Shown one piece after another: positions 1-64,000 of a stretch of DNA of 64,000 nt (position 1 is the stretch's first letter; every line of letters begins with the position of its first letter). A model generated the notes under the pieces. That model searched no databases and had not been told where the DNA came from. It saw only the letters and a list, made by a program, of their open reading frames with translations. Made by a program: the position numbers and the translations under genes. Source of the DNA: Edaphobacter lichenicola (GTDB lineage Bacteria > Acidobacteriota > Terriglobia > Terriglobales > Acidobacteriaceae); assembly GCF_014201315.1 (NCBI RefSeq), contig NZ_JACHDY010000002.1, positions 992,001 through 1,056,000 of the forward strand. The letters run 5' to 3'.

Positions 1-244
1 AGGTAGATTGTTGGCTCGGGCCCTTCGCCTCTAAGTACAGTGTTTCGCCACGGTGCGCGACGGCTTCGTTTTTACCGGCCATGACTCCACACACACATCC
101 GCATAAGGCGGAGTATTTGACGTGCCCGGGTCTGATCTCTTTCTCCTCTCATCTCTTTCTCCCCGTTCTGAGATTCTGACTTCCCTTCTGATCGGCCCCA
201 CGAATCGGCCCCTGTTTCTAAATTCAATTTCAAGCGGAGACAAT

Positions 245-1777
245 ATGAAGAGACTATGCAAGGTTATTCTTGTGGCTATAGTCGTGCTTGCCGTTGCAGG
301 CAGGTGTGGGTACGGACAAACGCTGGAGGATCTTCAGCAAAACGTTTCTCCTGCTCTGTTCGATGGAGTGGTGAGTTACATCTATGGCTATCCGCTGATG
401 ATGTTCGGCGTGACGGGACGAACGGGGACGACGGTTCCGGACGCGATGACAAAGTTAGGCGGAGCTCCACTGAACCAGTTTGGAAAAGAGACGGTGCTGC
501 CGAACGCCACCTTTACGGCGGTTGTGCTTCCCAGCACGTCGACGCTCTACGCCTCGTCGTTTCTGAATCTGTGCGAGGAGCCGGTGATTCTTCATCTTCC
601 AAACTTCGGCGGCCGCTTCTTCATCATGCAGATGCTGGACGGCTGGACGGAGGTGAGCGGGGATTCGCCGGGCACGGACAAGGGCAGCCCGGAGGGCAAC
701 TACGCTCTGGTGGGGCCGGCGTGCAATGGGCATGAACAGCCAGCGATTACGATTCCGGTGGTGAAGACGATCAGGATTCCGACGAGCTCGATGTGGATCA
801 TCGGCCGGATCTATACGACGGGATCTGATTGGGATATCAAAGACATTGTGAAAAACCTCTATCCGGGGCTGACGCTGACTCCGCTGAGCAAATACGTGGC
901 AGGGGAGACGTTCACACCGCCGGACACGTTGTCGGTGCAGCCGCTGGCCGATACGGTGACGCCGCCTCTGCGACAGGTGGCGGGGATGGACGCGTGCGCG
1001 TTCTACCAGAATCTCGCGGCGATGATGAACTTCAATCTTCCGATCCCGGGACAGGACGACCCGGTTACAGCGAGTCTGCTGCGGTTGGGACTGGTGGTGA
1101 AGAACGATGATCCTACGAAGGGGAGCGTTCCGCTGACCGGGACGAACTTCGATTGCACGACGCTGCATAAGGCGAGGCTGGAGAACCTGCAGGATGCGGT
1201 GGCTGCGGCCAACAACATTCTGGATAACGTGCCGGCGACGAAGCCTACGGCGACGGGATGGACGGTGTCGCTCGACGTGGGAGTGTATGGCAGACGGTAT
1301 CTGCTGAGGGCGGAGGTCGCGCAGCAAGCTCTTGGCGCTAACCGGAAAGAAGACGCTGTGTACGGTTATACGCAGACCGATGGGAGAGGAATTAAGTTGC
1401 GCGGCGATGTGAACTACGCGATCCACTTTCTCCCGGTGGGCCAGGACGCAGGTGGCATTCCGCCAGTGCATCAGGGAGGGTTCTGGTCGCTGACGATCTA
1501 TGATGCGGACGGCAAACTGGTGCCGAGCCCGGATCCTGCGGCGAACTGGAATGCGGTGGGAATGCCGATGGTGCAGAACCACTCGGCGTGTTTCAACGGG
1601 GACGGGTCGCTGGATCTGTATCTGCAGGCAACGGCTCCACCTGCGGGTTCGAAGCAGTTCTGCAACTGGCTGCCTACTCCTGCGAAGGGCGGCTATATTG
1701 CGTTTCTAAGGATGTATTGGCCGGCGGACGCGATTCTGAACAAGGATTGGGTTCCTCCGGGGATCGTGAGGAATTAG
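245..1777 (+). CDS. Secreted DUF1254/DUF1214 domain protein
   Basis: The 510-residue product starts with a signal peptide (hydrophobic segment at residues 7-19). It then shows the DUF1254 N-terminal domain (about residues 35-180, with the YIYGYPLMMF start and the FGGRFFIMQMLDGW core). A C-terminal DUF1214 domain follows (about 390-505, with QGGFWSLTIYDADGKL and the late NWLPTP segment). Proteins of this type are exported and mostly of unknown function. I chose the ATG at 245 because GGAGA lies just upstream and the signal peptide begins there. The open frame reaches back to 122, but that part reads like noncoding DNA. It stands alone and converges with asnS. The family call is firm; no reaction can be assigned. 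Confidence 0.85.
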   Translation: MKRLCKVILVAIVVLAVAGRCGYGQTLEDLQQNVSPALFDGVVSYIYGYPLMMFGVTGRTGTTVPDAMTKLGGAPLNQFGKETVLPNATFTAVVLPSTSTLYASSFLNLCEEPVILHLPNFGGRFFIMQMLDGWTEVSGDSPGTDKGSPEGNYALVGPACNGHEQPAITIPVVKTIRIPTSSMWIIGRIYTTGSDWDIKDIVKNLYPGLTLTPLSKYVAGETFTPPDTLSVQPLADTVTPPLRQVAGMDACAFYQNLAAMMNFNLPIPGQDDPVTASLLRLGLVVKNDDPTKGSVPLTGTNFDCTTLHKARLENLQDAVAAANNILDNVPATKPTATGWTVSLDVGVYGRRYLLRAEVAQQALGANRKEDAVYGYTQTDGRGIKLRGDVNYAIHFLPVGQDAGGIPPVHQGGFWSLTIYDADGKLVPSPDPAANWNAVGMPMVQNHSACFNGDGSLDLYLQATAPPAGSKQFCNWLPTPAKGGYIAFLRMYWPADAILNKDWVPPGIVRN

Positions 1778-1795
1778 GGCTGACTTGAGGTAGCG

Positions 1796-1822
1796 GCAGC
1801 GGGACTGGGGGTGTCCCGCTGC
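1796..1822. terminator. Hairpin between convergent genes
   Basis: A perfect 10-bp stem (gcagcgggac pairing with gtcccgctgc) around a 7-base loop lies between the converging ends of the DUF1254 gene and asnS. There is no T tract on either side, so it is at best a weak or factor-assisted bidirectional terminator. Confidence 0.45.
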
Positions 1823-1848
1823 GGGCTGAGATACGAAAGAGTTCGCTG

Positions 1849-3318
1849 CTACGGGTAGATGCGGTTGAGGGTGCGGGCGAAGGGGATGGTTTCGCGGACG
1901 TGGTCCAGGCCGCAGATCCAGGCTACGGCGCGCTCGATGCCCATGCCGAAGCCGGCGTGGGGGACGCTGCCGTACTTGCGCAGGTCGAGGTACCACTGGA
2001 AGGCGGCGAGGGGCAGGTCGTGCTGCTCGATGCGGGACTTGAGGAGGTCGTAGTCGTGGATGCGCTGGGAGCCGCCGATGATCTCGCCGTAGCCCTCGGG
2101 GGCGAGGACGTCGACGCAGAGGGCCTTGGTGGGGTCGAGCGGGTCGGGCTGCATGTAGAAGGCCTTGAAGGCGGCGGGGTAGCGGTGGATCATGACGGGC
2201 TTGGAGAATTGGGAGGAGATGTAGGTTTCGTCGGGAGAGCCGAAGTCGTCGCCGTACTGGTGGGGGGCTTCGAGCTTGCCTTCGGCGTAGGCCTTCTCAA
2301 GCATGGCGTGGGCTTCGTCGTAGCTTAGGCGGGGGAATTTGTTCGGCATGGCAGAGCCCGATTCCGTGGCAGAAAGGTTCTCTGCTGTATAGGCGGGGCT
2401 AGCGGCTTCGGGATTCTTCGCTTCGCTCAGAATGGCAGCGTTATTTTCTACGAAAGAATTGGGGGCGATGACGGCTTCGAGTTTGGCGATGTCTTTGCCG
2501 ATGACCTTGAGGTCGGCGCGGTGCGACTCGAGGACGCGGGTGACGATGTGGGTGATGAAGGCTTCGGCGAGGTTGAGGAGGCCGTCGAGCTCGAGGAAGG
2601 CGACCTCGGGTTCGATCATCCAGAACTCGGTGAGGTGGCGGCGGGTCTTGGATTTTTCGGCGCGGAAGGTGGGGCCGAAGCTGTAGACCTTGCCGAGGGC
2701 GAGGGCGGTGGCTTCGATGTAGAGCTGGCCGGACTGGGTGAGGTAGGCCTTGTCGTCGTCGAAGTAGTCCATCTCGAAGAGCTCGGAGGTGCCCTCGCAG
2801 GCGTTGGGGGTGAGGATGGGCGGGTCGGTGCGGATGAAGCCGTTGGTATCAAAATACTCTGAAGCCGCGCGCATGATGGTGGCGCGGACGCGGAGGATGG
2901 CCGACTGGCGCGGGGTGCGGAGCCAGAGGTGGCGATGCTCCATGAGGAAGTCGACGCCGTGCTCTTTGAGGGAGATGGGAAAGGGGGTGTCTTCGGGGAC
3001 GCGCTGGAGGACTTCGATGCTTTCGACGTCGAGCTCGTAGCCTGAGGGAGCGCGGGAGTCAGCGCGGACTTTGCCGGTGACGGTGAGGCTCGACTCGAGG
3101 GTTAATTCTTTGAGCGTGTTGAAGACCTCTTCGGAGACGGCGGCTTTGGGGACGATGCCCTGAATGGTGCCGGTGCCGTCGCGGAAGATGGGAAAGAGGA
3201 GCTTGCCCGAGGCGCGGAGATTGTAGAGCCAGCCACGGAGGGTGACGGTCTGGCCTTCGTGCTGGGAGAGTGAAGCGATGGTGGCAAGGGGTGCGGAGGT
3301 TGTTGTTTCGGTAGACAT
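1849..3318 (-). CDS. asnS: Asparagine--tRNA ligase
   Basis: The 489-residue class II synthetase charges tRNA-Asn in the cytoplasm. The N-terminal OB-fold anticodon-binding domain is at about residues 25-105 ([16 protein letters not shown]). Motif 2 is [21 protein letters not shown]-like at 218-238, and motif 3 is [16 protein letters not shown] at 456-471. The final ARTLNRIYP is typical of AsnRS and separates it from AspRS and LysRS. An unusual insertion of about 40 residues lies at 286-327, before the conserved LSYDEA segment; it contains [11 protein letters not shown], which looks like a translated dispersed repeat. GAAAGAGAC precedes the ATG. The gene follows the upstream secreted-protein gene by 15 bp, so co-transcription is likely. 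The call is secure. Confidence 0.97.
2338..2463 (-). other. Repeat-like in-frame insertion inside asnS
   Basis: On the coding strand this stretch reads attctgagcgaagcgaag followed by aatccc. That is the core of a short dispersed repeat often met in annotated bacterial proteins as LSEAK or HSERSEES peptides. It codes for a Ser/Ala/Glu-rich segment (AsnRS residues 286-327) that interrupts the spacing expected between the aminoacylation-domain helices. The repeat identity is from memory; the insertion is inferred from normal AsnRS lengths of about 435-466 residues. Confidence 0.5.
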
Positions 3319-3333
3319 GTCTCTTTCAGTCTA

Positions 3334-3780
3334 CTAGTGCGCCATCTTCTCGAAGAATGTCTCGTCGCGGACAAACAAGATCAGCGTTCCCGGCTCGGCG
3401 GGCCTTCTCACTTTCGCTTTGCAAGAATTTTCGCTGACGATGCCTTTCGAGAAGATCTCCGCCAATGAAAACGCCATGCGGTTTACCTTTTCGTTTTCAT
3501 TGCATTGACGATGCCAATCGACAGAAATGAGAAAGGAATGGATATCTGGAGATATATCGGACGTTGTGATGACGCCATCGGCATCCGTCGTAAATCCTCG
3601 CACGTTACGATCACCGGCGAGATCGCCAAAATCTCCAGTTCGAAAGAGATTAACGTGCTCGTTTCCAACCGGCTTGCCATTCTTGCCGTTGAGAATCTGA
3701 ACTCTAAGCGTCTGCGCGTTTGCGATCAGGGTCGACGCGAACAGAAAAGAAAAAACTGCAGTTCTGGATAAGTTATTCAT
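3334..3780 (-). CDS. Small secreted protein with carboxypeptidase-regulatory-like fold
   Basis: The 148-residue product has an N-terminal signal peptide (hydrophobic residues 7-20, likely cleavage after ANA). The following part, TLRVQILNGKNGKPV and later TDADGVITT, resembles the start of a carboxypeptidase regulatory-like or transthyretin-like beta-sandwich. Two cysteines (in RQC and NSC) could form a disulfide. The base composition is visibly richer in A/T than its neighbours. It lies 3 bp after the TIM-barrel gene and 15 bp before asnS, so it probably shares their transcript, although no functional link to asnS is evident. Function unknown. Confidence 0.7.
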   Translation of the reverse strand: MNNLSRTAVFSFLFASTLIANAQTLRVQILNGKNGKPVGNEHVNLFRTGDFGDLAGDRNVRGFTTDADGVITTSDISPDIHSFLISVDWHRQCNENEKVNRMAFSLAEIFSKGIVSENSCKAKVRRPAEPGTLILFVRDETFFEKMAH

Positions 3781-3783
3781 GCT

Positions 3784-4674
3784 CTAGGCGGTAGCTTCGG
3801 CGGCTCGTTTGAGGAGGTCGAAGGCCTGGGTGGCTTTGGTGGTGGCAGATTCGGGGGTCTCTTCGAGTTCGTGGGCGATCTCGAGGATGCCGGGGGTGTT
3901 GGCCGGGAGGGTGGCGATGTGTTTCGCGACATTCTTCCAGTCGATTCCGGCGGTGCCGGGCCAGAGGTGGTCGTCTTTTTGGCCGAGGTTGTCGTGGAGG
4001 TGAAGCTCGGCGATGCGGGGCTTGAGGAGCTCGAAGGCTTCGTCGATGCCCTTGTTGGGCTGGCTGCGCTGGCTGCTATCGGGGGGTGCGGCGAGGTGGG
4101 CGTGGCCGATGTCGAGCGTGACGCCGACACGGTCGAAGTGGCCGACCTTGAGGATCTCGAGGAGGTGCTCGGGGGTGGTGATCTCGTTCTGGAGATTTTC
4201 GAGCAGGATGCGCACGCCGAGGGGGTGGGCGAAGGCCTTGAGGTGCTCGATGGCGGTGAGGGAGTTTTCGAGGGCGCGAAGGTTCCAGGCGTCGTCCTTG
4301 TAGCCGAGGTGGAGGGTGCAGGCGGAGATGGGAATCTGCTCGGCGGACTCGAGGGCGCGCTTGACCTCGTCCATGGCCGAGATACGGCGGGACTTTTCGG
4401 GATCGATGAGGTTGAGATTCGGGGCGACGTGGCGGGACCACTGGGCGTCGGCGCGGTCGCTGATATAGAGCGGCTGATGGAGCGTGGCGCCGACGCCGGT
4501 GTTGCGGAACCAGGTGGCGATGTCGCGAACGGCAGCGCGGTCGGTGTAATCGAAGTGGTGGCGGGCGGCGAAGAGCTCGATGACCTGAGCGCCGGCCTTG
4601 TGGAGGGAGTCGAGCAGGCCGGGGTGGAGACGCTGGGGGAGGAAGACGTGGGTGGAGATACCGGGTTGCATCAT
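3784..4674 (-). CDS. Sugar phosphate isomerase/epimerase family TIM-barrel protein
   Basis: The 296-residue product matches the xylose isomerase-like TIM-barrel superfamily (AP endonuclease 2 type). Visible landmarks are ILLENLQNE (a strand-end Glu metal ligand), VTLDIGHAH (Asp and His ligands) and ELHLHDNLGQKDDHLWPG followed by IDW near the C-terminal end. These are the divalent-metal ligands of the family, which includes sugar epimerases and isomerases as well as endonuclease IV. No signal peptide is seen, so it acts in the cytoplasm. The substrate cannot be told. It is first in a likely three-gene unit with the small secreted protein and asnS. Confidence 0.85.
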   Translation of the reverse strand: MMQPGISTHVFLPQRLHPGLLDSLHKAGAQVIELFAARHHFDYTDRAAVRDIATWFRNTGVGATLHQPLYISDRADAQWSRHVAPNLNLIDPEKSRRISAMDEVKRALESAEQIPISACTLHLGYKDDAWNLRALENSLTAIEHLKAFAHPLGVRILLENLQNEITTPEHLLEILKVGHFDRVGVTLDIGHAHLAAPPDSSQRSQPNKGIDEAFELLKPRIAELHLHDNLGQKDDHLWPGTAGIDWKNVAKHIATLPANTPGILEIAHELEETPESATTKATQAFDLLKRAAEATA

Positions 4675-4759
4675 CTCTTAAGGTACAGCAGAGGAAGCCG
4701 AAAGGTATCGAAGGAGTTCGGAAGGGGTTCGGCTAGAATCGGACCGACGGGGAGACGAG

Positions 4760-5509
4760 ATGAAGACTTTGACGTGGGCGCTTGTGGTGGGGTCTATGGT
4801 GTTGATGAGCGGGACCGGGTGTTCGCAGGTGGTGGCTCGGGTGGAAGGACCGGACCCGGTGGAGATCATGCGGGCGAAGCTGGCGGATTGGCCCCAGCTG
4901 GGGCGATACCGGGTCGACAATGCGACGCTTGGGCCGGCTCCGGCGGGAGGGCAGCGGGTCGTGTTTTATGGGGACTCGATCACGGATTCGTGGGGCCGGC
5001 GGGAGGACACGGGGGAGTTCTTTCAGGGCGAGCCTTATGTAAATCGGGGCATCAGCGGGCAGACTACGGCTCAGATGGTGGTGCGGTTTCGACAGGACGT
5101 GATCGACCTGCACCCGGCGGTGGTCGTCATTCTGGGAGGGACAAACGACATCGCGGGAAATACAGGGCCGATGACGGCGGAGATGACCGAAGATAACTTT
5201 CGTTCGATGGTGGACCTGGCAAAGGCGAACGGGATTCGGGTGATTCTTGCGTCGATTACGCCGACGCTGGACTTTCCCTGGAAGAGTGGCATGGCTCCGG
5301 CGCCGAAGATCAAGGCGCTGAACGACTGGCTGCGAGGATATTGCATGAACCACTCGTTGACGTACCTGGATTATTACTCCGCGTTGGTGGATGCAACTGG
5401 AGGGATGAAGCCGGGGATAAGCTTCGACGGGGTGCATCCGAACGCGAAGGGGTATGCGATTATGACTCCACTGGCGCAGGCGGCAATCGATAAGACGCTG
5501 GGTAAGTAG
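4760..5509 (+). CDS. SGNH/GDSL-family hydrolase, probable lipoprotein
   Basis: The 249-residue product starts with a hydrophobic export signal ending in GTGCSQ, a plausible but imperfect lipobox. The four SGNH blocks follow: VFYGDSITDSWG (nucleophile Ser), NRGISGQTTAQM (Gly), ILGGTNDIAGN (Asn) and SFDGVHPNAKGY (Asp and His). These enzymes are esterases, often deacetylases of carbohydrates or peptidoglycan. GGGGAGA precedes the ATG by 6 bases. It is divergent from the TIM-barrel gene and converges with the GH20 gene, so it is probably transcribed alone. Confidence 0.9.
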   Translation: MKTLTWALVVGSMVLMSGTGCSQVVARVEGPDPVEIMRAKLADWPQLGRYRVDNATLGPAPAGGQRVVFYGDSITDSWGRREDTGEFFQGEPYVNRGISGQTTAQMVVRFRQDVIDLHPAVVVILGGTNDIAGNTGPMTAEMTEDNFRSMVDLAKANGIRVILASITPTLDFPWKSGMAPAPKIKALNDWLRGYCMNHSLTYLDYYSALVDATGGMKPGISFDGVHPNAKGYAIMTPLAQAAIDKTLGK

Positions 5510-5598
5510 GGCGCGGTTCACCTCGCGAATCCCGTCGCCAAAGTACGCTACGGCCATTCTGCGGCGAGGCATGGTCCCCGTTCTCGCAGGCATCGTTC

Positions 5599-7686
5599 TC
5601 AGTTGATGGTGGAAAGCTTTCCGGCGGTATCGACTAGTTGTTGTAGCGGTGGGAGGATGACGAAGTCGGTTAGTTCGGAGTGGTCTGCTGATGTTTTCAG
5701 GAGAGTGCTCTGGGCTTCGATCCATGCGGAGGTCGGTGGAGTGTGGGATTCGATGGATGCGAGGGATTGGATTCCCAGCTGGCCGAGTTGAGCGAGCTGG
5801 CTGCGGCGAAGGGTGAGCTGGTTGAGCTTCGGATGTTCGGGGGCGAGGGCGCTTAGTGCCGGGACCGAGGCGATCCACGATTGGAAGAGGGTTTGAAGCT
5901 GCTGGTGCGCGGCGGCGTGGTCGGCAGGCGTGGTGCTGTGGAGGTAGCGCTCGACTAGCAGGCGCAGGTCTTCGCGAAGGGGTGGGTCAGGTCGGGTGTA
6001 GTCGACGGGGTTGCCCATGGGCGTGAGCTGTGAGGTCTTCTGCTGGTGGTAGCGTTCGTGGAAGGGGACCGGGGAGAGCGTGGAGATGAGGATGGCGAGT
6101 TGCGAGGCTGCGGCTTCGCTGCCTGCAAGCTGGCGCAGGCCGGACTCGGGGCCCGAGATGTGGGTGAGACCGAGGCCGTCGAGCCGGATGGATTCGACTG
6201 CGAGGCGACGGTACATGTCGGGGATGTCGCGGGTCTGTCGCGGTGACCAGAAGCGCTCGGCGAGGGCGGCGGTGCGGGGCCAGACGCGGGAGTCGACGGT
6301 CTGCGCGGTGATCTGCTCGGCCCACATGCAGACCTCGCCGCCGAGGATGAGCTTCTGCTGGTCCGGTGTGAGGGTGGAGTTGTCTGGGATGGGGTCGTCG
6401 AGGTACATGCGTTCGGCGGTCTTCATGGCGTCGAGATAGTAGGGCGCGGAGAGGATGCCGCGATTGCCTTGTTTGGCTGCCACGGCGAGCGATTCGACGC
6501 CGCGCCAGCTTTGGATAACGGCGTCTTTGGGAGTGCCGGGGGTGAGGATCTCGTCCCAGCCGACCATCTGCTTGTGGTGCTTGTTGACGAGGGCGAGTAC
6601 GCGGGTGCTGAAGTAGGTTTGCAGCTCATCGGTGGACTTCATGTTGTGGGCTTGCATGAAGGCGACGATGGAGGGGTTTGCCTTCCAGTCGGCGCCGTTG
6701 CTCTCGTCGCCGCCGAGGTGGAGATAGTTGTCGGGGAAGAGCGCCGCCATCTCGCCGATGAAGGCGTCGAGGAAGTTGTAGGTGCTGTCGCGGGTGGGGT
6801 CGAGCGCGCCGTCCCAGATGCCGAAGGTGCGGGAGATCTGGTAGGGGCGCTGGACGCTGCCGAGCTCGGGCATGCCGACGAGCCAGCTGGTGACGTGGCC
6901 GGGGATGTCGAACTCGGGCACAACGCGGATGCCGCGGGCGCTGGCGTAGGCGATGACGTCGCGGACCTGATCCTGGGTGTAGAAGAGGCCGTCGGATCCT
7001 TTGGCGGTGAGCAGCGGGAAGCGCTTGCTCTCGATGCGGAAGCCCTGGTCGTCGGTGAGGTGCCAGTGGAAGACGTTGAGTTTGACGGCGGCCATGCCGT
7101 CGAGTGTGCGATAGATGACGGGCAGCGGCATGAAGTGGCGGCTGACGTCGAGCATGAAGCCGCGCCAGGGGAAGCGCGGGGTGTCGTTGATCTCGACGGC
7201 GGGGATGACGTAGTGGCCGTCTTCGGCCTGAACGAGTTGCTGGATGGTTTCGAGGCCGTGGAGGGCTCCGAAGACGGTGTGGGCCTGGAGGACGATCTTG
7301 CTGGAGGTGTCGCTGAGGGAGTAGGTTTCGTCGGTTTCAAGCGTGGGGAGGGCGGTTGTGGTGTCTTCGACCTGAATGGTCAGGGTGGGGTTGGGAGACT
7401 GGAGATCGTCCTTGCTGATTGGAATGCCGGTGTTTGTTTCGAGGCTCGCGAGGGTGCGGCGGGTGGCGGCCTCGAGGATGGGGTTGTGCGCGCCGCTGAG
7501 GGAGACGGTGAAGTCCTTGGAGATGGCGAGGGAGCCGGTGCCGGCGGTGATGCTTGATGGCGCCGGAAGGAGCGTGTTGCGGAGGGCAGTCGGCTGGGCA
7601 GTAAGCATGATTGGGGCGATAAGGCAGAGTACTCCGAAGCTGATTCCTCTGGCGCAGCGGTGGCGCAGGGTTGATACGTGGTTCAT
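5599..7686 (-). CDS. Secreted beta-N-acetylhexosaminidase (GH20)
   Basis: The 695-residue product has a signal peptide (hydrophobic residues about 15-30, ending TAQ). A GH20b-like N-terminal domain spans about 35-150. A GH20 catalytic barrel follows from PRFPWRGFMLDVSRHF. The catalytic pair is Asp327-Glu328 in HLGGDESNG. Other core motifs are FHWHLTDDQGFRIE and VVPEFDIPGH. It would release terminal GlcNAc or GalNAc from chitin or peptidoglycan fragments or glycans in the periplasm or outside. The C-terminal 180 residues form a helical extension. It converges with the SGNH gene. The exact substrate is not visible. Confidence 0.95.
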   Translation of the reverse strand: MNHVSTLRHRCARGISFGVLCLIAPIMLTAQPTALRNTLLPAPSSITAGTGSLAISKDFTVSLSGAHNPILEAATRRTLASLETNTGIPISKDDLQSPNPTLTIQVEDTTTALPTLETDETYSLSDTSSKIVLQAHTVFGALHGLETIQQLVQAEDGHYVIPAVEINDTPRFPWRGFMLDVSRHFMPLPVIYRTLDGMAAVKLNVFHWHLTDDQGFRIESKRFPLLTAKGSDGLFYTQDQVRDVIAYASARGIRVVPEFDIPGHVTSWLVGMPELGSVQRPYQISRTFGIWDGALDPTRDSTYNFLDAFIGEMAALFPDNYLHLGGDESNGADWKANPSIVAFMQAHNMKSTDELQTYFSTRVLALVNKHHKQMVGWDEILTPGTPKDAVIQSWRGVESLAVAAKQGNRGILSAPYYLDAMKTAERMYLDDPIPDNSTLTPDQQKLILGGEVCMWAEQITAQTVDSRVWPRTAALAERFWSPRQTRDIPDMYRRLAVESIRLDGLGLTHISGPESGLRQLAGSEAAASQLAILISTLSPVPFHERYHQQKTSQLTPMGNPVDYTRPDPPLREDLRLLVERYLHSTTPADHAAAHQQLQTLFQSWIASVPALSALAPEHPKLNQLTLRRSQLAQLGQLGIQSLASIESHTPPTSAWIEAQSTLLKTSADHSELTDFVILPPLQQLVDTAGKLSTIN

Positions 7687-7954
7687 TGTTGCTCCTTGTA
7701 TGGCTCCGTGTGGCTTCGGCTTCCTGGTGCCCGGCGAGTCGCTCCGAATAACGCCAATTGCTTGTGACTTAGCGCACCGATTGACTGCCTTCTCTTGAAC
7801 TACGATAGTTTATCGCCGCGGGCCCGCCTGGGAGCCTTCGGGGCTATTGATGAGACAGCTACCCAGGAGAAGCAGGCCGCTGGAGTCTGGCGTTTGGGTT
7901 AGCGAGAAAGCATGCACCGCTGCGATACTGGTAGGCGTCTAATGGTTTAAGCCG

Positions 7955-9229
7955 ATGGCAACCACGAACCTTCCCAAACCGAGCTCATTCGACCGTACGC
8001 TGGCCAGCGCGCGTTCGACGATGATGTTCAGTGAGGTTGCGAGGCTGGCGGTCGATAGCTTCCGCGCGAGTAAGACGCGGTTTCTGCTCACCATGCTCGG
8101 CATGGTCATCGGCTCGATGTCGATTATTTTGGTGGCGACGCTTGGATCCACCGGCAAACAGTATGCGCTGGACCAGTTGACCAGCATTGGACCCAATAAG
8201 GTTGAACTGCAGTACGGCGGCGGGAACATCAGCGGGCCGGAGAACACCAGCACGCCGGACTATATGACGCTCGATGATCTTCATGCCGTCATTGATCAGG
8301 TTCCGGGCATCGTCGCATCGTCTCCCATGCTGGAGTATCACGACAATGTGAGCCTGGGCGGGGGCATCACGAAGCAGGCAACGCTGCTTGGCGTGTCTCC
8401 GGAGTATCGGATCGTGCGTAATCTTGTCGTTGTGTCAGGCCGCTTTTTCGATGATCAGGATGAGCTTGCTCACGAAAAGGTCGCTGTGATCGTCAAGCCG
8501 TTCGCAGAAGATCTGTATGGCAACTCCAGAGAAGCGGTCGGAAAGACGATCAGCATCAAGGGCATACCGTTCGTTATCATCGGGGTCTTCCGGGAGGCCT
8601 TCGATACCTACGGGAATTCGGAGATCAGCGATCACACTATGCTGGTGCCCTACCCTGTGGTGCGCTACTTCACCGGAACAAACACGTTGAAAGAGATCTT
8701 TTTCACCATGCGGAGCGCGTCCATGGTGGTTCCAGCCAGCGATCACATTCTCGAGATCGTGCGGTCGCGTCACTATGCGGGTTCGGTCTACACCGCTGTT
8801 ACACTGACCGATCTACTCACCAGCATGGCGAAGATTGCTGACATGCTTACCATCGTTCTCACACTGGGCGCCGGCATCACGATGATCGTGAGCGGCGTCG
8901 GCATTATGAACAGCATGCTCGCCAACGTGCAATCGAGACTGAAAGAGATTGGAATTCGCAAGGCGCTGGGTGCGACGAGCCGCGAGATCAGGATGCAGTT
9001 TCTCACCGAGGCGGTCTTTCTCTCGTTGAGCGGCGGGATTATCGGGACCATTCTTGGCCTCGCGATTCCCTTCACTCTTGGGCTGCTTACCCCGTTCAAA
9101 ATTCCGATCAACCCCTGGTCGGTTGTGTTTTCTCTCGGCAGTTCGGTGCTGGTTGGGGTGCTCTTTGGAACGCTGCCGGCGAATCGTGCCGCGAGACTCG
9201 ATCCTGTTCAGACGCTGAAGTACGAATAG
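7955..9229 (+). CDS. ABC transporter permease, MacB/FtsX type
   Basis: The 424-residue product has the four-helix MacB layout. Helix 1 is in the segment around FLLTMLGMVIGSMSIILV. A large periplasmic MacB_PCD domain follows (about 75-280), then three C-terminal helices in the FtsX domain, with the diagnostic IGIRKALGATSREI segment between helices 2 and 3. The end, RAARLDPVQTLKYE, is typical of the family. No ATPase gene is adjacent, so it must pair with one encoded elsewhere. The first ATG (7955) has no clear ribosome-binding site; starts at 8021 or 8024 (MMFSEVARL), closer to the usual family start, are possible. Confidence 0.9.
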   Translation: MATTNLPKPSSFDRTLASARSTMMFSEVARLAVDSFRASKTRFLLTMLGMVIGSMSIILVATLGSTGKQYALDQLTSIGPNKVELQYGGGNISGPENTSTPDYMTLDDLHAVIDQVPGIVASSPMLEYHDNVSLGGGITKQATLLGVSPEYRIVRNLVVVSGRFFDDQDELAHEKVAVIVKPFAEDLYGNSREAVGKTISIKGIPFVIIGVFREAFDTYGNSEISDHTMLVPYPVVRYFTGTNTLKEIFFTMRSASMVVPASDHILEIVRSRHYAGSVYTAVTLTDLLTSMAKIADMLTIVLTLGAGITMIVSGVGIMNSMLANVQSRLKEIGIRKALGATSREIRMQFLTEAVFLSLSGGIIGTILGLAIPFTLGLLTPFKIPINPWSVVFSLGSSVLVGVLFGTLPANRAARLDPVQTLKYE

Positions 9230-9281
9230 CACTTCCTTCACTCTGATCGTTCCTGGTTACAAATAAACTTGATTACAAATA

Positions 9282-9328
9282 AAAACGCATCGCCCTTCGC
9301 AAAAGATCTGCGCGGGGCGATGCGTTTT
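9282..9328. terminator. Bidirectional intrinsic terminator
   Basis: A 14-bp perfect stem (aaaacgcatcgccc with gggcgatgcgtttt) with A and T tracts at its two ends sits between the converging permease and rplI genes. It should stop transcription in both directions. Confidence 0.9.
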
Positions 9329-9347
9329 GTGCTTCGAGGTTCGTGAG

Positions 9348-9821
9348 TTATGCGGTGGCGGCTGCTTCGGCTTCCGGCTGATCGCCCTTGACCGTCACCT
9401 TGACGTGGCTGGTGACCTCGCGGTGGAGCTTCACGGGAACATGATACTCGCCGATCGTCTTCAGCGGCTCCTCGAGGGAGATCTTGCGACGATCGATGCT
9501 GAAGCCCTTGGCTTCGAGCTGGTGCGCGATGTCGCCCGAGGTGACCGAGCCGAAGAGATGCTCGTTCTCGCCGACCTTGCGCTCGAACACAAGCTCAACC
9601 TCAGAGAGTTGGGTGGCCAACTGCTCGGCTCCAGCCTTCTCCTTGGCGGACTTGCGAACCGCCGATGCCTTCATCTGGTCGATGACTGCCTTGTTTGCGA
9701 GGGTCGCTTCGATGGCGAGCTTCTCCGGCAGCAGATAGTTGCGCCCGTAGCCGTCGGCGACCTTGACCACGTCGCCACGATGTCCGAGCTTGTTTACGTC
9801 TTCCTTCAGAATGACTTCCAT
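9348..9821 (-). CDS. rplI: 50S ribosomal protein L9
   Basis: The 157-residue protein begins MEVILKEDVNKLGHRGDVVKV and continues DGYGRNYLLPEKLA, the signature of the L9 N-terminal rRNA-binding domain. The long connecting helix and C-terminal domain follow (IDRRKISLEEPLKTIGEY). Length is near the family norm with a short Ala/Glu-rich tail. It is the last gene of the rpsF-rpsR-rplI cluster. Confidence 0.98.
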   Translation of the reverse strand: MEVILKEDVNKLGHRGDVVKVADGYGRNYLLPEKLAIEATLANKAVIDQMKASAVRKSAKEKAGAEQLATQLSEVELVFERKVGENEHLFGSVTSGDIAHQLEAKGFSIDRRKISLEEPLKTIGEYHVPVKLHREVTSHVKVTVKGDQPEAEAAATA

Positions 9822-9899
9822 TGCATTTCTCCGATTTCGTCTCTGGCTCGCGGTGCCGCCAGTCTTGCATATCCAGTAAGGTCCGCCGCAGCGGAAGAG

Positions 9900-10250
9900 T
9901 TAGAAGCGTGCAGCAAAGGCGAGCAGGGCGATGTTGCGCGACTGCTTGATGGCCAGGCTGAGCTTGCGCTGGTGGCGAGTGCAGACACCGGTCAGGCGAC
10001 GGGGAACGATCTTGCCGCGCTCGGCAACGAAGCCCTGAAGCAGGCGAACATCGCGGTAGGAGATGGCGTCGATCTTCTCGGTGCAGAACTTGCAGACCTT
10101 CTTGCGACGAAAGAACTTGCGACCGCCAGGACCGCCGCCGGGTGCACCTGCTGGGCGTGGGGTGCGAGGACCTGCGCCGGGGCCAGAGTGCGCTGGGCGG
10201 GATGTTGGTGCGTGGTGCTCAGTGGATTGCGTGCTGGTTTCGTCAGCCAT
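9900..10250 (-). CDS. rpsR: 30S ribosomal protein S18
   Basis: The C-terminal 70 residues are a standard S18 ([17 protein letters not shown], then [16 protein letters not shown]). The protein is longer (116 residues) because of an N-terminal Pro/Gly/Ala-rich extension of about 45 residues. Four cysteines or histidines of the C+ type (CKFC, CTRH) are present. It lies between rpsF and rplI, the conserved order in which S6 and S18 assemble together on the 30S platform. Confidence 0.97.
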
Positions 10251-10414
10251 GATATTTCCCTCTCAGGTACGTTGTGCCTCTCCTCGCTCCAGGTTCGCGT
10301 TGGAGCCTCTGAACAATCGGCGAAGTGCAGTCGATTGGAAGCGAAGATCGGTGATCGTAGTGCGTTGTGCGATGCATTTGAATCTCATCGCGAATGTTCA
10401 GGCGAAGGCGGAAG

Positions 10415-10897
10415 TTAGACCGCGGTGGAGACAGTCTCGGGCGGCGCGTCGGAGGCGACGTGCTCAACGGGAGCTGCTGCAACTGGCTTCTTCTCTTCTT
10501 CGACGTCGGACGGCGCAGCAGGGGCCTGTACGGGAGCTGCGATCGGCTGGGCGCTGCGCTTGACCTTGGTGTCGCGGATGGCCTTGACCTTCGCGAGGCG
10601 CTTCTCTTCTTCGTCCATGCGAACCGTGATGAACTTGATGACCTGCTCGGAGACGCGGAGACGACGCTCGATCTCGGTGATCAGCGAACCGGCGGCGGCG
10701 ACATTCAGCAGGACGTAGAAGCCGTCGTTGAACTTGCGGACGGTGTAGGCGAGCCGGCGACGGCCCATCTTCTCGACGCTCTTGATTTCGCCGCCACCAT
10801 TGGTGACGTTCGCGGAGAAGCCTTCAATCAGCTTGTCGAGATCGGCTTCTTCAACGTCCGGACGGACGATGAACATGATTTCGTAGGTACGATTCAT
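10415..10897 (-). CDS. rpsF: 30S ribosomal protein S6
   Basis: The N-terminal 100 residues are a typical S6 (RTYEIMFIVRPDVEE, GRRRLAYTVRKFNDGFYVLLN). The protein has a 55-residue Ala/Pro/Val-rich acidic tail (about 105-160), longer than in most bacteria. It is first in the rpsF-rpsR-rplI cluster, with 164 bp to rpsR. Confidence 0.97.
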   Translation of the reverse strand: MNRTYEIMFIVRPDVEEADLDKLIEGFSANVTNGGGEIKSVEKMGRRRLAYTVRKFNDGFYVLLNVAAAGSLITEIERRLRVSEQVIKFITVRMDEEEKRLAKVKAIRDTKVKRSAQPIAAPVQAPAAPSDVEEEKKPVAAAPVEHVASDAPPETVSTAV

Positions 10898-11012
10898 TCG
10901 ATTACTTCTTTCTGCGAAGTTCTGCTTCGCACCGTGCTGGCGTTTGTTCTGCCAACCCGGTTTGGAATTTCGACTGCGGTTAGTTTCTAACTACACTTGG
11001 CCTAATGCTTCT

Positions 11013-11642
11013 TTACTTCTCCTTCGACTGATCCGATCCATCTTCCGGATCGTCTGGCCGACGGTTGAACCTGTTCATCGCGGCGCTGACCCCTTCGGTC
11101 AACACCGTCTCGACAGCATCTTCGACCCTGTCGAGCACCTCATCCAGCACCGCAAGCTCCTGCTTGCGAAACTGCGACAGCAGATAGTCTCTGCCGCCAG
11201 CCTTGATCTCTCTGCCATCGACCAGCGCTGGTTTCCCAACGCCGATCCGAACGCGCAACCACTCTTCCGTTCCAAGCGCACCGGAGATCGACTTCACTCC
11301 GTTGTGCCCGTTCGCCCTGCCGTTCGCGCTGATGCGTAGTCTGCCCAGCGGAAATGCGAGCTCGTCATAGAGGACGATCAGGTCCTCGGACGGGATTGCA
11401 ATCTCAAGTTCCTGAACCAGCGCGGCTACCGAGAGCCCGCTCAGATTCATGTACGTCTCAGGTTTGGCCAGCAGAACCTCGTATCCTGCAAGCCTCGCCT
11501 TTGCCGTGAGAGCCCGGCCACGGCGATTGGAGAGGACCACGCCGCAATCGTCCGCGATGCGATCCACTGCGAGAAAGCCAGCGTTGTGCGGCGTGAACTG
11601 ATACTCGATACCGGGGTTGCCGAGACCGACAATCAACTTCAC
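11013..11642 (-). CDS. pth: Peptidyl-tRNA hydrolase
   Basis: The 209-residue product hydrolyses peptidyl-tRNAs released by stalled ribosomes. It starts MKLIVGLGNPGIEYQFTPHN, with the active-site Asn9 and catalytic His19. Further hallmarks are KPETYMNLSG, LIVLYDELAFPLGRLRI and NGHNGVKSI. A short charged tail extends the C-terminus. It lies between rplY/ctc and rpsF, a common bacterial order (prs-ctc-pth). Confidence 0.97.
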   Translation of the reverse strand: MKLIVGLGNPGIEYQFTPHNAGFLAVDRIADDCGVVLSNRRGRALTAKARLAGYEVLLAKPETYMNLSGLSVAALVQELEIAIPSEDLIVLYDELAFPLGRLRISANGRANGHNGVKSISGALGTEEWLRVRIGVGKPALVDGREIKAGGRDYLLSQFRKQELAVLDEVLDRVEDAVETVLTEGVSAAMNRFNRRPDDPEDGSDQSKEK

Positions 11643-11711
11643 GCTTTGTTTCCCTTTCCAGCAAAACTCAGGCGGCCTGCAGATCCCAAAAGATCGGCAG
11701 GCCTCGCAAAA

Positions 11712-12410
11712 CTACTTCTTCTTCGCATCCTTGGCATCGGCAGCAGGAGCAGCAGGAGCGGCTGCATCTGTCTTGCCCTTCTTGGCGACCTCTGGCTCAG
11801 TCGGTGCAACCACGACTGCTTCGACCGCCACAACCTCTTCCTTGATGATTGTGACGTGCGCAACAGTCGCGCCCTCTTCGCCGAGGAACTTGATGCTGCC
11901 GGAGTGCGGCAGATCGGAGACGTGGATGATGCCATGCAATTCGAGGTTGGAGACATCGACATCGAGGTGGCTCGGAATGTCGTTGGGCAAGCACTCGATC
12001 TCAACTTCACGCATGACGTGCTCGAGGATGCCACCCTGCGACTTGACTCCGACAGGAACGCCAACCAGCTGGATCGGCACCGAAACAATTATCGTCTTGT
12101 CCATCGCGATGCGCTTCAGGTCGATGTGGAGGAGCGTGCCTTTGATCGGCTCATTCTGCCAATCAACGATCATGGCCTTGACCACGGCCGAACCTTCGAC
12201 GTTGAGGTCGAAGATGGTGTTGTGACCGGAGTCGGAGTGGAGAATGCGGGTGATGACCTTGGGGTCGACCGCAACGGCGACTGCGTCCTGGCCTGCGCCG
12301 TAGACGACCGCGGGAATCTTGCCGGCGACACGAACGCGACGCGCGGCGTTCTTGTTGAACTTGCCCTCGCGGGGCGTTGCGACGACTGCTTCCATAGTGG
12401 ATGATGCCAT
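11712..12410 (-). CDS. rplY: 50S ribosomal protein L25/general stress protein Ctc
   Basis: The 232-residue product binds 5S rRNA. The N-terminal L25 domain runs to about residue 95 (GKFNKNAARRVRVAGKIPAVVYG, then NTIFDLNVEG). A C-terminal TL5-type beta domain follows to about 190 (VPVGVKSQGGILEH, IECLPNDIPSHLDVDVS). The last 40 residues are an Ala/Lys-rich tail. This is the two-domain Ctc/TL5 form, as in Thermus, not the short E. coli L25. It lies between prs and pth. Confidence 0.96.
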   Translation of the reverse strand: MASSTMEAVVATPREGKFNKNAARRVRVAGKIPAVVYGAGQDAVAVAVDPKVITRILHSDSGHNTIFDLNVEGSAVVKAMIVDWQNEPIKGTLLHIDLKRIAMDKTIIVSVPIQLVGVPVGVKSQGGILEHVMREVEIECLPNDIPSHLDVDVSNLELHGIIHVSDLPHSGSIKFLGEEGATVAHVTIIKEEVVAVEAVVVAPTEPEVAKKGKTDAAAPAAPAADAKDAKKK

Positions 12411-12439
12411 GATGAATCTTCCTTTCGGGCACGAAAAAA

Positions 12440-12611
12440 GCAGGGAATAGGGTGTAGGGAACAGGGTGTAGAAAACAAACCCAAATTACCTGCACCGAAC
12501 GCTTCTGCTCGCTCCCTTTGCGGCAGATGCCGCTGTTAGTCCTTCGTTACAGCAGTGAGTCGGTTCCAAAGGGTTGGTTTACGCCCTACACCCTGTTCCC
12601 TACGCCCTGCC
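12440..12611. repeat. Imperfect inverted repeat in the prs-rplY spacer
   Basis: The spacer between prs and rplY is bounded by two arms (12440-12482 and 12571-12611) of one sequence in opposite orientation. The core tagggaacagggtgtag (12455-12471) is perfectly complementary to 12586-12602. Flanking gggtttg/aaacc blocks and additional ggg-ta units extend the pairing imperfectly, and the left arm repeats agggtgtag in tandem. The arms enclose about 114 bp without a gene. It lies in the rplY leader and just after the prs stop, so the transcript could form a large hairpin. Confidence 0.75.
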
Positions 12612-12612
12612 T

Positions 12613-13740
12613 TTAGTTGAACAGCGTACTGACGCTGGTCTCCATGTGAATACTCTCGATAGCGCGGCCAAGCAGACCAGCGATCGAAAGCACTTTAATC
12701 TTCTCCACCTTCAGCGCGTCTTCGCGCAGAGGGATGGTATTGGTCACGATCAACTGCTCCAATCGTGAAGCTGCGATACGCTCGACCGCCGGGCCCGAGA
12801 GCACCGGATGCGTCGCGCACGCATAAACTTTTTCCGCGCCCTCGGCCAGCAGCGCATCCACCGTCTTCACCAGGGTTCCGGCGGTGTCGATGATGTCGTC
12901 GAGGATCAAGCACGTTCGGCCCTGTACATCGCCGATCACGTTCATCACCTCGGTGACATTAATGTCGGTCCGCCGCTTGTCGACGATGGCCAACGGTACA
13001 TCAAGTTTCTTGGCGAAGAAGCGCGCACGCTCCACACCCCCGGCATCCGGCGAAACCACCGTCAGATTGGGCAGGTCAAGCTCCCGGAAGTAGCTCACCA
13101 GCACCGGGCTGGCAAACAGATGATCCACCGGAATATTGAAGAACCCCTGAATCTGTGCTGCGTGCAGATCGACGAGCAGAGCGCGGTTTGCACCGGCGGT
13201 GGTCAGAAGATCGGCAACCAGCTTCGACGTAATGGCAACGCGCGGACGGTCTTTTCTGTCCTGCCGGGCGTAGCCATAGTAGGGAATGACAACCGTGATT
13301 CGTCCGGCTGAGGCGCGCTTGAGCGCATCCATCATGATCAGCAACTCGACAAGGTGCTGATCGACCGGGAAACACGTAGGCTGCACGAGAAAGACATCCG
13401 CACCGCGAACGTTCTCGAGCAGCTGAAAGTGAACCTCGCCGTCGGAGAATCTCTGCAACCGGGTCTCGCCCAGCGGCACACCGACGAACTTGCAGATCTC
13501 CTCGGCCAAAGGCTTATTGGACGATCCACAAAAAATCTTGATGCGCTTGTCATCTGCCAACCGGCCCGGGCGCTTTTTTTCCGGAGCTGGTTCTGGTACC
13601 CGCGGCCCCTGTGGGCCTTGAGCTCCTTTTGTATGTCCGCCCTGCGTAGAAGGCGCGCTCGCAGGCTGAGAGCTTGTTTCTGTCTCTTCAGCCTGCTCTG
13701 AAATAGGGGAAAGAACCGCAGTCGTGTTTCGTTCGTTCAC
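12613..13740 (-). CDS. prs: Ribose-phosphate pyrophosphokinase (PRPP synthase)
   Basis: The 375-residue enzyme makes PRPP from ribose 5-phosphate and ATP for nucleotide, His and Trp synthesis. The core starts near residue 66 (RIKIFCGSSNKPLAEEI). The catalytic flexible-loop region is VIPYYGYARQDRKDRPR (151-167), and the PRPP-binding loop is LILDDIIDTAGTL (278-290). The first 60 residues are a Pro/Gln/Ser-rich extension not found in usual 310-320 residue enzymes; a TTG at codon 61 has no ribosome-binding site, so the long form looks real. Confidence 0.96.
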   Translation of the reverse strand: MNERNTTAVLSPISEQAEETETSSQPASAPSTQGGHTKGAQGPQGPRVPEPAPEKKRPGRLADDKRIKIFCGSSNKPLAEEICKFVGVPLGETRLQRFSDGEVHFQLLENVRGADVFLVQPTCFPVDQHLVELLIMMDALKRASAGRITVVIPYYGYARQDRKDRPRVAITSKLVADLLTTAGANRALLVDLHAAQIQGFFNIPVDHLFASPVLVSYFRELDLPNLTVVSPDAGGVERARFFAKKLDVPLAIVDKRRTDINVTEVMNVIGDVQGRTCLILDDIIDTAGTLVKTVDALLAEGAEKVYACATHPVLSGPAVERIAASRLEQLIVTNTIPLREDALKVEKIKVLSIAGLLGRAIESIHMETSVSTLFN

Positions 13741-14008
13741 GTGAAACCCTCCAGGTTGGTTGACCTTGAATGTTCCTGCTGCACTGTCTTGCGAAGCCTT
13801 GTTGCGGCTCCGTTACTTCTTCTGAAATCCTCGTTGCGGACTACTCAAAAAAACTAAAAGACTTCGGTCCTTCAAACTTCGTACTTCTTTCTCCGCACTG
13901 TTTTCCGCAGAGTCCAAAATCGTCTTCATCCTGCGGCAAGTTGTTGCTGCCGCCTAACATCTCTACAAGACTCCCTAAATTCCCTGTCGCATCTGGCGTC
14001 GACTGACT

Positions 14009-14081
14009 GGTTGGGCGACTAGGATTCGAACCTAGACAAAGTGCTCCAAAGGCACTTGACCTACCGTTAGTCGATCGCCCA
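14009..14081 (-). tRNA. tRNA-Gln (anticodon UUG), CCA encoded
   Basis: Reading the minus strand from 14081, acceptor TGGGCGA pairs with TCGCCCA. The D arm is GACTAACGGTAGGTC. The anticodon stem is AGTGC/GCACT with loop CTTTGGA, giving anticodon TTG. The T arm is CTAGG-TTCGAAT-CCTAG, followed by discriminator A and an encoded CCA. The variable loop is only three bases. It lies between ispE and prs on the same strand. Confidence 0.96.
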
Positions 14082-14123
14082 GTACATCGCCGGATGCAGT
14101 TTGATTTTACTTGACCGGCGAGG

Positions 14124-15302
14124 TCACTCCGCGAACATTCTGTTCCAGTACTCGGTTCGAGGCAAGGTCTCCGTCAGGAGGGCCTGGACCCCAGAGGACT
14201 GGACGCGCAGTTGAGCTGCCTTGGCATCCCGCTCGGACCGGTAAAGTCCAAACAGAGCAGAGCCAGAACCTGATAGAGCCGCATACAAAGCGGAACTATC
14301 CAAATCACTACCCATCAATTGACGCTTGGTTATTCGCAAGGAGGGATACTGAGGAAAGACGACCTCTTCAAAATCGTTTTGAAGACCATCGCTTCCAATC
14401 CCGGTGCGGACAAGCGCGAGAAGGGTATTCTCGGCCAGATCGTTCATCGCGTCAACCTGATTCTCACCAGGCAAACCCTGTTTTTTCTCAGGATTAGGAT
14501 CGCGAACGATACCGGAGGTGCCGGGCCTACTATCGTCTGTCTTTTCCGTTAGGCTGACGCCAGTTCGGGCAGAGAGGGATGAGTAAGCAAGACTCAACTC
14601 CTGTAGCCTATCAACTTGGGGGTTGGAAGTCAACCCCAGCACCCGGGTCACGCCGTGCCCCTCTCCCAATTCTCCCTCTCCTGATCCTCTAACTTGCTTA
14701 TTATCAATGGCATGACGCTCAGACTCGGCCGCCAGCCGTGCATCCCAGTCTTTGAAAGCCGCTGGCGTTGAGACGCCCACCGCTGGCACCGCGACGACGC
14801 ACCAGGTCCTCGGCAGGTCGGGCATCGGCACAACCTGCTCCCCCCGTCCCAGCCCCAGAACCGCCCCACCGAGCAGAAACAAAGGCACATCCGACCCGAT
14901 CTCCGCCGCCAGCTTCAGCCTTTCGACTCCCGGGAGAGCTTCGCCAAGCTCCTTCTCGAGCGCCAACAGGGCCGCCGCAGCGTTGGCTGAGCCGGCTCCC
15001 ATTCCCCCCTGAACCGGGAGCCTCTTATCTATATTGATATCGACCTCTGCGGTGATTCCCAAGCGAACCAGAGCCCGTTCCACCATCCGCCAGGCCGTGT
15101 TTCGCCCATCGCGAGGTACAAACGGATGGTTTGTCGTCACCGAGATTCTGGTTGGGGACGCTCGCCTGGCCTTGACCGTGACTAGATCATGCAGATCCAG
15201 CGTCTGGTAGAGCGTCGTCAGGCCATGAAAGCCATCCGGACGCACCGGCCCGATCGCCAACCCTAAATTGATCTTCGAATACGAACGAACACGCGTAGAC
15301 AT
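14124..15302 (-). CDS. ispE: 4-diphosphocytidyl-2-C-methyl-D-erythritol kinase
   Basis: The GHMP-family kinase phosphorylates CDP-ME in the MEP isoprenoid pathway. Motif 1 is SYSKINLGLAIG (residues 7-18). The ATP loop PVQGGMGAGSANAAAAL is at 96-112, and motif 3 ALSGSGSALFGLY is at 342-354. At 392 residues it is about 100 longer than typical. The extra length is a low-complexity insert at about 192-286 (Ser/Gly/Glu-rich) between the STPAAFKDWD segment and NDLAENTLL. The kinase core on both sides is intact, so the gene is probably functional. Confidence 0.93.
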   Translation of the reverse strand: MSTRVRSYSKINLGLAIGPVRPDGFHGLTTLYQTLDLHDLVTVKARRASPTRISVTTNHPFVPRDGRNTAWRMVERALVRLGITAEVDINIDKRLPVQGGMGAGSANAAAALLALEKELGEALPGVERLKLAAEIGSDVPLFLLGGAVLGLGRGEQVVPMPDLPRTWCVVAVPAVGVSTPAAFKDWDARLAAESERHAIDNKQVRGSGEGELGEGHGVTRVLGLTSNPQVDRLQELSLAYSSLSARTGVSLTEKTDDSRPGTSGIVRDPNPEKKQGLPGENQVDAMNDLAENTLLALVRTGIGSDGLQNDFEEVVFPQYPSLRITKRQLMGSDLDSSALYAALSGSGSALFGLYRSERDAKAAQLRVQSSGVQALLTETLPRTEYWNRMFAE

Positions 15303-15421
15303 GACCTATGATTCTACCGACCCTTCACCACGGAGGACCAATCCGCCATTATTTCGGACGCCTCAATCACGAACCAGCTATGCTGATCACAGCGCCCATC
15401 CACAACTTTCTGGAGCCCTGA

Positions 15422-17200
15422 ATGCCCGCTGGCACCCGTGTCTTTGCAGCTACCGTCGGACTAGCCCTCATTGCAAATTCGCTCGGAGCGCAGACCATCG
15501 CTTCAGCCTCCGAAGAGCCGGTTCGCGCGAAGCACGCCATGGTCGTCACGATTCACCACGACGCTACCGACGCCGGCCTCGCCATCCTGCAGCAAGGCGG
15601 CAACGCGATCGACGCGGCAGTCGCGGTGGCGTTTACGCTGGCCGTGGTTTATCCGCAGGCTGGCAATCTCGGTGGCGGCGGCTTCATGCTGATCCGCACC
15701 AGGCACGGTCAGACCCACTTCCTCGACTATCGCGAAAAGGCTCCTGCTGCTGCCAGCCGTGATATGTATCTGGACGATCAGAAGAACGTCGTTCCCGGCC
15801 TCTCCACGGTTGGGTACAAAGCGTCCGGCGTTCCCGGCACCGTCGCAGGACTCGTCTATGCGCAGAGCCACTTCGGCAAGCTGACCCTGCAACAGGACAT
15901 GGCGCCGGCGATCCACCTGGCCACCGACGGCTACGTGCTCTCTGCCGAGGAGGCGCAGAATCTTCACAGCAAGATGCTCGCTCGCTTCCCGACCTCAGCA
16001 CACATCTTCCAGCGCGACGGCGACTTCTATAAGGAGGGCGATACGTTCAAGCAGCCTCTGCTGGCCGCGACGCTCACGCGCATCGCGGCGAATCCCGACG
16101 ACTTCTACAAGGGCGAGATGGCGAAACAGATCGCCTCATTTGAACAGGCCGGCGGTGGTCTTATCACTGCTGCCGATCTCGCGGCTTACGAGGTGAAGGA
16201 TCGCGAGCCGGTAAAAGGTGCCTACCACGGTTACAAAATTATCACCGCGCCTCCACCCTCGTCCGGCGGCATCGTTCTGGTGGAGATCCTAAACATCCTC
16301 TCCACCTACAGCCTACCCAAGCTAGGTCCGGACCGGTCTGCGCCGCAGGTTCACGTCATCACGGAGGCCTTTCGCCGCGCCTACATGGACCGCGCCGACT
16401 ACCTCGGCGATCCTGACTTTACGCCGCAACCGCTGAAAGAGATGGCGAATCCAGCGTACGCGGCCGCGTGGCGAAGCTCGATTCAACCGGCATCGCCAAC
16501 GCCGTCCCAGGATCTGGTTCGGCCTGCTGGCTTCATGCCGCCGCCTCCGCAGCTTCAGCCCGTCGCGCACGAGTCCACCCAGACCACACACTTCTCCATC
16601 ATCGACGCCGATGGCAATGCCGTCTCCAACACGTATACGCTCAACGGCACCTTTGGATCGGGCGTGACGGTGGAGGGTCTCGGCTTTCTGATGAATAACG
16701 AGATGGACGACTTCGCCTCCAAGATGGGCGTGCCGAATATGTACGGGCTCATTCAAGGCCCCGCCAACTCCATTGCTCCAGGCAAGCGCCCACTCTCAGC
16801 GATGACTCCCACCATCGTCACGACCAAGGGCAGCCTCTTTCGCCGTGCCAGAGTGGCGTATGTTCTGGGCACTCCCGGCGGCTCGACCATCATCACGACC
16901 GTGGCAAACGACCTGCTTAGCTGCGTCGATAACGGTTTGAACATTCAGCAGGCTGCCGATGCCCCTCGCTTTCATCATCAGTATCTGCCGGATCGTCTCG
17001 ACCTTGAAAAGAAGTTCTCTCCCGAGGTCGCTGAACAGCTCAAGGCTATGGGCTACCACGTGAATCGCCTTGCCGTTGCCGATGAACACAACCCCGGCAC
17101 CTGGGGCGACAGCGAACTCATCGCAGTCGACCCCAAGACTCACGAACTTCTTGGTGGCCACGATAACCGCCGCAACTACGGTAAGGCCGCAGGATATTGA
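15422..17200 (+). CDS. ggt: Gamma-glutamyltranspeptidase
   Basis: The 592-residue periplasmic enzyme hydrolyses or transfers the gamma-glutamyl group of glutathione and related compounds. A signal peptide ends near LGAQ (residue 24). The proenzyme is expected to self-cleave before Thr388 (sequence TTHFSIID), the nucleophile of the small subunit. Other hallmarks are GNLGGGGFML, PPPSSGGI, the substrate-binding Arg region YREKAP, GTFGSGV and GTPGGSTIITTV. Length and motif order match E. coli Ggt closely. It converges with the GH78 gene and has its own terminator. Confidence 0.96.
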   Translation: MPAGTRVFAATVGLALIANSLGAQTIASASEEPVRAKHAMVVTIHHDATDAGLAILQQGGNAIDAAVAVAFTLAVVYPQAGNLGGGGFMLIRTRHGQTHFLDYREKAPAAASRDMYLDDQKNVVPGLSTVGYKASGVPGTVAGLVYAQSHFGKLTLQQDMAPAIHLATDGYVLSAEEAQNLHSKMLARFPTSAHIFQRDGDFYKEGDTFKQPLLAATLTRIAANPDDFYKGEMAKQIASFEQAGGGLITAADLAAYEVKDREPVKGAYHGYKIITAPPPSSGGIVLVEILNILSTYSLPKLGPDRSAPQVHVITEAFRRAYMDRADYLGDPDFTPQPLKEMANPAYAAAWRSSIQPASPTPSQDLVRPAGFMPPPPQLQPVAHESTQTTHFSIIDADGNAVSNTYTLNGTFGSGVTVEGLGFLMNNEMDDFASKMGVPNMYGLIQGPANSIAPGKRPLSAMTPTIVTTKGSLFRRARVAYVLGTPGGSTIITTVANDLLSCVDNGLNIQQAADAPRFHHQYLPDRLDLEKKFSPEVAEQLKAMGYHVNRLAVADEHNPGTWGDSELIAVDPKTHELLGGHDNRRNYGKAAGY

Positions 17201-17201
17201 G

Positions 17202-17237
17202 GAGCGATTGCCGACAACAATCGCTCTCGCTTTTTTC
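17202..17237 (+). terminator. Intrinsic terminator after ggt
   Basis: The 9-bp perfect stem gagcgattg/caatcgctc is followed by tcgcttttttcttcc, directly after the ggt stop codon. This is a canonical stem plus T tract. Confidence 0.9.
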
Positions 17238-17249
17238 TTCCACTGCGTC

Positions 17250-20200
17250 TTAGTTGCTATCAACCGAAAAGTTGTAACTCCCTGAGCCAATCTCGCGGGC
17301 TATCGATCCTTCTTTATAAGGAGTCGTGATGCGTTCTCCGTCCTGCTTTGCGACGCTCGTCGGTGTAGCCGGGAGAAAGACAGTGGCCGTGGTGTTCGCG
17401 GGTATCTTGACGTTCAACTGAAGCAGGCCGTCCGGCTTCTTCGTCCAGTCCGTCACAATCGTTCCATACACAGAGTCGTACTCGGTGTGCATGTACGACA
17501 GACCCTGCTCCACGTGAGGGCTGACGAGAACGTGATGGAAGCCCGGGTTCGCGGGATCTGCGTCGATACCACCCACGCGCCGAAAGACCCATGCCATGAC
17601 GGAGCCAAACGCATAGTGGTTATAGGAGTTCATGGATGGGTCGCCCGTGTCTCCATTCCAGCGCTCCCACCACGTCGTCGCGCCCTTGTCGACCATGTAT
17701 CCCCACGAGGGATAGGTCGTAGTTAGGAGCAGGTTGTACGCTACGTCGGAGCGGCGTTGCGCCTCCAGCACGGAGAGCAGGAACGGTGTGCCGAGGAAAC
17801 CCGTCGTCAGGTGAGTCTGGTGGGCCTGAATGTCGCGCACCAGGCGGTCGGTCATCGGCTTCTCAAGCTCCTTTGGAGCGAGCCCTGTGTAGAGCGTCAA
17901 CACATACGATGTCTGGGTGTCGCCTTCGACTGAGCCGTCGGAGTGCACATACTTCTGCTGATACGCATCCCGTATGCGAGAGATCAGCGTCGCGTACTTC
18001 TCAGCGTCTGCGGAGCGACCTAGTGCTGTGGCCATCGTCTGCATCTGGCGCGCGATGATGACCCAGTAGGCAGTCGCGACCAGGTCAGATGGAGTATGCG
18101 GATCGGGCGCGAGCCAGTCGGCAAAGTTCGCTCCAAGCTCCTTCTCGCGAAGGTAGGTCGGATTCGTGCGCAGGATGAAGTCCATCCACCGCTCCATGTC
18201 CGGCCAGCTTTGCTCGATCACCGTAGCGTCTCCATATTGCAGCCAGGTTGCGTACGGAACCAGCACGCCCGCGTCGCCCCAGCCGGGAGCGCCGGGATGG
18301 CCGTCCCTCCCCTGCAAAAGATTCGGCGAGATGTTGGAAAAGGCACCGTCGGGACTTTGCGCATCGGTGACATCGAGCATGAACTTGTGCGAGAAGGCGT
18401 CGATGTCGAAGTTGTACGTGCCTGTGCGCCAGAATGCACCGGCATCGCCCATCCATCCCATGCGTTCGTCACGCTGCGGACAGTCGGTGGGGATCGAGAC
18501 GAAGTTGCCGCGCTGTCCCCAAAGTCCAAGCTCACTCATCTTGTTCAGCAGTGCGCTGGAGCTTTCAAAACGAATTGACGGTGAAGCGGGAAGGCTGTTG
18601 AGCACCTGACCCTGCAGCGCCGACAGGGAAGGCTTACCACCATAGCCGGACACCTGCACATAACGAAAACCATGAAAGGTAAAGGCCGGCATCCACTCCT
18701 CCTCTCCATGACCGCTGAGGGTGTAGGAGTCGGTTGCATCGGCGTCGCGCAGGTTCTCGGTGTAGACCGTGCCGTCGGGATTGAGCCGTTCCGCAAAGCG
18801 GAGCTTCACGGTAGTTCCCCGCGGCCCGTGCACATGCAGGCGCGCCACGCCGACCATATTCTGTCCCATGTCGAAGACCGCGTCCTGCGCGTTGCCGGAG
18901 CCGACCATAGTTACGGCAATAGGCGCGACTGTCTGCGCGGGCTGCACCGGTGTGTCTGGTTGCGCGGTAACAAGGATGGCCGTGTTCGCATCATCGACAA
19001 CCACCGGCGACCAATTTACGGAGTTAGGAGACGCGGTCGTATTCCATCCCCGCACTTCAAGCCGGGCGTCGTAGGCTTCTCCACCATAGATCTCCGAAGA
19101 GACAATCGGCGACGCGGCTGTCTCCCAACTGGAGTCCGTTGCAATAATCTGATGAGTGCCATCGGCGAAGGTCAACTCAAGCTGAGCGCGCAGACGATCC
19201 GGACCAGGAAACAAGCGCGAGCCCGACCACAAGAGTGGACTGCCGTGCCAGCCCGCGCCGAGGATTGCAGCGACAGTGTTGCGTCCGGGGACGAGCAGGG
19301 AGGTGACATCGTAGGTCTGGTACAGAACGCGCTTGCGATAGTCCGTAAATCCTGGTGTAAGCCTGAATTTGCTCACTTCCTTGCCGTTCAAATAGCTCTG
19401 GTAGCTACCGAGTGCTGTTACATAGAGCCGCGCTGAGACCACCTTCCGAGTCGGCGTGAATTGCTTTCGGAGTAGCGCGGTGCTCGACTCGATCACAGTG
19501 GGATTCTGTCCACGTGATTCGCGATCTGTGCCGACGCCGAAGTTAAGATCCGCAAACGCACCGAGCTTTTTCGCAGGAGACCACTCCTTGTCTTCCACTG
19601 GCTTGAGGGCTCGAGCCTGCCACGCGTCGTCACTTTCAATCCACCTCGTTTTGCCCGCACCGTCGGTGAGCTTTAGAGCAGCAGCGAAGGCAGCGCGAAA
19701 GGTTCTATTCGATTCATTCGATCTTGGGGTCTCGATGTGGACGACGATCTGATTGTCGCCAACGTGAAGCTGGTCGCGAATATCTTCACGATCGAACGCT
19801 CCCCATTGATCCTTATGCCCCGTAACGGTGCCGTTGACCTGCGTGGTGAAGATGCCACCCACCAGGACGTGAAGACTGGCCGAGCTCGGAAGTTTGTCGA
19901 GATGCAGGTTGTAACGGAACTCCGCCTCCGTACCCTGCGGGACGCGCTCGGAGTCTCCCTCCGGCAGCCAGATCCACGATATTGCCTTCAACACCTCTGC
20001 CTCTTCACGGTTGTCGCGCCGAATCCACTGGGCCTTCCAGTCGGATGGTTGCAGCAGACCCATCTCCCACCATGCAACCTCAGAAGATCGTTCCTCTTTT
20101 CCCTGCGCATCCCAGGTCTGAACCGCCCAGTAACAACGTTGGTGAGACGTCAACGCGGTTCCGGCATAGGCCACATTCACCGACTCTGCGGACATCTGCT

Positions 20201-20549
20201 TCCCGCTGTCCCATACATCTGCGTGCCCATCACGCAATGCATTCGGCGAGCTGGCAACAAGGATTCGATACGCCGATTGGCTCCAGTTGCGTGTGGTCGC
20301 ATCACTCTGCCACAACAGTGTTGGATGTGTTGAATCGATGCCGAGCGGATCGATCCGCTGATCCACACGAAGATGGACCGGCGCAGCAGACGCTGCCGAA
20401 ACGCAGAGAGAGAAGGCCAAGGCCAGGGACGAAGCACGCTGCGCCACGGAGGCGAACGGGAAGGTTGCGAGGCGCGAAATTTTCATGAGTTGGCTATCCA
20501 GGACACCAAAGGGACTGCGTGCCAGAGTTGAGAACATCGACTTGAACAT
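17250..20549 (-). CDS. Secreted alpha-L-rhamnosidase (GH78)
   Basis: The product is up to 1099 residues. It has N-terminal beta domains (an Ig-like segment PVHLRVDQRIDPLGID, then two rhamnosidase-N type domains) and the (alpha/alpha)6 catalytic barrel. The signature TDCPQRDERMGWMGDA begins near residue 688 and contains the acidic residues Asp689 and the Glu used in GH78 catalysis. A C-terminal beta domain follows. It removes terminal alpha-L-rhamnose. The start is uncertain: the ATG at 20486 (MKISRLATFP) begins a classical signal peptide ending AASA; neither start has a strong ribosome-binding site. It follows the GH127 gene by about 55 bp in the same unit. Confidence 0.94.
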   Translation of the reverse strand: MFKSMFSTLARSPFGVLDSQLMKISRLATFPFASVAQRASSLALAFSLCVSAASAAPVHLRVDQRIDPLGIDSTHPTLLWQSDATTRNWSQSAYRILVASSPNALRDGHADVWDSGKQMSAESVNVAYAGTALTSHQRCYWAVQTWDAQGKEERSSEVAWWEMGLLQPSDWKAQWIRRDNREEAEVLKAISWIWLPEGDSERVPQGTEAEFRYNLHLDKLPSSASLHVLVGGIFTTQVNGTVTGHKDQWGAFDREDIRDQLHVGDNQIVVHIETPRSNESNRTFRAAFAAALKLTDGAGKTRWIESDDAWQARALKPVEDKEWSPAKKLGAFADLNFGVGTDRESRGQNPTVIESSTALLRKQFTPTRKVVSARLYVTALGSYQSYLNGKEVSKFRLTPGFTDYRKRVLYQTYDVTSLLVPGRNTVAAILGAGWHGSPLLWSGSRLFPGPDRLRAQLELTFADGTHQIIATDSSWETAASPIVSSEIYGGEAYDARLEVRGWNTTASPNSVNWSPVVVDDANTAILVTAQPDTPVQPAQTVAPIAVTMVGSGNAQDAVFDMGQNMVGVARLHVHGPRGTTVKLRFAERLNPDGTVYTENLRDADATDSYTLSGHGEEEWMPAFTFHGFRYVQVSGYGGKPSLSALQGQVLNSLPASPSIRFESSSALLNKMSELGLWGQRGNFVSIPTDCPQRDERMGWMGDAGAFWRTGTYNFDIDAFSHKFMLDVTDAQSPDGAFSNISPNLLQGRDGHPGAPGWGDAGVLVPYATWLQYGDATVIEQSWPDMERWMDFILRTNPTYLREKELGANFADWLAPDPHTPSDLVATAYWVIIARQMQTMATALGRSADAEKYATLISRIRDAYQQKYVHSDGSVEGDTQTSYVLTLYTGLAPKELEKPMTDRLVRDIQAHQTHLTTGFLGTPFLLSVLEAQRRSDVAYNLLLTTTYPSWGYMVDKGATTWWERWNGDTGDPSMNSYNHYAFGSVMAWVFRRVGGIDADPANPGFHHVLVSPHVEQGLSYMHTEYDSVYGTIVTDWTKKPDGLLQLNVKIPANTTATVFLPATPTSVAKQDGERITTPYKEGSIAREIGSGSYNFSVDSN

Positions 20550-20604
20550 CGTCTCTTGAAGACAAGGGACAGACTGCCACCCTACCGCAGTCCATCCAGA
20601 CTCA

Positions 20605-23073
20605 TCAAGCCATCGCGGTTACCTGCGGGTAGCAAGTGAACTCCTCTTCCGAGATCTTCCAGTACGGCACAAACTTCTGGCCGTCGTTGCCTCGAACGGT
20701 GAAGTGCAGCGGGGAACCATCAACTGGCTCCAGATGATTGGCGAGATGCTCGGCTTCGTGGCCCTTGTCCACAGTAAGATTCGCGGCCGTAGATCCCACG
20801 GCAGCCAGCAGAATTGGGCCGTACTCCACGGAGTACCTCTTCTTGCCCGTAATCTGGTCGTCCCCGTTATAGCGGCGTACTCGTATCTCTGCGGGAAGCA
20901 CGAACTCGATGACATCCCCATCGCTCCACTGACGGTTGACTGCAAGGTAAGTGCCCGGCTTACCGGAGCCCGCAACCTTACCGTTCACCGAAACCGCCAT
21001 CTCCTTCGCCGCCCAGGAAGGAACTCGAATCCGAAGATTGGCTTGTGTCGGCGCCGAGACCTTCACCGCAGCGCTCACGTGCGTGTCGTAGGGGAAACGA
21101 GTCTTCAGCTTCAACTCCATCGGCTGACCTGCCTGCTGCCAGCGAATCGTAGAAGGCTCGTAGAGGTTAACGTAGATTCCATCGGGCGCGATGGAGTAGA
21201 TGTGCTCCGGCAGAGTCCCAAGCAGCCTGGTCCCCTGTCCTTCGCAGCACGTGTTCTCGTGTGTCGACTTCTCTTTCTTGCCTTCCATGACAGTGTGATA
21301 ACGCAGTCCGACGCCGCCGTCCGGGTTCGCCATGCCAACGTTGTAGATCGACTTCTCGATCTCGGTGGCATAACGCTCCTCATCAGGATTGAGCAGTTGA
21401 AAGCGCTGGCTCAGGAAGACCCAGAAGCTGCTGCCGCAGAGCTCTCCCAACTTTTGATGGAGATAGTTGCTGTTCGGTGGATCCTTCTCGAACTCGATGA
21501 TCGAGATGCTTCCGCCGGCCTGCTGCCAATGTGCGCGATAGAGCTCCCATGCTCCAAGAACAGCGTCACGATACCGCACGTCTCCGGTAGCGAGATACAT
21601 ATCCAGATACGCTTCAAGATTGGTCAACAGATAGCAGTGCGGGCGGTCGTAGGGGTACTGCCACACCTGCTCCTTCTCCTCCTTCGCCAACCCCTCCAGC
21701 CAGCCATCTTCCTGGTAGTAGCGTTGGATCACCTGCGCATCCGCCGGCTTTCCCATTGGGCTGGTGCACATACGTGTATTCGCGACCATGCCCTGCCCGC
21801 CTTGAATCGCACCACGCAGCATGTCCGGAAGGAATGATTGTTGATTGAACCAGTCGTAGTATCCGCGCAGCATCGGCAGAGCCTTCGGGTTGCCGCCATA
21901 GGCTGCTTCGAGCAATCCATGTGTAAGCCACGCGCGAGTGTAGGCGGCGCGCTCTGAGTAAAAGATCGTGTCTTCGGGATACGCCATGATGTATCCGTTC
22001 GGCTGACGACACTCTTCAATGCCATCGACCACAACATTGACTCGGCGGCGCAACTCGGGATCGTCGATCCAGCGGATCGTGTTGCCCGCACCCATCAGGA
22101 AACGGCCAGCGTTCGAGCCAGCAAGATCCTCCTCCCAGAAGACCTGCGAGCCGGTCGGCTTGAAGTTCTTGATCTTGCCTGTTCGCTCATAGAACTGACG
22201 CAGAAGATCGTCCGTCGTGTACGAGTTCAGCAGATATTGAATGTTGTTTTGCATCGCCTCCTGAAAGACACCGCCATCCAGAGTCACTCCTGTCTTCGGC
22301 GCTTCGGCTTTGTACTTCGCCGGCCTCCAGGTTGCCGCATCTGTCACGGCGTGAGGATTGTCGACACGAACTCCCTCGCCATCCTGCCGAGGCGACCGCG
22401 TCAGTTGCGCCAGAAGTTCACTGTTTCCATACTTCTCATCCGCAGTCACTTTGCAGCCCACGGCAACGTCGTGGCCGCCGGAGATGACGGCCATCTTCGC
22501 AACCATTAGCGTGTAGTCGGGGCTGTCCTGCGGCTCTTTGCCGAGCGGCGTGCTATCTGTAGGAGACGCCTTGACCACCCGAAGCCGCGTCGCCGTCAAC
22601 CGCACATAGCGGCCATGAACATCGTGCGCCACATACTGCGTGATGTTGTCTTTCAGATCCGGAAAGTCGGACTGCGTGAAGTCCGCAATGGTCTCAACTT
22701 TGCCGAAGTTCGCATCGTCAGAGGCTTCCAGCCGGAATCGCAGAGGAAATCCTTCGCCCCCGTAGTACTGGTCGCGGCCCGGATACATCCGCTCTGAAGC
22801 AGGAAATAACTGGATCGCAGAGATTGGAACACTTTTTTTCAGATCCACCTGAACCCAGGTCGTTACATCAGGCGTCGCAACCACCTTCGAGCGATAAGCG
22901 CGATAGTTAGTTGCCGGCGTCGCGGCCATTCTGATTCCAGTCAGGTAAGGCGCCATCTCCTTCTCGCTCGTCTGCGAAAGCAGAGCGATTGGCTTCATCG
23001 CTCCTATGACGGCAAACCCTGCGCTGCCATAGGTTGAGTTCAACAGAAACTTACGTCGTGTTACCGCCATCAC
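20605..23073 (-). CDS. Beta-L-arabinofuranosidase-like glycoside hydrolase (GH127/DUF1680), Tat-exported
   Basis: The 822-residue protein starts with a Tat-type signal (TRRKFLLNS, then a hydrophobic run). A beta-sandwich of the F5/8 type C kind follows at about 45-160 (WVQVDLKKSVPISAIQLFP). The (alpha/alpha)6 barrel of the DUF1680 family comes next. The zinc site of this family is visible as Glu544 and Cys546 (GELCGSS) with Cys609-Cys610 (ENTCCEGQG); the first Cys of the pair is the nucleophile in characterised GH127 enzymes. It would cleave beta-L-arabinofuranosides. It lies between the TonB receptor and GH78 genes. A related DUF1680 family such as GH146 cannot be excluded. Confidence 0.88.
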   Translation of the reverse strand: MMAVTRRKFLLNSTYGSAGFAVIGAMKPIALLSQTSEKEMAPYLTGIRMAATPATNYRAYRSKVVATPDVTTWVQVDLKKSVPISAIQLFPASERMYPGRDQYYGGEGFPLRFRLEASDDANFGKVETIADFTQSDFPDLKDNITQYVAHDVHGRYVRLTATRLRVVKASPTDSTPLGKEPQDSPDYTLMVAKMAVISGGHDVAVGCKVTADEKYGNSELLAQLTRSPRQDGEGVRVDNPHAVTDAATWRPAKYKAEAPKTGVTLDGGVFQEAMQNNIQYLLNSYTTDDLLRQFYERTGKIKNFKPTGSQVFWEEDLAGSNAGRFLMGAGNTIRWIDDPELRRRVNVVVDGIEECRQPNGYIMAYPEDTIFYSERAAYTRAWLTHGLLEAAYGGNPKALPMLRGYYDWFNQQSFLPDMLRGAIQGGQGMVANTRMCTSPMGKPADAQVIQRYYQEDGWLEGLAKEEKEQVWQYPYDRPHCYLLTNLEAYLDMYLATGDVRYRDAVLGAWELYRAHWQQAGGSISIIEFEKDPPNSNYLHQKLGELCGSSFWVFLSQRFQLLNPDEERYATEIEKSIYNVGMANPDGGVGLRYHTVMEGKKEKSTHENTCCEGQGTRLLGTLPEHIYSIAPDGIYVNLYEPSTIRWQQAGQPMELKLKTRFPYDTHVSAAVKVSAPTQANLRIRVPSWAAKEMAVSVNGKVAGSGKPGTYLAVNRQWSDGDVIEFVLPAEIRVRRYNGDDQITGKKRYSVEYGPILLAAVGSTAANLTVDKGHEAEHLANHLEPVDGSPLHFTVRGNDGQKFVPYWKISEEEFTCYPQVTAMA

Positions 23074-23185
23074 CAGTCTCCCGTGTCCCGCTTCCCTAAG
23101 AGGAAGTAATTTTCGTCGAGCAATCCTAAGCTGTGAGGGGGCGTAGCGGAAACCTTCGCCCCCTCGTGGTCGATTGGCTTAATTG

Positions 23186-26100
23186 CTAAAACGCATAACG
23201 CAAAGCGAGTTGCAGTACTCGCTGACCGACAGTCTCCTGGGTGAGCAGGCCGGCAGCGGGGTTGGTGATGCTGGTGCTACCGGTAGAGAAGTTGGGGTGG
23301 TTGAAGACGCTGAACGCCTCCGCGCGGAACTGGAGTTGCTGCCGCTCGGTGATCGCAAACGCCTTCTGCAGGCTCAGGTTTGTCGTGTCGATGCCAGGCT
23401 GACGTGGTCCGCTCCGAGCCGTTCCGTACTGGCCGGTTGCAGGCTGCACATAGCAGGACGGATCAAAGAACTGGAGCCGAGGATGCCCTGCAGGCGGATT
23501 TCCAGTACAGATCCTGTTTGCGTAGACGCTATGCACCGAACTGGTATCGGCATTGTTATTGGCTGTGACCTGGATCGGCTGACCGGTCGCGAACTGCTGA
23601 ACTCCAGAGAGCTGCCAGCCGCCAATGATCTCGCGATTGAGCAGATTGTTTGAGTTCAGGAACTTCTTCCCTGGACCGAAGGGCAACTCGTACACCGCGC
23701 TCAGAATGAGATTCTGAGTGCGGTCGAAGCCGGCTGGTCCATAGGTGAGCCCCGGGTTATAGAGATTCTGAATGTCCGCGTTATCGCCATCCAGAATATC
23801 CATTGCCTTGGAGTAGGTGTAAGCACCCAGGAATTGCAGCCCGTTGGTATAAGTTCTCTCCACCTTGATAGCCAGGGCGTTGTAGTTGGCCGAGACCGCG
23901 TTGAGCTGACCGTCGGTGGTTCCGACGATCGTGTTCGGTCTCAGGTCGAGGATCCCGCTCGTGTTTCCGGGAGTCAATCCGAAGGGCTGATTGAGATCGG
24001 CACGCGCGGACTGGTGACGAGTCACATTCCCGATATAGCCGATCGTCAACAGAGTGTTGTTGCTGAGTGATCGTTCGATGTTGAGATTCCAGTCCTGTAC
24101 CGACGTGTCCTTCAAAGTCTTCGTCAGGGTGTAGTTCTGTTGTCCGACCAGCGATGGATTAGGAACAAAGAGGTTTTGGATATCCACCGGCGCCGCGACG
24201 TTGAAGGAGTAAGACTGATTCACAAAGTTAGGCGAGTACAACAACTCGAATTGCAGATTGTTGTAGAGGATTGGCGCGTAGTAGATTCCATATCCACCGC
24301 GGACCACCGTGCGATCGTTGGCTTGATAGGAGAAGCCAAACCGCGGCGCCCAGTCGTTGTAGTTCGTCTTCCACGTGCCGGGAATGACGCGGTTGGACGC
24401 GACATCGAACTGCCCGCCGTGGCCATTCTTATCGTTCGGCGGATTGTCGAAGTCATAACGCAGACCAATGTTGAAGGTCAACCGAGGCAGCACCTTCCAG
24501 TCGTCCTGCACATAGCCTGAGACGTTCGTGCCACGAAACGCGCCCACGGTTACGCCGTTGGCAGCATTGGCAGTTCGAGGGAATCCAAGTTCGAGATCGG
24601 CAAAGGAGTTGCCCTGGTCGGTTGAGCTGCGCACTCCTCCAACATAAGCCGAGGTCGCGCTGCCGTCGAAGTTGTAGATGCCATTGTTGCCGACGACCCA
24701 GTTGCCATCGAACTGCGTCCTGACATAGTCGCCGCCGAAGACAAAGGTGTGTTTGCCCAGTTTCCAACTTACTTCATCGGTGTACTGGAAGCGATTCTGA
24801 ACTGCGCCCTGAGGGGAGTAAGGATCTCCGAGCGAGGTGTAGTTGTTCAGGTTGATGGCAGGCGGCGTCCACTGGGAGGGCTGAGGATTGACGTTCGCCA
24901 GACCATACTGTGCTGCATAGTTCAACGCCCCTTGGCCCTGCTGCGTGCGGAAGAGGTTACTGCGGTTGTAGCCGATCTTGAAGACGTTCACAATGTTCGC
25001 GTTGAAGACGTGCGTTTCAGCGGCCGAGATGTTCGTTCCCTTCAATGCGATGAAGATGCCAAAGAGTCCAGGTGTGATGCTGTCGTTGCCGGCCTGGCTC
25101 TCGAGCCTCGCCACGGTGCCAAACAGCAGGTCACGCGGTGAGATGTTGAAGTCGACGCGGCCAAGGTACTCGTCGTAGTTACTGATCTGTGGCAGATTCG
25201 CAATGTAGTTGACGTTATTTGCGTTCAGCGGAACATTCGGCTCCGGATAGTTCTTCAGCCACGCCTGTGCAAAGGGACTAATCGCATTGATCTTATTGTT
25301 CGCGAACGGCTGGCTCGTTCCTGTTGTGGGATCGTAGGTTGACGGATCGTAGAGGGTGACTCCGTCTGCGGAGAAGTCGCCGTTGCGCTCCGCATCGGTT
25401 GGAACTCGATCGCTATTGACGTTCGCCGTGTGGCTGCGCAGACCCGAGTAGTCAAAAAACGCGAACAGCTTGTTCTTCCAGAGCGGCGCGCCGATGTTGC
25501 CTCCAAACTGGTTGTAGCGTTTCGCGGGCTTCGTGGTTGCGAACCAGTTCTGAGCGTCGAAGTCATCATTCTGGAGAAAGTCGTACGCCGTTCCGTGAAT
25601 CTGGTTCGAGCCGCTCTTCGTGATGACGTTGATGATCGACGGCTGGCTGAAACGTGCAGGAGCGCCGTTCAGGATCGTCGTGACCTCCTGGCTCGCTTCG
25701 ACCGACGACAGGATATTCACCGTCTGCGTCAGCAGGTTGGTGTTGTCGACGCCGTCCTGAAGAAACGCCGTGTGTGCATTGCCAAGTCCCGAGATGATGA
25801 CCGAGTTTGAGGTCTGTCCGTAGAAGCCCTCGTCTCCGCCGTCCACTCCGACATCGGTGCCTGTCTGCGACGCAGGACCAAGCGTCGCAATATTCAGGAT
25901 GCTTCGGGTATTGTTCGGCAGGTTCACCAACTGGGTCGGCGAGACAGTCGTCACTAACTCATGATTGTCCGTCTGCAAACTCACCGAGCCGGACTCAGAG
26001 GTGACCGTCACCTCCTGCTGCACATTGCCGACCGAGAGTTGCAGGTTGGCGGTTGCACCATTCGTAGTCACGTCTACGTTCGTCACCAGGTGTTTGAACC

Positions 26101-26464
26101 CCGGCGCCGTCGCCGAGACCGTGTAAGGCCCGACCGTGAGCGAAGGGGCGTTGAAGTAGCCGTTTTGATCCGTCGTGACCGAACGGGTTGTGGCTGTTCT
26201 CGTGTTCTTGATCTCGATCTGACAGTTGAGAACTACGGCATCTGCGCTGTCGCGAACTGTGCCTGAGATGAAGCCGAGATCGGTCTGGGCGAGCATTGCC
26301 CTCTGCGGACCAAAGCCTGCGACGATCAGCACGACGAGCATGGCCTGAAGGGCCTGGGAAAGTCTGGTCTTGAGAAGGCCACTTGGCCGAATCGAGGACT
26401 TGCGGTTGGTTCTGCCGTTATCAATCGGCTCTGAAGGAGCGTTGGTTTTAGTTAGGTGTGCCAT
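23186..26464 (-). CDS. Oar-like TonB-dependent receptor with carboxypeptidase-regulatory-like N-terminal domain
   Basis: The 1092-residue outer-membrane protein has a long N-terminal export signal (hydrophobic residues about 40-56). A carboxypeptidase-regulatory-like domain follows (LGFISGTVRDSADAVV to VGNVQQEVTVTS, about 62-145), then a plug (SVIISGLGNAHTAFLQDGVDNT) and a 22-stranded-type barrel ending in RYAF with terminal Phe. The start ATG at 26464 has GGGAGG 9 bases upstream; the frame is open further back. A TTGACA is at 26519-26524 on the coding strand, without a clear -10 box. It leads a unit with GH127 and GH78, so it probably imports the oligosaccharides they act on. Confidence 0.93.
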   Translation of the reverse strand: MAHLTKTNAPSEPIDNGRTNRKSSIRPSGLLKTRLSQALQAMLVVLIVAGFGPQRAMLAQTDLGFISGTVRDSADAVVLNCQIEIKNTRTATTRSVTTDQNGYFNAPSLTVGPYTVSATAPGFKHLVTNVDVTTNGATANLQLSVGNVQQEVTVTSESGSVSLQTDNHELVTTVSPTQLVNLPNNTRSILNIATLGPASQTGTDVGVDGGDEGFYGQTSNSVIISGLGNAHTAFLQDGVDNTNLLTQTVNILSSVEASQEVTTILNGAPARFSQPSIINVITKSGSNQIHGTAYDFLQNDDFDAQNWFATTKPAKRYNQFGGNIGAPLWKNKLFAFFDYSGLRSHTANVNSDRVPTDAERNGDFSADGVTLYDPSTYDPTTGTSQPFANNKINAISPFAQAWLKNYPEPNVPLNANNVNYIANLPQISNYDEYLGRVDFNISPRDLLFGTVARLESQAGNDSITPGLFGIFIALKGTNISAAETHVFNANIVNVFKIGYNRSNLFRTQQGQGALNYAAQYGLANVNPQPSQWTPPAINLNNYTSLGDPYSPQGAVQNRFQYTDEVSWKLGKHTFVFGGDYVRTQFDGNWVVGNNGIYNFDGSATSAYVGGVRSSTDQGNSFADLELGFPRTANAANGVTVGAFRGTNVSGYVQDDWKVLPRLTFNIGLRYDFDNPPNDKNGHGGQFDVASNRVIPGTWKTNYNDWAPRFGFSYQANDRTVVRGGYGIYYAPILYNNLQFELLYSPNFVNQSYSFNVAAPVDIQNLFVPNPSLVGQQNYTLTKTLKDTSVQDWNLNIERSLSNNTLLTIGYIGNVTRHQSARADLNQPFGLTPGNTSGILDLRPNTIVGTTDGQLNAVSANYNALAIKVERTYTNGLQFLGAYTYSKAMDILDGDNADIQNLYNPGLTYGPAGFDRTQNLILSAVYELPFGPGKKFLNSNNLLNREIIGGWQLSGVQQFATGQPIQVTANNNADTSSVHSVYANRICTGNPPAGHPRLQFFDPSCYVQPATGQYGTARSGPRQPGIDTTNLSLQKAFAITERQQLQFRAEAFSVFNHPNFSTGSTSITNPAAGLLTQETVGQRVLQLALRYAF

Positions 26465-26920
26465 GCGATATTCCGCCTCCCTGTAACGCCCGCAAGTCGA
26501 ACAGAGGCGATAACCGATTGTCAAGGGGAAAATTATTTCAATTGGAAAATTACGCCGAAATCGAATGCCGATTCGTGCCTGGCTTTATGCCGGTAAAAAC
26601 AGCCCCTCCTCCCGCCAAACCTGCCTAAACGGCGACACGGATTCTGTTACACCGGTGATGACGTTGCCGGAATTTCAACCGGGAAATTCGCTTCAAGCAA
26701 GGGATGTGCAGGCACCATGCACCGGGAACAGAGCTCTTCTCCCGCCAGCTTCGCCCCGGCTGAACCTCTCCGCGATGCACCGGCGTTCCCCAACTCCAGC
26801 TAACATATGCGGCTCGGACTGCATCTTCTTAGGAGGCGTCCACATTCCTCCCGACAGCGCATTATGGCGCAGCCTGTCGGACTACTATAGGTACGAAAGC
26901 AGTGTGAAGATCTGAGCGAT
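26465..26920. other. 456-bp divergent intergenic region
   Basis: The region separates the TonB-receptor gene (minus) from glgE (plus). It contains an AT-rich segment near 26525-26565 with short palindromic character (aatttcc/ggaaaatt-like blocks) and a TTGACA on the minus strand at 26519-26524. Two similar accgg/catgcaccgg blocks occur near 26717 and 26775. I see no gene, tRNA or clear terminator. It should hold promoters in both directions. Confidence 0.5.
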
Positions 26921-28939
26921 ATGAAACCTATTGAAGGCCGTAAGCGAGTCATCATTGAAGACGTCAAACCACAAGTCGATTGTGGACGTTATCCAGCCAA
27001 GCGAGTTCTGGGCGACGCCGTAACAGTAACCGCCGCTGTCTTTGGCGATGGCCACGACCATGTCACAGGACGTTTGCTCTATCGTCACTCGAGCGAGAAG
27101 GATTGGCGATCGACACCACTCTCCCCGCTCACCAACGATCTCTGGTCTGCCAGCTTCATCGCCGATGCGCTCGGCGATTGGGTCTACACACTCGAGGCGT
27201 GGGTTGACCACTTCGACACCTGGTCCGACGACCTGCGAAAGCGGCTGGCAGCACAGCCCGGTCAGCCTGGCGTTAGCGCTTCGGCCGAACCACAGGATAT
27301 TCCGCTCGCCCTGCGCTCCGGCGCTCTCCTGCTGGAGCAGACCGCAACACGCGCCAAAGGGCCCGACAGCAAACGTCTAGCCGACCAGGCCGCGCGTCTG
27401 CTCAAGCTGGCGAAGGCGAAGTCCGACACCTACGACTATCCCTTGACGGACGAGATCGTCGCCCTCGTGGCACAGTATCCCGATCTCACCCTGGAGACGC
27501 GCTATCCTCAGGAGCTGCACCTGTGGGTCGACCGCGAACGAGCCCGCTACTCCACCTGGTACGAGCTCTTTCCCCGATCCACCTCGCCCGACCCAGCGCG
27601 GCACGGAACCTTCGCCGACGTGCAGGCGCTTCTGCCAACCATCGCCGCGATGGGCTTCGATGTGCTCTACTTGCCGCCGATTCATCCCATCGGCAAAGCG
27701 TTTCGCAAAGGCCCGAACAACAGCGTCACCTCGACCGAAGACGACCCAGGAAGTCCCTGGGCCATCGGCGCAAAAGAGGGCGGCCACAAATCCATTCACG
27801 CCCCGCTGGGTACTCTTCGAGACTTCGACGCTCTGGTCGCCGCCGCGCGAGAACACGGCATGGAGCTGGCTCTCGACATCGCCTACCAATGTTCTCCCGA
27901 TCATCCCTGGGTCGCCGAGCATCCCGACTGGTTCAACATTCGCCCCGACGGATCCATTCAATACGCGGAAAATCCCCCGAAGAAGTATCAGGACATCTAC
28001 CCCCTCAACTTCGAATCGCCCGATTGGCGCGGGCTCTGGGAGGCTCTGCGCGATGTCTTCCTCTATTGGATCCTTCGCGATGTCAAAATCTTTCGTGTCG
28101 ATAACCCCCACACAAAAGCTCTCCCTTTCTGGGAGTGGTGCATTGGAGAGATCCATAAAAAGTATCCCGATGTGATCTTTCTCGCCGAGGCCTTCACGCG
28201 CCCGCACGTGATGTATTCGTTGGCCAAGGCCGGCTTCAGCCAGTCCTACACCTACTTCACCTGGCGCAACACGAGGGACGAACTCCGGGTGTACTTCGAA
28301 GAGATCACCAAGCCCCCAGTGACGGACTTCTTTCATCCGAACCTCTGGCCCAACACGCCCGACATCCTCCACGCCACACTTCAAAACGGAGGCCGCCCCG
28401 CCTTCATGCAGCGCGTCATCCTCGCAGCGACGCTCGGCGCGAACTACGGCATCTACGGCCCTGCTTATGAACTTGGCGAAAACATCCCCGCCAAACCCGG
28501 CAGCGAAGAGTATCTCAACAGTGAGAAATACCAGATTCGCCAGTGGGACCGCAGCGCAAGCCATAGCATCGCGCCGCTGATCACACGCCTCAATCAGATT
28601 CGTCGTGACAACCCCGCGCTCCAGAGCGACGGATCGCTCCACTTCCACAACGTCGATAACTCAAGCATCCTCTGCTACAGCAAATGGAGCGGGCAGAATC
28701 AAATTCTTGTCGCCATTAATCTCGATCCGACTCAGGAGCAGGCGGGATGGATCGATCTCGACCTCAAGGAACTGGCAATCCCGCACAACGAAACCTTCGA
28801 CATCGAAGATCTGCTCACCGGCACCCACTACCAATGGCATGATCGCAGCAACTACGTTGCCCTGCGCCCGGACGTGATGCCCGCGCACATCTTCCGTCTA
28901 CTTCGCAAACCGAACGTCGAGACCCCGCTTACTCCCTAG
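26921..28939 (+). CDS. glgE: Alpha-1,4-glucan:maltose-1-phosphate maltosyltransferase
   Basis: The 672-residue GH13_3 enzyme extends alpha-1,4-glucan with maltose 1-phosphate. An N-terminal beta domain (residues 1-100, with GRYPAKRVLGD) and a helical insert precede the barrel. The nucleophile is Asp394 in FRVDNPHTKALPFW and the acid/base is Glu423 in FLAEAFTRP. These fall at the same numbers I recall for Streptomyces GlgE. YLPPIHPIGKAFRKG is another hallmark. It lies 42 bp before the treS-mak fusion, whose maltokinase half makes its substrate. No glgB branching enzyme is nearby. Confidence 0.96.
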   Translation: MKPIEGRKRVIIEDVKPQVDCGRYPAKRVLGDAVTVTAAVFGDGHDHVTGRLLYRHSSEKDWRSTPLSPLTNDLWSASFIADALGDWVYTLEAWVDHFDTWSDDLRKRLAAQPGQPGVSASAEPQDIPLALRSGALLLEQTATRAKGPDSKRLADQAARLLKLAKAKSDTYDYPLTDEIVALVAQYPDLTLETRYPQELHLWVDRERARYSTWYELFPRSTSPDPARHGTFADVQALLPTIAAMGFDVLYLPPIHPIGKAFRKGPNNSVTSTEDDPGSPWAIGAKEGGHKSIHAPLGTLRDFDALVAAAREHGMELALDIAYQCSPDHPWVAEHPDWFNIRPDGSIQYAENPPKKYQDIYPLNFESPDWRGLWEALRDVFLYWILRDVKIFRVDNPHTKALPFWEWCIGEIHKKYPDVIFLAEAFTRPHVMYSLAKAGFSQSYTYFTWRNTRDELRVYFEEITKPPVTDFFHPNLWPNTPDILHATLQNGGRPAFMQRVILAATLGANYGIYGPAYELGENIPAKPGSEEYLNSEKYQIRQWDRSASHSIAPLITRLNQIRRDNPALQSDGSLHFHNVDNSSILCYSKWSGQNQILVAINLDPTQEQAGWIDLDLKELAIPHNETFDIEDLLTGTHYQWHDRSNYVALRPDVMPAHIFRLLRKPNVETPLTP

Positions 28940-28981
28940 CGCCCCCATTCGTAAAGACAGCTTCCAGCACGAGGACGAAGA

Positions 28982-32296
<3,315 letters not shown>

Positions 32297-32376
32297 CCAT
32301 TCGCCGCCTTGGATTACCGACCCGCGAAAATCCATTTTTTGCTCGGTCGAAAAGAAATTCCACGATAGTCTGAATC

Positions 32377-33264
32377 ATGCCTCCAGTGAAGCTGATCGCT
32401 GTCTTTGCTGCATGCCTTGCGTTACTAGCGGCCGACTCCCCCTCAGCCGGACATTTTCTGTTGACGGAACGCGGCTCTTCTTCAGACCTCGAGATCGCCG
32501 GCATGGCCGCAGCGGTCGCGCCCGGGACAGTCCGCTACATCTCCTACGAACGACTCCTGACGCTTCCCCAGACGACAGTCACGGTCACCGGAGACGACAA
32601 CTTCCGCGAACTCCCTCAAAAACTCACCGTGACCGGCGTCTATCTCGACGTGCTGCAAACCTCCCTCGGCGCTCTCCCCGACGCGAATCTACTGATCGCC
32701 CTCTGCTCCGATGGCTATCGTGCAACTTACCCTCGCGAGTACGTGAAGACCCACCGTCCCATCCTTGCGTTGAAGATTGACGGCCTGCCCGTCGAGACCT
32801 GGGTAGCCGAGACGCACAACGACGACCCCGGCACCTACTTCATCACCCATCAAGACTTCACACCATCCTTCAGCGTCCTCTCCTTTCAGGAGATCCCCAA
32901 GATACCGGCAAAGGTCACGCGGCTGGAGTTCGCCACGGCCCAGCAGGTCTACGGCGCAATCGCACCGCACCCGAGAGACGCGACCAACCCGCAGGTCATC
33001 GATGGTTTTCGCATCGCGCAGCAACACTGTTACCGCTGTCACAACATGGGCAGCTACGGCGGCACCAAGGCAGGAAGGTCGTGGCAGACACTAGGCACCT
33101 TCGCGGCCTCATCGCCTTCGACCTTCGAGCGCTACCTTCGCAACCCAAAATCCATCGACCCGAAGTCGGCCATGCCACCCAATCCCCAGATCGATGAGCC
33201 TACGGCGAAAGCCATCCAAACCTACTTCCAAACCTTTGCCACAACGACGACGACACCTCACTGA
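32377..33264 (+). CDS. Secreted monoheme cytochrome c with N-terminal molybdopterin-like domain
   Basis: The 295-residue product has a signal peptide (hydrophobic residues 5-20). The middle part (about 45-190) reads KLTVTGVYLDVLQ, ALCSDGYRATYPREYV and LALKIDGLPVETW, which resembles the sulfite-oxidase-type molybdopterin-binding fold but without an obvious cofactor cysteine. The C-terminal 85 residues are a small cytochrome c with the single heme motif CYRCH and a likely Met ligand in SAMPPNPQ. An electron-carrier role in the periplasm is probable; the redox partner is unknown. It follows treS-mak and precedes the amidase by 24 bp. Confidence 0.75.
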   Translation: MPPVKLIAVFAACLALLAADSPSAGHFLLTERGSSSDLEIAGMAAAVAPGTVRYISYERLLTLPQTTVTVTGDDNFRELPQKLTVTGVYLDVLQTSLGALPDANLLIALCSDGYRATYPREYVKTHRPILALKIDGLPVETWVAETHNDDPGTYFITHQDFTPSFSVLSFQEIPKIPAKVTRLEFATAQQVYGAIAPHPRDATNPQVIDGFRIAQQHCYRCHNMGSYGGTKAGRSWQTLGTFAASSPSTFERYLRNPKSIDPKSAMPPNPQIDEPTAKAIQTYFQTFATTTTTPH

Positions 33265-33288
33265 CCATCTCTCCTGGCGGTCCAGACC

Positions 33289-34590
33289 ATGACAACCACG
33301 CACTCTCCACTTTCATCTCTCCGCCACGCAATCGCGTCGTCTGAAACCGAACCCCACACGATCGCAAGCACCGCCGCCGGCAAAGCGAACAGCAACGCCT
33401 CGCACAACACCTACCTCACTCTCATCACAATCGAATCGCTCCGTCGAGCCGAACAACTCCCGAACCTCTTTGCTGAAGCTCAAAGTCGTCCGCCTCTGTA
33501 CGGCATTCCAATCTCGCTCAAAGATTGCTTCGACCTGGCAGGAACCGCGACAAGCTGTGGCTCCCGCTACTACCTGCAACTCCATCCCGTCGCCGCAAAA
33601 AACTCATGGGTCGCGCAACGCCTGCTCGATGCGGGCGCAATCATCCCCGGAAAAACTCACCTCCATCAACTCGCCTACGGCATTACGGGCGAAAACGCCG
33701 ACTATGACGACTGCGTCCAGCCGCGCGATGCAACTCTGCTCACCGGCGGCTCCTCCAGCGGCGCAGCGGCGAGCGTGCAGGAAGGGTCTGCCCTCGCAGC
33801 CATCGGCACCGACACCGGCGGCTCCGTCCGCGTCCCCGCTGCACTCTGCGGACTCGCCGGCTACCGCGCCTCCCACGCCGTCAGTCGCGGCGAAGAACGC
33901 TGGTCCGGCGCAGCCCATCTCGCACCATCCTTCGATACCCTCGGCCTGCTCTTCCGCGATCTCCGCGACGGCCCCGCGCTCGCCAGCGCCATCTACGACA
34001 TTCCCTCCATCGCTGCACCAACTCAACTCCGCATCGGCTATGTTGGAGACGAGTTCACCTACGACTGCGAACCCGAGCCTCTCGCCGCATTCACTGCCTG
34101 GAAGCAACACCTCCTGCAACACGGCGCAACCCTCACACCAATCGACACCACCTTCTGGACCGACAGCTCAGAGATCTTCACCGCCATCCAGGCCAGCGAA
34201 GCAGCCCAGCTCCATCGCGGCCACTATCAACACTTCGAGCCCGCCATCGCGGAGCGCCTCATCTGGGGAGCATCCATCACCAACGACCAACTTCAGGCTC
34301 TTCGCCACCGCCTCGAAGTCTTCCGCTCACAAATGTCCTCGCTCTTCCAACAGGTCGATCTCCTCCTCATCCCCTGCGCTCCCGTCAGCAGACTCCTCGC
34401 AGGCAACGACCAGTCGCCCATCCGAAAAGCGATCCTGCGCTACACCACACCAGCCAGCCTCGCAGGTCTTCCGGCTGTCACACTCGCAGGCGAAGCTATC
34501 GGCGCACCCTTCGGCACCGGCATGCAGTTAGTCGCCGCCCCCATGCAGGATGCAGCTCTGCTGACCTTCGCCGCCTCTCTGACTGGATAG
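33289..34590 (+). CDS. Amidase signature family enzyme
   Basis: The 433-residue product carries the Ser-cisSer-Lys triad motifs of the amidase signature family. The Lys is in YGIPISLKDCFDLAG, and the Gly/Ser-rich block is LTGGSSSGAAASVQEG then IGTDTGGSVRVPAALCGLAGYR. It hydrolyses an amide bond in a substrate I cannot name. It is shorter than GatA (about 480 residues), and no gatB or gatC is nearby, so a tRNA-dependent amidotransferase is unlikely. No signal peptide is seen. The 24-bp gap from the cytochrome gene suggests co-transcription. Confidence 0.88.
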   Translation: MTTTHSPLSSLRHAIASSETEPHTIASTAAGKANSNASHNTYLTLITIESLRRAEQLPNLFAEAQSRPPLYGIPISLKDCFDLAGTATSCGSRYYLQLHPVAAKNSWVAQRLLDAGAIIPGKTHLHQLAYGITGENADYDDCVQPRDATLLTGGSSSGAAASVQEGSALAAIGTDTGGSVRVPAALCGLAGYRASHAVSRGEERWSGAAHLAPSFDTLGLLFRDLRDGPALASAIYDIPSIAAPTQLRIGYVGDEFTYDCEPEPLAAFTAWKQHLLQHGATLTPIDTTFWTDSSEIFTAIQASEAAQLHRGHYQHFEPAIAERLIWGASITNDQLQALRHRLEVFRSQMSSLFQQVDLLLIPCAPVSRLLAGNDQSPIRKAILRYTTPASLAGLPAVTLAGEAIGAPFGTGMQLVAAPMQDAALLTFAASLTG

Positions 34591-34745
34591 CCCCAATCCA
34601 ACGGATTCACAGATACATCCGACATGCATCAAGAGATCGCCCAATCTGTTTTCTGGCCGGGGAGGCACCAGCTTTACAGACGCACTCTCATTGAGGATGA
34701 TGTTAGGGCCGGGCGTTCACGCTCGGCAGTCATGGGGAACCAACA

Positions 34746-35777
34746 ATGAGCACAAGCAACGGCGTCCTACGCAAAACACTCGACAAGATCATCGGTACCG
34801 ATCGCACCGAACACCTCTTCAAGCTGTTGGTCATCCATCCCGAGATCGCCGCCGACACCGGCCCGCAGGTCTCCCGCGCCGTCCTCGCGCAGGCACTCAA
34901 CATGCTCCTCTTTGAAGACCTTCTGCGCCGCGTACCCACCGCCAAAACCTACGCTGACTACACCCTCGGCAAAGGCCGGCAGATCCTCCACGACCACGGC
35001 GCCGTCCGCACCGTTGCGCTCGAGGGTATGGGCGGTCTCCCCGCCGGGCAGGAGGCCATCACCCGCATCCTCCGTCCGCTCGGCTACGCGCTCAACGGCG
35101 TCTACCCGCTCGAACGCCTCAAGATGACCGGCCGCTCCCACGCCCAGGCCGACTACCCCGAAGAGATCGCCCAGTTCTTCCTCAGCGAGCTTCATCCCGA
35201 GCGCTTCTCGCCCGAGTTCCAGGCCGCCGTCCAGCGCGTCACCGCAACTTCAAAGGACCCCGTCACCCCACAGGCGAAGTCCCTGCTTGACAAACTCGAA
35301 TCCACCGGCTCCCTCAGCGTCGACGAGTCCGTAACTCTGCTCCCCATCCTGGCCTCCGTCTTCGAGCGCCAGCACACCGAACCCACACTCGCCGACTACG
35401 AGATCCTCCTCGCCGAATCTCCCGAGATGGCCTGGATCTCAACCGAAGGCAACGCCTTCAACCACGCCACCGACCGCGTTCCCGACGTCGACCAACTCGC
35501 CGAGGAACAAAAGGCTCTCGGTCAACCCATGAAGGCCGCCGTCGAAACCTCACAATCGGGCCGCGTCCGCCAGACTGCTTTTCTCGCCGCCAAAGTTCAG
35601 CGCAACTTCCGCAGCGCCAGAGGCGCACTTGTCCCAAAAGAGGTCAACGGCTCCTTCTACGAGTTCATCACGCGGCTTCCACTCCCGGAAGAAGACGGCA
35701 AACAAAAACTCGACCTCGGCTTCGACAGCTCCAACGCCCAGGCCATCTTCAAGATGACCGCTACCGGCAAGGCCTGA
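34746..35777 (+). CDS. DUF1338 protein, 2-oxoadipate dioxygenase/decarboxylase-like
   Basis: The 343-residue product matches the DUF1338 family (HglS/YdcJ). Characterised HglS is an Fe(II) enzyme that turns 2-oxoadipate into D-2-hydroxyglutarate. The metal ligands line up: His84 with Arg88 in HDHGAVRTV, His240 in AFNHATDRVPD and Glu307 in GSFYEFITR. The spacing of 156 and 67 residues agrees with what I recall for HglS (His70, His226, Glu294). It is shorter than the 460-residue Pseudomonas enzyme. The next gene encodes a YdiJ-like FAD/Fe-S dehydrogenase, which supports this role. GGGGAA precedes the ATG. Confidence 0.82.
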   Translation: MSTSNGVLRKTLDKIIGTDRTEHLFKLLVIHPEIAADTGPQVSRAVLAQALNMLLFEDLLRRVPTAKTYADYTLGKGRQILHDHGAVRTVALEGMGGLPAGQEAITRILRPLGYALNGVYPLERLKMTGRSHAQADYPEEIAQFFLSELHPERFSPEFQAAVQRVTATSKDPVTPQAKSLLDKLESTGSLSVDESVTLLPILASVFERQHTEPTLADYEILLAESPEMAWISTEGNAFNHATDRVPDVDQLAEEQKALGQPMKAAVETSQSGRVRQTAFLAAKVQRNFRSARGALVPKEVNGSFYEFITRLPLPEEDGKQKLDLGFDSSNAQAIFKMTATGKA

Positions 35778-35781
35778 AGTA

Positions 35782-35960
35782 CCCACTGCGCGTGGGGCGG
35801 TCACTTCGTGACGTGTATACCCCTTCGGTGGGCCCTCCCGTTGGTCGGGAGAGAGATGATCGTTCCGACCAACGGGAGGACCTTTGCCGCTCTTTCCGCC
35901 AAGACCGGTATACAAGTCACGAAGTGACCGCCCTCCGCGCAGGAGGCCCGTCCGGCAGGA
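35782..35960. repeat. Nested palindromic repeat element, copy 1
   Basis: This 179-bp palindromic element starts 4 bp after the DUF1338 stop. The right end carries the outer arm complementary to tcctgccggacggg; the left outer 13 bases are missing, probably lost at the gene end. Inside are ctgcgcg arms, a gtcacttcgtgac mini-hairpin near each end (same type on both sides) with gtatac next to it, and a central stem ctcccgttggtcgg/ccgaccaacgggag at about 35834-35878. It matches two copies near 61.0 and 62.2 kb. Peptides read from it are not real proteins. Confidence 0.9.
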
Positions 35961-35985
35961 CACGATCCTCGTATAGTTAAACCCT

Positions 35986-38943
35986 ATGTCCACCTCCCCC
36001 TTCGTCGTTCTGCCAAGCTCTCACGCCCGCGCACACGACACCTTCCCCGACGCCGTCGAACTAGCCCAGCTCCTCCAGGAACAAATTCGCGGCGAAGTCC
36101 GCTTCGACCCCGCCTCCAAAGCCCTCTACTCCACCGACGCCTCCAACTACCGCCATATCCCTATCGGCGTCGTCATTCCCCGCGACGAAGCCGACGTCAT
36201 CGCCACCGTCACACTCTGTCGCCGCTTCAACGCGCCCATCCTCACCCGTGGAGGTGGCACCTCACTCGCAGGCCAGGGCTGCAACGCTGCCGTCATCCTC
36301 GACTTCTCGAAATACATGAACGGCATGGGCGAGATCGACGTGCAAAATCGCACAGTCAAAGTCCAGCCCGGCATCGTCCTCGATCGCGTCCGCGACGCCG
36401 CCGAAAAACTTCACCTCACCTTCGCCCCCGACCCCGCGACCCACAGCCGCTGCACCATCGGCGGCATGATCGGCAACAACTCCTGCGGCGTCCACGGCCT
36501 CATGGGCGGCAAGACCGTCGACAACATCGCCACCCTCGACCTCCTCCTCTACGACGGCACCCGCCTCACCGTAGGCCCCACCACCGAATCCGAACTTACC
36601 GCCAACATCGCAGCCGGAGGCCGCACCGGCGAGATCTACGCGACCCTGAAATCCCTTCGCGACACCTACTCCGCGCAGGTCCGTGAAAGATTCCCCAACA
36701 TCCCCCGCCGAGTCTCCGGCTTCAACCTCGACGAGCTTCTCCCCGAAAACTCCTTCAACGTAGCCCGAGCCCTGGTCGGCAGCGAAGGCACCTGCGCCAT
36801 CATCCTCGGAGCCACACTCCAGCTCGTCCAGTCCCCACCCTGCCGCACTCTCGTCGGCGTCGGCTTCCCCGACATCTTCCTCGCCGCCGACCACGTCCCC
36901 CAGATCCTCGAGCACAAACCCATCGGCTTCGAAGGCATGGACGGTCTCCTCCTCGACGCCATGCGCCGCAAGCAGAAGTTCGCCGAAGAGCTCACGCTCC
37001 TCCCCGATGGCAACGGCTTCCTCATCATCGAATTCGGCGCAGACACCCAACCCGAGGCCAACGCCAAAGCCCGCGCCCTAGCCGCCTACCTCAAAACCCT
37101 ACCCGCCGAACCAACCACCCGCATCTACACCTCCGCCGAGGCCAAAAGCGTCTGGCGCATCCGCGAGTCCGCCCTCGGCGCCACCGCTTTCATCCCCGGC
37201 GTCGGCACCGGCTGGGAGGGATGGGAGGACGCCGCCGTCGACCCCACCCAGCTCGGCAGCTATCTCCGCGCCATCTTCGCCCTCATGAACGAGTACGGCT
37301 ACCGCAGCCCCATGTACGGCCACTTCGGCCAGGGTTGCGTCCACATGCGCCACAACTTCGACCTCCAAAGCGAAGCAGGCATCCTCAAATTCCGCCAGTT
37401 CATGGATCGCGCCACCGACATCGCCCTCGCCCACGGCGGCTCTCTCTCCGGCGAACACGGCGACGGTCAGGCCCGCGGCGCGCTCCTCCCCAAGATGTTC
37501 GGCGAAGAGTTGATGCACGCCTTCCGCACCTTCAAGCGCCTCTTCGATCCCACCAACCGCATGAACCCCAACAAGCTCATTGACGCCCACGAGCCGCATG
37601 AAGACCTCCGCCTCGGCGCCGACTACAACCCCTGGCACCCCAAGACTCACTTCGCCTACGCCGAAAACAACGGCAGCTTCGCCGACGCCAACCTCCGCTG
37701 CGTTGGCGTAGGAGCCTGCCGCAAGACCGACGCCGGCACCATGTGTCCCAGCTTCATGGCCACCGGCGAAGAGCTTCACTCCACCCGCGGCCGCGCCCAT
37801 CTGCTCTGGGAGCTGATGCAGGGCGAAGTCCTCCCCGACCAGTGGCGCAATAAACAAGTCAAAGAGTCCCTCGACCTCTGCCTCGCCTGCAAAGCCTGTA
37901 AGTCCGAGTGTCCCGTCTCGGTCGACATGGCCACCTACAAGTCCGAGTTCCTCGCCCACCACTACGAAGGAGAGTCCCGCCCGCTCTCGCACTACGCGTT
38001 CGGCCGCATCGACGTCTTCGCCCGCCTCGCCTCCTACGCGCCGCACCTCGTCAACGCCATCAACCACACGCCCCTCATCAGCTCCATCATGAAGAAGCTC
38101 CTCCACATCCACCCGCAGCGCACCTTCCCCCGCTTCTCCAAACCCTTTACCCCCGACCGCCGTCTCGCCCGCGACCCTCAACGTCGCCGCGACCGCCGCA
38201 TCCCGCTGCCCGCCGACGCTCCCGAAGTCTTCCTCTGGGCCGACACCTTCAACAACTACTTCCACCCCGCCGCCATGCGCGCCGCCCACCAGGTCCTCAC
38301 CACCGCCGGCTTCCGCGTCACACTACCAACGCAACACCTCTGCTGCGGCCGCCCCCTCTACGATTTCGGCATGCTCTCTACCGCCAAAGATTATCTCCTC
38401 AAAACCCTCAACGCCCTCACCCCGCAACTGCTGGCCGGCACCCCTATCGTCGTGCTCGAACCCTCCTGCGCCTCCGTCTTCCGCGACGAGCTCACCAACC
38501 TCCTGCCCTACGATCCCCGCGCGCAAAAACTCCACGACCAGACCTTCCTCCTCAGCGAGTTCCTCGTCAAACACGCGCCCAACTACCGCCCGCCGCAACT
38601 TGACGAGAAGATCCTCGTCCACGGCCACTGCCACCACCGCGCCACCATGGGCATGCACGACGAGCTCGCCCTCCTCCGCCTAACCGGTGCCGACGTCGAG
38701 CTCCTCGACTCCGGCTGCTGCGGCATGGCCGGTCCCTTCGGCTTCGAAAAAGACAAGTACACGGTCTCGCAGACCCTCGCCAACCGAGTCCTCCTCCCAG
38801 CAGTCCGCAACAAAGCCGCCAGCACCATCCTCGTGACCGACGGCTTCAGCTGCGCCGAACAGATCACTCAGAACACCAAAGCCAAACCCATGCACCTCGC
38901 CGAAGTCCTCGCCCTGCGCCAGAGTACCGATCCTCTTTCATAG
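35986..38943 (+). CDS. FAD-linked oxidase fused to Fe-S and CCG domains (YdiJ/D-2-hydroxyglutarate dehydrogenase-like)
   Basis: The 985-residue protein has four parts. The FAD-binding PCMH domain is at about 55-220 (ILTRGGGTSLAGQG, TIGGMIGNNSCGVHG). The FAD-oxidase C domain is at about 290-550 (GSLSGEHGDGQARG). A ferredoxin-type module carries Cys groups at 572-584 (CVGVGACRKTDAGTMCP) and 632-643 (CLACKACKSECP). Two CCG domains have Cys-Cys-Gly at 786-788 and 911-913. This is the layout of membrane-associated 2-hydroxyacid dehydrogenases such as E. coli YdiJ and GlcD-GlcF fusions, which pass electrons to quinone. The neighbouring DUF1338 gene suggests D-2-hydroxyglutarate as substrate; D-lactate or glycolate remain possible. 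Confidence 0.9.
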   Translation: MSTSPFVVLPSSHARAHDTFPDAVELAQLLQEQIRGEVRFDPASKALYSTDASNYRHIPIGVVIPRDEADVIATVTLCRRFNAPILTRGGGTSLAGQGCNAAVILDFSKYMNGMGEIDVQNRTVKVQPGIVLDRVRDAAEKLHLTFAPDPATHSRCTIGGMIGNNSCGVHGLMGGKTVDNIATLDLLLYDGTRLTVGPTTESELTANIAAGGRTGEIYATLKSLRDTYSAQVRERFPNIPRRVSGFNLDELLPENSFNVARALVGSEGTCAIILGATLQLVQSPPCRTLVGVGFPDIFLAADHVPQILEHKPIGFEGMDGLLLDAMRRKQKFAEELTLLPDGNGFLIIEFGADTQPEANAKARALAAYLKTLPAEPTTRIYTSAEAKSVWRIRESALGATAFIPGVGTGWEGWEDAAVDPTQLGSYLRAIFALMNEYGYRSPMYGHFGQGCVHMRHNFDLQSEAGILKFRQFMDRATDIALAHGGSLSGEHGDGQARGALLPKMFGEELMHAFRTFKRLFDPTNRMNPNKLIDAHEPHEDLRLGADYNPWHPKTHFAYAENNGSFADANLRCVGVGACRKTDAGTMCPSFMATGEELHSTRGRAHLLWELMQGEVLPDQWRNKQVKESLDLCLACKACKSECPVSVDMATYKSEFLAHHYEGESRPLSHYAFGRIDVFARLASYAPHLVNAINHTPLISSIMKKLLHIHPQRTFPRFSKPFTPDRRLARDPQRRRDRRIPLPADAPEVFLWADTFNNYFHPAAMRAAHQVLTTAGFRVTLPTQHLCCGRPLYDFGMLSTAKDYLLKTLNALTPQLLAGTPIVVLEPSCASVFRDELTNLLPYDPRAQKLHDQTFLLSEFLVKHAPNYRPPQLDEKILVHGHCHHRATMGMHDELALLRLTGADVELLDSGCCGMAGPFGFEKDKYTVSQTLANRVLLPAVRNKAASTILVTDGFSCAEQITQNTKAKPMHLAEVLALRQSTDPLS

Positions 38944-39026
38944 ACAGAAGTAGACAGAAGCGGTTCACGCCTCGGCTGGTCGCCGGGGCCGCCGTGCGCA
39001 GCAGCACGAGTTGCATCCGCAAGTAG

Positions 39027-40040
39027 TTAGATCGCTGTCCGAGCGGGAGAGAGATTCTTTCGCTTCAGCAGAAGCATCGGATGCTCGATAAACTCCCAGC
39101 TCAGCCATCCCAGGCCAATCGAGATCAGAGTGGCAGCCAGAAAGGTCACCCACGGAGATCCGCGGTGATACCAGATCCAGAGAGCTTCGATCGGGTAGCC
39201 ATAGAGATAGACCCCATACGATATATCCGGGAAGGTCGGTACCCGCAGCGGAAGCTGCACCAGATAAAACATCAGATATCCGCCGAATACGACGATGGCC
39301 CCTTCCGTATCGTGCGGAAAAAGCATGATGAGGACTGGACCGGCAACCGCCGCGATGGCCGCGAAGAGGGGTCGGAACACAATGCGATCGCGGAACAGGT
39401 AAAAGCACGCCCCAACAGAAAATACCGCCGTGAGCCGTACCGCCGAGATCAGGTCATTGTGATGATGGAAGTAAGGATGAAAGAGGTCGCCAACCAAGGC
39501 GAGGCTCACCGCCAGGCACAGCGGGCGCACACGAAACAGGCCGAGCCACCCGAAGAGCAGAACTAACAGATAACACCCAAACTCGTAGGTGATCGTCCAC
39601 AGCGAGCCGTTCACCGTATTCAAAGGACACCCAGGGAATACGATCGGCGTCACCGGTGCCCCGAGCAGCAGGACACTCACGGCGTATCGAGATCCAAGTT
39701 TCCGAAAGAATCCCTCGACCCCCGGCGCAAGTAAGCCGACCACAAGGGTACTCAGCAAGACCGCCACCAGATAGCCAGGAACAATCCTCAGTACGCGCTT
39801 CGTAAGATAGTCGATCGGCTTCGGGTTTTTCTCCCAGCTCTTCACAATCAGGAAGCCGCTCAGGAGAAAGAATCCGTCGACCCCTATCGATCCGAAGGTC
39901 ATGTGGGTCAGCCTCGCCCCTATCTCGCGAGAGTAGTTCCCGTCAGTAATCTCAGCGGCGTGCGAGAGCAACACCAGAACTGCAAAGGCAAGGCGAAGTA
40001 AATCGAGCGTGTGATTTCTTCGCTCCCTGTTTTTTTCCAT
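39027..40040 (-). CDS. Acyltransferase 3 family (OafA/YrhL-like) membrane protein
   Basis: The 337-residue protein has about ten transmembrane segments and begins NHTLDLLRLAFAVLVLLSHA, the acyltransferase 3 signature with the conserved Arg and His. GSIGVDGFFLLSGFLI follows. Such proteins move acetyl or other acyl groups onto surface sugars, lipids or macrolides. I chose the ATG at 40040 because GGAAAGTGG lies just upstream and the next residues start the domain; the frame is open to 40148. It stands alone. The acceptor is unknown. Confidence 0.88.
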   Translation of the reverse strand: MEKNRERRNHTLDLLRLAFAVLVLLSHAAEITDGNYSREIGARLTHMTFGSIGVDGFFLLSGFLIVKSWEKNPKPIDYLTKRVLRIVPGYLVAVLLSTLVVGLLAPGVEGFFRKLGSRYAVSVLLLGAPVTPIVFPGCPLNTVNGSLWTITYEFGCYLLVLLFGWLGLFRVRPLCLAVSLALVGDLFHPYFHHHNDLISAVRLTAVFSVGACFYLFRDRIVFRPLFAAIAAVAGPVLIMLFPHDTEGAIVVFGGYLMFYLVQLPLRVPTFPDISYGVYLYGYPIEALWIWYHRGSPWVTFLAATLISIGLGWLSWEFIEHPMLLLKRKNLSPARTAI

Positions 40041-40328
40041 AACCACTTTCCAACATCCAATTTTTGGCCGAGCACCAATGTCATCTTTGAGGTTACAGGA
40101 ATGCTCTCCCCAACATTTCTCTGACAGGAACTTCTGACTCATAGTCAAATGCGCGGGGCCGACCGAAGCTGCCTGTGCCGCTTGGTGAGCATTCGCAATT
40201 GAACTCCCCCGGCTTCAAGCCTGTCTTTCTTTGCGGCTGCCCGCGAGGTCAGACTGTTCTCTGTTCTTGACTCGTAACGATCTCCTTTCCATCCTTGTTC
40301 CAAAAGCAATTTGCTACCCTAGTCCACA

Positions 40329-40998
40329 ATGAATCTCGACGAGGTCCCAACCGTGATCGATGTACATCCTCCCCATGAACCCATTCATGGCTGGCGAGAC
40401 TTTCTGCTTCATCTCTTGACCATCACCATCGGCCTCCCTCATCGCCCTCAGCCTCGAAGGCTGCGTCGAGTGGCAACATCACCGCCACCTCGTCCACGAG
40501 GCCGAAGCCAGCCTCCACGCCGAGATCGAAAGCAACGCCAGTGGCCTGCAGGATATCCTCGACGACGTTCACAAGCAGCAGGCGAATCTAAAAAACGATG
40601 TCGAGGTGCTTGACGACATCATCAAAGACCCAAAGTTGCATCAACACAAGAGCATGTCCGTCGCCTTCCACTTCAATAAGTTCGACGACGTTAGCTGGAA
40701 GACCGCGCAATCCACCGGCGCACTCTCCTACATGTCCTACGACACGGCCGAGAAGTACGCCAGTATCTACTCGCTGCAGGAGGAACTGGAAAAAGCACAA
40801 CTGCAGGGAACTCGAGACGCAATCACCAGCATCGGTCCCATCCTGAATGTGCCTGACAAAGCAGATCCCACCGCGAGCGAGGCTCAATCCATGAAAGAAC
40901 ACCTCGAAGTCGTTCAGGGCCAATTGATTCTTATCGAGAGTCTCGTCAAAGGCCTCGATGCCGAATACAAAAAGTTCCTCGCGGCCCACCTCGACTAA
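40329..40998 (+). pseudogene. Frameshifted small membrane protein of an acidobacterial family
   Basis: Two overlapping frames join into one 222-residue protein if one C is removed from the ccc at 40436-40438 (ggcctccctc). The first part is MNLDEVPTVIDVHPPHEP then a hydrophobic segment TITIGL. The second continues LIALSLEGCVEW, then HHRHLVHEAEASLHAEI and a helical C-terminal part ending AAHLD. A short cytoplasmic N-terminus, one membrane helix and a helical external domain with HRHLVHEAE fit a family I have seen in acidobacterial genomes, of unknown function. It lies 45 bp before the padR gene. The frameshift could be real or a sequencing error. Confidence 0.75.
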
Positions 40999-41043
40999 AC
41001 AGATCCTTTGTAATACCTCGAACCACAAGGTAATGTATCTTTC

Positions 41044-41400
41044 ATGGCGTCCCGAGCGACCAATCCGAACTTTATGAATGGAGTTCCGGAGCTCCTCATC
41101 CTCAGACTCCTCCAGCACGAGGAGATGTATGGCTATGAAATCGTCGAGGCAATCCGCAGCCGCACCGGCGCAGTCATCGCAGTCGGCGAAGGCGTCGTCT
41201 ACCCGGTGCTCCACGGACTCGAACGCGACGGAGCGCTCAAGTCCCGGCGCAAGACCGTCAACCGCCGCAGCCGTATCTATTACTCCGTAACGCCCGTCGG
41301 AACGAATCGGTTAGCCAATCTCTCGAAGACCTGGACCAACCTGGCCACCGCAATCCAAACCATGCTGACAGGAGGGCACCATGGCCACGCCATTCTATGA
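41044..41400 (+). CDS. PadR family transcriptional regulator
   Basis: The 118-residue winged-helix protein has the PadR hallmarks ELLILRLLQHEEMYGYEIVE, GEGVVYPVLHGLERDGAL and SRIYYSVT. Its stop lies 20 bp inside the following HAAS gene, which has its own AGGAGGG. PadR proteins next to HAAS-domain membrane proteins usually repress their own operon in response to membrane stress or small molecules. No operator was identified. Confidence 0.93.
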   Translation: MASRATNPNFMNGVPELLILRLLQHEEMYGYEIVEAIRSRTGAVIAVGEGVVYPVLHGLERDGALKSRRKTVNRRSRIYYSVTPVGTNRLANLSKTWTNLATAIQTMLTGGHHGHAIL

Positions 41401-42094
41401 ACTTCGCGAACGCCTGCTTCAGGCTGGCGTAGCGCCGCGGTATGTGACGCGTTATCTGCGCGAACTGGCCGATCACCTGGCCGACCTCACAGCGGAAGAA
41501 GAACGCGCAGGCCGCAGCCCAACAGAGGCGAAGTCCGCGGCGCTCCTCCGGCTCGGGGCAACCGACGATCTCGCCAAGGCGATGACAGCCCAGCGTCAAC
41601 TCCAAGCCTGGAGCGTCAGGGCGCCGTGGGCCATCTTTTGCCTCGCCCCGCTCTCGCTCCTCGCAACGGCCTACTTCATTGCCTGTCTCATCTTGTGGTC
41701 TGGCTGGCGAATCTTCCTGCCGGGAATCGATACGCCCTTTGTCCGGATAGATGGTCTTGCGATTCTCTACTTCGGCATCGGCTGGTCGCTCTACGTCGCC
41801 GCGCCGACTCTCCTCGGTTGGGCAATCGGGCTAATCGCCGCCCGTCAAAGACTCAATCTGGTTTGGCCTACCATCGGCTGGATTCTGCTTGCGCTGATCG
41901 GGGGCACAGCCAAAGTCCACGCCCATCGTCCAAACCTCCCTGCCAAAGTCGGACATATCAGCATGAGTTTCACACTTGGACCTCTCCTCCAGGGAATTCC
42001 CGATGGCCTGTCTCAAGCCCTGCTGATCTTCTTGCTAACAGTCCTGCCCTATCTCCTTTGGCGATTCCAGCAGCGCCGCCGAATATCAACATAA
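41381..42094 (+). CDS. HAAS-domain integral membrane protein
   Basis: The 237-residue protein starts with a cytoplasmic helical domain of about 70 residues (FYELRERLLQAGVAPRYVTRY then LRELADHLADLTAEE), the HAAS/DUF1700-type signalling domain found beside PadR regulators. Four membrane helices follow (about 82-108, 125-150, 160-177, 205-228). AGGAGGG is centred 8 bases before the ATG. It overlaps padR by 20 bp, so the pair is translationally coupled. Function beyond partnership with PadR is unknown. Confidence 0.85.
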   Translation: MATPFYELRERLLQAGVAPRYVTRYLRELADHLADLTAEEERAGRSPTEAKSAALLRLGATDDLAKAMTAQRQLQAWSVRAPWAIFCLAPLSLLATAYFIACLILWSGWRIFLPGIDTPFVRIDGLAILYFGIGWSLYVAAPTLLGWAIGLIAARQRLNLVWPTIGWILLALIGGTAKVHAHRPNLPAKVGHISMSFTLGPLLQGIPDGLSQALLIFLLTVLPYLLWRFQQRRRIST

Positions 42095-42446
42095 TTTTTT
42101 TCCGGCAAAAATCCTGTCAACCCCCAAAACCGCGAAAACCCGCGCCAATCCAGCACATTCGCATGGCGTATCAGTTATCCTCCAACCGCTATACTGGTAA
42201 TAGAGAAGCAAATGAGGCCCCCGAGCAATCGGGGGCCTCTACCATTAACCCGTAACTGATTGATTTGTAATATTTTGCAGGCAAGTCACATGGAATCAAT
42301 ACTTTGCAGGCACATACCACCAGCAAATCAATGATTCCACGTAGTTTACTCCCAAAATACCCCTTGGGGGGGGAGGGGGGTACCCGCCCGGGAGAGCAAA
42401 TGAGCGACCAAGCTGTCAGTCACGAGAAACCCGCTACTCCACCGCT
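42095..42446. other. 352-bp noncoding region with hairpin, direct repeats and G tract
   Basis: Between the HAAS gene and the convergent biotin carrier gene there is a GC hairpin (42214-42239), a pair of 15-bp direct repeats with one mismatch (aatattttgcaggca at 42269-42283 and aatactttgcaggca at 42298-42312), a short inverted repeat (tggaatca at 42291 with tgattcca near 42332), and the G-rich run ggggggggagggggg at 42366-42380. The arrangement looks like a degenerate dispersed noncoding repeat. No gene is seen. Confidence 0.65.
42214..42239. terminator. GC-rich hairpin, likely terminator
   Basis: The perfect 10-bp stem gaggcccccg/cgggggcctc with loop agcaat lies 120 bp after the HAAS gene stop. 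It lacks a proper T tract on either side, so its terminator role is probable but not certain. Confidence 0.6.
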
Positions 42447-42935
42447 CTACTCGACCACGACCAGCACATCCCCGGAGCCGACCGCATCGCCCACCGCAAC
42501 CGCAATCCTCGCCACCCGTCCGGCCTTGGGCGACTTCAGCTCGTTCTGCATCTTCATCGCCTCGATCACGATCAGTGCCTGGCCCTCCTCGACCGCATCG
42601 CCCATCTCAACCAGCACCCGCACCATCCGGCCCGGCATAGGAGCCTTCACCGGACGCGGCCCATCCGTCCCAGCCCCCGCCCCCCGGCGCCCCTGCAGCG
42701 ACCGCGGATCCGCAACCTCAAACTCGAACCGCCGCCCACCAATCACCACCCCATCACCATCCAAAACACACCGGTACTGCCGCCCGTCAATCAATAACGA
42801 CAGCACTCCAGCCTGCAGCACCCTCACATCCGCCACAATCGGCCGCCCGTCCACCGAGCACTCCATCCCAACGCCGAACTCAGCCGGAAGCTCAACCCGC
42901 CGCTTCTCTCCCCCAACCTCAAGCCAGACCGTCAC
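42447..42935 (-). CDS. Biotin carboxyl carrier protein of an acyl-CoA carboxylase
   Basis: The 162-residue product ends in a biotinyl/lipoyl domain (about 85-162) with the biotinylation site Lys in IEAMKMQNE and KAPMPGRMV before it. The N-terminal half is a beta domain like the one in propionyl- or methylcrotonyl-CoA carboxylase alpha chains. The GTG start at 42935 shares GTGA with the stop of the biotin carboxylase gene and has GGGAGGGG upstream, so the two are translationally coupled. An ATG at 42971 in frame is less likely. No carboxyltransferase gene is nearby. Confidence 0.88.
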   Translation of the reverse strand: MTVWLEVGGEKRRVELPAEFGVGMECSVDGRPIVADVRVLQAGVLSLLIDGRQYRCVLDGDGVVIGGRRFEFEVADPRSLQGRRGAGAGTDGPRPVKAPMPGRMVRVLVEMGDAVEEGQALIVIEAMKMQNELKSPKAGRVARIAVAVGDAVGSGDVLVVVE

Positions 42936-44437
42936 AGTCGCAACCCCTCCCGCCGCCCGGTCACAGCCCACCGGCTCTCCTCTGAGACTACCGGCGCCAC
43001 CGTCTCCCGCCGCGCAGAGGACGCAAACAGCGCAGCCGCCAACGCCACCACGTCCTCCGGAACATTCTCCTGCACCGGGGCCGCCGGTTCAGCCAGCAGC
43101 CTCTCCAGATACCCCGTGTCAATCCGGGCGGCGCGAAAATCTTCATCCATCAGAATCCGCCGAAACAGCCCGATGTTGGTCTTGATCCCGCCAATCACAT
43201 ACTCCTCCAGCGCCCTCAGCATTCGGTCGATGGCCTGCTCCCGCGTCGGCGCAAACGCCACCAGCTTCGACAGCATCGGATCGTAGTCCAGCGGCACATT
43301 CCAGCCCTCATACACCGCACAGTCCTCCCGAATCCCCGGCCCGCTCGGCTGAATCAGCCGCGTAATCAACCCCGGCGACGGGAAAAAATGATTCTCCGGG
43401 TCCTCCGCATAGATCCTGCACTCGATCGCGTGGCCGCGCAGCCGAACATCCTCCTGCGTCAACGGCAGAGGCTCGCCCATCGCCACCAGAAGCTGCAGAT
43501 GAACCAGATCCAACCCAGTCACCATCTCGGTCACAGGATGCTCCACCTGCAGCCTCGTATTCATCTCCAGGAAGTAGAAGTTCTCCGCGTCATCCACCAG
43601 GAACTCCACCGTCCCCGCGTTCACATACCCAGCCGAGAGCGCCAATCGCGCTGCAGCCTCGCCCATCCTCCGCCGAAGATCCTCGCTAACAACCGCGGAA
43701 GGAGCCTCTTCGATCACCTTCTGGTGTCGTCGCTGCACCGAGCACTCCCGCTCGCCCAGATACACGCAGCTCCCATGCTCATCCGCCATCAACTGGATCT
43801 CGATATGCCGAGGCCGCTCGATGAGCTTCTCCAGATACACCTCGCCCGACCCAAAGCTCCGCTCCGCCTCACTGCTGGCCGCCGTAAACGCCGCCCCGAG
43901 ATCCTCCGCCCGCGTCACCGCCCGCATACCCTTCCCACCGCCTCCAGCCGCAGCCTTCAGCATCACCGGATAGCCAATCCCAGCGGCCACGCGCAACGCC
44001 TCGGCCACATCGGCCAGCCCCGTCACGCTCCCCGGAACACGAGGCATCCCAGCCGCATCGGCCGCCTGCCGCGCCCTGGTCTTCGAGCCCAGCATCCGCA
44101 TCGCGCTCGCCGGAGGCCCAATGAACGTCACCCCTGCCTTAGCGCAAGCCTCTGCGAACTCCGCATTCTCCGACAGGAACCCGTACCCAGGGTGCACCGC
44201 ATCCGCCCCCGTCCGCCGCGCCACCTCCAGGATCAGGTCTCCCCGCAGATAGCTCTCCCCAGCCGGCGCCGGCCCCAGCCGGTAGCCCTCATCTGCATGC
44301 AGCACATGCAGAGCCCCCCGGTCGGCATCCGAGTAAACCGCCACCGTGGCCATCCCCATCTCCCGGCACGCACGAATTACCCGCAGCGCAATCTCCCCGC
44401 GGTTCGCAATCAACACTTTTTTTATCGAGCGTCGCAA
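42932..44437 (-). CDS. Biotin carboxylase subunit of an acyl-CoA carboxylase
   Basis: The 501-residue ATP-grasp enzyme carboxylates the biotin of the partner carrier protein. Visible are KVLIANRGEIALRVIRA, the Gly-rich ATP loop KAAAGGGGKGMR, the catalytic block FLEMNTRLQVEHPVTE and the late RIYAEDPENHFFPSPG. The C-terminal 45 residues are an extension beyond AccC and, with the coupled carrier gene, make the pair look like a split alpha chain of propionyl-, methylcrotonyl- or related acyl-CoA carboxylase rather than the fatty-acid AccC/AccB. A terminator separates it from the TPR gene upstream. Confidence 0.9.
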   Translation of the reverse strand: MRRSIKKVLIANRGEIALRVIRACREMGMATVAVYSDADRGALHVLHADEGYRLGPAPAGESYLRGDLILEVARRTGADAVHPGYGFLSENAEFAEACAKAGVTFIGPPASAMRMLGSKTRARQAADAAGMPRVPGSVTGLADVAEALRVAAGIGYPVMLKAAAGGGGKGMRAVTRAEDLGAAFTAASSEAERSFGSGEVYLEKLIERPRHIEIQLMADEHGSCVYLGERECSVQRRHQKVIEEAPSAVVSEDLRRRMGEAAARLALSAGYVNAGTVEFLVDDAENFYFLEMNTRLQVEHPVTEMVTGLDLVHLQLLVAMGEPLPLTQEDVRLRGHAIECRIYAEDPENHFFPSPGLITRLIQPSGPGIREDCAVYEGWNVPLDYDPMLSKLVAFAPTREQAIDRMLRALEEYVIGGIKTNIGLFRRILMDEDFRAARIDTGYLERLLAEPAAPVQENVPEDVVALAAALFASSARRETVAPVVSEESRWAVTGRREGLRL

Positions 44438-44503
44438 GCGGCCATTCTACCGCAGACAACGATCGACACAGCGAGTCAAAACCGATACAGACCTGAACGC
44501 AAA

Positions 44504-44529
44504 GAGGCCTCCCGTTCTGGGGAGGCCTC
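44504..44529 (-). terminator. Terminator of the TPR lipoprotein gene
   Basis: A 10-bp stem gaggcctccc/gggaggcctc with loop gttctg lies 25 bp after the TPR gene stop. On the minus strand it is followed by TTTGCG, a weak T tract. It precedes the biotin carboxylase start by 67 bp. Confidence 0.7.
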
Positions 44530-44553
44530 CGGTATCACAACACTCCATGACAG

Positions 44554-45396
44554 CTACTGCATCGAAACGCCGCCCTGCGTTGCCTTTTCCTTCTTCAGCT
44601 CATTTTCCTTGCGAGCGCCCATGGCCTTCTGGATCCAGGAATCAACCTGGGCCATATCAGCCTTACGAGCCGCCTCATCCCCGCACTCCAGATCAGCCTT
44701 ACGGCGATAGGTCAGCTGCAGGTACTGCATGGCGTCATCATAGGTCGGGTTCAGCTCGACAGCCTTGTTCAGATATTGCAATCCCTCATTCACCAGATCC
44801 GTATTGGCAGCCTGCAACTTCTGGCACGCACCCTTGCTCTTCTTGGGGTTGCCATCGCCCTGGTCGGTCAGCCCGTCCGCGGCAAGAATCGTGATCGCGT
44901 TCTTGTAAGCCAGCGTCCAATCCACGAAGCCAACGGTGTAATAGGCCTCCGGATCATTTGGCGCAATCGCAATTACCTTCTTTTCGTACTCCTTCGCCAC
45001 ATCGAACTTCTTGATGTTGCGATTGATAGACGCAATCTGTTTCAACGCAGTCAGGTCGTTGGGATCCTTCGCCAGAACAGCGTTGAAACCATCCAAAGCC
45101 TTCTGTGCGATCGCAAGGTTCTCCGGCGTGTCCAGATTTGGCACCACCTGATAAGAGTAAGCGGTAGCAAGATACAGCTTCGCGTCTTCGTAATTCGGAT
45201 CGAGAGCGATCGAATTCTGGAAGTGGTTTACAGCCTCTTCGTATCGTGCATTCTTAAATGCCTGCACTCCCTTGGTCAGCTGGTCCCGAGCCTTCAGGCG
45301 ATTACACCCGGTTGCAGTGATAAGCATCAGCGCCAGCAAAGCAGCCGTAACCGGAATCCGTGCGGTGAATTTCATTGGGCGAATCATCTCCTTCAA
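44554..45396 (-). CDS. TPR-repeat lipoprotein
   Basis: The 280-residue product has a lipoprotein signal ending LITATGCNRL (Cys31). Tetratricopeptide repeats follow over about 35-230 (ARYEEAVNHFQNSIALDPNY and PNDPEAYYTVGFVDWTLAY are typical units). The C-terminal tail is Lys/Glu-rich. Such proteins are periplasmic scaffolds; no partner can be named. It lies 242 bp downstream of the ABC transporter genes on the same strand, with no terminator seen between them. Confidence 0.85.
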   Translation of the reverse strand: MKEMIRPMKFTARIPVTAALLALMLITATGCNRLKARDQLTKGVQAFKNARYEEAVNHFQNSIALDPNYEDAKLYLATAYSYQVVPNLDTPENLAIAQKALDGFNAVLAKDPNDLTALKQIASINRNIKKFDVAKEYEKKVIAIAPNDPEAYYTVGFVDWTLAYKNAITILAADGLTDQGDGNPKKSKGACQKLQAANTDLVNEGLQYLNKAVELNPTYDDAMQYLQLTYRRKADLECGDEAARKADMAQVDSWIQKAMGARKENELKKEKATQGGVSMQ

Positions 45397-45637
45397 AATG
45401 GGCGCGAGTTTCTATTCCAAAGACCGGGAAAGACTACATAACCAAGTTTCGGCTTTCGCTTGATTGTAATGGTATATGTCCTAACGTGACTAGAGCAGCT
45501 TTCTTTCCCTTCTTCAAAAGGAAATAATGTCGGTCTTTTGTACTACAACTATGGAGCTTCTGCCTAGTTCGAACTGCTCTTCGAGATTCGATGCGTGCCA
45601 GCGGTAGAGGGCTAGCCGGAACGCAAACAAAAGTGGC

Positions 45638-46312
45638 CTACACTATACGCCCATCCCGCATCTTGACGATCCTGTCCGCATAGGAAGCGGCATCGGCGTC
45701 ATGCGTGATCATTAGAATCGTCTGCCCCAGGCGGCGGTTCAGGTCCTTGATCAACTTCAGCACTGCCGCCGAGTTCTCACTGTCCAGATTGCCCGTAGGC
45801 TCGTCGGCGAGCAAAATCGCCGGTGAATTCACTAGTCCGCGCGCAATCGCCACCCGTTGCTGCTGGCCGCCAGAGAGGGCACGAGGTTTGTGTTTCATCC
45901 TGTCGGTGATCCCAAGCAGCTTGAGAATCTCCTGGAATGCCTGGTCGAACACCGTATTCCGGCCGCCGATATATTGCACAATCCGGATATTGTCTTCCGC
46001 AGACAGGGTCGGCAGAAGGTTGTACTTCTGAAACACGAACCCCACCGTAGTCTTGCGAAGCTCCGTCCGCTCGGCGTTGGTCATGCCCGCCATATCGCGG
46101 CCATTGAGCTGCACGGTCCCCGTTGTCATCGGCGTCAGACCACCCAGAATATGAAAGAGGGTCGACTTGCCCGAACCCGAGGCGCCGATAATCGCGACAA
46201 ACTCACCCTTCCGGATGTCGAGATCCACACCGCGCAGCGCATACACCGCGACCTCTCCCACCTGGTAAGTCTTCGTTAAACTGCGGACCTCAATAATCGG
46301 CGGCTCACTCAT
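45638..46312 (-). CDS. ABC transporter ATP-binding protein (LolD/MacB type)
   Basis: The 224-residue ATPase shows Walker A GASGSGKST, Q-loop FVFQKYNLLP, signature LSGGQQQR, Walker B AILLADEPTGNLD and the H-loop ITHD. The motif set and size are those of LolD/MacB/FtsE-type ATPases. The start at 46312 (MSEPPIIEV) overlaps the permease stop by 8 bases (ATGAGTGA); the frame is open to 46333. With the preceding permease it forms a complete FtsX-type transporter or mechanotransmission complex. The substrate is unknown. Confidence 0.93.
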   Translation of the reverse strand: MSEPPIIEVRSLTKTYQVGEVAVYALRGVDLDIRKGEFVAIIGASGSGKSTLFHILGGLTPMTTGTVQLNGRDMAGMTNAERTELRKTTVGFVFQKYNLLPTLSAEDNIRIVQYIGGRNTVFDQAFQEILKLLGITDRMKHKPRALSGGQQQRVAIARGLVNSPAILLADEPTGNLDSENSAAVLKLIKDLNRRLGQTILMITHDADAASYADRIVKMRDGRIV

Positions 46313-47399
46313 ACGACAAAGCCTCCGTAACATCCTGCTTCACCGCTTTGGCGCCGGGGACGATGGCCCCCAGCAGGGCTCCCACGACTGCAATGCCGGT
46401 TGCTATCGGCCACCAGCTGTAGACCGTCTCCTGCACCAGGCTTGCCGGCACGGCATGTTTCATCAGCCATTGCGTCCCGTAGGTCAGGAGAATGCCGACC
46501 ACCGAACCCAGCAGCGCCAGCAGCAACGTCTCGCGAAACAGGATGTTCAAAATCAACCCGGAAGAGCCGCCTACGGCCTTCAAAATTCCAATCTCACGCG
46601 TTCGTTCCAACACTGCTGTGTACATCGCCATAAACACCACGATGAAGCCCACAATGACCGCAACTCCGATCACGACTCCGATGAAGCTCTTCAGCATCCC
46701 GACATTGCTGATAGAGAGCATCGAGGTGAACTCTTCCATCGTGTAGATCTGGTAGCCGTGATACTTCACTCGCAAAGCGTCCACCACAGCTTGCGCATTC
46801 TTTGGGTCGTCGACCTTGAGGAAGATCTGGCTGAGGTGGCCAGGGTTTCCCGTCAGCGTCTGCAACATTTGCAGCTTTACGCAGATGCGGGAGAGCTTAC
46901 CCGATTCGAAGATTCCGACCAGTTTCCAATCGTGATTGACCAAATTGAGGGTATCGCCCACGTGGAGCTGTTTTTGCTGGGCATAGTACTCATCCACGAC
47001 AACGTCGTTATCGTTGACCAGCGGCCCACCCTTCAAATAGTGAAACCCTCCGTTCAGTCTCCGAAAATCGTCAAGATCGAGTCCCGTCATCGCATCGAAG
47101 CCGGAGAGGGGTTGAACCATCGTCCCCATCGCAAATGTGACATGCGGCTCCTTCATCAGCAGAGCAGGAATCTTATCGCTCATCGGAGCCGAGCTCAGCC
47201 CGATCGCTGAAGATCCGGGCGGCCGAAACCAGATATCAGCGCCCACACCACGCGCCCGTTGCGCGGACTGATCCAGCGTCCCGTGACTGACCCCGACCAG
47301 CGTCAGGATCATCGTCACCTCAACGGCAATTGCAAGCACGCTCAGCAGCGTACGGACCGGTCGGTGGCCAAGATTCGCGAAGATCAGCTTATTGAGCAA
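46305..47399 (-). CDS. ABC transporter permease, FtsX/MacB type
   Basis: The 364-residue protein has the four-helix FtsX layout. Helix 1 is at about 15-38 (ALLSVLAIAVEVTMILTLV-like), a periplasmic domain is at 45-235, and three C-terminal helices carry the family segment TREIGILKAVGGSSGLI between them. It ends DVTEALSYE. It is coupled to the ATPase gene by overlapping start and stop codons. It lies 152 bp after the exbD gene, with a hairpin between. Confidence 0.92.
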   Translation of the reverse strand: MLNKLIFANLGHRPVRTLLSVLAIAVEVTMILTLVGVSHGTLDQSAQRARGVGADIWFRPPGSSAIGLSSAPMSDKIPALLMKEPHVTFAMGTMVQPLSGFDAMTGLDLDDFRRLNGGFHYLKGGPLVNDNDVVVDEYYAQQKQLHVGDTLNLVNHDWKLVGIFESGKLSRICVKLQMLQTLTGNPGHLSQIFLKVDDPKNAQAVVDALRVKYHGYQIYTMEEFTSMLSISNVGMLKSFIGVVIGVAVIVGFIVVFMAMYTAVLERTREIGILKAVGGSSGLILNILFRETLLLALLGSVVGILLTYGTQWLMKHAVPASLVQETVYSWWPIATGIAVVGALLGAIVPGAKAVKQDVTEALSYE

Positions 47400-47499
47400 G
47401 ACTAGATTCTAATAGAAATCGGCACGCCTACAGTCAAAGGCTGAACGAATTTGGGCAAGCGAACACTCGATCAACAACAACACACTTACAGAAAGCTTC

Positions 47500-47528
47500 A
47501 GGCGACTGATCACGGGGACCAGTCGCCT
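47500..47528 (-). terminator. Hairpin after the ton genes
   Basis: A 9-bp perfect stem aggcgactg/cagtcgcct with an 11-base loop lies 24 bp after the last exbD stop. On the minus strand it is followed by gaagctttct, a weak T tract. It probably ends or attenuates the sec-ton transcript before the permease genes. Confidence 0.65.
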
Positions 47529-47551
47529 GCGCAAGAGCGTTCGTTATTGAA

Positions 47552-47986
47552 TTACTGTCCAGCTTCAACCCGGGGTGTGATGAGACCGATGTTATCTACT
47601 CCGGCTTGATGACCGAAGTCGATAACCTCTGCAACCTTGCTGAAGTCCAGATCCTTGTCGCCTTTGACAAACATGACCTTCTCTTGGCGGGTCGCGAAGA
47701 TCTCCACTAGCTTGGGCTCCAAGTCCGACTTGTTGAACGAATTATCGTTGATCTTATAAGCGGGCGCAGCCGCTCCGTTCGACAGCACCTGCACTACGAT
47801 CGTACGGTCGTTGACCGGATCTTCGTGGTGCTCCTTGGGCGGCTGAGGAACCAGCGTCTCCAGGCCTCGAGGCGTCACCGGCACGATGACCATGAAGATG
47901 ATCAACAGCACCAGAAGAACGTCGATCAGCGGCGTTACATTCATGTCCGACATTGCTCCGCCGGTATTTCCACCACCCATTCCCAT
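47552..47986 (-). CDS. exbD: ExbD/TolR family biopolymer transport protein, second copy
   Basis: The 144-residue protein has a short Gly/Met-rich cytoplasmic N-terminus and one membrane helix with the proton-pathway Asp22 (MNVTPLIDVLLVLLIIFMV). A periplasmic domain follows. It differs from the upstream ExbD in the N-terminus and in the periplasmic part, so the two are paralogues, not a duplicated sequence. It is the last of four ton genes; tandem exbD genes are frequent in bacteria with many TonB receptors. Confidence 0.93.
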   Translation of the reverse strand: MGMGGGNTGGAMSDMNVTPLIDVLLVLLIIFMVIVPVTPRGLETLVPQPPKEHHEDPVNDRTIVVQVLSNGAAAPAYKINDNSFNKSDLEPKLVEIFATRQEKVMFVKGDKDLDFSKVAEVIDFGHQAGVDNIGLITPRVEAGQ

Positions 47987-48045
47987 AGCAATCTCCTCGG
48001 ATACTCTTGCCGCTCCAATAAATGCGAGTTCGACACCCTACATGT

Positions 48046-48492
48046 CTATTTCTTGGTAGTCGCCGTTCCGCTGTCGTCTGTTCTTTCGGTCAGCAGGCCA
48101 AGCTGGCTCACACCGGCGGACCGGATTCCATCAACCGCGTCCATCACTTTACCGTAGTTGGCACGTATATCCGCGCGCATAAAGACCTCTTTGCTGGTCT
48201 TATTTTCTAGCTTCGCAGAGATCTTAGGTCCAAGATCATCGAGCGTTACCTGGTCGCCGCCCAGAAACGTCCTGCCATCGCGAGTCACAGCGACTACAAC
48301 GGCGTCTTCCTTATTGGCATCTTCCATCACCACCGCGGCGTCAGCCTTCGGCAGGTCCACGTTGACCTTGTTGTTCAACATGGGAGTGATGACCATGAAG
48401 ATGATCAACAACACCAGCATCACGTCCACCATCGGCGTCACGTTGATGTTGGAGTTGACCTTCTTGCCTTCCTCCCGCTTATTGATACTCAT
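48046..48492 (-). CDS. exbD: ExbD/TolR family biopolymer transport protein, first copy
   Basis: The 148-residue protein has an N-terminal membrane helix with the conserved Asp23 (INVTPMVDVMLVLLIIFMV) and a periplasmic domain ending in the family fold (KEVFMRADIRANYGKVMDAVDGIR). It works with ExbB and TonB to couple the proton gradient to outer-membrane receptors. It lies 150 bp after exbB and 59 bp before the second exbD. Confidence 0.94.
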   Translation of the reverse strand: MSINKREEGKKVNSNINVTPMVDVMLVLLIIFMVITPMLNNKVNVDLPKADAAVVMEDANKEDAVVVAVTRDGRTFLGGDQVTLDDLGPKISAKLENKTSKEVFMRADIRANYGKVMDAVDGIRSAGVSQLGLLTERTDDSGTATTKK

Positions 48493-48642
48493 AACGTATG
48501 CTCCGTCCGGTTTGCTGTATTTGCTTTCCTGCGATGCCTGTTAGCCTCCGGCTGCCGTTCGCTGGCGACATCCGGAGGACCTATCAGAGATGTGATTCCC
48601 GCAGAGTACTGCTGATTGGCCTTACGCTTCTGGACCGAAGCC

Positions 48643-49386
48643 CTACCGGTGGCTCTGCTTGATGAAGTAGTCGACCAGTTCGCTCGAGCTGTTGTCCATT
48701 TCGACGTCGAAAGCCTCGACCTTACCGGTGAAGTAGTTGAACGTCATAACAGCCGGGATCGCGACGAGCAGACCGAAGGCGGTCGTTACGAGGGCCTCCG
48801 AGATACCGCCGGCAACCGCGCCGATACCAGAGGTCTTCTGGGTTGCAATCTGTTGGAAGGCGTTCAAAATACCGACTACGGTACCGAACAGACCGATAAA
48901 CGGCGCCGTCGAACCGATGGTGGCCAGACCGCCCAGACCGCGCTTCAGCTTGGCATGAACGATAGCCTCAGAGCGCTCAAGTGCGCGCTTGGAACTCTCG
49001 ATCTGCTCGTCGGTGATCGTGCCGCCAGAACCGAAGCTGCGGAACTCCTGCAGACCAGCCGTAACAACTTCGGCGAGGTGCGACTTCTTGGAACGGTCAG
49101 CAACCTTAATCGCCTCATCCAGACGGCCGTCCTTCAACGCGCCGGCAACCTTCGGCGCAAACTCACGAGACTGCTTGCGGGCTGCTGAAAAGTAAAGAGC
49201 GCGATCGATGATCACAGCGAGCGACCAGATCGACATGATGAAAAGGAAGATGACAACGCAACGAGCCAGCCAGCCCATGTTGGACCAGAGACCCATAACA
49301 CTGAAGCTGACCTGCGCCTCTTCAAAGTACAGGGCGAGGGAAGCAGGAACGTGAGCGAAGGTTGTTGCTAGATGAGCGAGAATCAC
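48643..49386 (-). CDS. exbB: ExbB/TolQ/MotA family proton channel protein
   Basis: The 247-residue protein has three membrane helices. The first is near 32-52 (ARCVVIFLFIMSIWSLAVII). The other two flank the conserved GLGGLATIGSTAPFIGLFGTV segment and the VTTAFGLLVAIPAV segment. I chose the GTG at 49386 because AGGAGG lies 10 bases upstream and the resulting length fits the family; the frame is open to 49590, which would overlap tonB. It forms the proton channel with ExbD. Confidence 0.93.
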   Translation of the reverse strand: MILAHLATTFAHVPASLALYFEEAQVSFSVMGLWSNMGWLARCVVIFLFIMSIWSLAVIIDRALYFSAARKQSREFAPKVAGALKDGRLDEAIKVADRSKKSHLAEVVTAGLQEFRSFGSGGTITDEQIESSKRALERSEAIVHAKLKRGLGGLATIGSTAPFIGLFGTVVGILNAFQQIATQKTSGIGAVAGGISEALVTTAFGLLVAIPAVMTFNYFTGKVEAFDVEMDNSSSELVDYFIKQSHR

Positions 49387-49502
49387 TGGAATATTTCCTC
49401 CTGGTAGAACTCTAACTTTCAGAATCTTGACCCGGGAATCCCCCAAAAGTTCGACACCTCTGGGAGACCCGCGAGAGACGTTGCTGCGTGATGAGCCTTG
49501 GT

Positions 49503-50237
49503 TTAGCCGCCACCGAAGTTGAAGTTGACGGTGATCTGCGTGTCCACCTCGGTCGGCTCGCCGTTCAGGAAATACGGCTTGTAGCGCCACCCTTGGACGG
49601 CCGAGACAGCCGCTGACCGAAGCATCTCAGGACCACTGACGACCTCGAGCTTTTCGATCGTACCGCTCTTCGAGATCACGGCGTGCAGAACGACAGCACC
49701 CGAGACATGAGCAGCCCTTGCAATCGGTGGATAAACCGGATTCGACCCCGAAAGCTTGTTGCCAGCCACTACGCCGCTTGAGACGCGCTGAGGACCCTTC
49801 GGAGGAGCAACTTTGACAACCGGAGTCGGCGCCGTGCCGATGCCGCCCATCACGCCACCCGGGACGCCGCTACCGCTACCCATACCCGCCATGCCAGCAA
49901 CGCCGGCGACTTGCGGAGGAGGTGCAGCATCTTCCTTCAGCATCTTGATATCTTTTGGAATTTTCGTAGGAGCGTGAAGACCTGCGTCGATCTCTGACAC
50001 CATTTTGATCGGCTTGACGATCTGTTGCGGCGGCGGAGGGGGTGGAGGGGGAGGGGGTGGAGGCGGCGCTGTCAGCATCGCGGTCATTGCCGTCTTCGGC
50101 AAAGCCTCCGGATACAGCAGCGGAATAAGGATCATGGTTGCCAAGATCGCGCCATTGAAGATAAAGGTCCCAATCATCCAGTACTTGGACTTGGTCTTGA
50201 TCTGGCCGCCGGATTCCATCAACGAGGATTCGAACAT
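49503..50237 (-). CDS. tonB: Energy transducer TonB
   Basis: The 244-residue protein has one membrane helix (about 20-42) and an uninterrupted run of 13 prolines at 58-70. A Gly/Met-rich linker of about 50 residues follows (VAGVAGMAGMGSGSGVPGG). The TonB C-terminal domain begins near 160 (NPVYPPIARAAHVSGAVVLHA, then GWRYKPYFLNGEP). It carries energy from ExbB-ExbD to outer-membrane receptors such as the one near 23-26 kb. It lies 117 bp after secF. Confidence 0.95.
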   Translation of the reverse strand: MFESSLMESGGQIKTKSKYWMIGTFIFNGAILATMILIPLLYPEALPKTAMTAMLTAPPPPPPPPPPPPPQQIVKPIKMVSEIDAGLHAPTKIPKDIKMLKEDAAPPPQVAGVAGMAGMGSGSGVPGGVMGGIGTAPTPVVKVAPPKGPQRVSSGVVAGNKLSGSNPVYPPIARAAHVSGAVVLHAVISKSGTIEKLEVVSGPEMLRSAAVSAVQGWRYKPYFLNGEPTEVDTQITVNFNFGGG

Positions 50238-50354
50238 ATGCAGCCTCTTTACTGTGAAGAAGAGCTATTTTTCTTTAGACACCACGTTGCTGCTTTTTGT
50301 TCCCAGCCACTTCTTTTTGTTCCCGAGCTACTACATCGGCAGAAGAGCCGATCC

Positions 50355-51341
50355 CTACACCTTGGCGCGCTTACCCGCAGGTAACGTCACCGACTTGCCC
50401 TTGCTTACCCGCCAGTCCTGGTACGCCACCAGCATCGGTGCCGCCACCGCGATCGACGAATAGGTGCCAATCAGGATGCCGACAACGAGTGCAAAGGAAA
50501 ATCCATGCAACACCTCACCGCCAAACAAATACAGCGAAAGCACCGTCAGGAAGGTCAGTCCCGAAGAGATGACCGTTCTGCTCAGCGTTTGATTGATGCT
50601 CCGATTGACGACATCATGCAGCGACTCCCTCCGTGAAAGCGCCAGGTTCTCGCGAATGCGGTCGAAGACGACGATCGTGTCGTTCATCGAATAACCAATC
50701 AGCGTCAGGATTGCAGCGATAACGGTAAGAGTAATCTCCTGATTCGTCAAACTGAACGCGCCAACCGTAATAAGTGTGTCGTGGAACACCGCCACCACTG
50801 CTGCCACGCCGTAGATCAGCTCAAACCTGAACCATAGATAGATCAGCATTCCTATCAGTGAGTACAGCGTCGCCAGCCACGCTTGCTTCTGCAGCTGTTT
50901 CCCAGCCGTAGGTCCGACAATCTCAACCTGCTCCACCGTAAACGCCGAGTCGTGGTAGTTAGCGCTCAACGCACTCTCCACGCTCTGCCGCCCGGCATCA
51001 TGCGACTGGTCGGTCGCGGTCGACTCTGGCAGCGCGATGATCACCTTGTTCGCCGCATGGCCGCTGGGATCGCTGACGCGCTGAATTCGCGCATTGTGCA
51101 CGCCCGAGCGATCCATCGCCTGCCGAATGTGATCCTCATTTGGAGTCTGTTCAAAGGCCACGCGGACCTGCGTGCCTCCCTTGAAGTCAACCCCAAGCGG
51201 AATGTGATGCCAGAACAGCATACTTAGCACACCGAGGACAGAAAAAATCAGGGAAAACCCAAGGAAGTACCACTTCTTCCCGAGCCAATCGATATTCGTT
51301 GTACGAAACAGTTCCAAGCTCAAACCCTCAGCGGCAGCCAA
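50355..51341 (-). CDS. secF: Protein translocase subunit SecF
   Basis: The 328-residue membrane protein has six helices. The first is at 25-45, and a periplasmic domain follows with GVDFKGGTQVRVAFE. The conserved helix 4-5 region is LTLIGYSMNDTIVVFDRIREN, typical of SecF. With SecD and YajC it uses the proton gradient to help release proteins from the Sec channel. It lies 22 bp after secD. The exact start is not certain; the conserved part begins near residue 9. Confidence 0.97.
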   Translation of the reverse strand: MAAAEGLSLELFRTTNIDWLGKKWYFLGFSLIFSVLGVLSMLFWHHIPLGVDFKGGTQVRVAFEQTPNEDHIRQAMDRSGVHNARIQRVSDPSGHAANKVIIALPESTATDQSHDAGRQSVESALSANYHDSAFTVEQVEIVGPTAGKQLQKQAWLATLYSLIGMLIYLWFRFELIYGVAAVVAVFHDTLITVGAFSLTNQEITLTVIAAILTLIGYSMNDTIVVFDRIRENLALSRRESLHDVVNRSINQTLSRTVISSGLTFLTVLSLYLFGGEVLHGFSFALVVGILIGTYSSIAVAAPMLVAYQDWRVSKGKSVTLPAGKRAKV

Positions 51342-51363
51342 TGGCCCCGCAATCTCTCGAAAT

Positions 51364-52971
51364 CTAAATAGACAGCGCCGCGCCGCGTTCCTTCTTCTGC
51401 AGAATCGCGTCGAAGATTACACGCGACACCAGCACCGCGGTAAACAGGTTGGCGAACAGACCGAAGGCCAGCGTCACCGCAAACCCGCGCACCGGACCCG
51501 AACCGAACAGGAACAGGATCATCGCCGAAACGATGGTCGTCACGTGGGTATCGATGATCGTGACCCAGGCATGTGCAAAGCCCTGCTGCACAGCCGCCGC
51601 AGCTGTTTTGCCAGCCCGAAGCTCTTCGCGAATACGCTCGAAGATCAGCACATTCGAGTCGACGCCCATACCGATCGTAAGAATCACACCCGCAATTCCA
51701 GGCAGCGTCAACGTCGACCCGGTAAAGCCCATGAACCCGAGCAAAATGACCAAGTTCAACATCAACGCCAGGTCCGCGTTTATCCCCGCTCCACGGTAGT
51801 AAATCAGCATGAAGATCATGACCGCCAGCATTCCGGCAATCGCCGCGACTACGCCCTGATGAATCGAAGCGGCGCCAAGGCTCGGCCCAACCGTCCGCGT
51901 CTCAAGGTACGAGATCGAAGCCGGCAGCGCGCCTGTGCGCAACATCAGCGACAGATCGTTCGCCTGTTGCTGCGTAAACGCGCCGGTGATCTCGCCGCTA
52001 TCGCGAATCGCCGACTGAATCCCCGCAACCTCGCGGACCTTGTTATCCAGCACAATCGCCATCGAACCCGGCGTCGCGCTCGAGGCTGTATGCGCCTGGG
52101 TGTACTTGTAGAAGCGATCTCCCGCCTCGGTCGTCAGGTTGAAGCGAATATTCGGGCGGCCGTTCTGGTCCTGTCCCGGCTGCGCATCGCGGAAGTCGGT
52201 ACCCTCCACCTCGCTCACCCGCTTCAGCAGCCAGATCTGATCCGGCGCTCCGGCGGAACCAGTGCCGTGCACCAGCATCGAGTCGGGAGGAATCACCCCG
52301 GCGTTGGCCTGCAGCGCTGTCTGATCCGACTCGTAAGGACCGCCAGTCACAGCATGAATAGACAGCTTGGCGGTCGACTGAATAATCTCCTCGACTCGCG
52401 CAGGATCATCGACGCCCGGCAGCTCCACCAGAATCTGGTTCTCGCCCAGCCCGTACTTCTGGATCACAGGCTCGCTCACACCCAGCTTGTCAATGCGCTC
52501 ACGGATGGTCTCGATCGAGGTATCGAGCGTCCTCGTCTCCAGATCACGCACCGCGCCGACCTTCATCGTCAGTGCTGAGTTTCCATCGGCCGTCGTGATG
52601 ACATCGTAGGTCGAATAATCGGTCCCTTGCAGCACAGAGCGTGCATCGCTCAACTTCGCCGCCGGAATACCCGAAACGATGATCGTCTGTGGCCGCGAGG
52701 GATCCGTCTTGCCCACTGTAGCGCCCACAACTCCGGCCTTCTGCAGATCGGCCTCAAGCCTCGCCACATCGCGGTCCGTAGCCGAACCGAGCGCCTCAGC
52801 CACATGCACTTCGAGCACCAGGTGGGTCCCGCCCTTAAGGTCGAGCCCCAGGTGGATACGATCTTTGATCGACTGCGTGAGCCCGCCATGTGGAATGCCC
52901 ACGATGCCGAAACAGAAGATCACCAGTACCGCAACGATGAATGCCGATTTCCCGGCCAGATTCTTGCCCAT
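51364..52971 (-). CDS. secD: Protein translocase subunit SecD
   Basis: The 535-residue protein has an N-terminal helix, then LGLDLKGGTHLVLEV. The large periplasmic domain includes IETIRERIDKLGVSEPVIQ and ILVELPGVDDPARVEEII. Five C-terminal helices carry TLPGIAGVILTIGMGVDSNVLIFERIREE, the family core, split here over adjoining segments. It lies between yajC and secF in the usual order. Confidence 0.97.
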   Translation of the reverse strand: MGKNLAGKSAFIVAVLVIFCFGIVGIPHGGLTQSIKDRIHLGLDLKGGTHLVLEVHVAEALGSATDRDVARLEADLQKAGVVGATVGKTDPSRPQTIIVSGIPAAKLSDARSVLQGTDYSTYDVITTADGNSALTMKVGAVRDLETRTLDTSIETIRERIDKLGVSEPVIQKYGLGENQILVELPGVDDPARVEEIIQSTAKLSIHAVTGGPYESDQTALQANAGVIPPDSMLVHGTGSAGAPDQIWLLKRVSEVEGTDFRDAQPGQDQNGRPNIRFNLTTEAGDRFYKYTQAHTASSATPGSMAIVLDNKVREVAGIQSAIRDSGEITGAFTQQQANDLSLMLRTGALPASISYLETRTVGPSLGAASIHQGVVAAIAGMLAVMIFMLIYYRGAGINADLALMLNLVILLGFMGFTGSTLTLPGIAGVILTIGMGVDSNVLIFERIREELRAGKTAAAAVQQGFAHAWVTIIDTHVTTIVSAMILFLFGSGPVRGFAVTLAFGLFANLFTAVLVSRVIFDAILQKKERGAALSI

Positions 52972-53109
52972 GATCTTTTATTGAAGGGTGCAGCCGCGGT
53001 GCCCTGCTTTGGTCCCGCCGCCTATCCTTGTTTCTTCCTCGTCCGTTGTTAACGGTTCAATCTCAACGTGCCTACATCTAAATCTGCTACAGCTATTGTG
53101 AAATCTTTT

Positions 53110-53421
53110 TTAGGCTGCCTGTTCGTCGGTCGTCACCGCGGCAATCGCGCTCTTGACGAACTCCAGCTTCACCCCGTCCGGCTGAACCCGCAGGACAACC
53201 AGATCGTCCTTCACGGTCAGCACGGTTCCGCGAATCCCGCCGTTGGTGGTCACCCGGTCGCCGGTCTTCAGCTGCCCCAGCATCTCCTGCCACTTTTTCT
53301 GCTTCCTCTGGTTCGGCGCGATCATCAAAAAGTAAAGCACCACAAAGAACAGGATCGGCAGCGCAAGACTGCCCAGATTACCCAGCCCTGCTGCACTCTG
53401 CAACCACATTGCAAACATCAA
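53110..53421 (-). CDS. yajC: Preprotein translocase subunit YajC
   Basis: The 103-residue protein has one membrane helix (LALPILFFVVLYFLMIAP) followed by QRKQKKWQEMLGQLKTGDRVTT-like sequence and GGIRGTVLTVKDD, the standard YajC core. It is the first gene of the yajC-secD-secF set, with 138 bp to secD. Confidence 0.96.
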   Translation of the reverse strand: MMFAMWLQSAAGLGNLGSLALPILFFVVLYFLMIAPNQRKQKKWQEMLGQLKTGDRVTTNGGIRGTVLTVKDDLVVLRVQPDGVKLEFVKSAIAAVTTDEQAA

Positions 53422-53580
53422 TCAAAACTCCGTTCAACAACTAAAATCTTCTCTGGCACTGGCCAGTCAAACTACAGCCAGACGCGCGCATCCGGACGCA
53501 ACTTCGCCAGTTGTGCAAAAAGTGTGCCTAGCCCCTAAGCATCGCGTAACCGCACCCCCATGTCAAGGCGCGGCCCCCGC

Positions 53581-53897
53581 TCAGCGCTTCACCAAACGTC
53601 GCTTCCAAGCCATCTTTATCGCTCCCTCCAACACATCCGCGCTTACCGCGTCCAGCCGTACCCTGGTGGCCCCACCCCGTCCCCACCCTCCAGGGACGGG
53701 AGAAAACACCTCCGGCGCATCCTCTACCAGACCGGCCTGCTCCTCCGGCTCAGCTTGAGGACGCCATAGCCCTCCTTCTCAAATGCAAGAGTACAAAAGA
53801 TCTTTCCTCCCACCCGAAAGTCAGGATGCCCTTGATGCGACCCCTCGGAGGCACACGGCAGACTCAATGCGATCCGACGATAATCCTTTGCCGTCAC
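53581..53897 (-). pseudogene. MmcQ/YjbR family protein, broken by a one-base frameshift
   Basis: Two minus-strand frames join into one 105-residue protein if one C is added within the gccgg at 53746-53749. The first part starts with GTG at 53897 and reads VTAKDYRRIALSLPCASEGSH, then HPDFRVGGKIFCTLAFEKEGYG and VLKLS. The second continues PEEQAGLVEDAPEVF, VPGGWGRGGATRVRLDAV and ends AWKRRLVKR. This order of motifs (LP, GHPDFRVGGKIF, GGWG, VRL, AW) is the MmcQ/YjbR family of small proteins with a double-wing DNA-binding-like fold, whose role is unknown. As written, translation would stop early after VLKLSRRSRPVW. The break may be real or an assembly error. Confidence 0.8.
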
Positions 53898-53904
53898 CCA
53901 CAAT

Positions 53905-53940
53905 CTCCTCGCACTCCTCGCACTCCTCGCACTCCTCGCA
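53905..53940. repeat. Four perfect tandem copies of a 9-mer containing a Shine-Dalgarno core
   Basis: On the plus strand ctcctcgca occurs four times in a row; on the minus strand this reads tgcgaggag four times. Each unit contains gaggag. The last one ends 7 bases before the GTG start of the MmcQ/YjbR gene, so it is that gene's ribosome-binding site and the other three are upstream copies. Confidence 0.95.
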
Positions 53941-54091
53941 AAAAGCTCTCAACACTCTACGCCAATCGCCGCGAATCCAGCGTAACCTTCGCCACCAGTC
54001 GAATGCGAACCACCTATCTCATAAACTGTCTGCAATGTGTCGTCGAGTAATCGACCCGCAACCGTATGCAAGCAGGAAGGAAGCGCCGCTC

Positions 54092-54592
54092 ATGCCCATC
54101 CCCGAAGACCTCGCCGCCATCGCTCGCCAGGAGGCCGAACTCCGCTTCTCCGCCTTCGACTACGACACCGCCTGGCGTCTCGGCCAAAGCCTCCGCGAGC
54201 TGGCTGTCTCCCGCAACCAGTCCCTCGTCATCGACATCCGCCGCTTCGGCCAGCCTCACCAGCCGCTCTTCTACACCGCCCTCGCCGGCACCACCCCGGA
54301 CAACCCCCGCTGGGTGCAGCGCAAATCGAACGTAGTCGCCCGCTTCCACCGCAGCTCCTACGCCATCGGCCTCGCACTCGAGCAGAGCAGCCGCACCTTC
54401 AGCGAACGCTACAACCTCCCCGACGCCGACTTTGCCGCCCACGGCGGCAGCTTCCCCCTCCACGTCACCGTCGCAGGCGTCATCGGCTGCATCACCGTCT
54501 CCGGCCTGCCGCAGCGCGAAGACCACAATCTCGTCGTCGAAGCACTCTGCCTCGAACTCAAGCAGAACCACGACTCCCTGCGCCTCGCATAA
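54092..54592 (+). CDS. UPF0303/heme-degrading-domain family protein
   Basis: The 166-residue product resembles the UPF0303 family (GlcG/HbpS-like fold): AFDYDTAWRLGQSLRELAV, ALAGTTPDNPRWVQRKSNVV and the C-terminal GSFPLHVTVAGVIGCITVSGLPQREDH. Related proteins bind heme or small ligands; the function of this one is unknown. AGGAAGG lies 11 bases before the ATG. The frame is open upstream to 53783, but that part has no family similarity and crosses the divergent MmcQ/YjbR gene. Confidence 0.85.
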   Translation: MPIPEDLAAIARQEAELRFSAFDYDTAWRLGQSLRELAVSRNQSLVIDIRRFGQPHQPLFYTALAGTTPDNPRWVQRKSNVVARFHRSSYAIGLALEQSSRTFSERYNLPDADFAAHGGSFPLHVTVAGVIGCITVSGLPQREDHNLVVEALCLELKQNHDSLRLA

Positions 54593-54681
54593 CCGGACCA
54601 GCCACGCTGCAATGCTCCAACAGCTGCAATGCTCTAATAAAGTTTTGTCCGCAAAGCGGGCACCACGGGAGCATCGCAGCC

Positions 54682-56280
54682 ATGTCGGATCGGTCATACG
54701 CCATCACCCGAACACTCTCCTCCGTGTTCCTCATGGTGTGCCTTCTTCTCTTCGTCCTCCGAACCTGGCACTGGCCCCTCATGGGCGACGCCGCGCTCAT
54801 GCACTACGTCGTCTTCCTTATGGACCACGGCATGGCCCCCTATCGCGACATAGTCGATCCCAACATGCCGACGACGCTCCTGATCGAAGGCGCCGTCATG
54901 CACCTCTTCGGCGGCAACTCGCTCACCTGGCGACTCTTCGACCTCTCGCTCCTGGGCATCTCTGCAATCGCCATGTTCGTCATCTGCAAACCCTACAGCC
55001 GCTTCGCCGCACTCTTCGCTGCATCCCTCTTCGCCCTCATCCACGGCCGCGACGGCCTGGTCGAACTAGGTCAGCGCGATTTGACCATGACCGTCTGCCT
55101 CCTCATTGGCTACGCCTTCCTCTTCACCGGACTCAGAACCGATCCCGCAGCGCACCCCAAAAAAAATACAAAGTCCTGGATGATCGCCCTCTTCGGATTC
55201 TTCTGCGGCGTCGCAGCCACCATCAAGCCATCCGTCCTCTTCCTCGCACCAGCTGTCCTGCTCCTCGCAGCCATCGCCCTGCGACGCAAACAGCAACCAT
55301 TCGTCGCTCCCCTCATCGCCGGGCTTCTCGGCATGCTGGCGCCGATCCTGCTCATCCTCGCCTGGCTTCACCACCAACACATCACCGCCGACTTCCTCCG
55401 AACCCTCACCCAACTCCTCCCCTACTTCCTCCTACTGGGCCCCCGCTCTTACCCTCATCTCATCCTCCACAGCATCTCCTCCGTCATGCTCCCCGTCGTG
55501 CTGCTCTGGCTGCCCATCGTCGTCCTCAAAAAAGACTGGATTACCTGGGAGCGCGCCGCCCTCCTCGTCGCCGTTCTCTTCGGACTGGCGTCGTTCTATC
55601 TCCAAAGGAAGGGCTTTCCCTACCACCGCTACCCCTCCGAAGCCTTTCTTCTCCTCCTCCTCGCCATCGACTTCACCACCATCCTCGAAACCAAGCCAGC
55701 CCACTGGCGACTCCGTTTCACCACAAACGCCAAGCTCCTGCCCAGCCTCGCAATGGCCGGCATCGTAGTCGGCGTAGTCTTTGTCGCAGGCGGCTCCACC
55801 GCGCACGCCCTCTGGCAGGACTGGCGCAATCAGGAGTTCGACACCATGCTCCGCGCCGATCTCAACCGCCTGGGAGGCGAAAAACTAGCCAACCGAGTGC
55901 AATGTCTGGACATGGCCGACGGCTGCATACCCACGCTCTACAACATGCGCCTCGTGCAATCCACCGGCTACCTCTACGACTGCTACATGCTCTCCAACCA
56001 ACCCGGCGCCGAGCGGGACCGATCCCGCGAAGCCTTCTGGCAGGCCATCATGAAAAATCCCCCAGCCGTCTTCGTCGTATCAAGCAACGACTGCGACTCA
56101 GCCACCCAGCGCCCCGGCTACGCCTATCAAAAGATGAGCCGCTGGCCCCAATTCGACGACTACCTCAAAGCCAACTACCACCTCGACGCAGAACGAATCC
56201 CCCCACACATGGTCAACTCCGGCAGCAGCCCCTCGAAACCACTAGCCTACAGAATCTACGTAAGAAACAACCTCAACTAG
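54682..56280 (+). CDS. Polytopic membrane protein, probable GT-C (family 39-like) glycosyltransferase
   Basis: The 532-residue protein has about ten membrane helices. The first large loop contains GDAALMHYVVFLMDHG and APYRDIVDPNMP, which fits the Asp-containing loop of GT-C enzymes that use lipid-linked sugars (ArnT/PMT type). The C-terminal 130 residues are soluble, with cysteines in VQCLDMADGC, and include a TGYLYDCY segment. It would glycosylate envelope lipid or protein from the periplasmic face. Its end overlaps the tgt stop by 8 bases (convergent). The GT-C call is an inference from layout. Confidence 0.75.
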   Translation: MSDRSYAITRTLSSVFLMVCLLLFVLRTWHWPLMGDAALMHYVVFLMDHGMAPYRDIVDPNMPTTLLIEGAVMHLFGGNSLTWRLFDLSLLGISAIAMFVICKPYSRFAALFAASLFALIHGRDGLVELGQRDLTMTVCLLIGYAFLFTGLRTDPAAHPKKNTKSWMIALFGFFCGVAATIKPSVLFLAPAVLLLAAIALRRKQQPFVAPLIAGLLGMLAPILLILAWLHHQHITADFLRTLTQLLPYFLLLGPRSYPHLILHSISSVMLPVVLLWLPIVVLKKDWITWERAALLVAVLFGLASFYLQRKGFPYHRYPSEAFLLLLLAIDFTTILETKPAHWRLRFTTNAKLLPSLAMAGIVVGVVFVAGGSTAHALWQDWRNQEFDTMLRADLNRLGGEKLANRVQCLDMADGCIPTLYNMRLVQSTGYLYDCYMLSNQPGAERDRSREAFWQAIMKNPPAVFVVSSNDCDSATQRPGYAYQKMSRWPQFDDYLKANYHLDAERIPPHMVNSGSSPSKPLAYRIYVRNNLN

Positions 56281-57400
56281 CTTCGCCAACCCCAGCCAAG
56301 TCCCGCCGAACCCGCTCCATCGTATCCAGATAAAAAGCGATATTGTGCACGCTGTTCAGCACCGCACTCAGCGGCTCGCCCGAAGCAAACAGATGCCGCA
56401 GATAAGCCCGCGTATACCGCCGGCACACAATACACCCGCACGCGGGATCGATCGGCCCCTGATCCTCCGCATACTCCTTCTTCTTAATATTCAGCCTGCC
56501 CTCCGACGTAAACAGCAGCCCATGCCGCCCCGCCCGCGTCGGCAACACGCAGTCCATCATGTCCACACTCATCCGCGCGTACTCCTCAATCTCATCCGGA
56601 TACCCCACCCCCATCACATACCGCGGCTTATCCTTCGGCAGATGCTCCAGCGTCCGAGCGATCATCTCGCGCGTCACCTCTCTCGGCTCCCCCACCGCCA
56701 GCCCGCCAATCGCATACCCCGGCAGATCCATCTCCACCAGCCGCTCCGCCGACTCCTTCCGCAAATCCGCATACATTCCACCCTGCACAATCCCGAACAA
56801 GCTCTGCGTCTGCTCCTGTCTCTCCGAAAACCACGGCACCCGGTCCTTATGTAACTCAAAGTGATCTTTTGACCGCTGCGCCCACGCATGCGTCAGCCCC
56901 ATCGACTCCCGCGTCCGCTCCCACGTCGCTGGAGTCTCCACGCACTCATCGAAGACCATCGCAATATCCGCCCCCAGAGCAATCTGCACATCCATCGAGT
57001 GCTCCGGCGAAAAGAAGTGCTTGCTCCCATCCAGGTGCGACCGAAACTCCACCCCCTTCGGCGTAATCTTCCGCAGCTTGCTCAGGCTGAACACCTGAAA
57101 CCCGCCCGAGTCCGTCAGCATCGGCCGCTCCCAGCTCATAAACCGGTGAACCCCGCCCATCCGCCGCACCAGCTCATGCCCCGGCCGCAGATACAGATGG
57201 TAGGTATTCGCCAGGATGATCTGCGCCCCCTTCCCACCCGCGCCAACCTCCTCCAGCAGACTCTGCGGCACCGCCTTCACGCTCGCCGCCGTCCCCACCG
57301 GCATAAACACCGGCGTCTCGACCACGCCATGCGGCACCTTCAGCCGCCCCCTCCGCCCTCCACCCTCAGCGGTCCTATCTACCTCAAATGAAAATCCCAT
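56273..57400 (-). CDS. tgt: Queuine tRNA-ribosyltransferase
   Basis: The 375-residue TIM-barrel enzyme exchanges guanine 34 for preQ1 in tRNAs with GUN anticodons. Hallmarks are VETPVFMPVGT, the substrate Asp in MLTDSGGFQVFSL, the second catalytic Asp in PRYVMGVGYP and MDMMDCVLPTRAGRHG-type sequence, and the zinc site CGCIVC with a later His. The ATG at 57400 has CGGAGT upstream and starts the family's usual N-terminus; the frame is open to 57493. Confidence 0.97.
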   Translation of the reverse strand: MGFSFEVDRTAEGGGRRGRLKVPHGVVETPVFMPVGTAASVKAVPQSLLEEVGAGGKGAQIILANTYHLYLRPGHELVRRMGGVHRFMSWERPMLTDSGGFQVFSLSKLRKITPKGVEFRSHLDGSKHFFSPEHSMDVQIALGADIAMVFDECVETPATWERTRESMGLTHAWAQRSKDHFELHKDRVPWFSERQEQTQSLFGIVQGGMYADLRKESAERLVEMDLPGYAIGGLAVGEPREVTREMIARTLEHLPKDKPRYVMGVGYPDEIEEYARMSVDMMDCVLPTRAGRHGLLFTSEGRLNIKKKEYAEDQGPIDPACGCIVCRRYTRAYLRHLFASGEPLSAVLNSVHNIAFYLDTMERVRRDLAGVGEAS

Positions 57401-57577
57401 TACTCCGATTGTATGAGGGCAGGCCCGTTTCGCCTCCAACGACGCACCAACAGCCTCTTCGGAGCAGTCACACTCCATTAATTCATCTGGCATTCAACTT
57501 CAATTCACAAACCCAATCCCTTTCAGACCTAACAATAAGGAGCACCGCATCTCTACCAACTTTTGAGGCCTCAAAAA

Positions 57578-59299
57578 ATGATTCGGAAACTTCTCGCCCT
57601 CTCGTTGTCCACGACCCTTATCCTCAGCGGCTGCGGCCAGGGCACGGTCAGCACGCCTCCAGGCAACGGCAACGCCAACAACACCCCCCCGCCCACGCCA
57701 ACCACCGCCCAGGCGGCTATCAAGCACGTCGTCGTCATCTTCGGCGAGAACATCTCCTTTGATCACTACTTCGGCAGCTACCCCAACGCCGCGAACCTAC
57801 CCGGTGAGCCGAACTTCACCCCAGCGACCGCCGCCTCCGTAGCCGCCGCCACCCTTGCCGGCACCTTTACCCTCCCGGCGACCCCGACCAACACCACCAA
57901 CTACATCACTACCCCGTCCCTGCTCACCGCGAATCCCAACCTGACCAGCGCAAACGTCAACACCGCGCTCAACTCCGTCGGCGCAAACCCCTTCCGCCTC
58001 GCCCCCGCGCAGGCCGCCACGAACGACCAGGACCACGCCTACAACCCCGAACAGCTTGCCTTCGACAACGGCAAGATGGACCTGTTCCCCATCTCAGTTG
58101 GTGTCGCTAACCCCCTATCGCTGACTACCGCCACCAACGCCGCACCCCTCACCAACACCACGGCGCTCACCATGGGCTACTACGACGGCAACACCGTCAC
58201 GGCCCTGTGGAACTACGCGCAGCACTACGCCATGAACGATCACTCGTTCGGCACCACCTTCGGCCCCTCCACGCCCGGCGCCATCAATCTCGCCTCCGGC
58301 CAGACCAACGGCGTTATCAACCCCCTCAACGTCGCCTCCGCCATCGTCGCTGACGGCCAGGGTGGTTTCAGCGACATCAACGATGCCGATCCAACCGGCG
58401 ACATCTGCTCCTCCACCACCTCCAACTTCAGCATGTCGGGCAAGAACATCGGCGACCTGCTCAACGCCGCCGGCATCACCTGGGGTTTCTTTGAGGGCGG
58501 CTTCGACCTCACCGTTACCAACTCCAACGGAACCACCGGATGCGGTCGCAACACCGGCGCAGTCAATATCCCCGGCCACCCCACGAAGGCTGACTACATC
58601 CCCCACCACCAGCCCTTCCAGTACTACGCCAGCACCGCAAACCTCAACCACCTGCGTCCTACCGCCGCCATCGGAGCCACCGACCAGGCCAACCACCAGT
58701 ACGATATGCATGACTTCACCGACGCTCTCAAGGCTGGTGTCATGCCAGCCGTCAGCTTCCTCAAGGCCCCCGGCTACCAGGACGCGCACGCCGGCTACTC
58801 CGACCCACTCGACGAGCAGACCTTCGTCGTCAACACCATCAACGCCATCGAGAAGTCGTCCTTCTGGTCCTCCACCGCCATCATCATCGCCTACGATGAC
58901 TCTGACGGTTGGTACGATCACCTGACCGACCTCGTCAACGGCTCCGCCAGCGCCGCCGACGCGGCCGTCTGCACCGGCGCCGCGGCTGCCTCACTCCCCG
59001 GTCCCAACTCCAACGGCGCCCCCGTACAGGGACGCTGCGGACACGGCCCACGCATGCCGTTTCTGGTCATCTCCCCCTGGGCGAAGAAGAACTACGTCGA
59101 CAACACCCCCACCGACCAGGCCTCCATCCCCCGCTTCATCGAGGATGTCTTCCTGTCCAGCGCACGCATTGGCAGCGGGTCCTTCGATGCCTCCGCCGGC
59201 GCACTCACCGGTATGTTCAACTTCACCAGCACCGTCGCGCCGAACCCCAACGTAGTCGTGCTCGACCCCACCACCGGCAAGGTCACCAGCGGCAACTAA
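57578..59299 (+). CDS. Phosphoesterase family lipoprotein (phospholipase C/acid phosphatase-like)
   Basis: The 573-residue product starts with a lipoprotein signal with a perfect lipobox, LILSGC. A Pro/Thr/Asn-rich linker follows, then HVVVIFGENISFDHYFGSYPNA, the metal-binding start of the bacterial phospholipase C/AcpA phosphoesterase family. Later motifs are YDDSDGWYDHL and GRCGHGPRMPFLVISPWAKKNY. It hydrolyses phosphomonoesters or phospholipid head groups at the cell surface; the substrate is not visible. ATG 57578 is preferred over a TTG at 57563. It ends at an intrinsic terminator. Confidence 0.92.
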   Translation: MIRKLLALSLSTTLILSGCGQGTVSTPPGNGNANNTPPPTPTTAQAAIKHVVVIFGENISFDHYFGSYPNAANLPGEPNFTPATAASVAAATLAGTFTLPATPTNTTNYITTPSLLTANPNLTSANVNTALNSVGANPFRLAPAQAATNDQDHAYNPEQLAFDNGKMDLFPISVGVANPLSLTTATNAAPLTNTTALTMGYYDGNTVTALWNYAQHYAMNDHSFGTTFGPSTPGAINLASGQTNGVINPLNVASAIVADGQGGFSDINDADPTGDICSSTTSNFSMSGKNIGDLLNAAGITWGFFEGGFDLTVTNSNGTTGCGRNTGAVNIPGHPTKADYIPHHQPFQYYASTANLNHLRPTAAIGATDQANHQYDMHDFTDALKAGVMPAVSFLKAPGYQDAHAGYSDPLDEQTFVVNTINAIEKSSFWSSTAIIIAYDDSDGWYDHLTDLVNGSASAADAAVCTGAAAASLPGPNSNGAPVQGRCGHGPRMPFLVISPWAKKNYVDNTPTDQASIPRFIEDVFLSSARIGSGSFDASAGALTGMFNFTSTVAPNPNVVVLDPTTGKVTSGN

Positions 59300-59344
59300 C
59301 CGCAGGGTTCACAAAGCCTTCACATTTACTTTGTATTCTTAATC

Positions 59345-59382
59345 GCACGCACTCAGTCCTCCGGAGTGCGTGCTTTCTTTTT
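59345..59382 (+). terminator. Intrinsic terminator after the phosphoesterase gene
   Basis: A 10-bp perfect stem gcacgcactc/gagtgcgtgc with a 9-base loop is followed by tttcttttt. It ends the phosphoesterase transcript. A GTG at 59366 that could extend the next gene falls inside this hairpin. Confidence 0.93.
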
Positions 59383-59410
59383 ACACGCCGCATCTTCCGG
59401 AGCCCACCCG

Positions 59411-61015
59411 TTGTCTGATTCCAGCTCGTCCCGCCGACGCTTCCTGCAACAAACCGCCGCCCTCGGCCTCCTTTATAGCTACCGCCGCGGATTCAGCCAG
59501 ATGCAACCGATGGCAGCCATGCACCAAATCCCCAACGCTCCAGGCAAAAAAGTCCCTATGCTCCACGTTCTGGAGCTGCCACCCTTCGTCGACCCGCTGC
59601 CTCTCCCCGCCGCCCCCGCAGCACACACCGCCCCCCACAAACTCCGCATCGAGATGCGCGAGATCCACGCCAAGGTTCACCGCGACCTTCCTCCCACCCG
59701 CATGTGGAGCTACGGCCCCACCCCCCTGCCCCCCACCGTCGAAGCCCGCACCGGGCACCCCCTCCAAATCGAATGGGTTAACAACCTCCCCACCACCCAC
59801 TTCCTCCCCATCGATCACTCCCTTCACGGCTGCGGTCGCGACATTCCCGACGTCCGCTCTGTCGCCCACGTCCACGGAGCCAAGGTTCCAACCCAAGACG
59901 ACGGCTATCCAGAAGACTGGTTCGTCCCCGGCAAAAGCCGCATCTGCCACTATCCCAATCAGCAGGACGCCGCCGCCCTCTGGTATCACGACCACGCCAT
60001 GGGCCTCAACCGCCTCAACACCTACGCCGGACTCTTCGGCATGTATATCCTGCGAGACCAGGTAGAAGACGCCCTCCACCTCCCCTCCGGAAAGTACGAA
60101 GTGCCCCTCATCTTCTACGACCGCAACTTCACCACCGACGGCCAGCTCTTCTACGCCGACTCAGGCGATCCTGACCACCCCTGGATCCCCGAGTTCACCG
60201 CCGATGGCATCCTCATCAACGGCAAGATCCGTCCTTACTTCGAGGTCGAGCCTTGCCTCTACCGCTTCCGCACTCTCAACACCTCGAACAGCCGCTTCTT
60301 CCTTCTCTCTCTTTCGAACCAGCAGCCGCTCACCCAGATCGGCTCCGACCAGGGCCTGCTCTCGGCCCCAGTGGAGGTAAAAAGCGTCGTCCTGGCCCCA
60401 GCCGAGCGAGCCGATATCCTCATCGACTTCAGCCAATCCGCCGGCCAGACCCTCCACCTCCGTACCGGCGCTCTCGACATCCTCGAGTTCCGCATAGCCA
60501 GGCAGTCCTCCTCCCCCGCATCGATCTCCCTGCCCAAAACTCTTCGTCCCGTCGAACGCATCCCCGAATCCTCCGCCATCACAACCCGCACCATCACCCT
60601 CAACGAGTATCAGGACAAGATCGGCAACCCCATGGTCATGCTCCTGAACAACAAGCACTGGCACGAACCCATCACCGAGTTCCCCAGGCTCAATTCCACC
60701 GAGATCTGGGAGTTCGTCAATCAGACCGAAGACACCCACCCCATGCACATCCACCTCGTGCGCTTTCAGCTCCTCGACCGCCGCACCTTCGATCAGTTCG
60801 AACTCATGACCAATAAAAAGTTGCGTTTCCGCGGCCCCGTCGAGCCGCCCGCTCCCAACGAGATGTCCTGGAAGGACACCATCCAGTGCCCTGCCGGACA
60901 GGTGACTCGTGTCATTATTCGCTTCGAGGGCTATGCGGGGAAGTATCTCTACCACTGCCACATCCTCGAGCACGAGGCCAACGACATGATGCGTCCCTTC
61001 CAAGTCATCGCCTGA
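59411..61015 (+). CDS. Tat-exported multicopper oxidase (CotA/bilirubin oxidase-like)
   Basis: The 534-residue oxidase starts with a Tat signal (SSSSRRRFLQQTAALG). The copper ligand groups are in order: AHVHGAK, WYHDHAMG, HPMHIHLV and the C-terminal HCHILEHEANDMM, which supplies the type 1 and type 2/3 sites. The arrangement with YPEDWF and YHDHAMGLNRLN is that of CotA and bilirubin oxidases, which oxidise phenols or metals and reduce oxygen to water. I chose the TTG at 59411, with GGAG upstream, because the GTG at 59366 lies in a terminator hairpin. It is probably transcribed alone. Confidence 0.92.
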   Translation: MSDSSSSRRRFLQQTAALGLLYSYRRGFSQMQPMAAMHQIPNAPGKKVPMLHVLELPPFVDPLPLPAAPAAHTAPHKLRIEMREIHAKVHRDLPPTRMWSYGPTPLPPTVEARTGHPLQIEWVNNLPTTHFLPIDHSLHGCGRDIPDVRSVAHVHGAKVPTQDDGYPEDWFVPGKSRICHYPNQQDAAALWYHDHAMGLNRLNTYAGLFGMYILRDQVEDALHLPSGKYEVPLIFYDRNFTTDGQLFYADSGDPDHPWIPEFTADGILINGKIRPYFEVEPCLYRFRTLNTSNSRFFLLSLSNQQPLTQIGSDQGLLSAPVEVKSVVLAPAERADILIDFSQSAGQTLHLRTGALDILEFRIARQSSSPASISLPKTLRPVERIPESSAITTRTITLNEYQDKIGNPMVMLLNNKHWHEPITEFPRLNSTEIWEFVNQTEDTHPMHIHLVRFQLLDRRTFDQFELMTNKKLRFRGPVEPPAPNEMSWKDTIQCPAGQVTRVIIRFEGYAGKYLYHCHILEHEANDMMRPFQVIA

Positions 61016-61033
61016 CTTTTTTGAAAGATAGCG

Positions 61034-61210
61034 TCCTGCCGGACGGGCCCACTGCGCGTGGGGCGGCCACTTCGTGGCGTGTATACCGCTTCGCTTGGTG
61101 CTCCCGTTGGTCGCGAAGGAAGGATGATTCCGACCAACGGGAGGACCACGCGAAGCTCTAAAAAGGCGTGCGAACGCCCGCCCTCCGCGCAGGAGGCCCG
61201 TCCGGCAGGA
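61034..61210. repeat. Nested palindromic repeat element, copy 2
   Basis: This 177-bp element is bounded by tcctgccgga and tccggcagga, followed inward by gggccc(a)ctgcgcg and its partner. The left side arm has the mini-hairpin gccacttcgtggc with gtatac. The right side arm has gcgtgcgaacgc preceded by gcgaagctctaaaaa. The central stem is ctcccgttggtcg/cgaccaacgggag. The left flank ttgaaagatag (61021-61031) also precedes copy 3. It sits between the multicopper oxidase and the aldo/keto reductase. Confidence 0.92.
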
Positions 61211-61266
61211 CAACGTCTTTCCCCCGCGTCCAAATCGGAGTAACCTACCGACAAGGAGATCGCGCC

Positions 61267-62142
61267 ATGCTAAGGAGAGACTTCCTTCGCCGCTCGACCC
61301 GCACCGTAGGCGCCGCCCTTCTCGCCCGCTCCCCCATCGCTCGCGCCGCACTACTCGAACCCGATCCACTCCCCAGAAAATTCCAAGCCCAGGACGAGGT
61401 CGTCTTAGGCCACACCGGCATCCGCACTAGCCGCCTCGCCATGGGAACCGGCACCATCGGCTTCGGCGGCTCCTCCAACCAGACCCGTCTAGGCACCTCA
61501 CCGCTCACCAGGCTCCTCCTCGACGGCTACAACGACAACGGCCTCCGCTTCTTCGACTCCGCCGACTCCTATGGCAGTCATCCCTACGTCGCCAAAGCTC
61601 TCAAGCACATCCCCCGCGACAAAGTCACCGTCCTCACCAAAACCGACACACGCGACGCCGCCGGTGTCCGCGCCGACCTCGACCGCTATCGCAAAGAGCT
61701 GGGAGTCGACTACATCGACATCGTCCTGATCCACTGTGTCACCGAGGCCGACTGGACCACGCGCTATCGCGGCGTCATGGACGTCCTCTCCGAAGCCAAA
61801 CAGAAGGGCGTCATCCGCGCACATGGTGTCTCCTGTCACAGCCTTTCCGCGCTGAAAGCCGCAGCCGCCTCGCCGTGGGTCGAAGTCGATCTCGTCCGTC
61901 TCAACCCCATCGGCTCCCACATGGACGCCGACCCCGCCACTGTAATCAGCGTCATCAAGCAAATGCGCGCGCAGGGGAAGGGAATCGTCGGCATGAAGAT
62001 CCTCGGCCAGGGCGATCTCCGCGACAAGCCGGCCGAGGCCATCCGCTACGCCCTAAGCACAGGCGTTCTCGATGCCTTCACCATCGGCGCCGAATCGCAG
62101 AGAGAGCAAAACAACCTCATTCAGCGAGTAGCCGCAGCTTGA
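61267..62142 (+). CDS. Tat-exported aldo/keto reductase family protein
   Basis: The 291-residue product starts with a Tat signal (LRRDFLRRSTRTVGAALLA). An aldo/keto reductase barrel follows: SRLAMGTGTIGFGG, the active-site Asp and Tyr in FFDSADSYGSHPYV, Lys in VTVLTKTD, and the His in VLIHCVTEADW. Barrel strands to the end include GIVGMKILGQGDL. NADPH-dependent activity outside the cytoplasm would need cofactor loading before Tat export; several acidobacterial oxidoreductases follow this pattern. AAGGAG lies 8 bases before the ATG. It is bracketed by two palindromic elements, and its stop codon lies within the shared left flank of copy 3. Confidence 0.9.
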   Translation: MLRRDFLRRSTRTVGAALLARSPIARAALLEPDPLPRKFQAQDEVVLGHTGIRTSRLAMGTGTIGFGGSSNQTRLGTSPLTRLLLDGYNDNGLRFFDSADSYGSHPYVAKALKHIPRDKVTVLTKTDTRDAAGVRADLDRYRKELGVDYIDIVLIHCVTEADWTTRYRGVMDVLSEAKQKGVIRAHGVSCHSLSALKAAAASPWVEVDLVRLNPIGSHMDADPATVISVIKQMRAQGKGIVGMKILGQGDLRDKPAEAIRYALSTGVLDAFTIGAESQREQNNLIQRVAAA

Positions 62143-62150
62143 AAGATAGG

Positions 62151-62327
62151 TCCTGCCGGACGGGCCCACTGCGCGTGGGGCGGGCGTTCGCACGCCTCTT
62201 TAGAGCTTCGCGTGGTCCTCCCGTTGGTCGGAATCAATCTTCCCTCGCGACCAACGGGAGCGCCAACCGAAGGGGTATACAAGTCACGAAGTGACCGCCC
62301 TCCGCGCAGGAGGCCCGTCCGGCTGGA
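62151..62327. repeat. Nested palindromic repeat element, copy 3 (inverted relative to copy 2)
   Basis: This 177-bp element is bounded by tcctgccgga and tccggctgga. Its left side arm (gcgttcgcacgc, then ctctttagagcttcgcg) is the reverse complement of the right arm of copy 2. Its right arm (gtatacaagtcacgaagtgac) is the reverse complement of the left arm of copy 1. The central loop also reads as the reverse complement of copy 2. The same 11-bp flank ttgaaagatag precedes it (62139-62149). It lies between the convergent aldo/keto reductase and 62330 genes, 2 bp from the latter's stop codon. Confidence 0.92.
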
Positions 62328-62329
62328 CG

Positions 62330-63139
62330 CTACCGCTCGAGCATCTCCACCGCCTGCGCGACACTGATATCCGCCGGCATCAGCCTGAACTCACTGTGAA
62401 CGAGGTGCTCGTTCCTGCCAATCTCTTTGAATAGCAGCGCCTTGCCCTCAATGGCGGTATTCGCCACAGCGTCTTTCCAATCCCCGCCCGGCTCCATCTC
62501 GTGTGTCGTGTTGAAGTTGCTGCCCGCATGCACCGTCCCCAACAAGCCAAACCCGACACTGACGTCTGTTGGCATCGTGCCATCGATCCTGTGCAGCTGC
62601 ATCATCCGCCGATCCACCAGAATCGTTCCTGTCATCGCGTGCAGCACGCGCTCCTCCAGCGACTGCGTCTTATACGCAGGATCAGGCCGAAAGGCTATTT
62701 GCAGATCGTTTCCCGCTTCGTGAGGATCGTCAAACAGAAACGCCTTTCGCAGGAGAGCCAGCATCTGCTCCGCGTGCTGCTCGTCATTGGTCATCGCCTG
62801 CTCGCGTTGGCGAAACTCCTCAGGATGCGCGACGATCTGGGCCAGCCGCTCCCTCTCTGCGGCAGCACGCTCCGCGCTCAACGGACTCCCGTCTACGGCC
62901 AGCAGCATCCGCACCTTGCCTGCCGAAGTCTCCACCACGCGCTCGCGCCACAGGTGCCCACCCGTACGATCCGACCGCTCCTCCGACACGTACATGTATC
63001 GATTGCGATGCTCTGCCGGATCATTCTCGTGGGTCAGCATCGTTTCGACAATTCGCTTTGCCTCGCTCGAACTCTGGGCGCGCAGGCCCCCGGCCCCCAA
63101 CAGGCAAATCAGCGTCACCCACCATACAGCAACACGCAT
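62330..63139 (-). CDS. Secreted protein of unknown function
   Basis: The 269-residue product has a signal peptide (VAVWWVTLICLLGAGGLRAQ). The rest is soluble and charged, with segments RYMYVSEERSDRTGGHLWRERVVET, given here only in part, GLLGTVHAGSNF and a DWKDA motif. It resembles outer-membrane or lipid-related periplasmic proteins common in Acidobacteria, but I do not recognise a named family. GAGGA lies 5 bases before the ATG at 63139; other in-frame starts at 63157, 63175 and 63178 lack a ribosome-binding site. Palindromic element copy 3 begins directly after its stop. Confidence 0.75.
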   Translation of the reverse strand: MRVAVWWVTLICLLGAGGLRAQSSSEAKRIVETMLTHENDPAEHRNRYMYVSEERSDRTGGHLWRERVVETSAGKVRMLLAVDGSPLSAERAAAERERLAQIVAHPEEFRQREQAMTNDEQHAEQMLALLRKAFLFDDPHEAGNDLQIAFRPDPAYKTQSLEERVLHAMTGTILVDRRMMQLHRIDGTMPTDVSVGFGLLGTVHAGSNFNTTHEMEPGGDWKDAVANTAIEGKALLFKEIGRNEHLVHSEFRLMPADISVAQAVEMLER

Positions 63140-63319
63140 CGATCCTCGATTCCTCATCGCAGCACGAAAGCTCATCATGCTGCTTGCACAAGTAAAGCAC
63201 GCCCAGCAACGCGACTCTCGGTAGGATGCGCCCCACGCAGCAAGAGTTCGGACCCCAGAGAATAACGCCGAAATATCCAAGAGCCCGTCATAAAACTCAC
63301 GTAGACTGCCTTCAATCGC

Positions 63320-64000
63320 ATGGCCGAATCTCCGTCCAACCCGTCGCAACCAATCACCACGCCCGATCCACTGATCACCGAGCCCGAAATCGTCAGTCCC
63401 ATCGAACCGGACACCGCGCTCACACCCCACCCACCCCCAGGCCGCCGCGCCGCCGCCACCTTCATCTTCTTCACCGTCACCCTCGACATGCTCGCCCTCG
63501 GCATGATCGCCCCCGTCCTCCCACGCCTCATCGAAGGCTTCCTCCACGGCGACACCTCCTCTGCCGCCCGCATGCTCGGCCTCTTCGGAACCGTCTTCGC
63601 CGCCATGCAGTTCTTCTTCTCCCCCATCCTCGGCTCGCTCTCCGACCGCTTCGGCCGCCGCCCCGTCGTTCTCCTCTCCAACTTCGGCCTCGGCTTCGAC
63701 TACCTCCTCATGGCCTGGGCCCCCGCGCTCAGCTGGCTCTTCGTCGGCCGCGTCATCTCCGGCCTTACCGCCTCCAGCATCCCCACCGCCATGGCCTACA
63801 TGGCCGACGTCACCCCACGCGAGCGCCGCGCCGCAGCCTTCGGCATGTTGAACGCCGCATTCGGCATCGGCTTCGTCCTCGGTCCTGCCATGGGCGGCCT
63901 CCTCGGCAACATCAACCCGCGCCTGCCCTTCTGGGTCGCAGGCCTCCTCAGCCTAATCAACGGACTCTACGGCCTCTTCGTCCTTCCCGAATCCCTCGCA
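63320..64000 (+). CDS. MFS transporter, TetA/MdtG-like (5' part, cut by window end)
   Basis: The first 227 residues are visible. An N-terminal Pro-rich cytoplasmic tail of about 45 residues (SQPITTPDPLITEPEIV) precedes helix 1 (ATFIFFTVTLDMLALGMIAPVL, given in part). MFS motif A is GSLSDRFGRRPVVLL. Further helices follow (FDYLLMAWAPALSWLFVGR, then ASSIPTAMAYMADVTPRERRA in part). TetA-type signature DMLALGMIAPVLP suggests a drug/H+ antiporter. It is divergent from the secreted-protein gene. There is no stop codon before the window end. Confidence 0.92.
   Translation, partial: MAESPSNPSQPITTPDPLITEPEIVSPIEPDTALTPHPPPGRRAAATFIFFTVTLDMLALGMIAPVLPRLIEGFLHGDTSSAARMLGLFGTVFAAMQFFFSPILGSLSDRFGRRPVVLLSNFGLGFDYLLMAWAPALSWLFVGRVISGLTASSIPTAMAYMADVTPRERRAAAFGMLNAAFGIGFVLGPAMGGLLGNINPRLPFWVAGLLSLINGLYGLFVLPESLA

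Follow-up and report, generated by a model that had tools for sequence, protein, structure and literature searches.

REP-like repeats are widespread, and the question raised by this locus is whether a family of nested palindromes of about 177 bp, described in an earlier note from the letters of Edaphobacter lichenicola DNA, behaves like them, and by what means it spreads. We approached the question through copy number, architecture, covariation, position and presence or absence between species, starting from the window, that is, the whole 64,000-nt stretch analysed. On balance, the element is probably a non-autonomous, REPIN-like mobile palindrome acting through single-stranded hairpins.

All three elements in the window were confirmed (Table 1), with the surrounding genes called by a custom codon-usage caller. 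The core CTCCCGTTGGTCG and its complement matched exactly in all three copies, and each copy likewise has both the inner arms (CTGCGCG) and the side hairpins, as had been claimed. The outer arms, also described as shared, are both kept in dimers 1 and 2, but dimer 3 has lost the left one, retains the right one only and begins with TGA-AGTACCCACTGCGCG. Allowing up to three mismatches, the arm motif has five matches in the window, against 0.02 expected. When folded as RNA, the three copies gave z values of -13.5, -8.1 and -10.2, and the one dimer tried as DNA gave -11.8. The first two copies take the proposed cross-shaped fold; the third, in which the arms are alike, folds for the most part into one long stem.

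Table 1. Coordinates of the three dimers and their parts in the window
Feature	Position	Strand	Description
Dimer 1, complete	61034..61210	.	Halves: left 61033-61113 (carries hairpin A), right 61131-61211 (carries hairpin B)
Setting of dimer 1			Multicopper oxidase gene (stop at 61015) on one side, aldo/keto reductase gene (called start 61267) on the other
hp0, terminal hairpin of half-element	61033..61044	+	GTCC-TGCC-GGAC; covariation helix 1
hp1	61048..61062	+	CCCAC-TGCGC-GTGGG; loop conserved, stem covaries (helix 2)
hpA	61066..61078	+	GCCAC-TTC-GTGGC; covariation helix 3
hpB, alternative side hairpin of right half	61165..61178	-	GGCGT-GCGA-ACGCC on + strand
Core of dimer 1	61101..61143	.	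13-mer CTCCCGTTGGTCG, 17-nt spacer, 13-mer inverted
Dimer 2, complete	62151..62327	.	Inverted relative to dimer 1; flanked by convergent called stops 62142 and 62330
Core of dimer 2	62218..62260	.	
Dimer 3, left hp0/outer arm gone	35782..35960	.	Begins 5 nt behind stop codon at 35777
Core of dimer 3	35835..35878	.	

Searches for a known family gave none. Rfam at its gathering score returned only a tRNA within the window, which rules out a named RNA family at that threshold, and the element was described nowhere among the works found in a literature search, in which the motif letters led to subjects that were unrelated by title; the family had not been recognised from the sequence either. Genome-wide, we counted 66 exact core palindromes in the home genome, compared to none for the reversed control pattern and about 1e-7 expected from base composition, and at least 150 half-elements, each with an E value of 9.6e-11 or better under the half-element model. 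Far from fewer than five copies with no structural conservation, the genome thus holds 66 exact core pairs with covarying stems, and these copies support the suggestion of a multi-copy, REP-like repeat other than a plain terminator. High-copy intergenic palindromes, occurring singly and as inverted doublets, are what REPs and REPINs consist of, and the element occurs in this way. The exact core pair was absent from 8 of 15 sampled genomes of the genus; in two of the eight, G076 and G001, the model still finds 9 and 3 halves. Organisms with the core were taken from among the matches listed of a contig scan, so there are at least those named here, and loci outside the home genome were mostly chosen for an exact core, which biases the copy samples towards well-kept dimers. 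No blastn match to dimer 1 was found on plasmids or phages, and none to two arm patterns on viral contigs; one viral contig carries a core pair of the type found in Elioraea.

Two half-elements joined in inverted order make up the 177-bp element. Each half is mostly 80-84 or 95-99 nt long and strings together about five small hairpins: hp0, hp1, either hpA or hpB, a hairpin with a TTC loop, and the core, a 13-nt loop that two covarying pairs close. The loops (TGCC, TGCGC, TTC and the 13-nt core) are fixed and the stems change compensatorily, so that the high conservation reported earlier is true of the loops but not of the stems. To measure this, we used 38 halves hand-picked for diversity from 87 A-type ones, A-type only. 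For three stems, 96.2% of cells were paired, and two-sided changes occurred in 66 cells, compared to 15.9 in shuffles and at most four in slid versions, whereas counting the pairs in which both sides had changed gave no excess over shuffles (7 vs 5.7; 127 of 500 shuffles reached 7). The closing pairs of the core were paired in 394 of 410 cases at -1/+1 (212 shuffled) and in 331 of 410 at -2/+2 (189 shuffled), with chance level beyond; copies from several genomes and orthologous pairs are not independent. The cross is one of the folds open to the dimer, and, as the covariation shows, each half has kept its local hairpins. Dimers also tend to join unlike halves: side hairpins A and B were combined in 70 of the 131 dimers typed, compared to 51.6 expected, and no B/B dimer occurred. 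According to PMC3733652, most GTAG and CGTC REP families likewise favour unlike partners.

A typical dimer begins 5-10 nt past a stop codon. Of the 63 sides facing a stop in the home genome, 39 lay within 15 nt of the gene, compared to 2 of the 49 facing a start, and six of 56 classified dimers lay between divergent genes. Candidate single halves, chosen by eye from a scored list of halves, were consistently oriented with respect to the upstream gene in tandem pairs (17 vs 2). The placement of dimers 5-10 nt past a stop may reflect target preference, tolerance or function.

Spacing so precise could mean a host function, and the stop-facing sides and the oriented single halves would both suit an RNA element of the 3' end recruited by the host, either a bidirectional terminator or a stabiliser of the mRNA 3' end, kept by selection on the transcript. 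Such a role would also agree with the element-anchored AAAGA before the stem, hence TCTTT after it, with a terminator-like site that consists of dimer 1's own hp0 followed by CTATCTTTCA as its tail, and with a plain hairpin that stands in one relative (G003) where the element at site 3 would be. However, the terminator scan of 60900-62450 was at chance overall (2 sites vs 1.3 +/- 1.3 in shuffles), and the T-rich stretch common in the family does not begin until about 5-9 nt beyond the stem. An excess of G-U over A-C in the transcript sense was not seen (14 vs 12, a weak test since the elements flip), and this near equality does not point to RNA. The dimers between divergent genes and the genus genomes lacking the exact core pair, even though two of them have halves, also argue against it, and we consider a 3'-end RNA element possible but rather improbable.

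The same sites were then compared in relatives, which are diverged species rather than close strains. Full, half, empty and apparently flipped sites differ between species. At site 2, the home genome has a dimer, G014 a single half and G002 no element; at site 3, the element is present in the home genome, G132 and G002 and was not found in G003, G141, G191 or G014. The interior order of dimer 3 is inverted compared to the same site in G002, and an apparently inverted pair was found at 9 of 37 comparable sites. Inverted orthologous pairs matched worse than pairs of the same order (median orthologue rank 32 of about 230, compared to 12) and took orthologue ranks 1-2 in only 3 of 17 cases, so replacement by another copy may account for them instead. 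Flipping of the element in place between its arms is thus supported but not proved, as is loss of the stop-proximal half by a dimer once in place. Deletion could explain some gaps in occupancy.

The 13-nt core recurs with other arms in Elioraea (Alphaproteobacteria). These loci scored 12.7-18.2 bits (E 0.06-0.84) against the half-element model, and on those scores we rejected them as full members; the core alone is common to both. Elioraea and Edaphobacter thus carry unrelated modular hairpin chains with the same 13-nt loop and the same inverted-pair layout, at least partly behind stop codons. The core was the search key for the Elioraea loci, so its exactness there is partly by construction, but chance identity is unlikely because the loop and stem logic is also common to both.

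Template switching in replication, which repairs imperfect hairpins, could produce stem covariation with no recognition of the structure, and it would also account for flips between the arms and for equal G-U and A-C mismatches. It leaves unexplained why the four loops stay fixed amid the turnover of the stems and, with the reservation on the search key, why the same 13-nt loop occurs in Elioraea. We judge it unlikely.

Target-site duplications and a linked transposase or RAYT gene had been suggested for checking, and neither was borne out. No clear target duplication was found: direct repeats of 3-9 nt at offsets 0-2 from the ends of 141 dimers were at chance level, apart from 3-nt repeats lying one base beyond the ends, which were slightly in excess (6 of 141 vs 1.95; maximum of 300 shuffles, 7), and 2-nt repeats at the ends (19 vs 16.6 expected) were too close to expectation to tell a duplication. 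Insertion is consequently visible only as presence or absence between diverged species.

A classical RAYT-mobilised REPIN or TIR family, moved by a Y1_Tnp transposase that the genome encodes, would explain inverted, intergenic, high-copy doublets with a preference for unlike halves, and Y1_Tnp genes do occur, three in the home genome and two each in the element-rich G132, G191 and G364; Acidobacteria also have their own TIRYT group (PMC3733652). However, no arm, hpA or hpB motif turned up at any of the 38 Y1_Tnp loci examined (three own and 35 from relatives; 37 distinct genes, since L254 and L282 coincide), in flanks scanned for as much as about 1.5 kb in each direction where the contig extended that far, whereas 30 of 30 element loci scored in the same motif test. 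At L251, a single core 13-mer with one mismatch lay about 1.6 kb off. No Y1_Tnp above the cut-off was present in the element-bearing genomes G014, G141, TAA 166 and three of Elioraea, and the foot tetranucleotide, searched in 282 halves between positions -6 and +4 relative to where the arm begins, was GTAG/GTGG in 8 and CGTC in 14. The RAYT link is not supported for this element and the GTAG/CGTC hallmarks of REPs are rare, although its behaviour is otherwise REP-like; this origin seems quite improbable.

As a candidate for cargo or an autonomous partner, 13 intervals (330-4000 bp) between outward-facing arms were inspected; their content was genes of host type or, in other cases, no called gene at all, and no transposase was seen by eye. 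The arms were accepted at up to three mismatches, so some may be chance, and at least one interval lies in an Elioraea record. A MITE, as a deletion derivative of a DDE-transposase insertion sequence, is very improbable despite the long terminal inverted repeats, the high intergenic copy number and the slight excess of 3-nt repeats, as direct repeats are otherwise at chance, the internal hairpins covary as those of a decaying remnant would not, no transposase was seen by eye in those intervals, and plasmids and phages gave no match.

The REPIN-like mobile palindrome that we favour would work as follows. Hairpins would form when the DNA becomes single-stranded during replication; an enzyme acting in trans might recognise the loops and copy or move the dimer; a dimer placed 5-10 nt behind a stop may affect expression, perhaps with REP-like effects at gene ends; and after insertion the half nearer the stop may be lost, or the dimer may flip between its arms. 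Fixed loops together with covarying stems indicate which features a protein that recognises the element would need to read. A more speculative extension, which we hold to be doubtful, is that the CTCCCGTTGGTCG loop is the address of a hairpin-recognising enzyme serving two phyla, which would set up a class of single-strand hairpin mobile elements apart from RAYT/REPINs, read by loops and not by stems or a foot tetranucleotide. If the fixed loops, one of them identical in two phyla, hold up as described, they would be a concrete bait for the enzyme, and full, empty, halved and flipped sites would make a natural test set for the effect of a stop-proximal hairpin on expression.

Among known systems, REPINs and BIMEs resemble the element in several respects: short intergenic palindromic units, single or in inverted doublets, at high copy number, with unlike partners and often near stops. 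A single REP has 21-65 nt (PMC6006769), whereas the half-element mostly has 80-99 nt and forms a chain of about five hairpins. Unlike the REPINs and BIMEs of PMC3733652, the element rarely has a GTAG/CGTC foot, has no associated RAYT that we found, and combines fixed loops with covarying stems; for some REP families, such as CGTC REPs, no dedicated transposase is known (PMC3733652). The TIRs of Acidobacteria TIRtrons (PMC3733652) come from the same phylum and are long, some of them partly self-complementary, inverted repeats able to form families, and some share a GGGGWSAS motif. They flank a tyrosine transposase gene, and no such gene bracketed by the repeats was found at the 38 Y1_Tnp loci or, by eye, in the 13 intervals; in this respect the element differs from these TIRs. 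For E. coli, the authors of PMC12306157 cite an earlier study with 260 of 496 REPs within 15 nt of a stop, give 446 of 4,072 so placed in a wider set of their own, and report that the strong hairpin of stop-proximal REPs stalls ribosomes and damps translation. The element is like these REPs in position, with a similar share of stop-facing sides to the earlier study, and in its strong hairpin; it differs in that its fold is a hairpin chain. In minute inversions at plastid DNA stem-loops, a non-coding stretch enclosed by inverted repeats is reversed where it stands. The flip proposed here is alike, and it would take place inside a dispersed bacterial repeat family.

The approximately 177-bp element consists of two inverted half-elements flanking a spacer of mostly 14–19 nt, and each half is a chain of small hairpins, the parts of which are listed below together with the three dimers of the window. 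The earlier note had described three palindromes with common outer arms; all three are present, and both outer arms occur in dimers 1 and 2, which are 90% complementary to each other, whereas dimer 3 has kept only one of its outer arms. The RNA folding of the window dimers was much stronger than that of shuffled sequences, as was the DNA folding of dimer 1.

Dimers in the window and parts of the half-element
Feature	Position	Loop	Description
dimer 3	35782-35960		left outer arm lost
dimer 1	61034-61210		complete
dimer 2	62151-62327		complete
hp0		TGCC	first hairpin of the half
hp1		TGCGC	second hairpin
optional extra hairpin			between hp1 and hpA, present in some halves
hpA		TTC	side hairpin
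hpB			alternative to hpA
further hairpin		TTC	between hpA/hpB and the core
core			13 nt, last part of the half

Within the half-element, the loops are constant and the stems covary. The hp0 stem occurs as GTCC/GGAC, GGCC/GGCC and GCGC/GCGC, and that of hp1 as CCCAC/GTGGG, CCTCC/GGAGG and CGCCC/GGGCG, among others. Across 38 A-type halves (those with hpA), hand-chosen for diversity from the 87 listed, 96.2% of cells were paired compared with 81.5% in shuffles, and two-sided changes were present in 66 cells compared with 15.9 ± 3.1 in shuffles and at most 4 in slid controls. Pairs showing at least one two-sided change numbered 7, which was not above the shuffles (5.7; 7 was reached by 127 of 500). 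The core is closed by just two covarying pairs, paired in 394 and 331 of 410 cases compared with 212 and 189 after shuffling, and pairing at the four positions beyond them was at chance level. At four loci (L019, L023, L030 and L170, in the last at 2155), an extra module, for example CCCCACAAACGAAGACCTGTTTGTGGGGACCCCGATTCG, lies between hp1 and the side hairpin, and its stem, too, seems by eye to covary. When the arms of two-armed dimers were typed (131 of 141, 10 being dropped), 70 were A/B compared with 51.6 expected, 61 were A/A and none was B/B. The arms of a dimer thus often bear unlike side hairpins that are unable to pair with each other, and the local hairpins are the conserved feature. 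The element could conceivably act as a terminator, and hp0 itself is one of two terminator-like sites around dimers 1 and 2. The stem mismatches comprise 14 G-U and 12 A-C, a ratio that does not favor RNA.

The home genome, that of E. lichenicola, contains 66 exact pairs CTCCCGTTGGTCG-N8-30-CGACCAACGGGAG and none of the reversed pattern, 149 and 152 outer-arm matches with at most one mismatch (1 and 6 for the reversed pattern), and at least 150 half-element model matches, every one with an E-value of 9.6e-11 or better. At one locus (L169, G000:C1:9000-19500), five like-oriented outer arms lie within 9.3 kb, and three of these count among the single halves that stand between tandem genes. The exact pair was present in 7 of 297 genomes sampled across the phylum, each of the home genus, of which 15 genomes were sampled (home genome counted). 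The half-element model matched 5 of 120 genomes sampled from the family, three from the home genus (home genome counted) and, weakly, two from one other genus; two of the three from the home genus, G076 and G001, lack the exact pair. Six weak matches in G451, from another genus of the family (best E-value 5.7e-8), perhaps represent a diverged sister family. Among the matches listed, the core pair occurred in Edaphobacter, Granulicella, Elioraea, Acidobacteriaceae TAA 166, and bins of Acidobacteriales and Terriglobus.

The dimers lie close behind stop codons. Of 65 distinct two-armed home dimers, 56 were classified (the other nine were at a locus edge or inside a called frame, or had no called neighbor), and 29 more core pairs, duplicates not merged, were omitted with an arm missing or degenerate. 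These 56 lay between 37 tandem, 13 convergent and 6 divergent gene pairs. Stop-facing sides were 0–15 nt from the codon in 39 of 63 cases (median 8), compared with 2 of 49 start-facing sides (median 111). In a larger multi-genome set, the medians were 9 (n = 139) and 98 (n = 99), respectively, and in tandem pairs 35 dimers were within 15 nt of the stop and at least 50 nt from the start, with the reverse in one. A degenerate AAAGA-nnn-T motif precedes the element whatever the kind of side. Single halves numbered 31 in the home genome; among the 23 flanked on both sides by called genes, the core pointed toward a stop codon in 19 (in tandem pairs, 17 toward the stop and 2 toward the start), and in a partly overlapping multi-genome set the counts were 15 and 0. 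We infer that the missing half is mostly the stop-proximal one. Escherichia coli REPs at this place behind stop codons reportedly stall ribosomes (PMC12306157), and loss of the stop-proximal half would fit a cost of the near-stop position.

Occupancy differed between species. At site 1 (dimer 1), dimers were present in the home genome and G014 and a half in G002; at site 2, the home dimer corresponded to a single half in G014 and, in G002, to 15 nt between two stop codons without an element. An aldo/keto reductase gene sits between dimers 1 and 2, and this lone gene bracketed by two complete inverted dimers (61034-62327) has the look of a composite element. Because the gene in G002 has a half on one side and nothing on the other, it is probably not carried by the dimers. 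At site 3, the dimer directly follows a TGA in the home genome, G132 and G002, and no dimer was found between the same two genes in G003, G141, G191 and G014; a different sequence occupies the interval in G191 and G014, and other genomes were too diverged or rearranged for a call. In G003 (L325), the corresponding 105-nt intergenic region has a plain hairpin, GCGACTCATTGCTC and its complement, at the position that the dimer occupies in relatives.

The interior at site 3 is similar and unusual in the home genome and G002, in opposite order. In a wider comparison of 82 orthologous pairs, 47 had the same order, 17 were inverted and 18 were unclear, with an inverted pair at 9 of 37 sites having a clear pair. 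Orthologues ranked lower in inverted than in same-order pairs (median 32 vs 12). For three of the 17 inverted pairs, an in-place flip is favored, since the orthologue ranks first or second among about 230 copies; replacement by another copy is possible for the other 14. Between L005 and L147, the interior is reversed and the hp1 types remain with their own flanks (orthologue rank 40).

The same 13-mer pair occurs in three Elioraea genomes (12, 2 and 3 copies), in elements whose outer arms are wholly unlike the Edaphobacter ones and which gave no significant match to the Edaphobacter half-element model. Here, each 13-mer is a hairpin loop whose stem varies; in 12 distinct elements, one of them from a viral contig, 21 of 24 13-mers were enclosed by six uninterrupted pairs, with G-T accepted, and these stems came in various sequences. 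A called stop codon abuts the outer hairpin in 3 of the 12, four more appear stop-abutting by eye with frames unchecked, and the rest are not so or uncallable. On a 37.9-kb IMG/VR contig classed as viral (L168), an Elioraea-type element at the contig start (96-133) follows an apparent TAG stop codon, in surroundings that may be host flank or prophage. The 26-base exact pattern and like layout in a second phylum suggest a shared recognizer or transfer; with numerous repeat families in play, the pair might instead match by chance.

The earlier note had proposed looking for target-site duplications and for a linked transposase or RAYT gene. The home genome has three Y1_Tnp (RAYT-type transposase) genes, and no arm or side-hairpin motif was detected near these or near 35 Y1_Tnp loci of relatives (34 genes, L254 and L282 being the same place), while 30 of 30 element loci scored as positive control. 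A lone core 13-mer with one mismatch lies about 1.6 kb from Y1_Tnp in L251. Y1_Tnp was found in the element-rich G000, G132, G191 and G364, and none was above the cut-off in G014 (30 exact cores), G141 (4), TAA 166 (32) and the three Elioraea genomes. No clear target-site duplication was seen at dimer ends, and plasmids and phages gave no match to the element. Among 282 feet, the tetranucleotides GTAG/GTGG occurred in 8 and CGTC in 14. The element thus differs from REPINs (inverted REP doublets) in two defining tests, the foot tetranucleotide and the RAYT link, but it too is an inverted doublet of hairpin units and probably works like a REPIN, spreading without a gene of its own.
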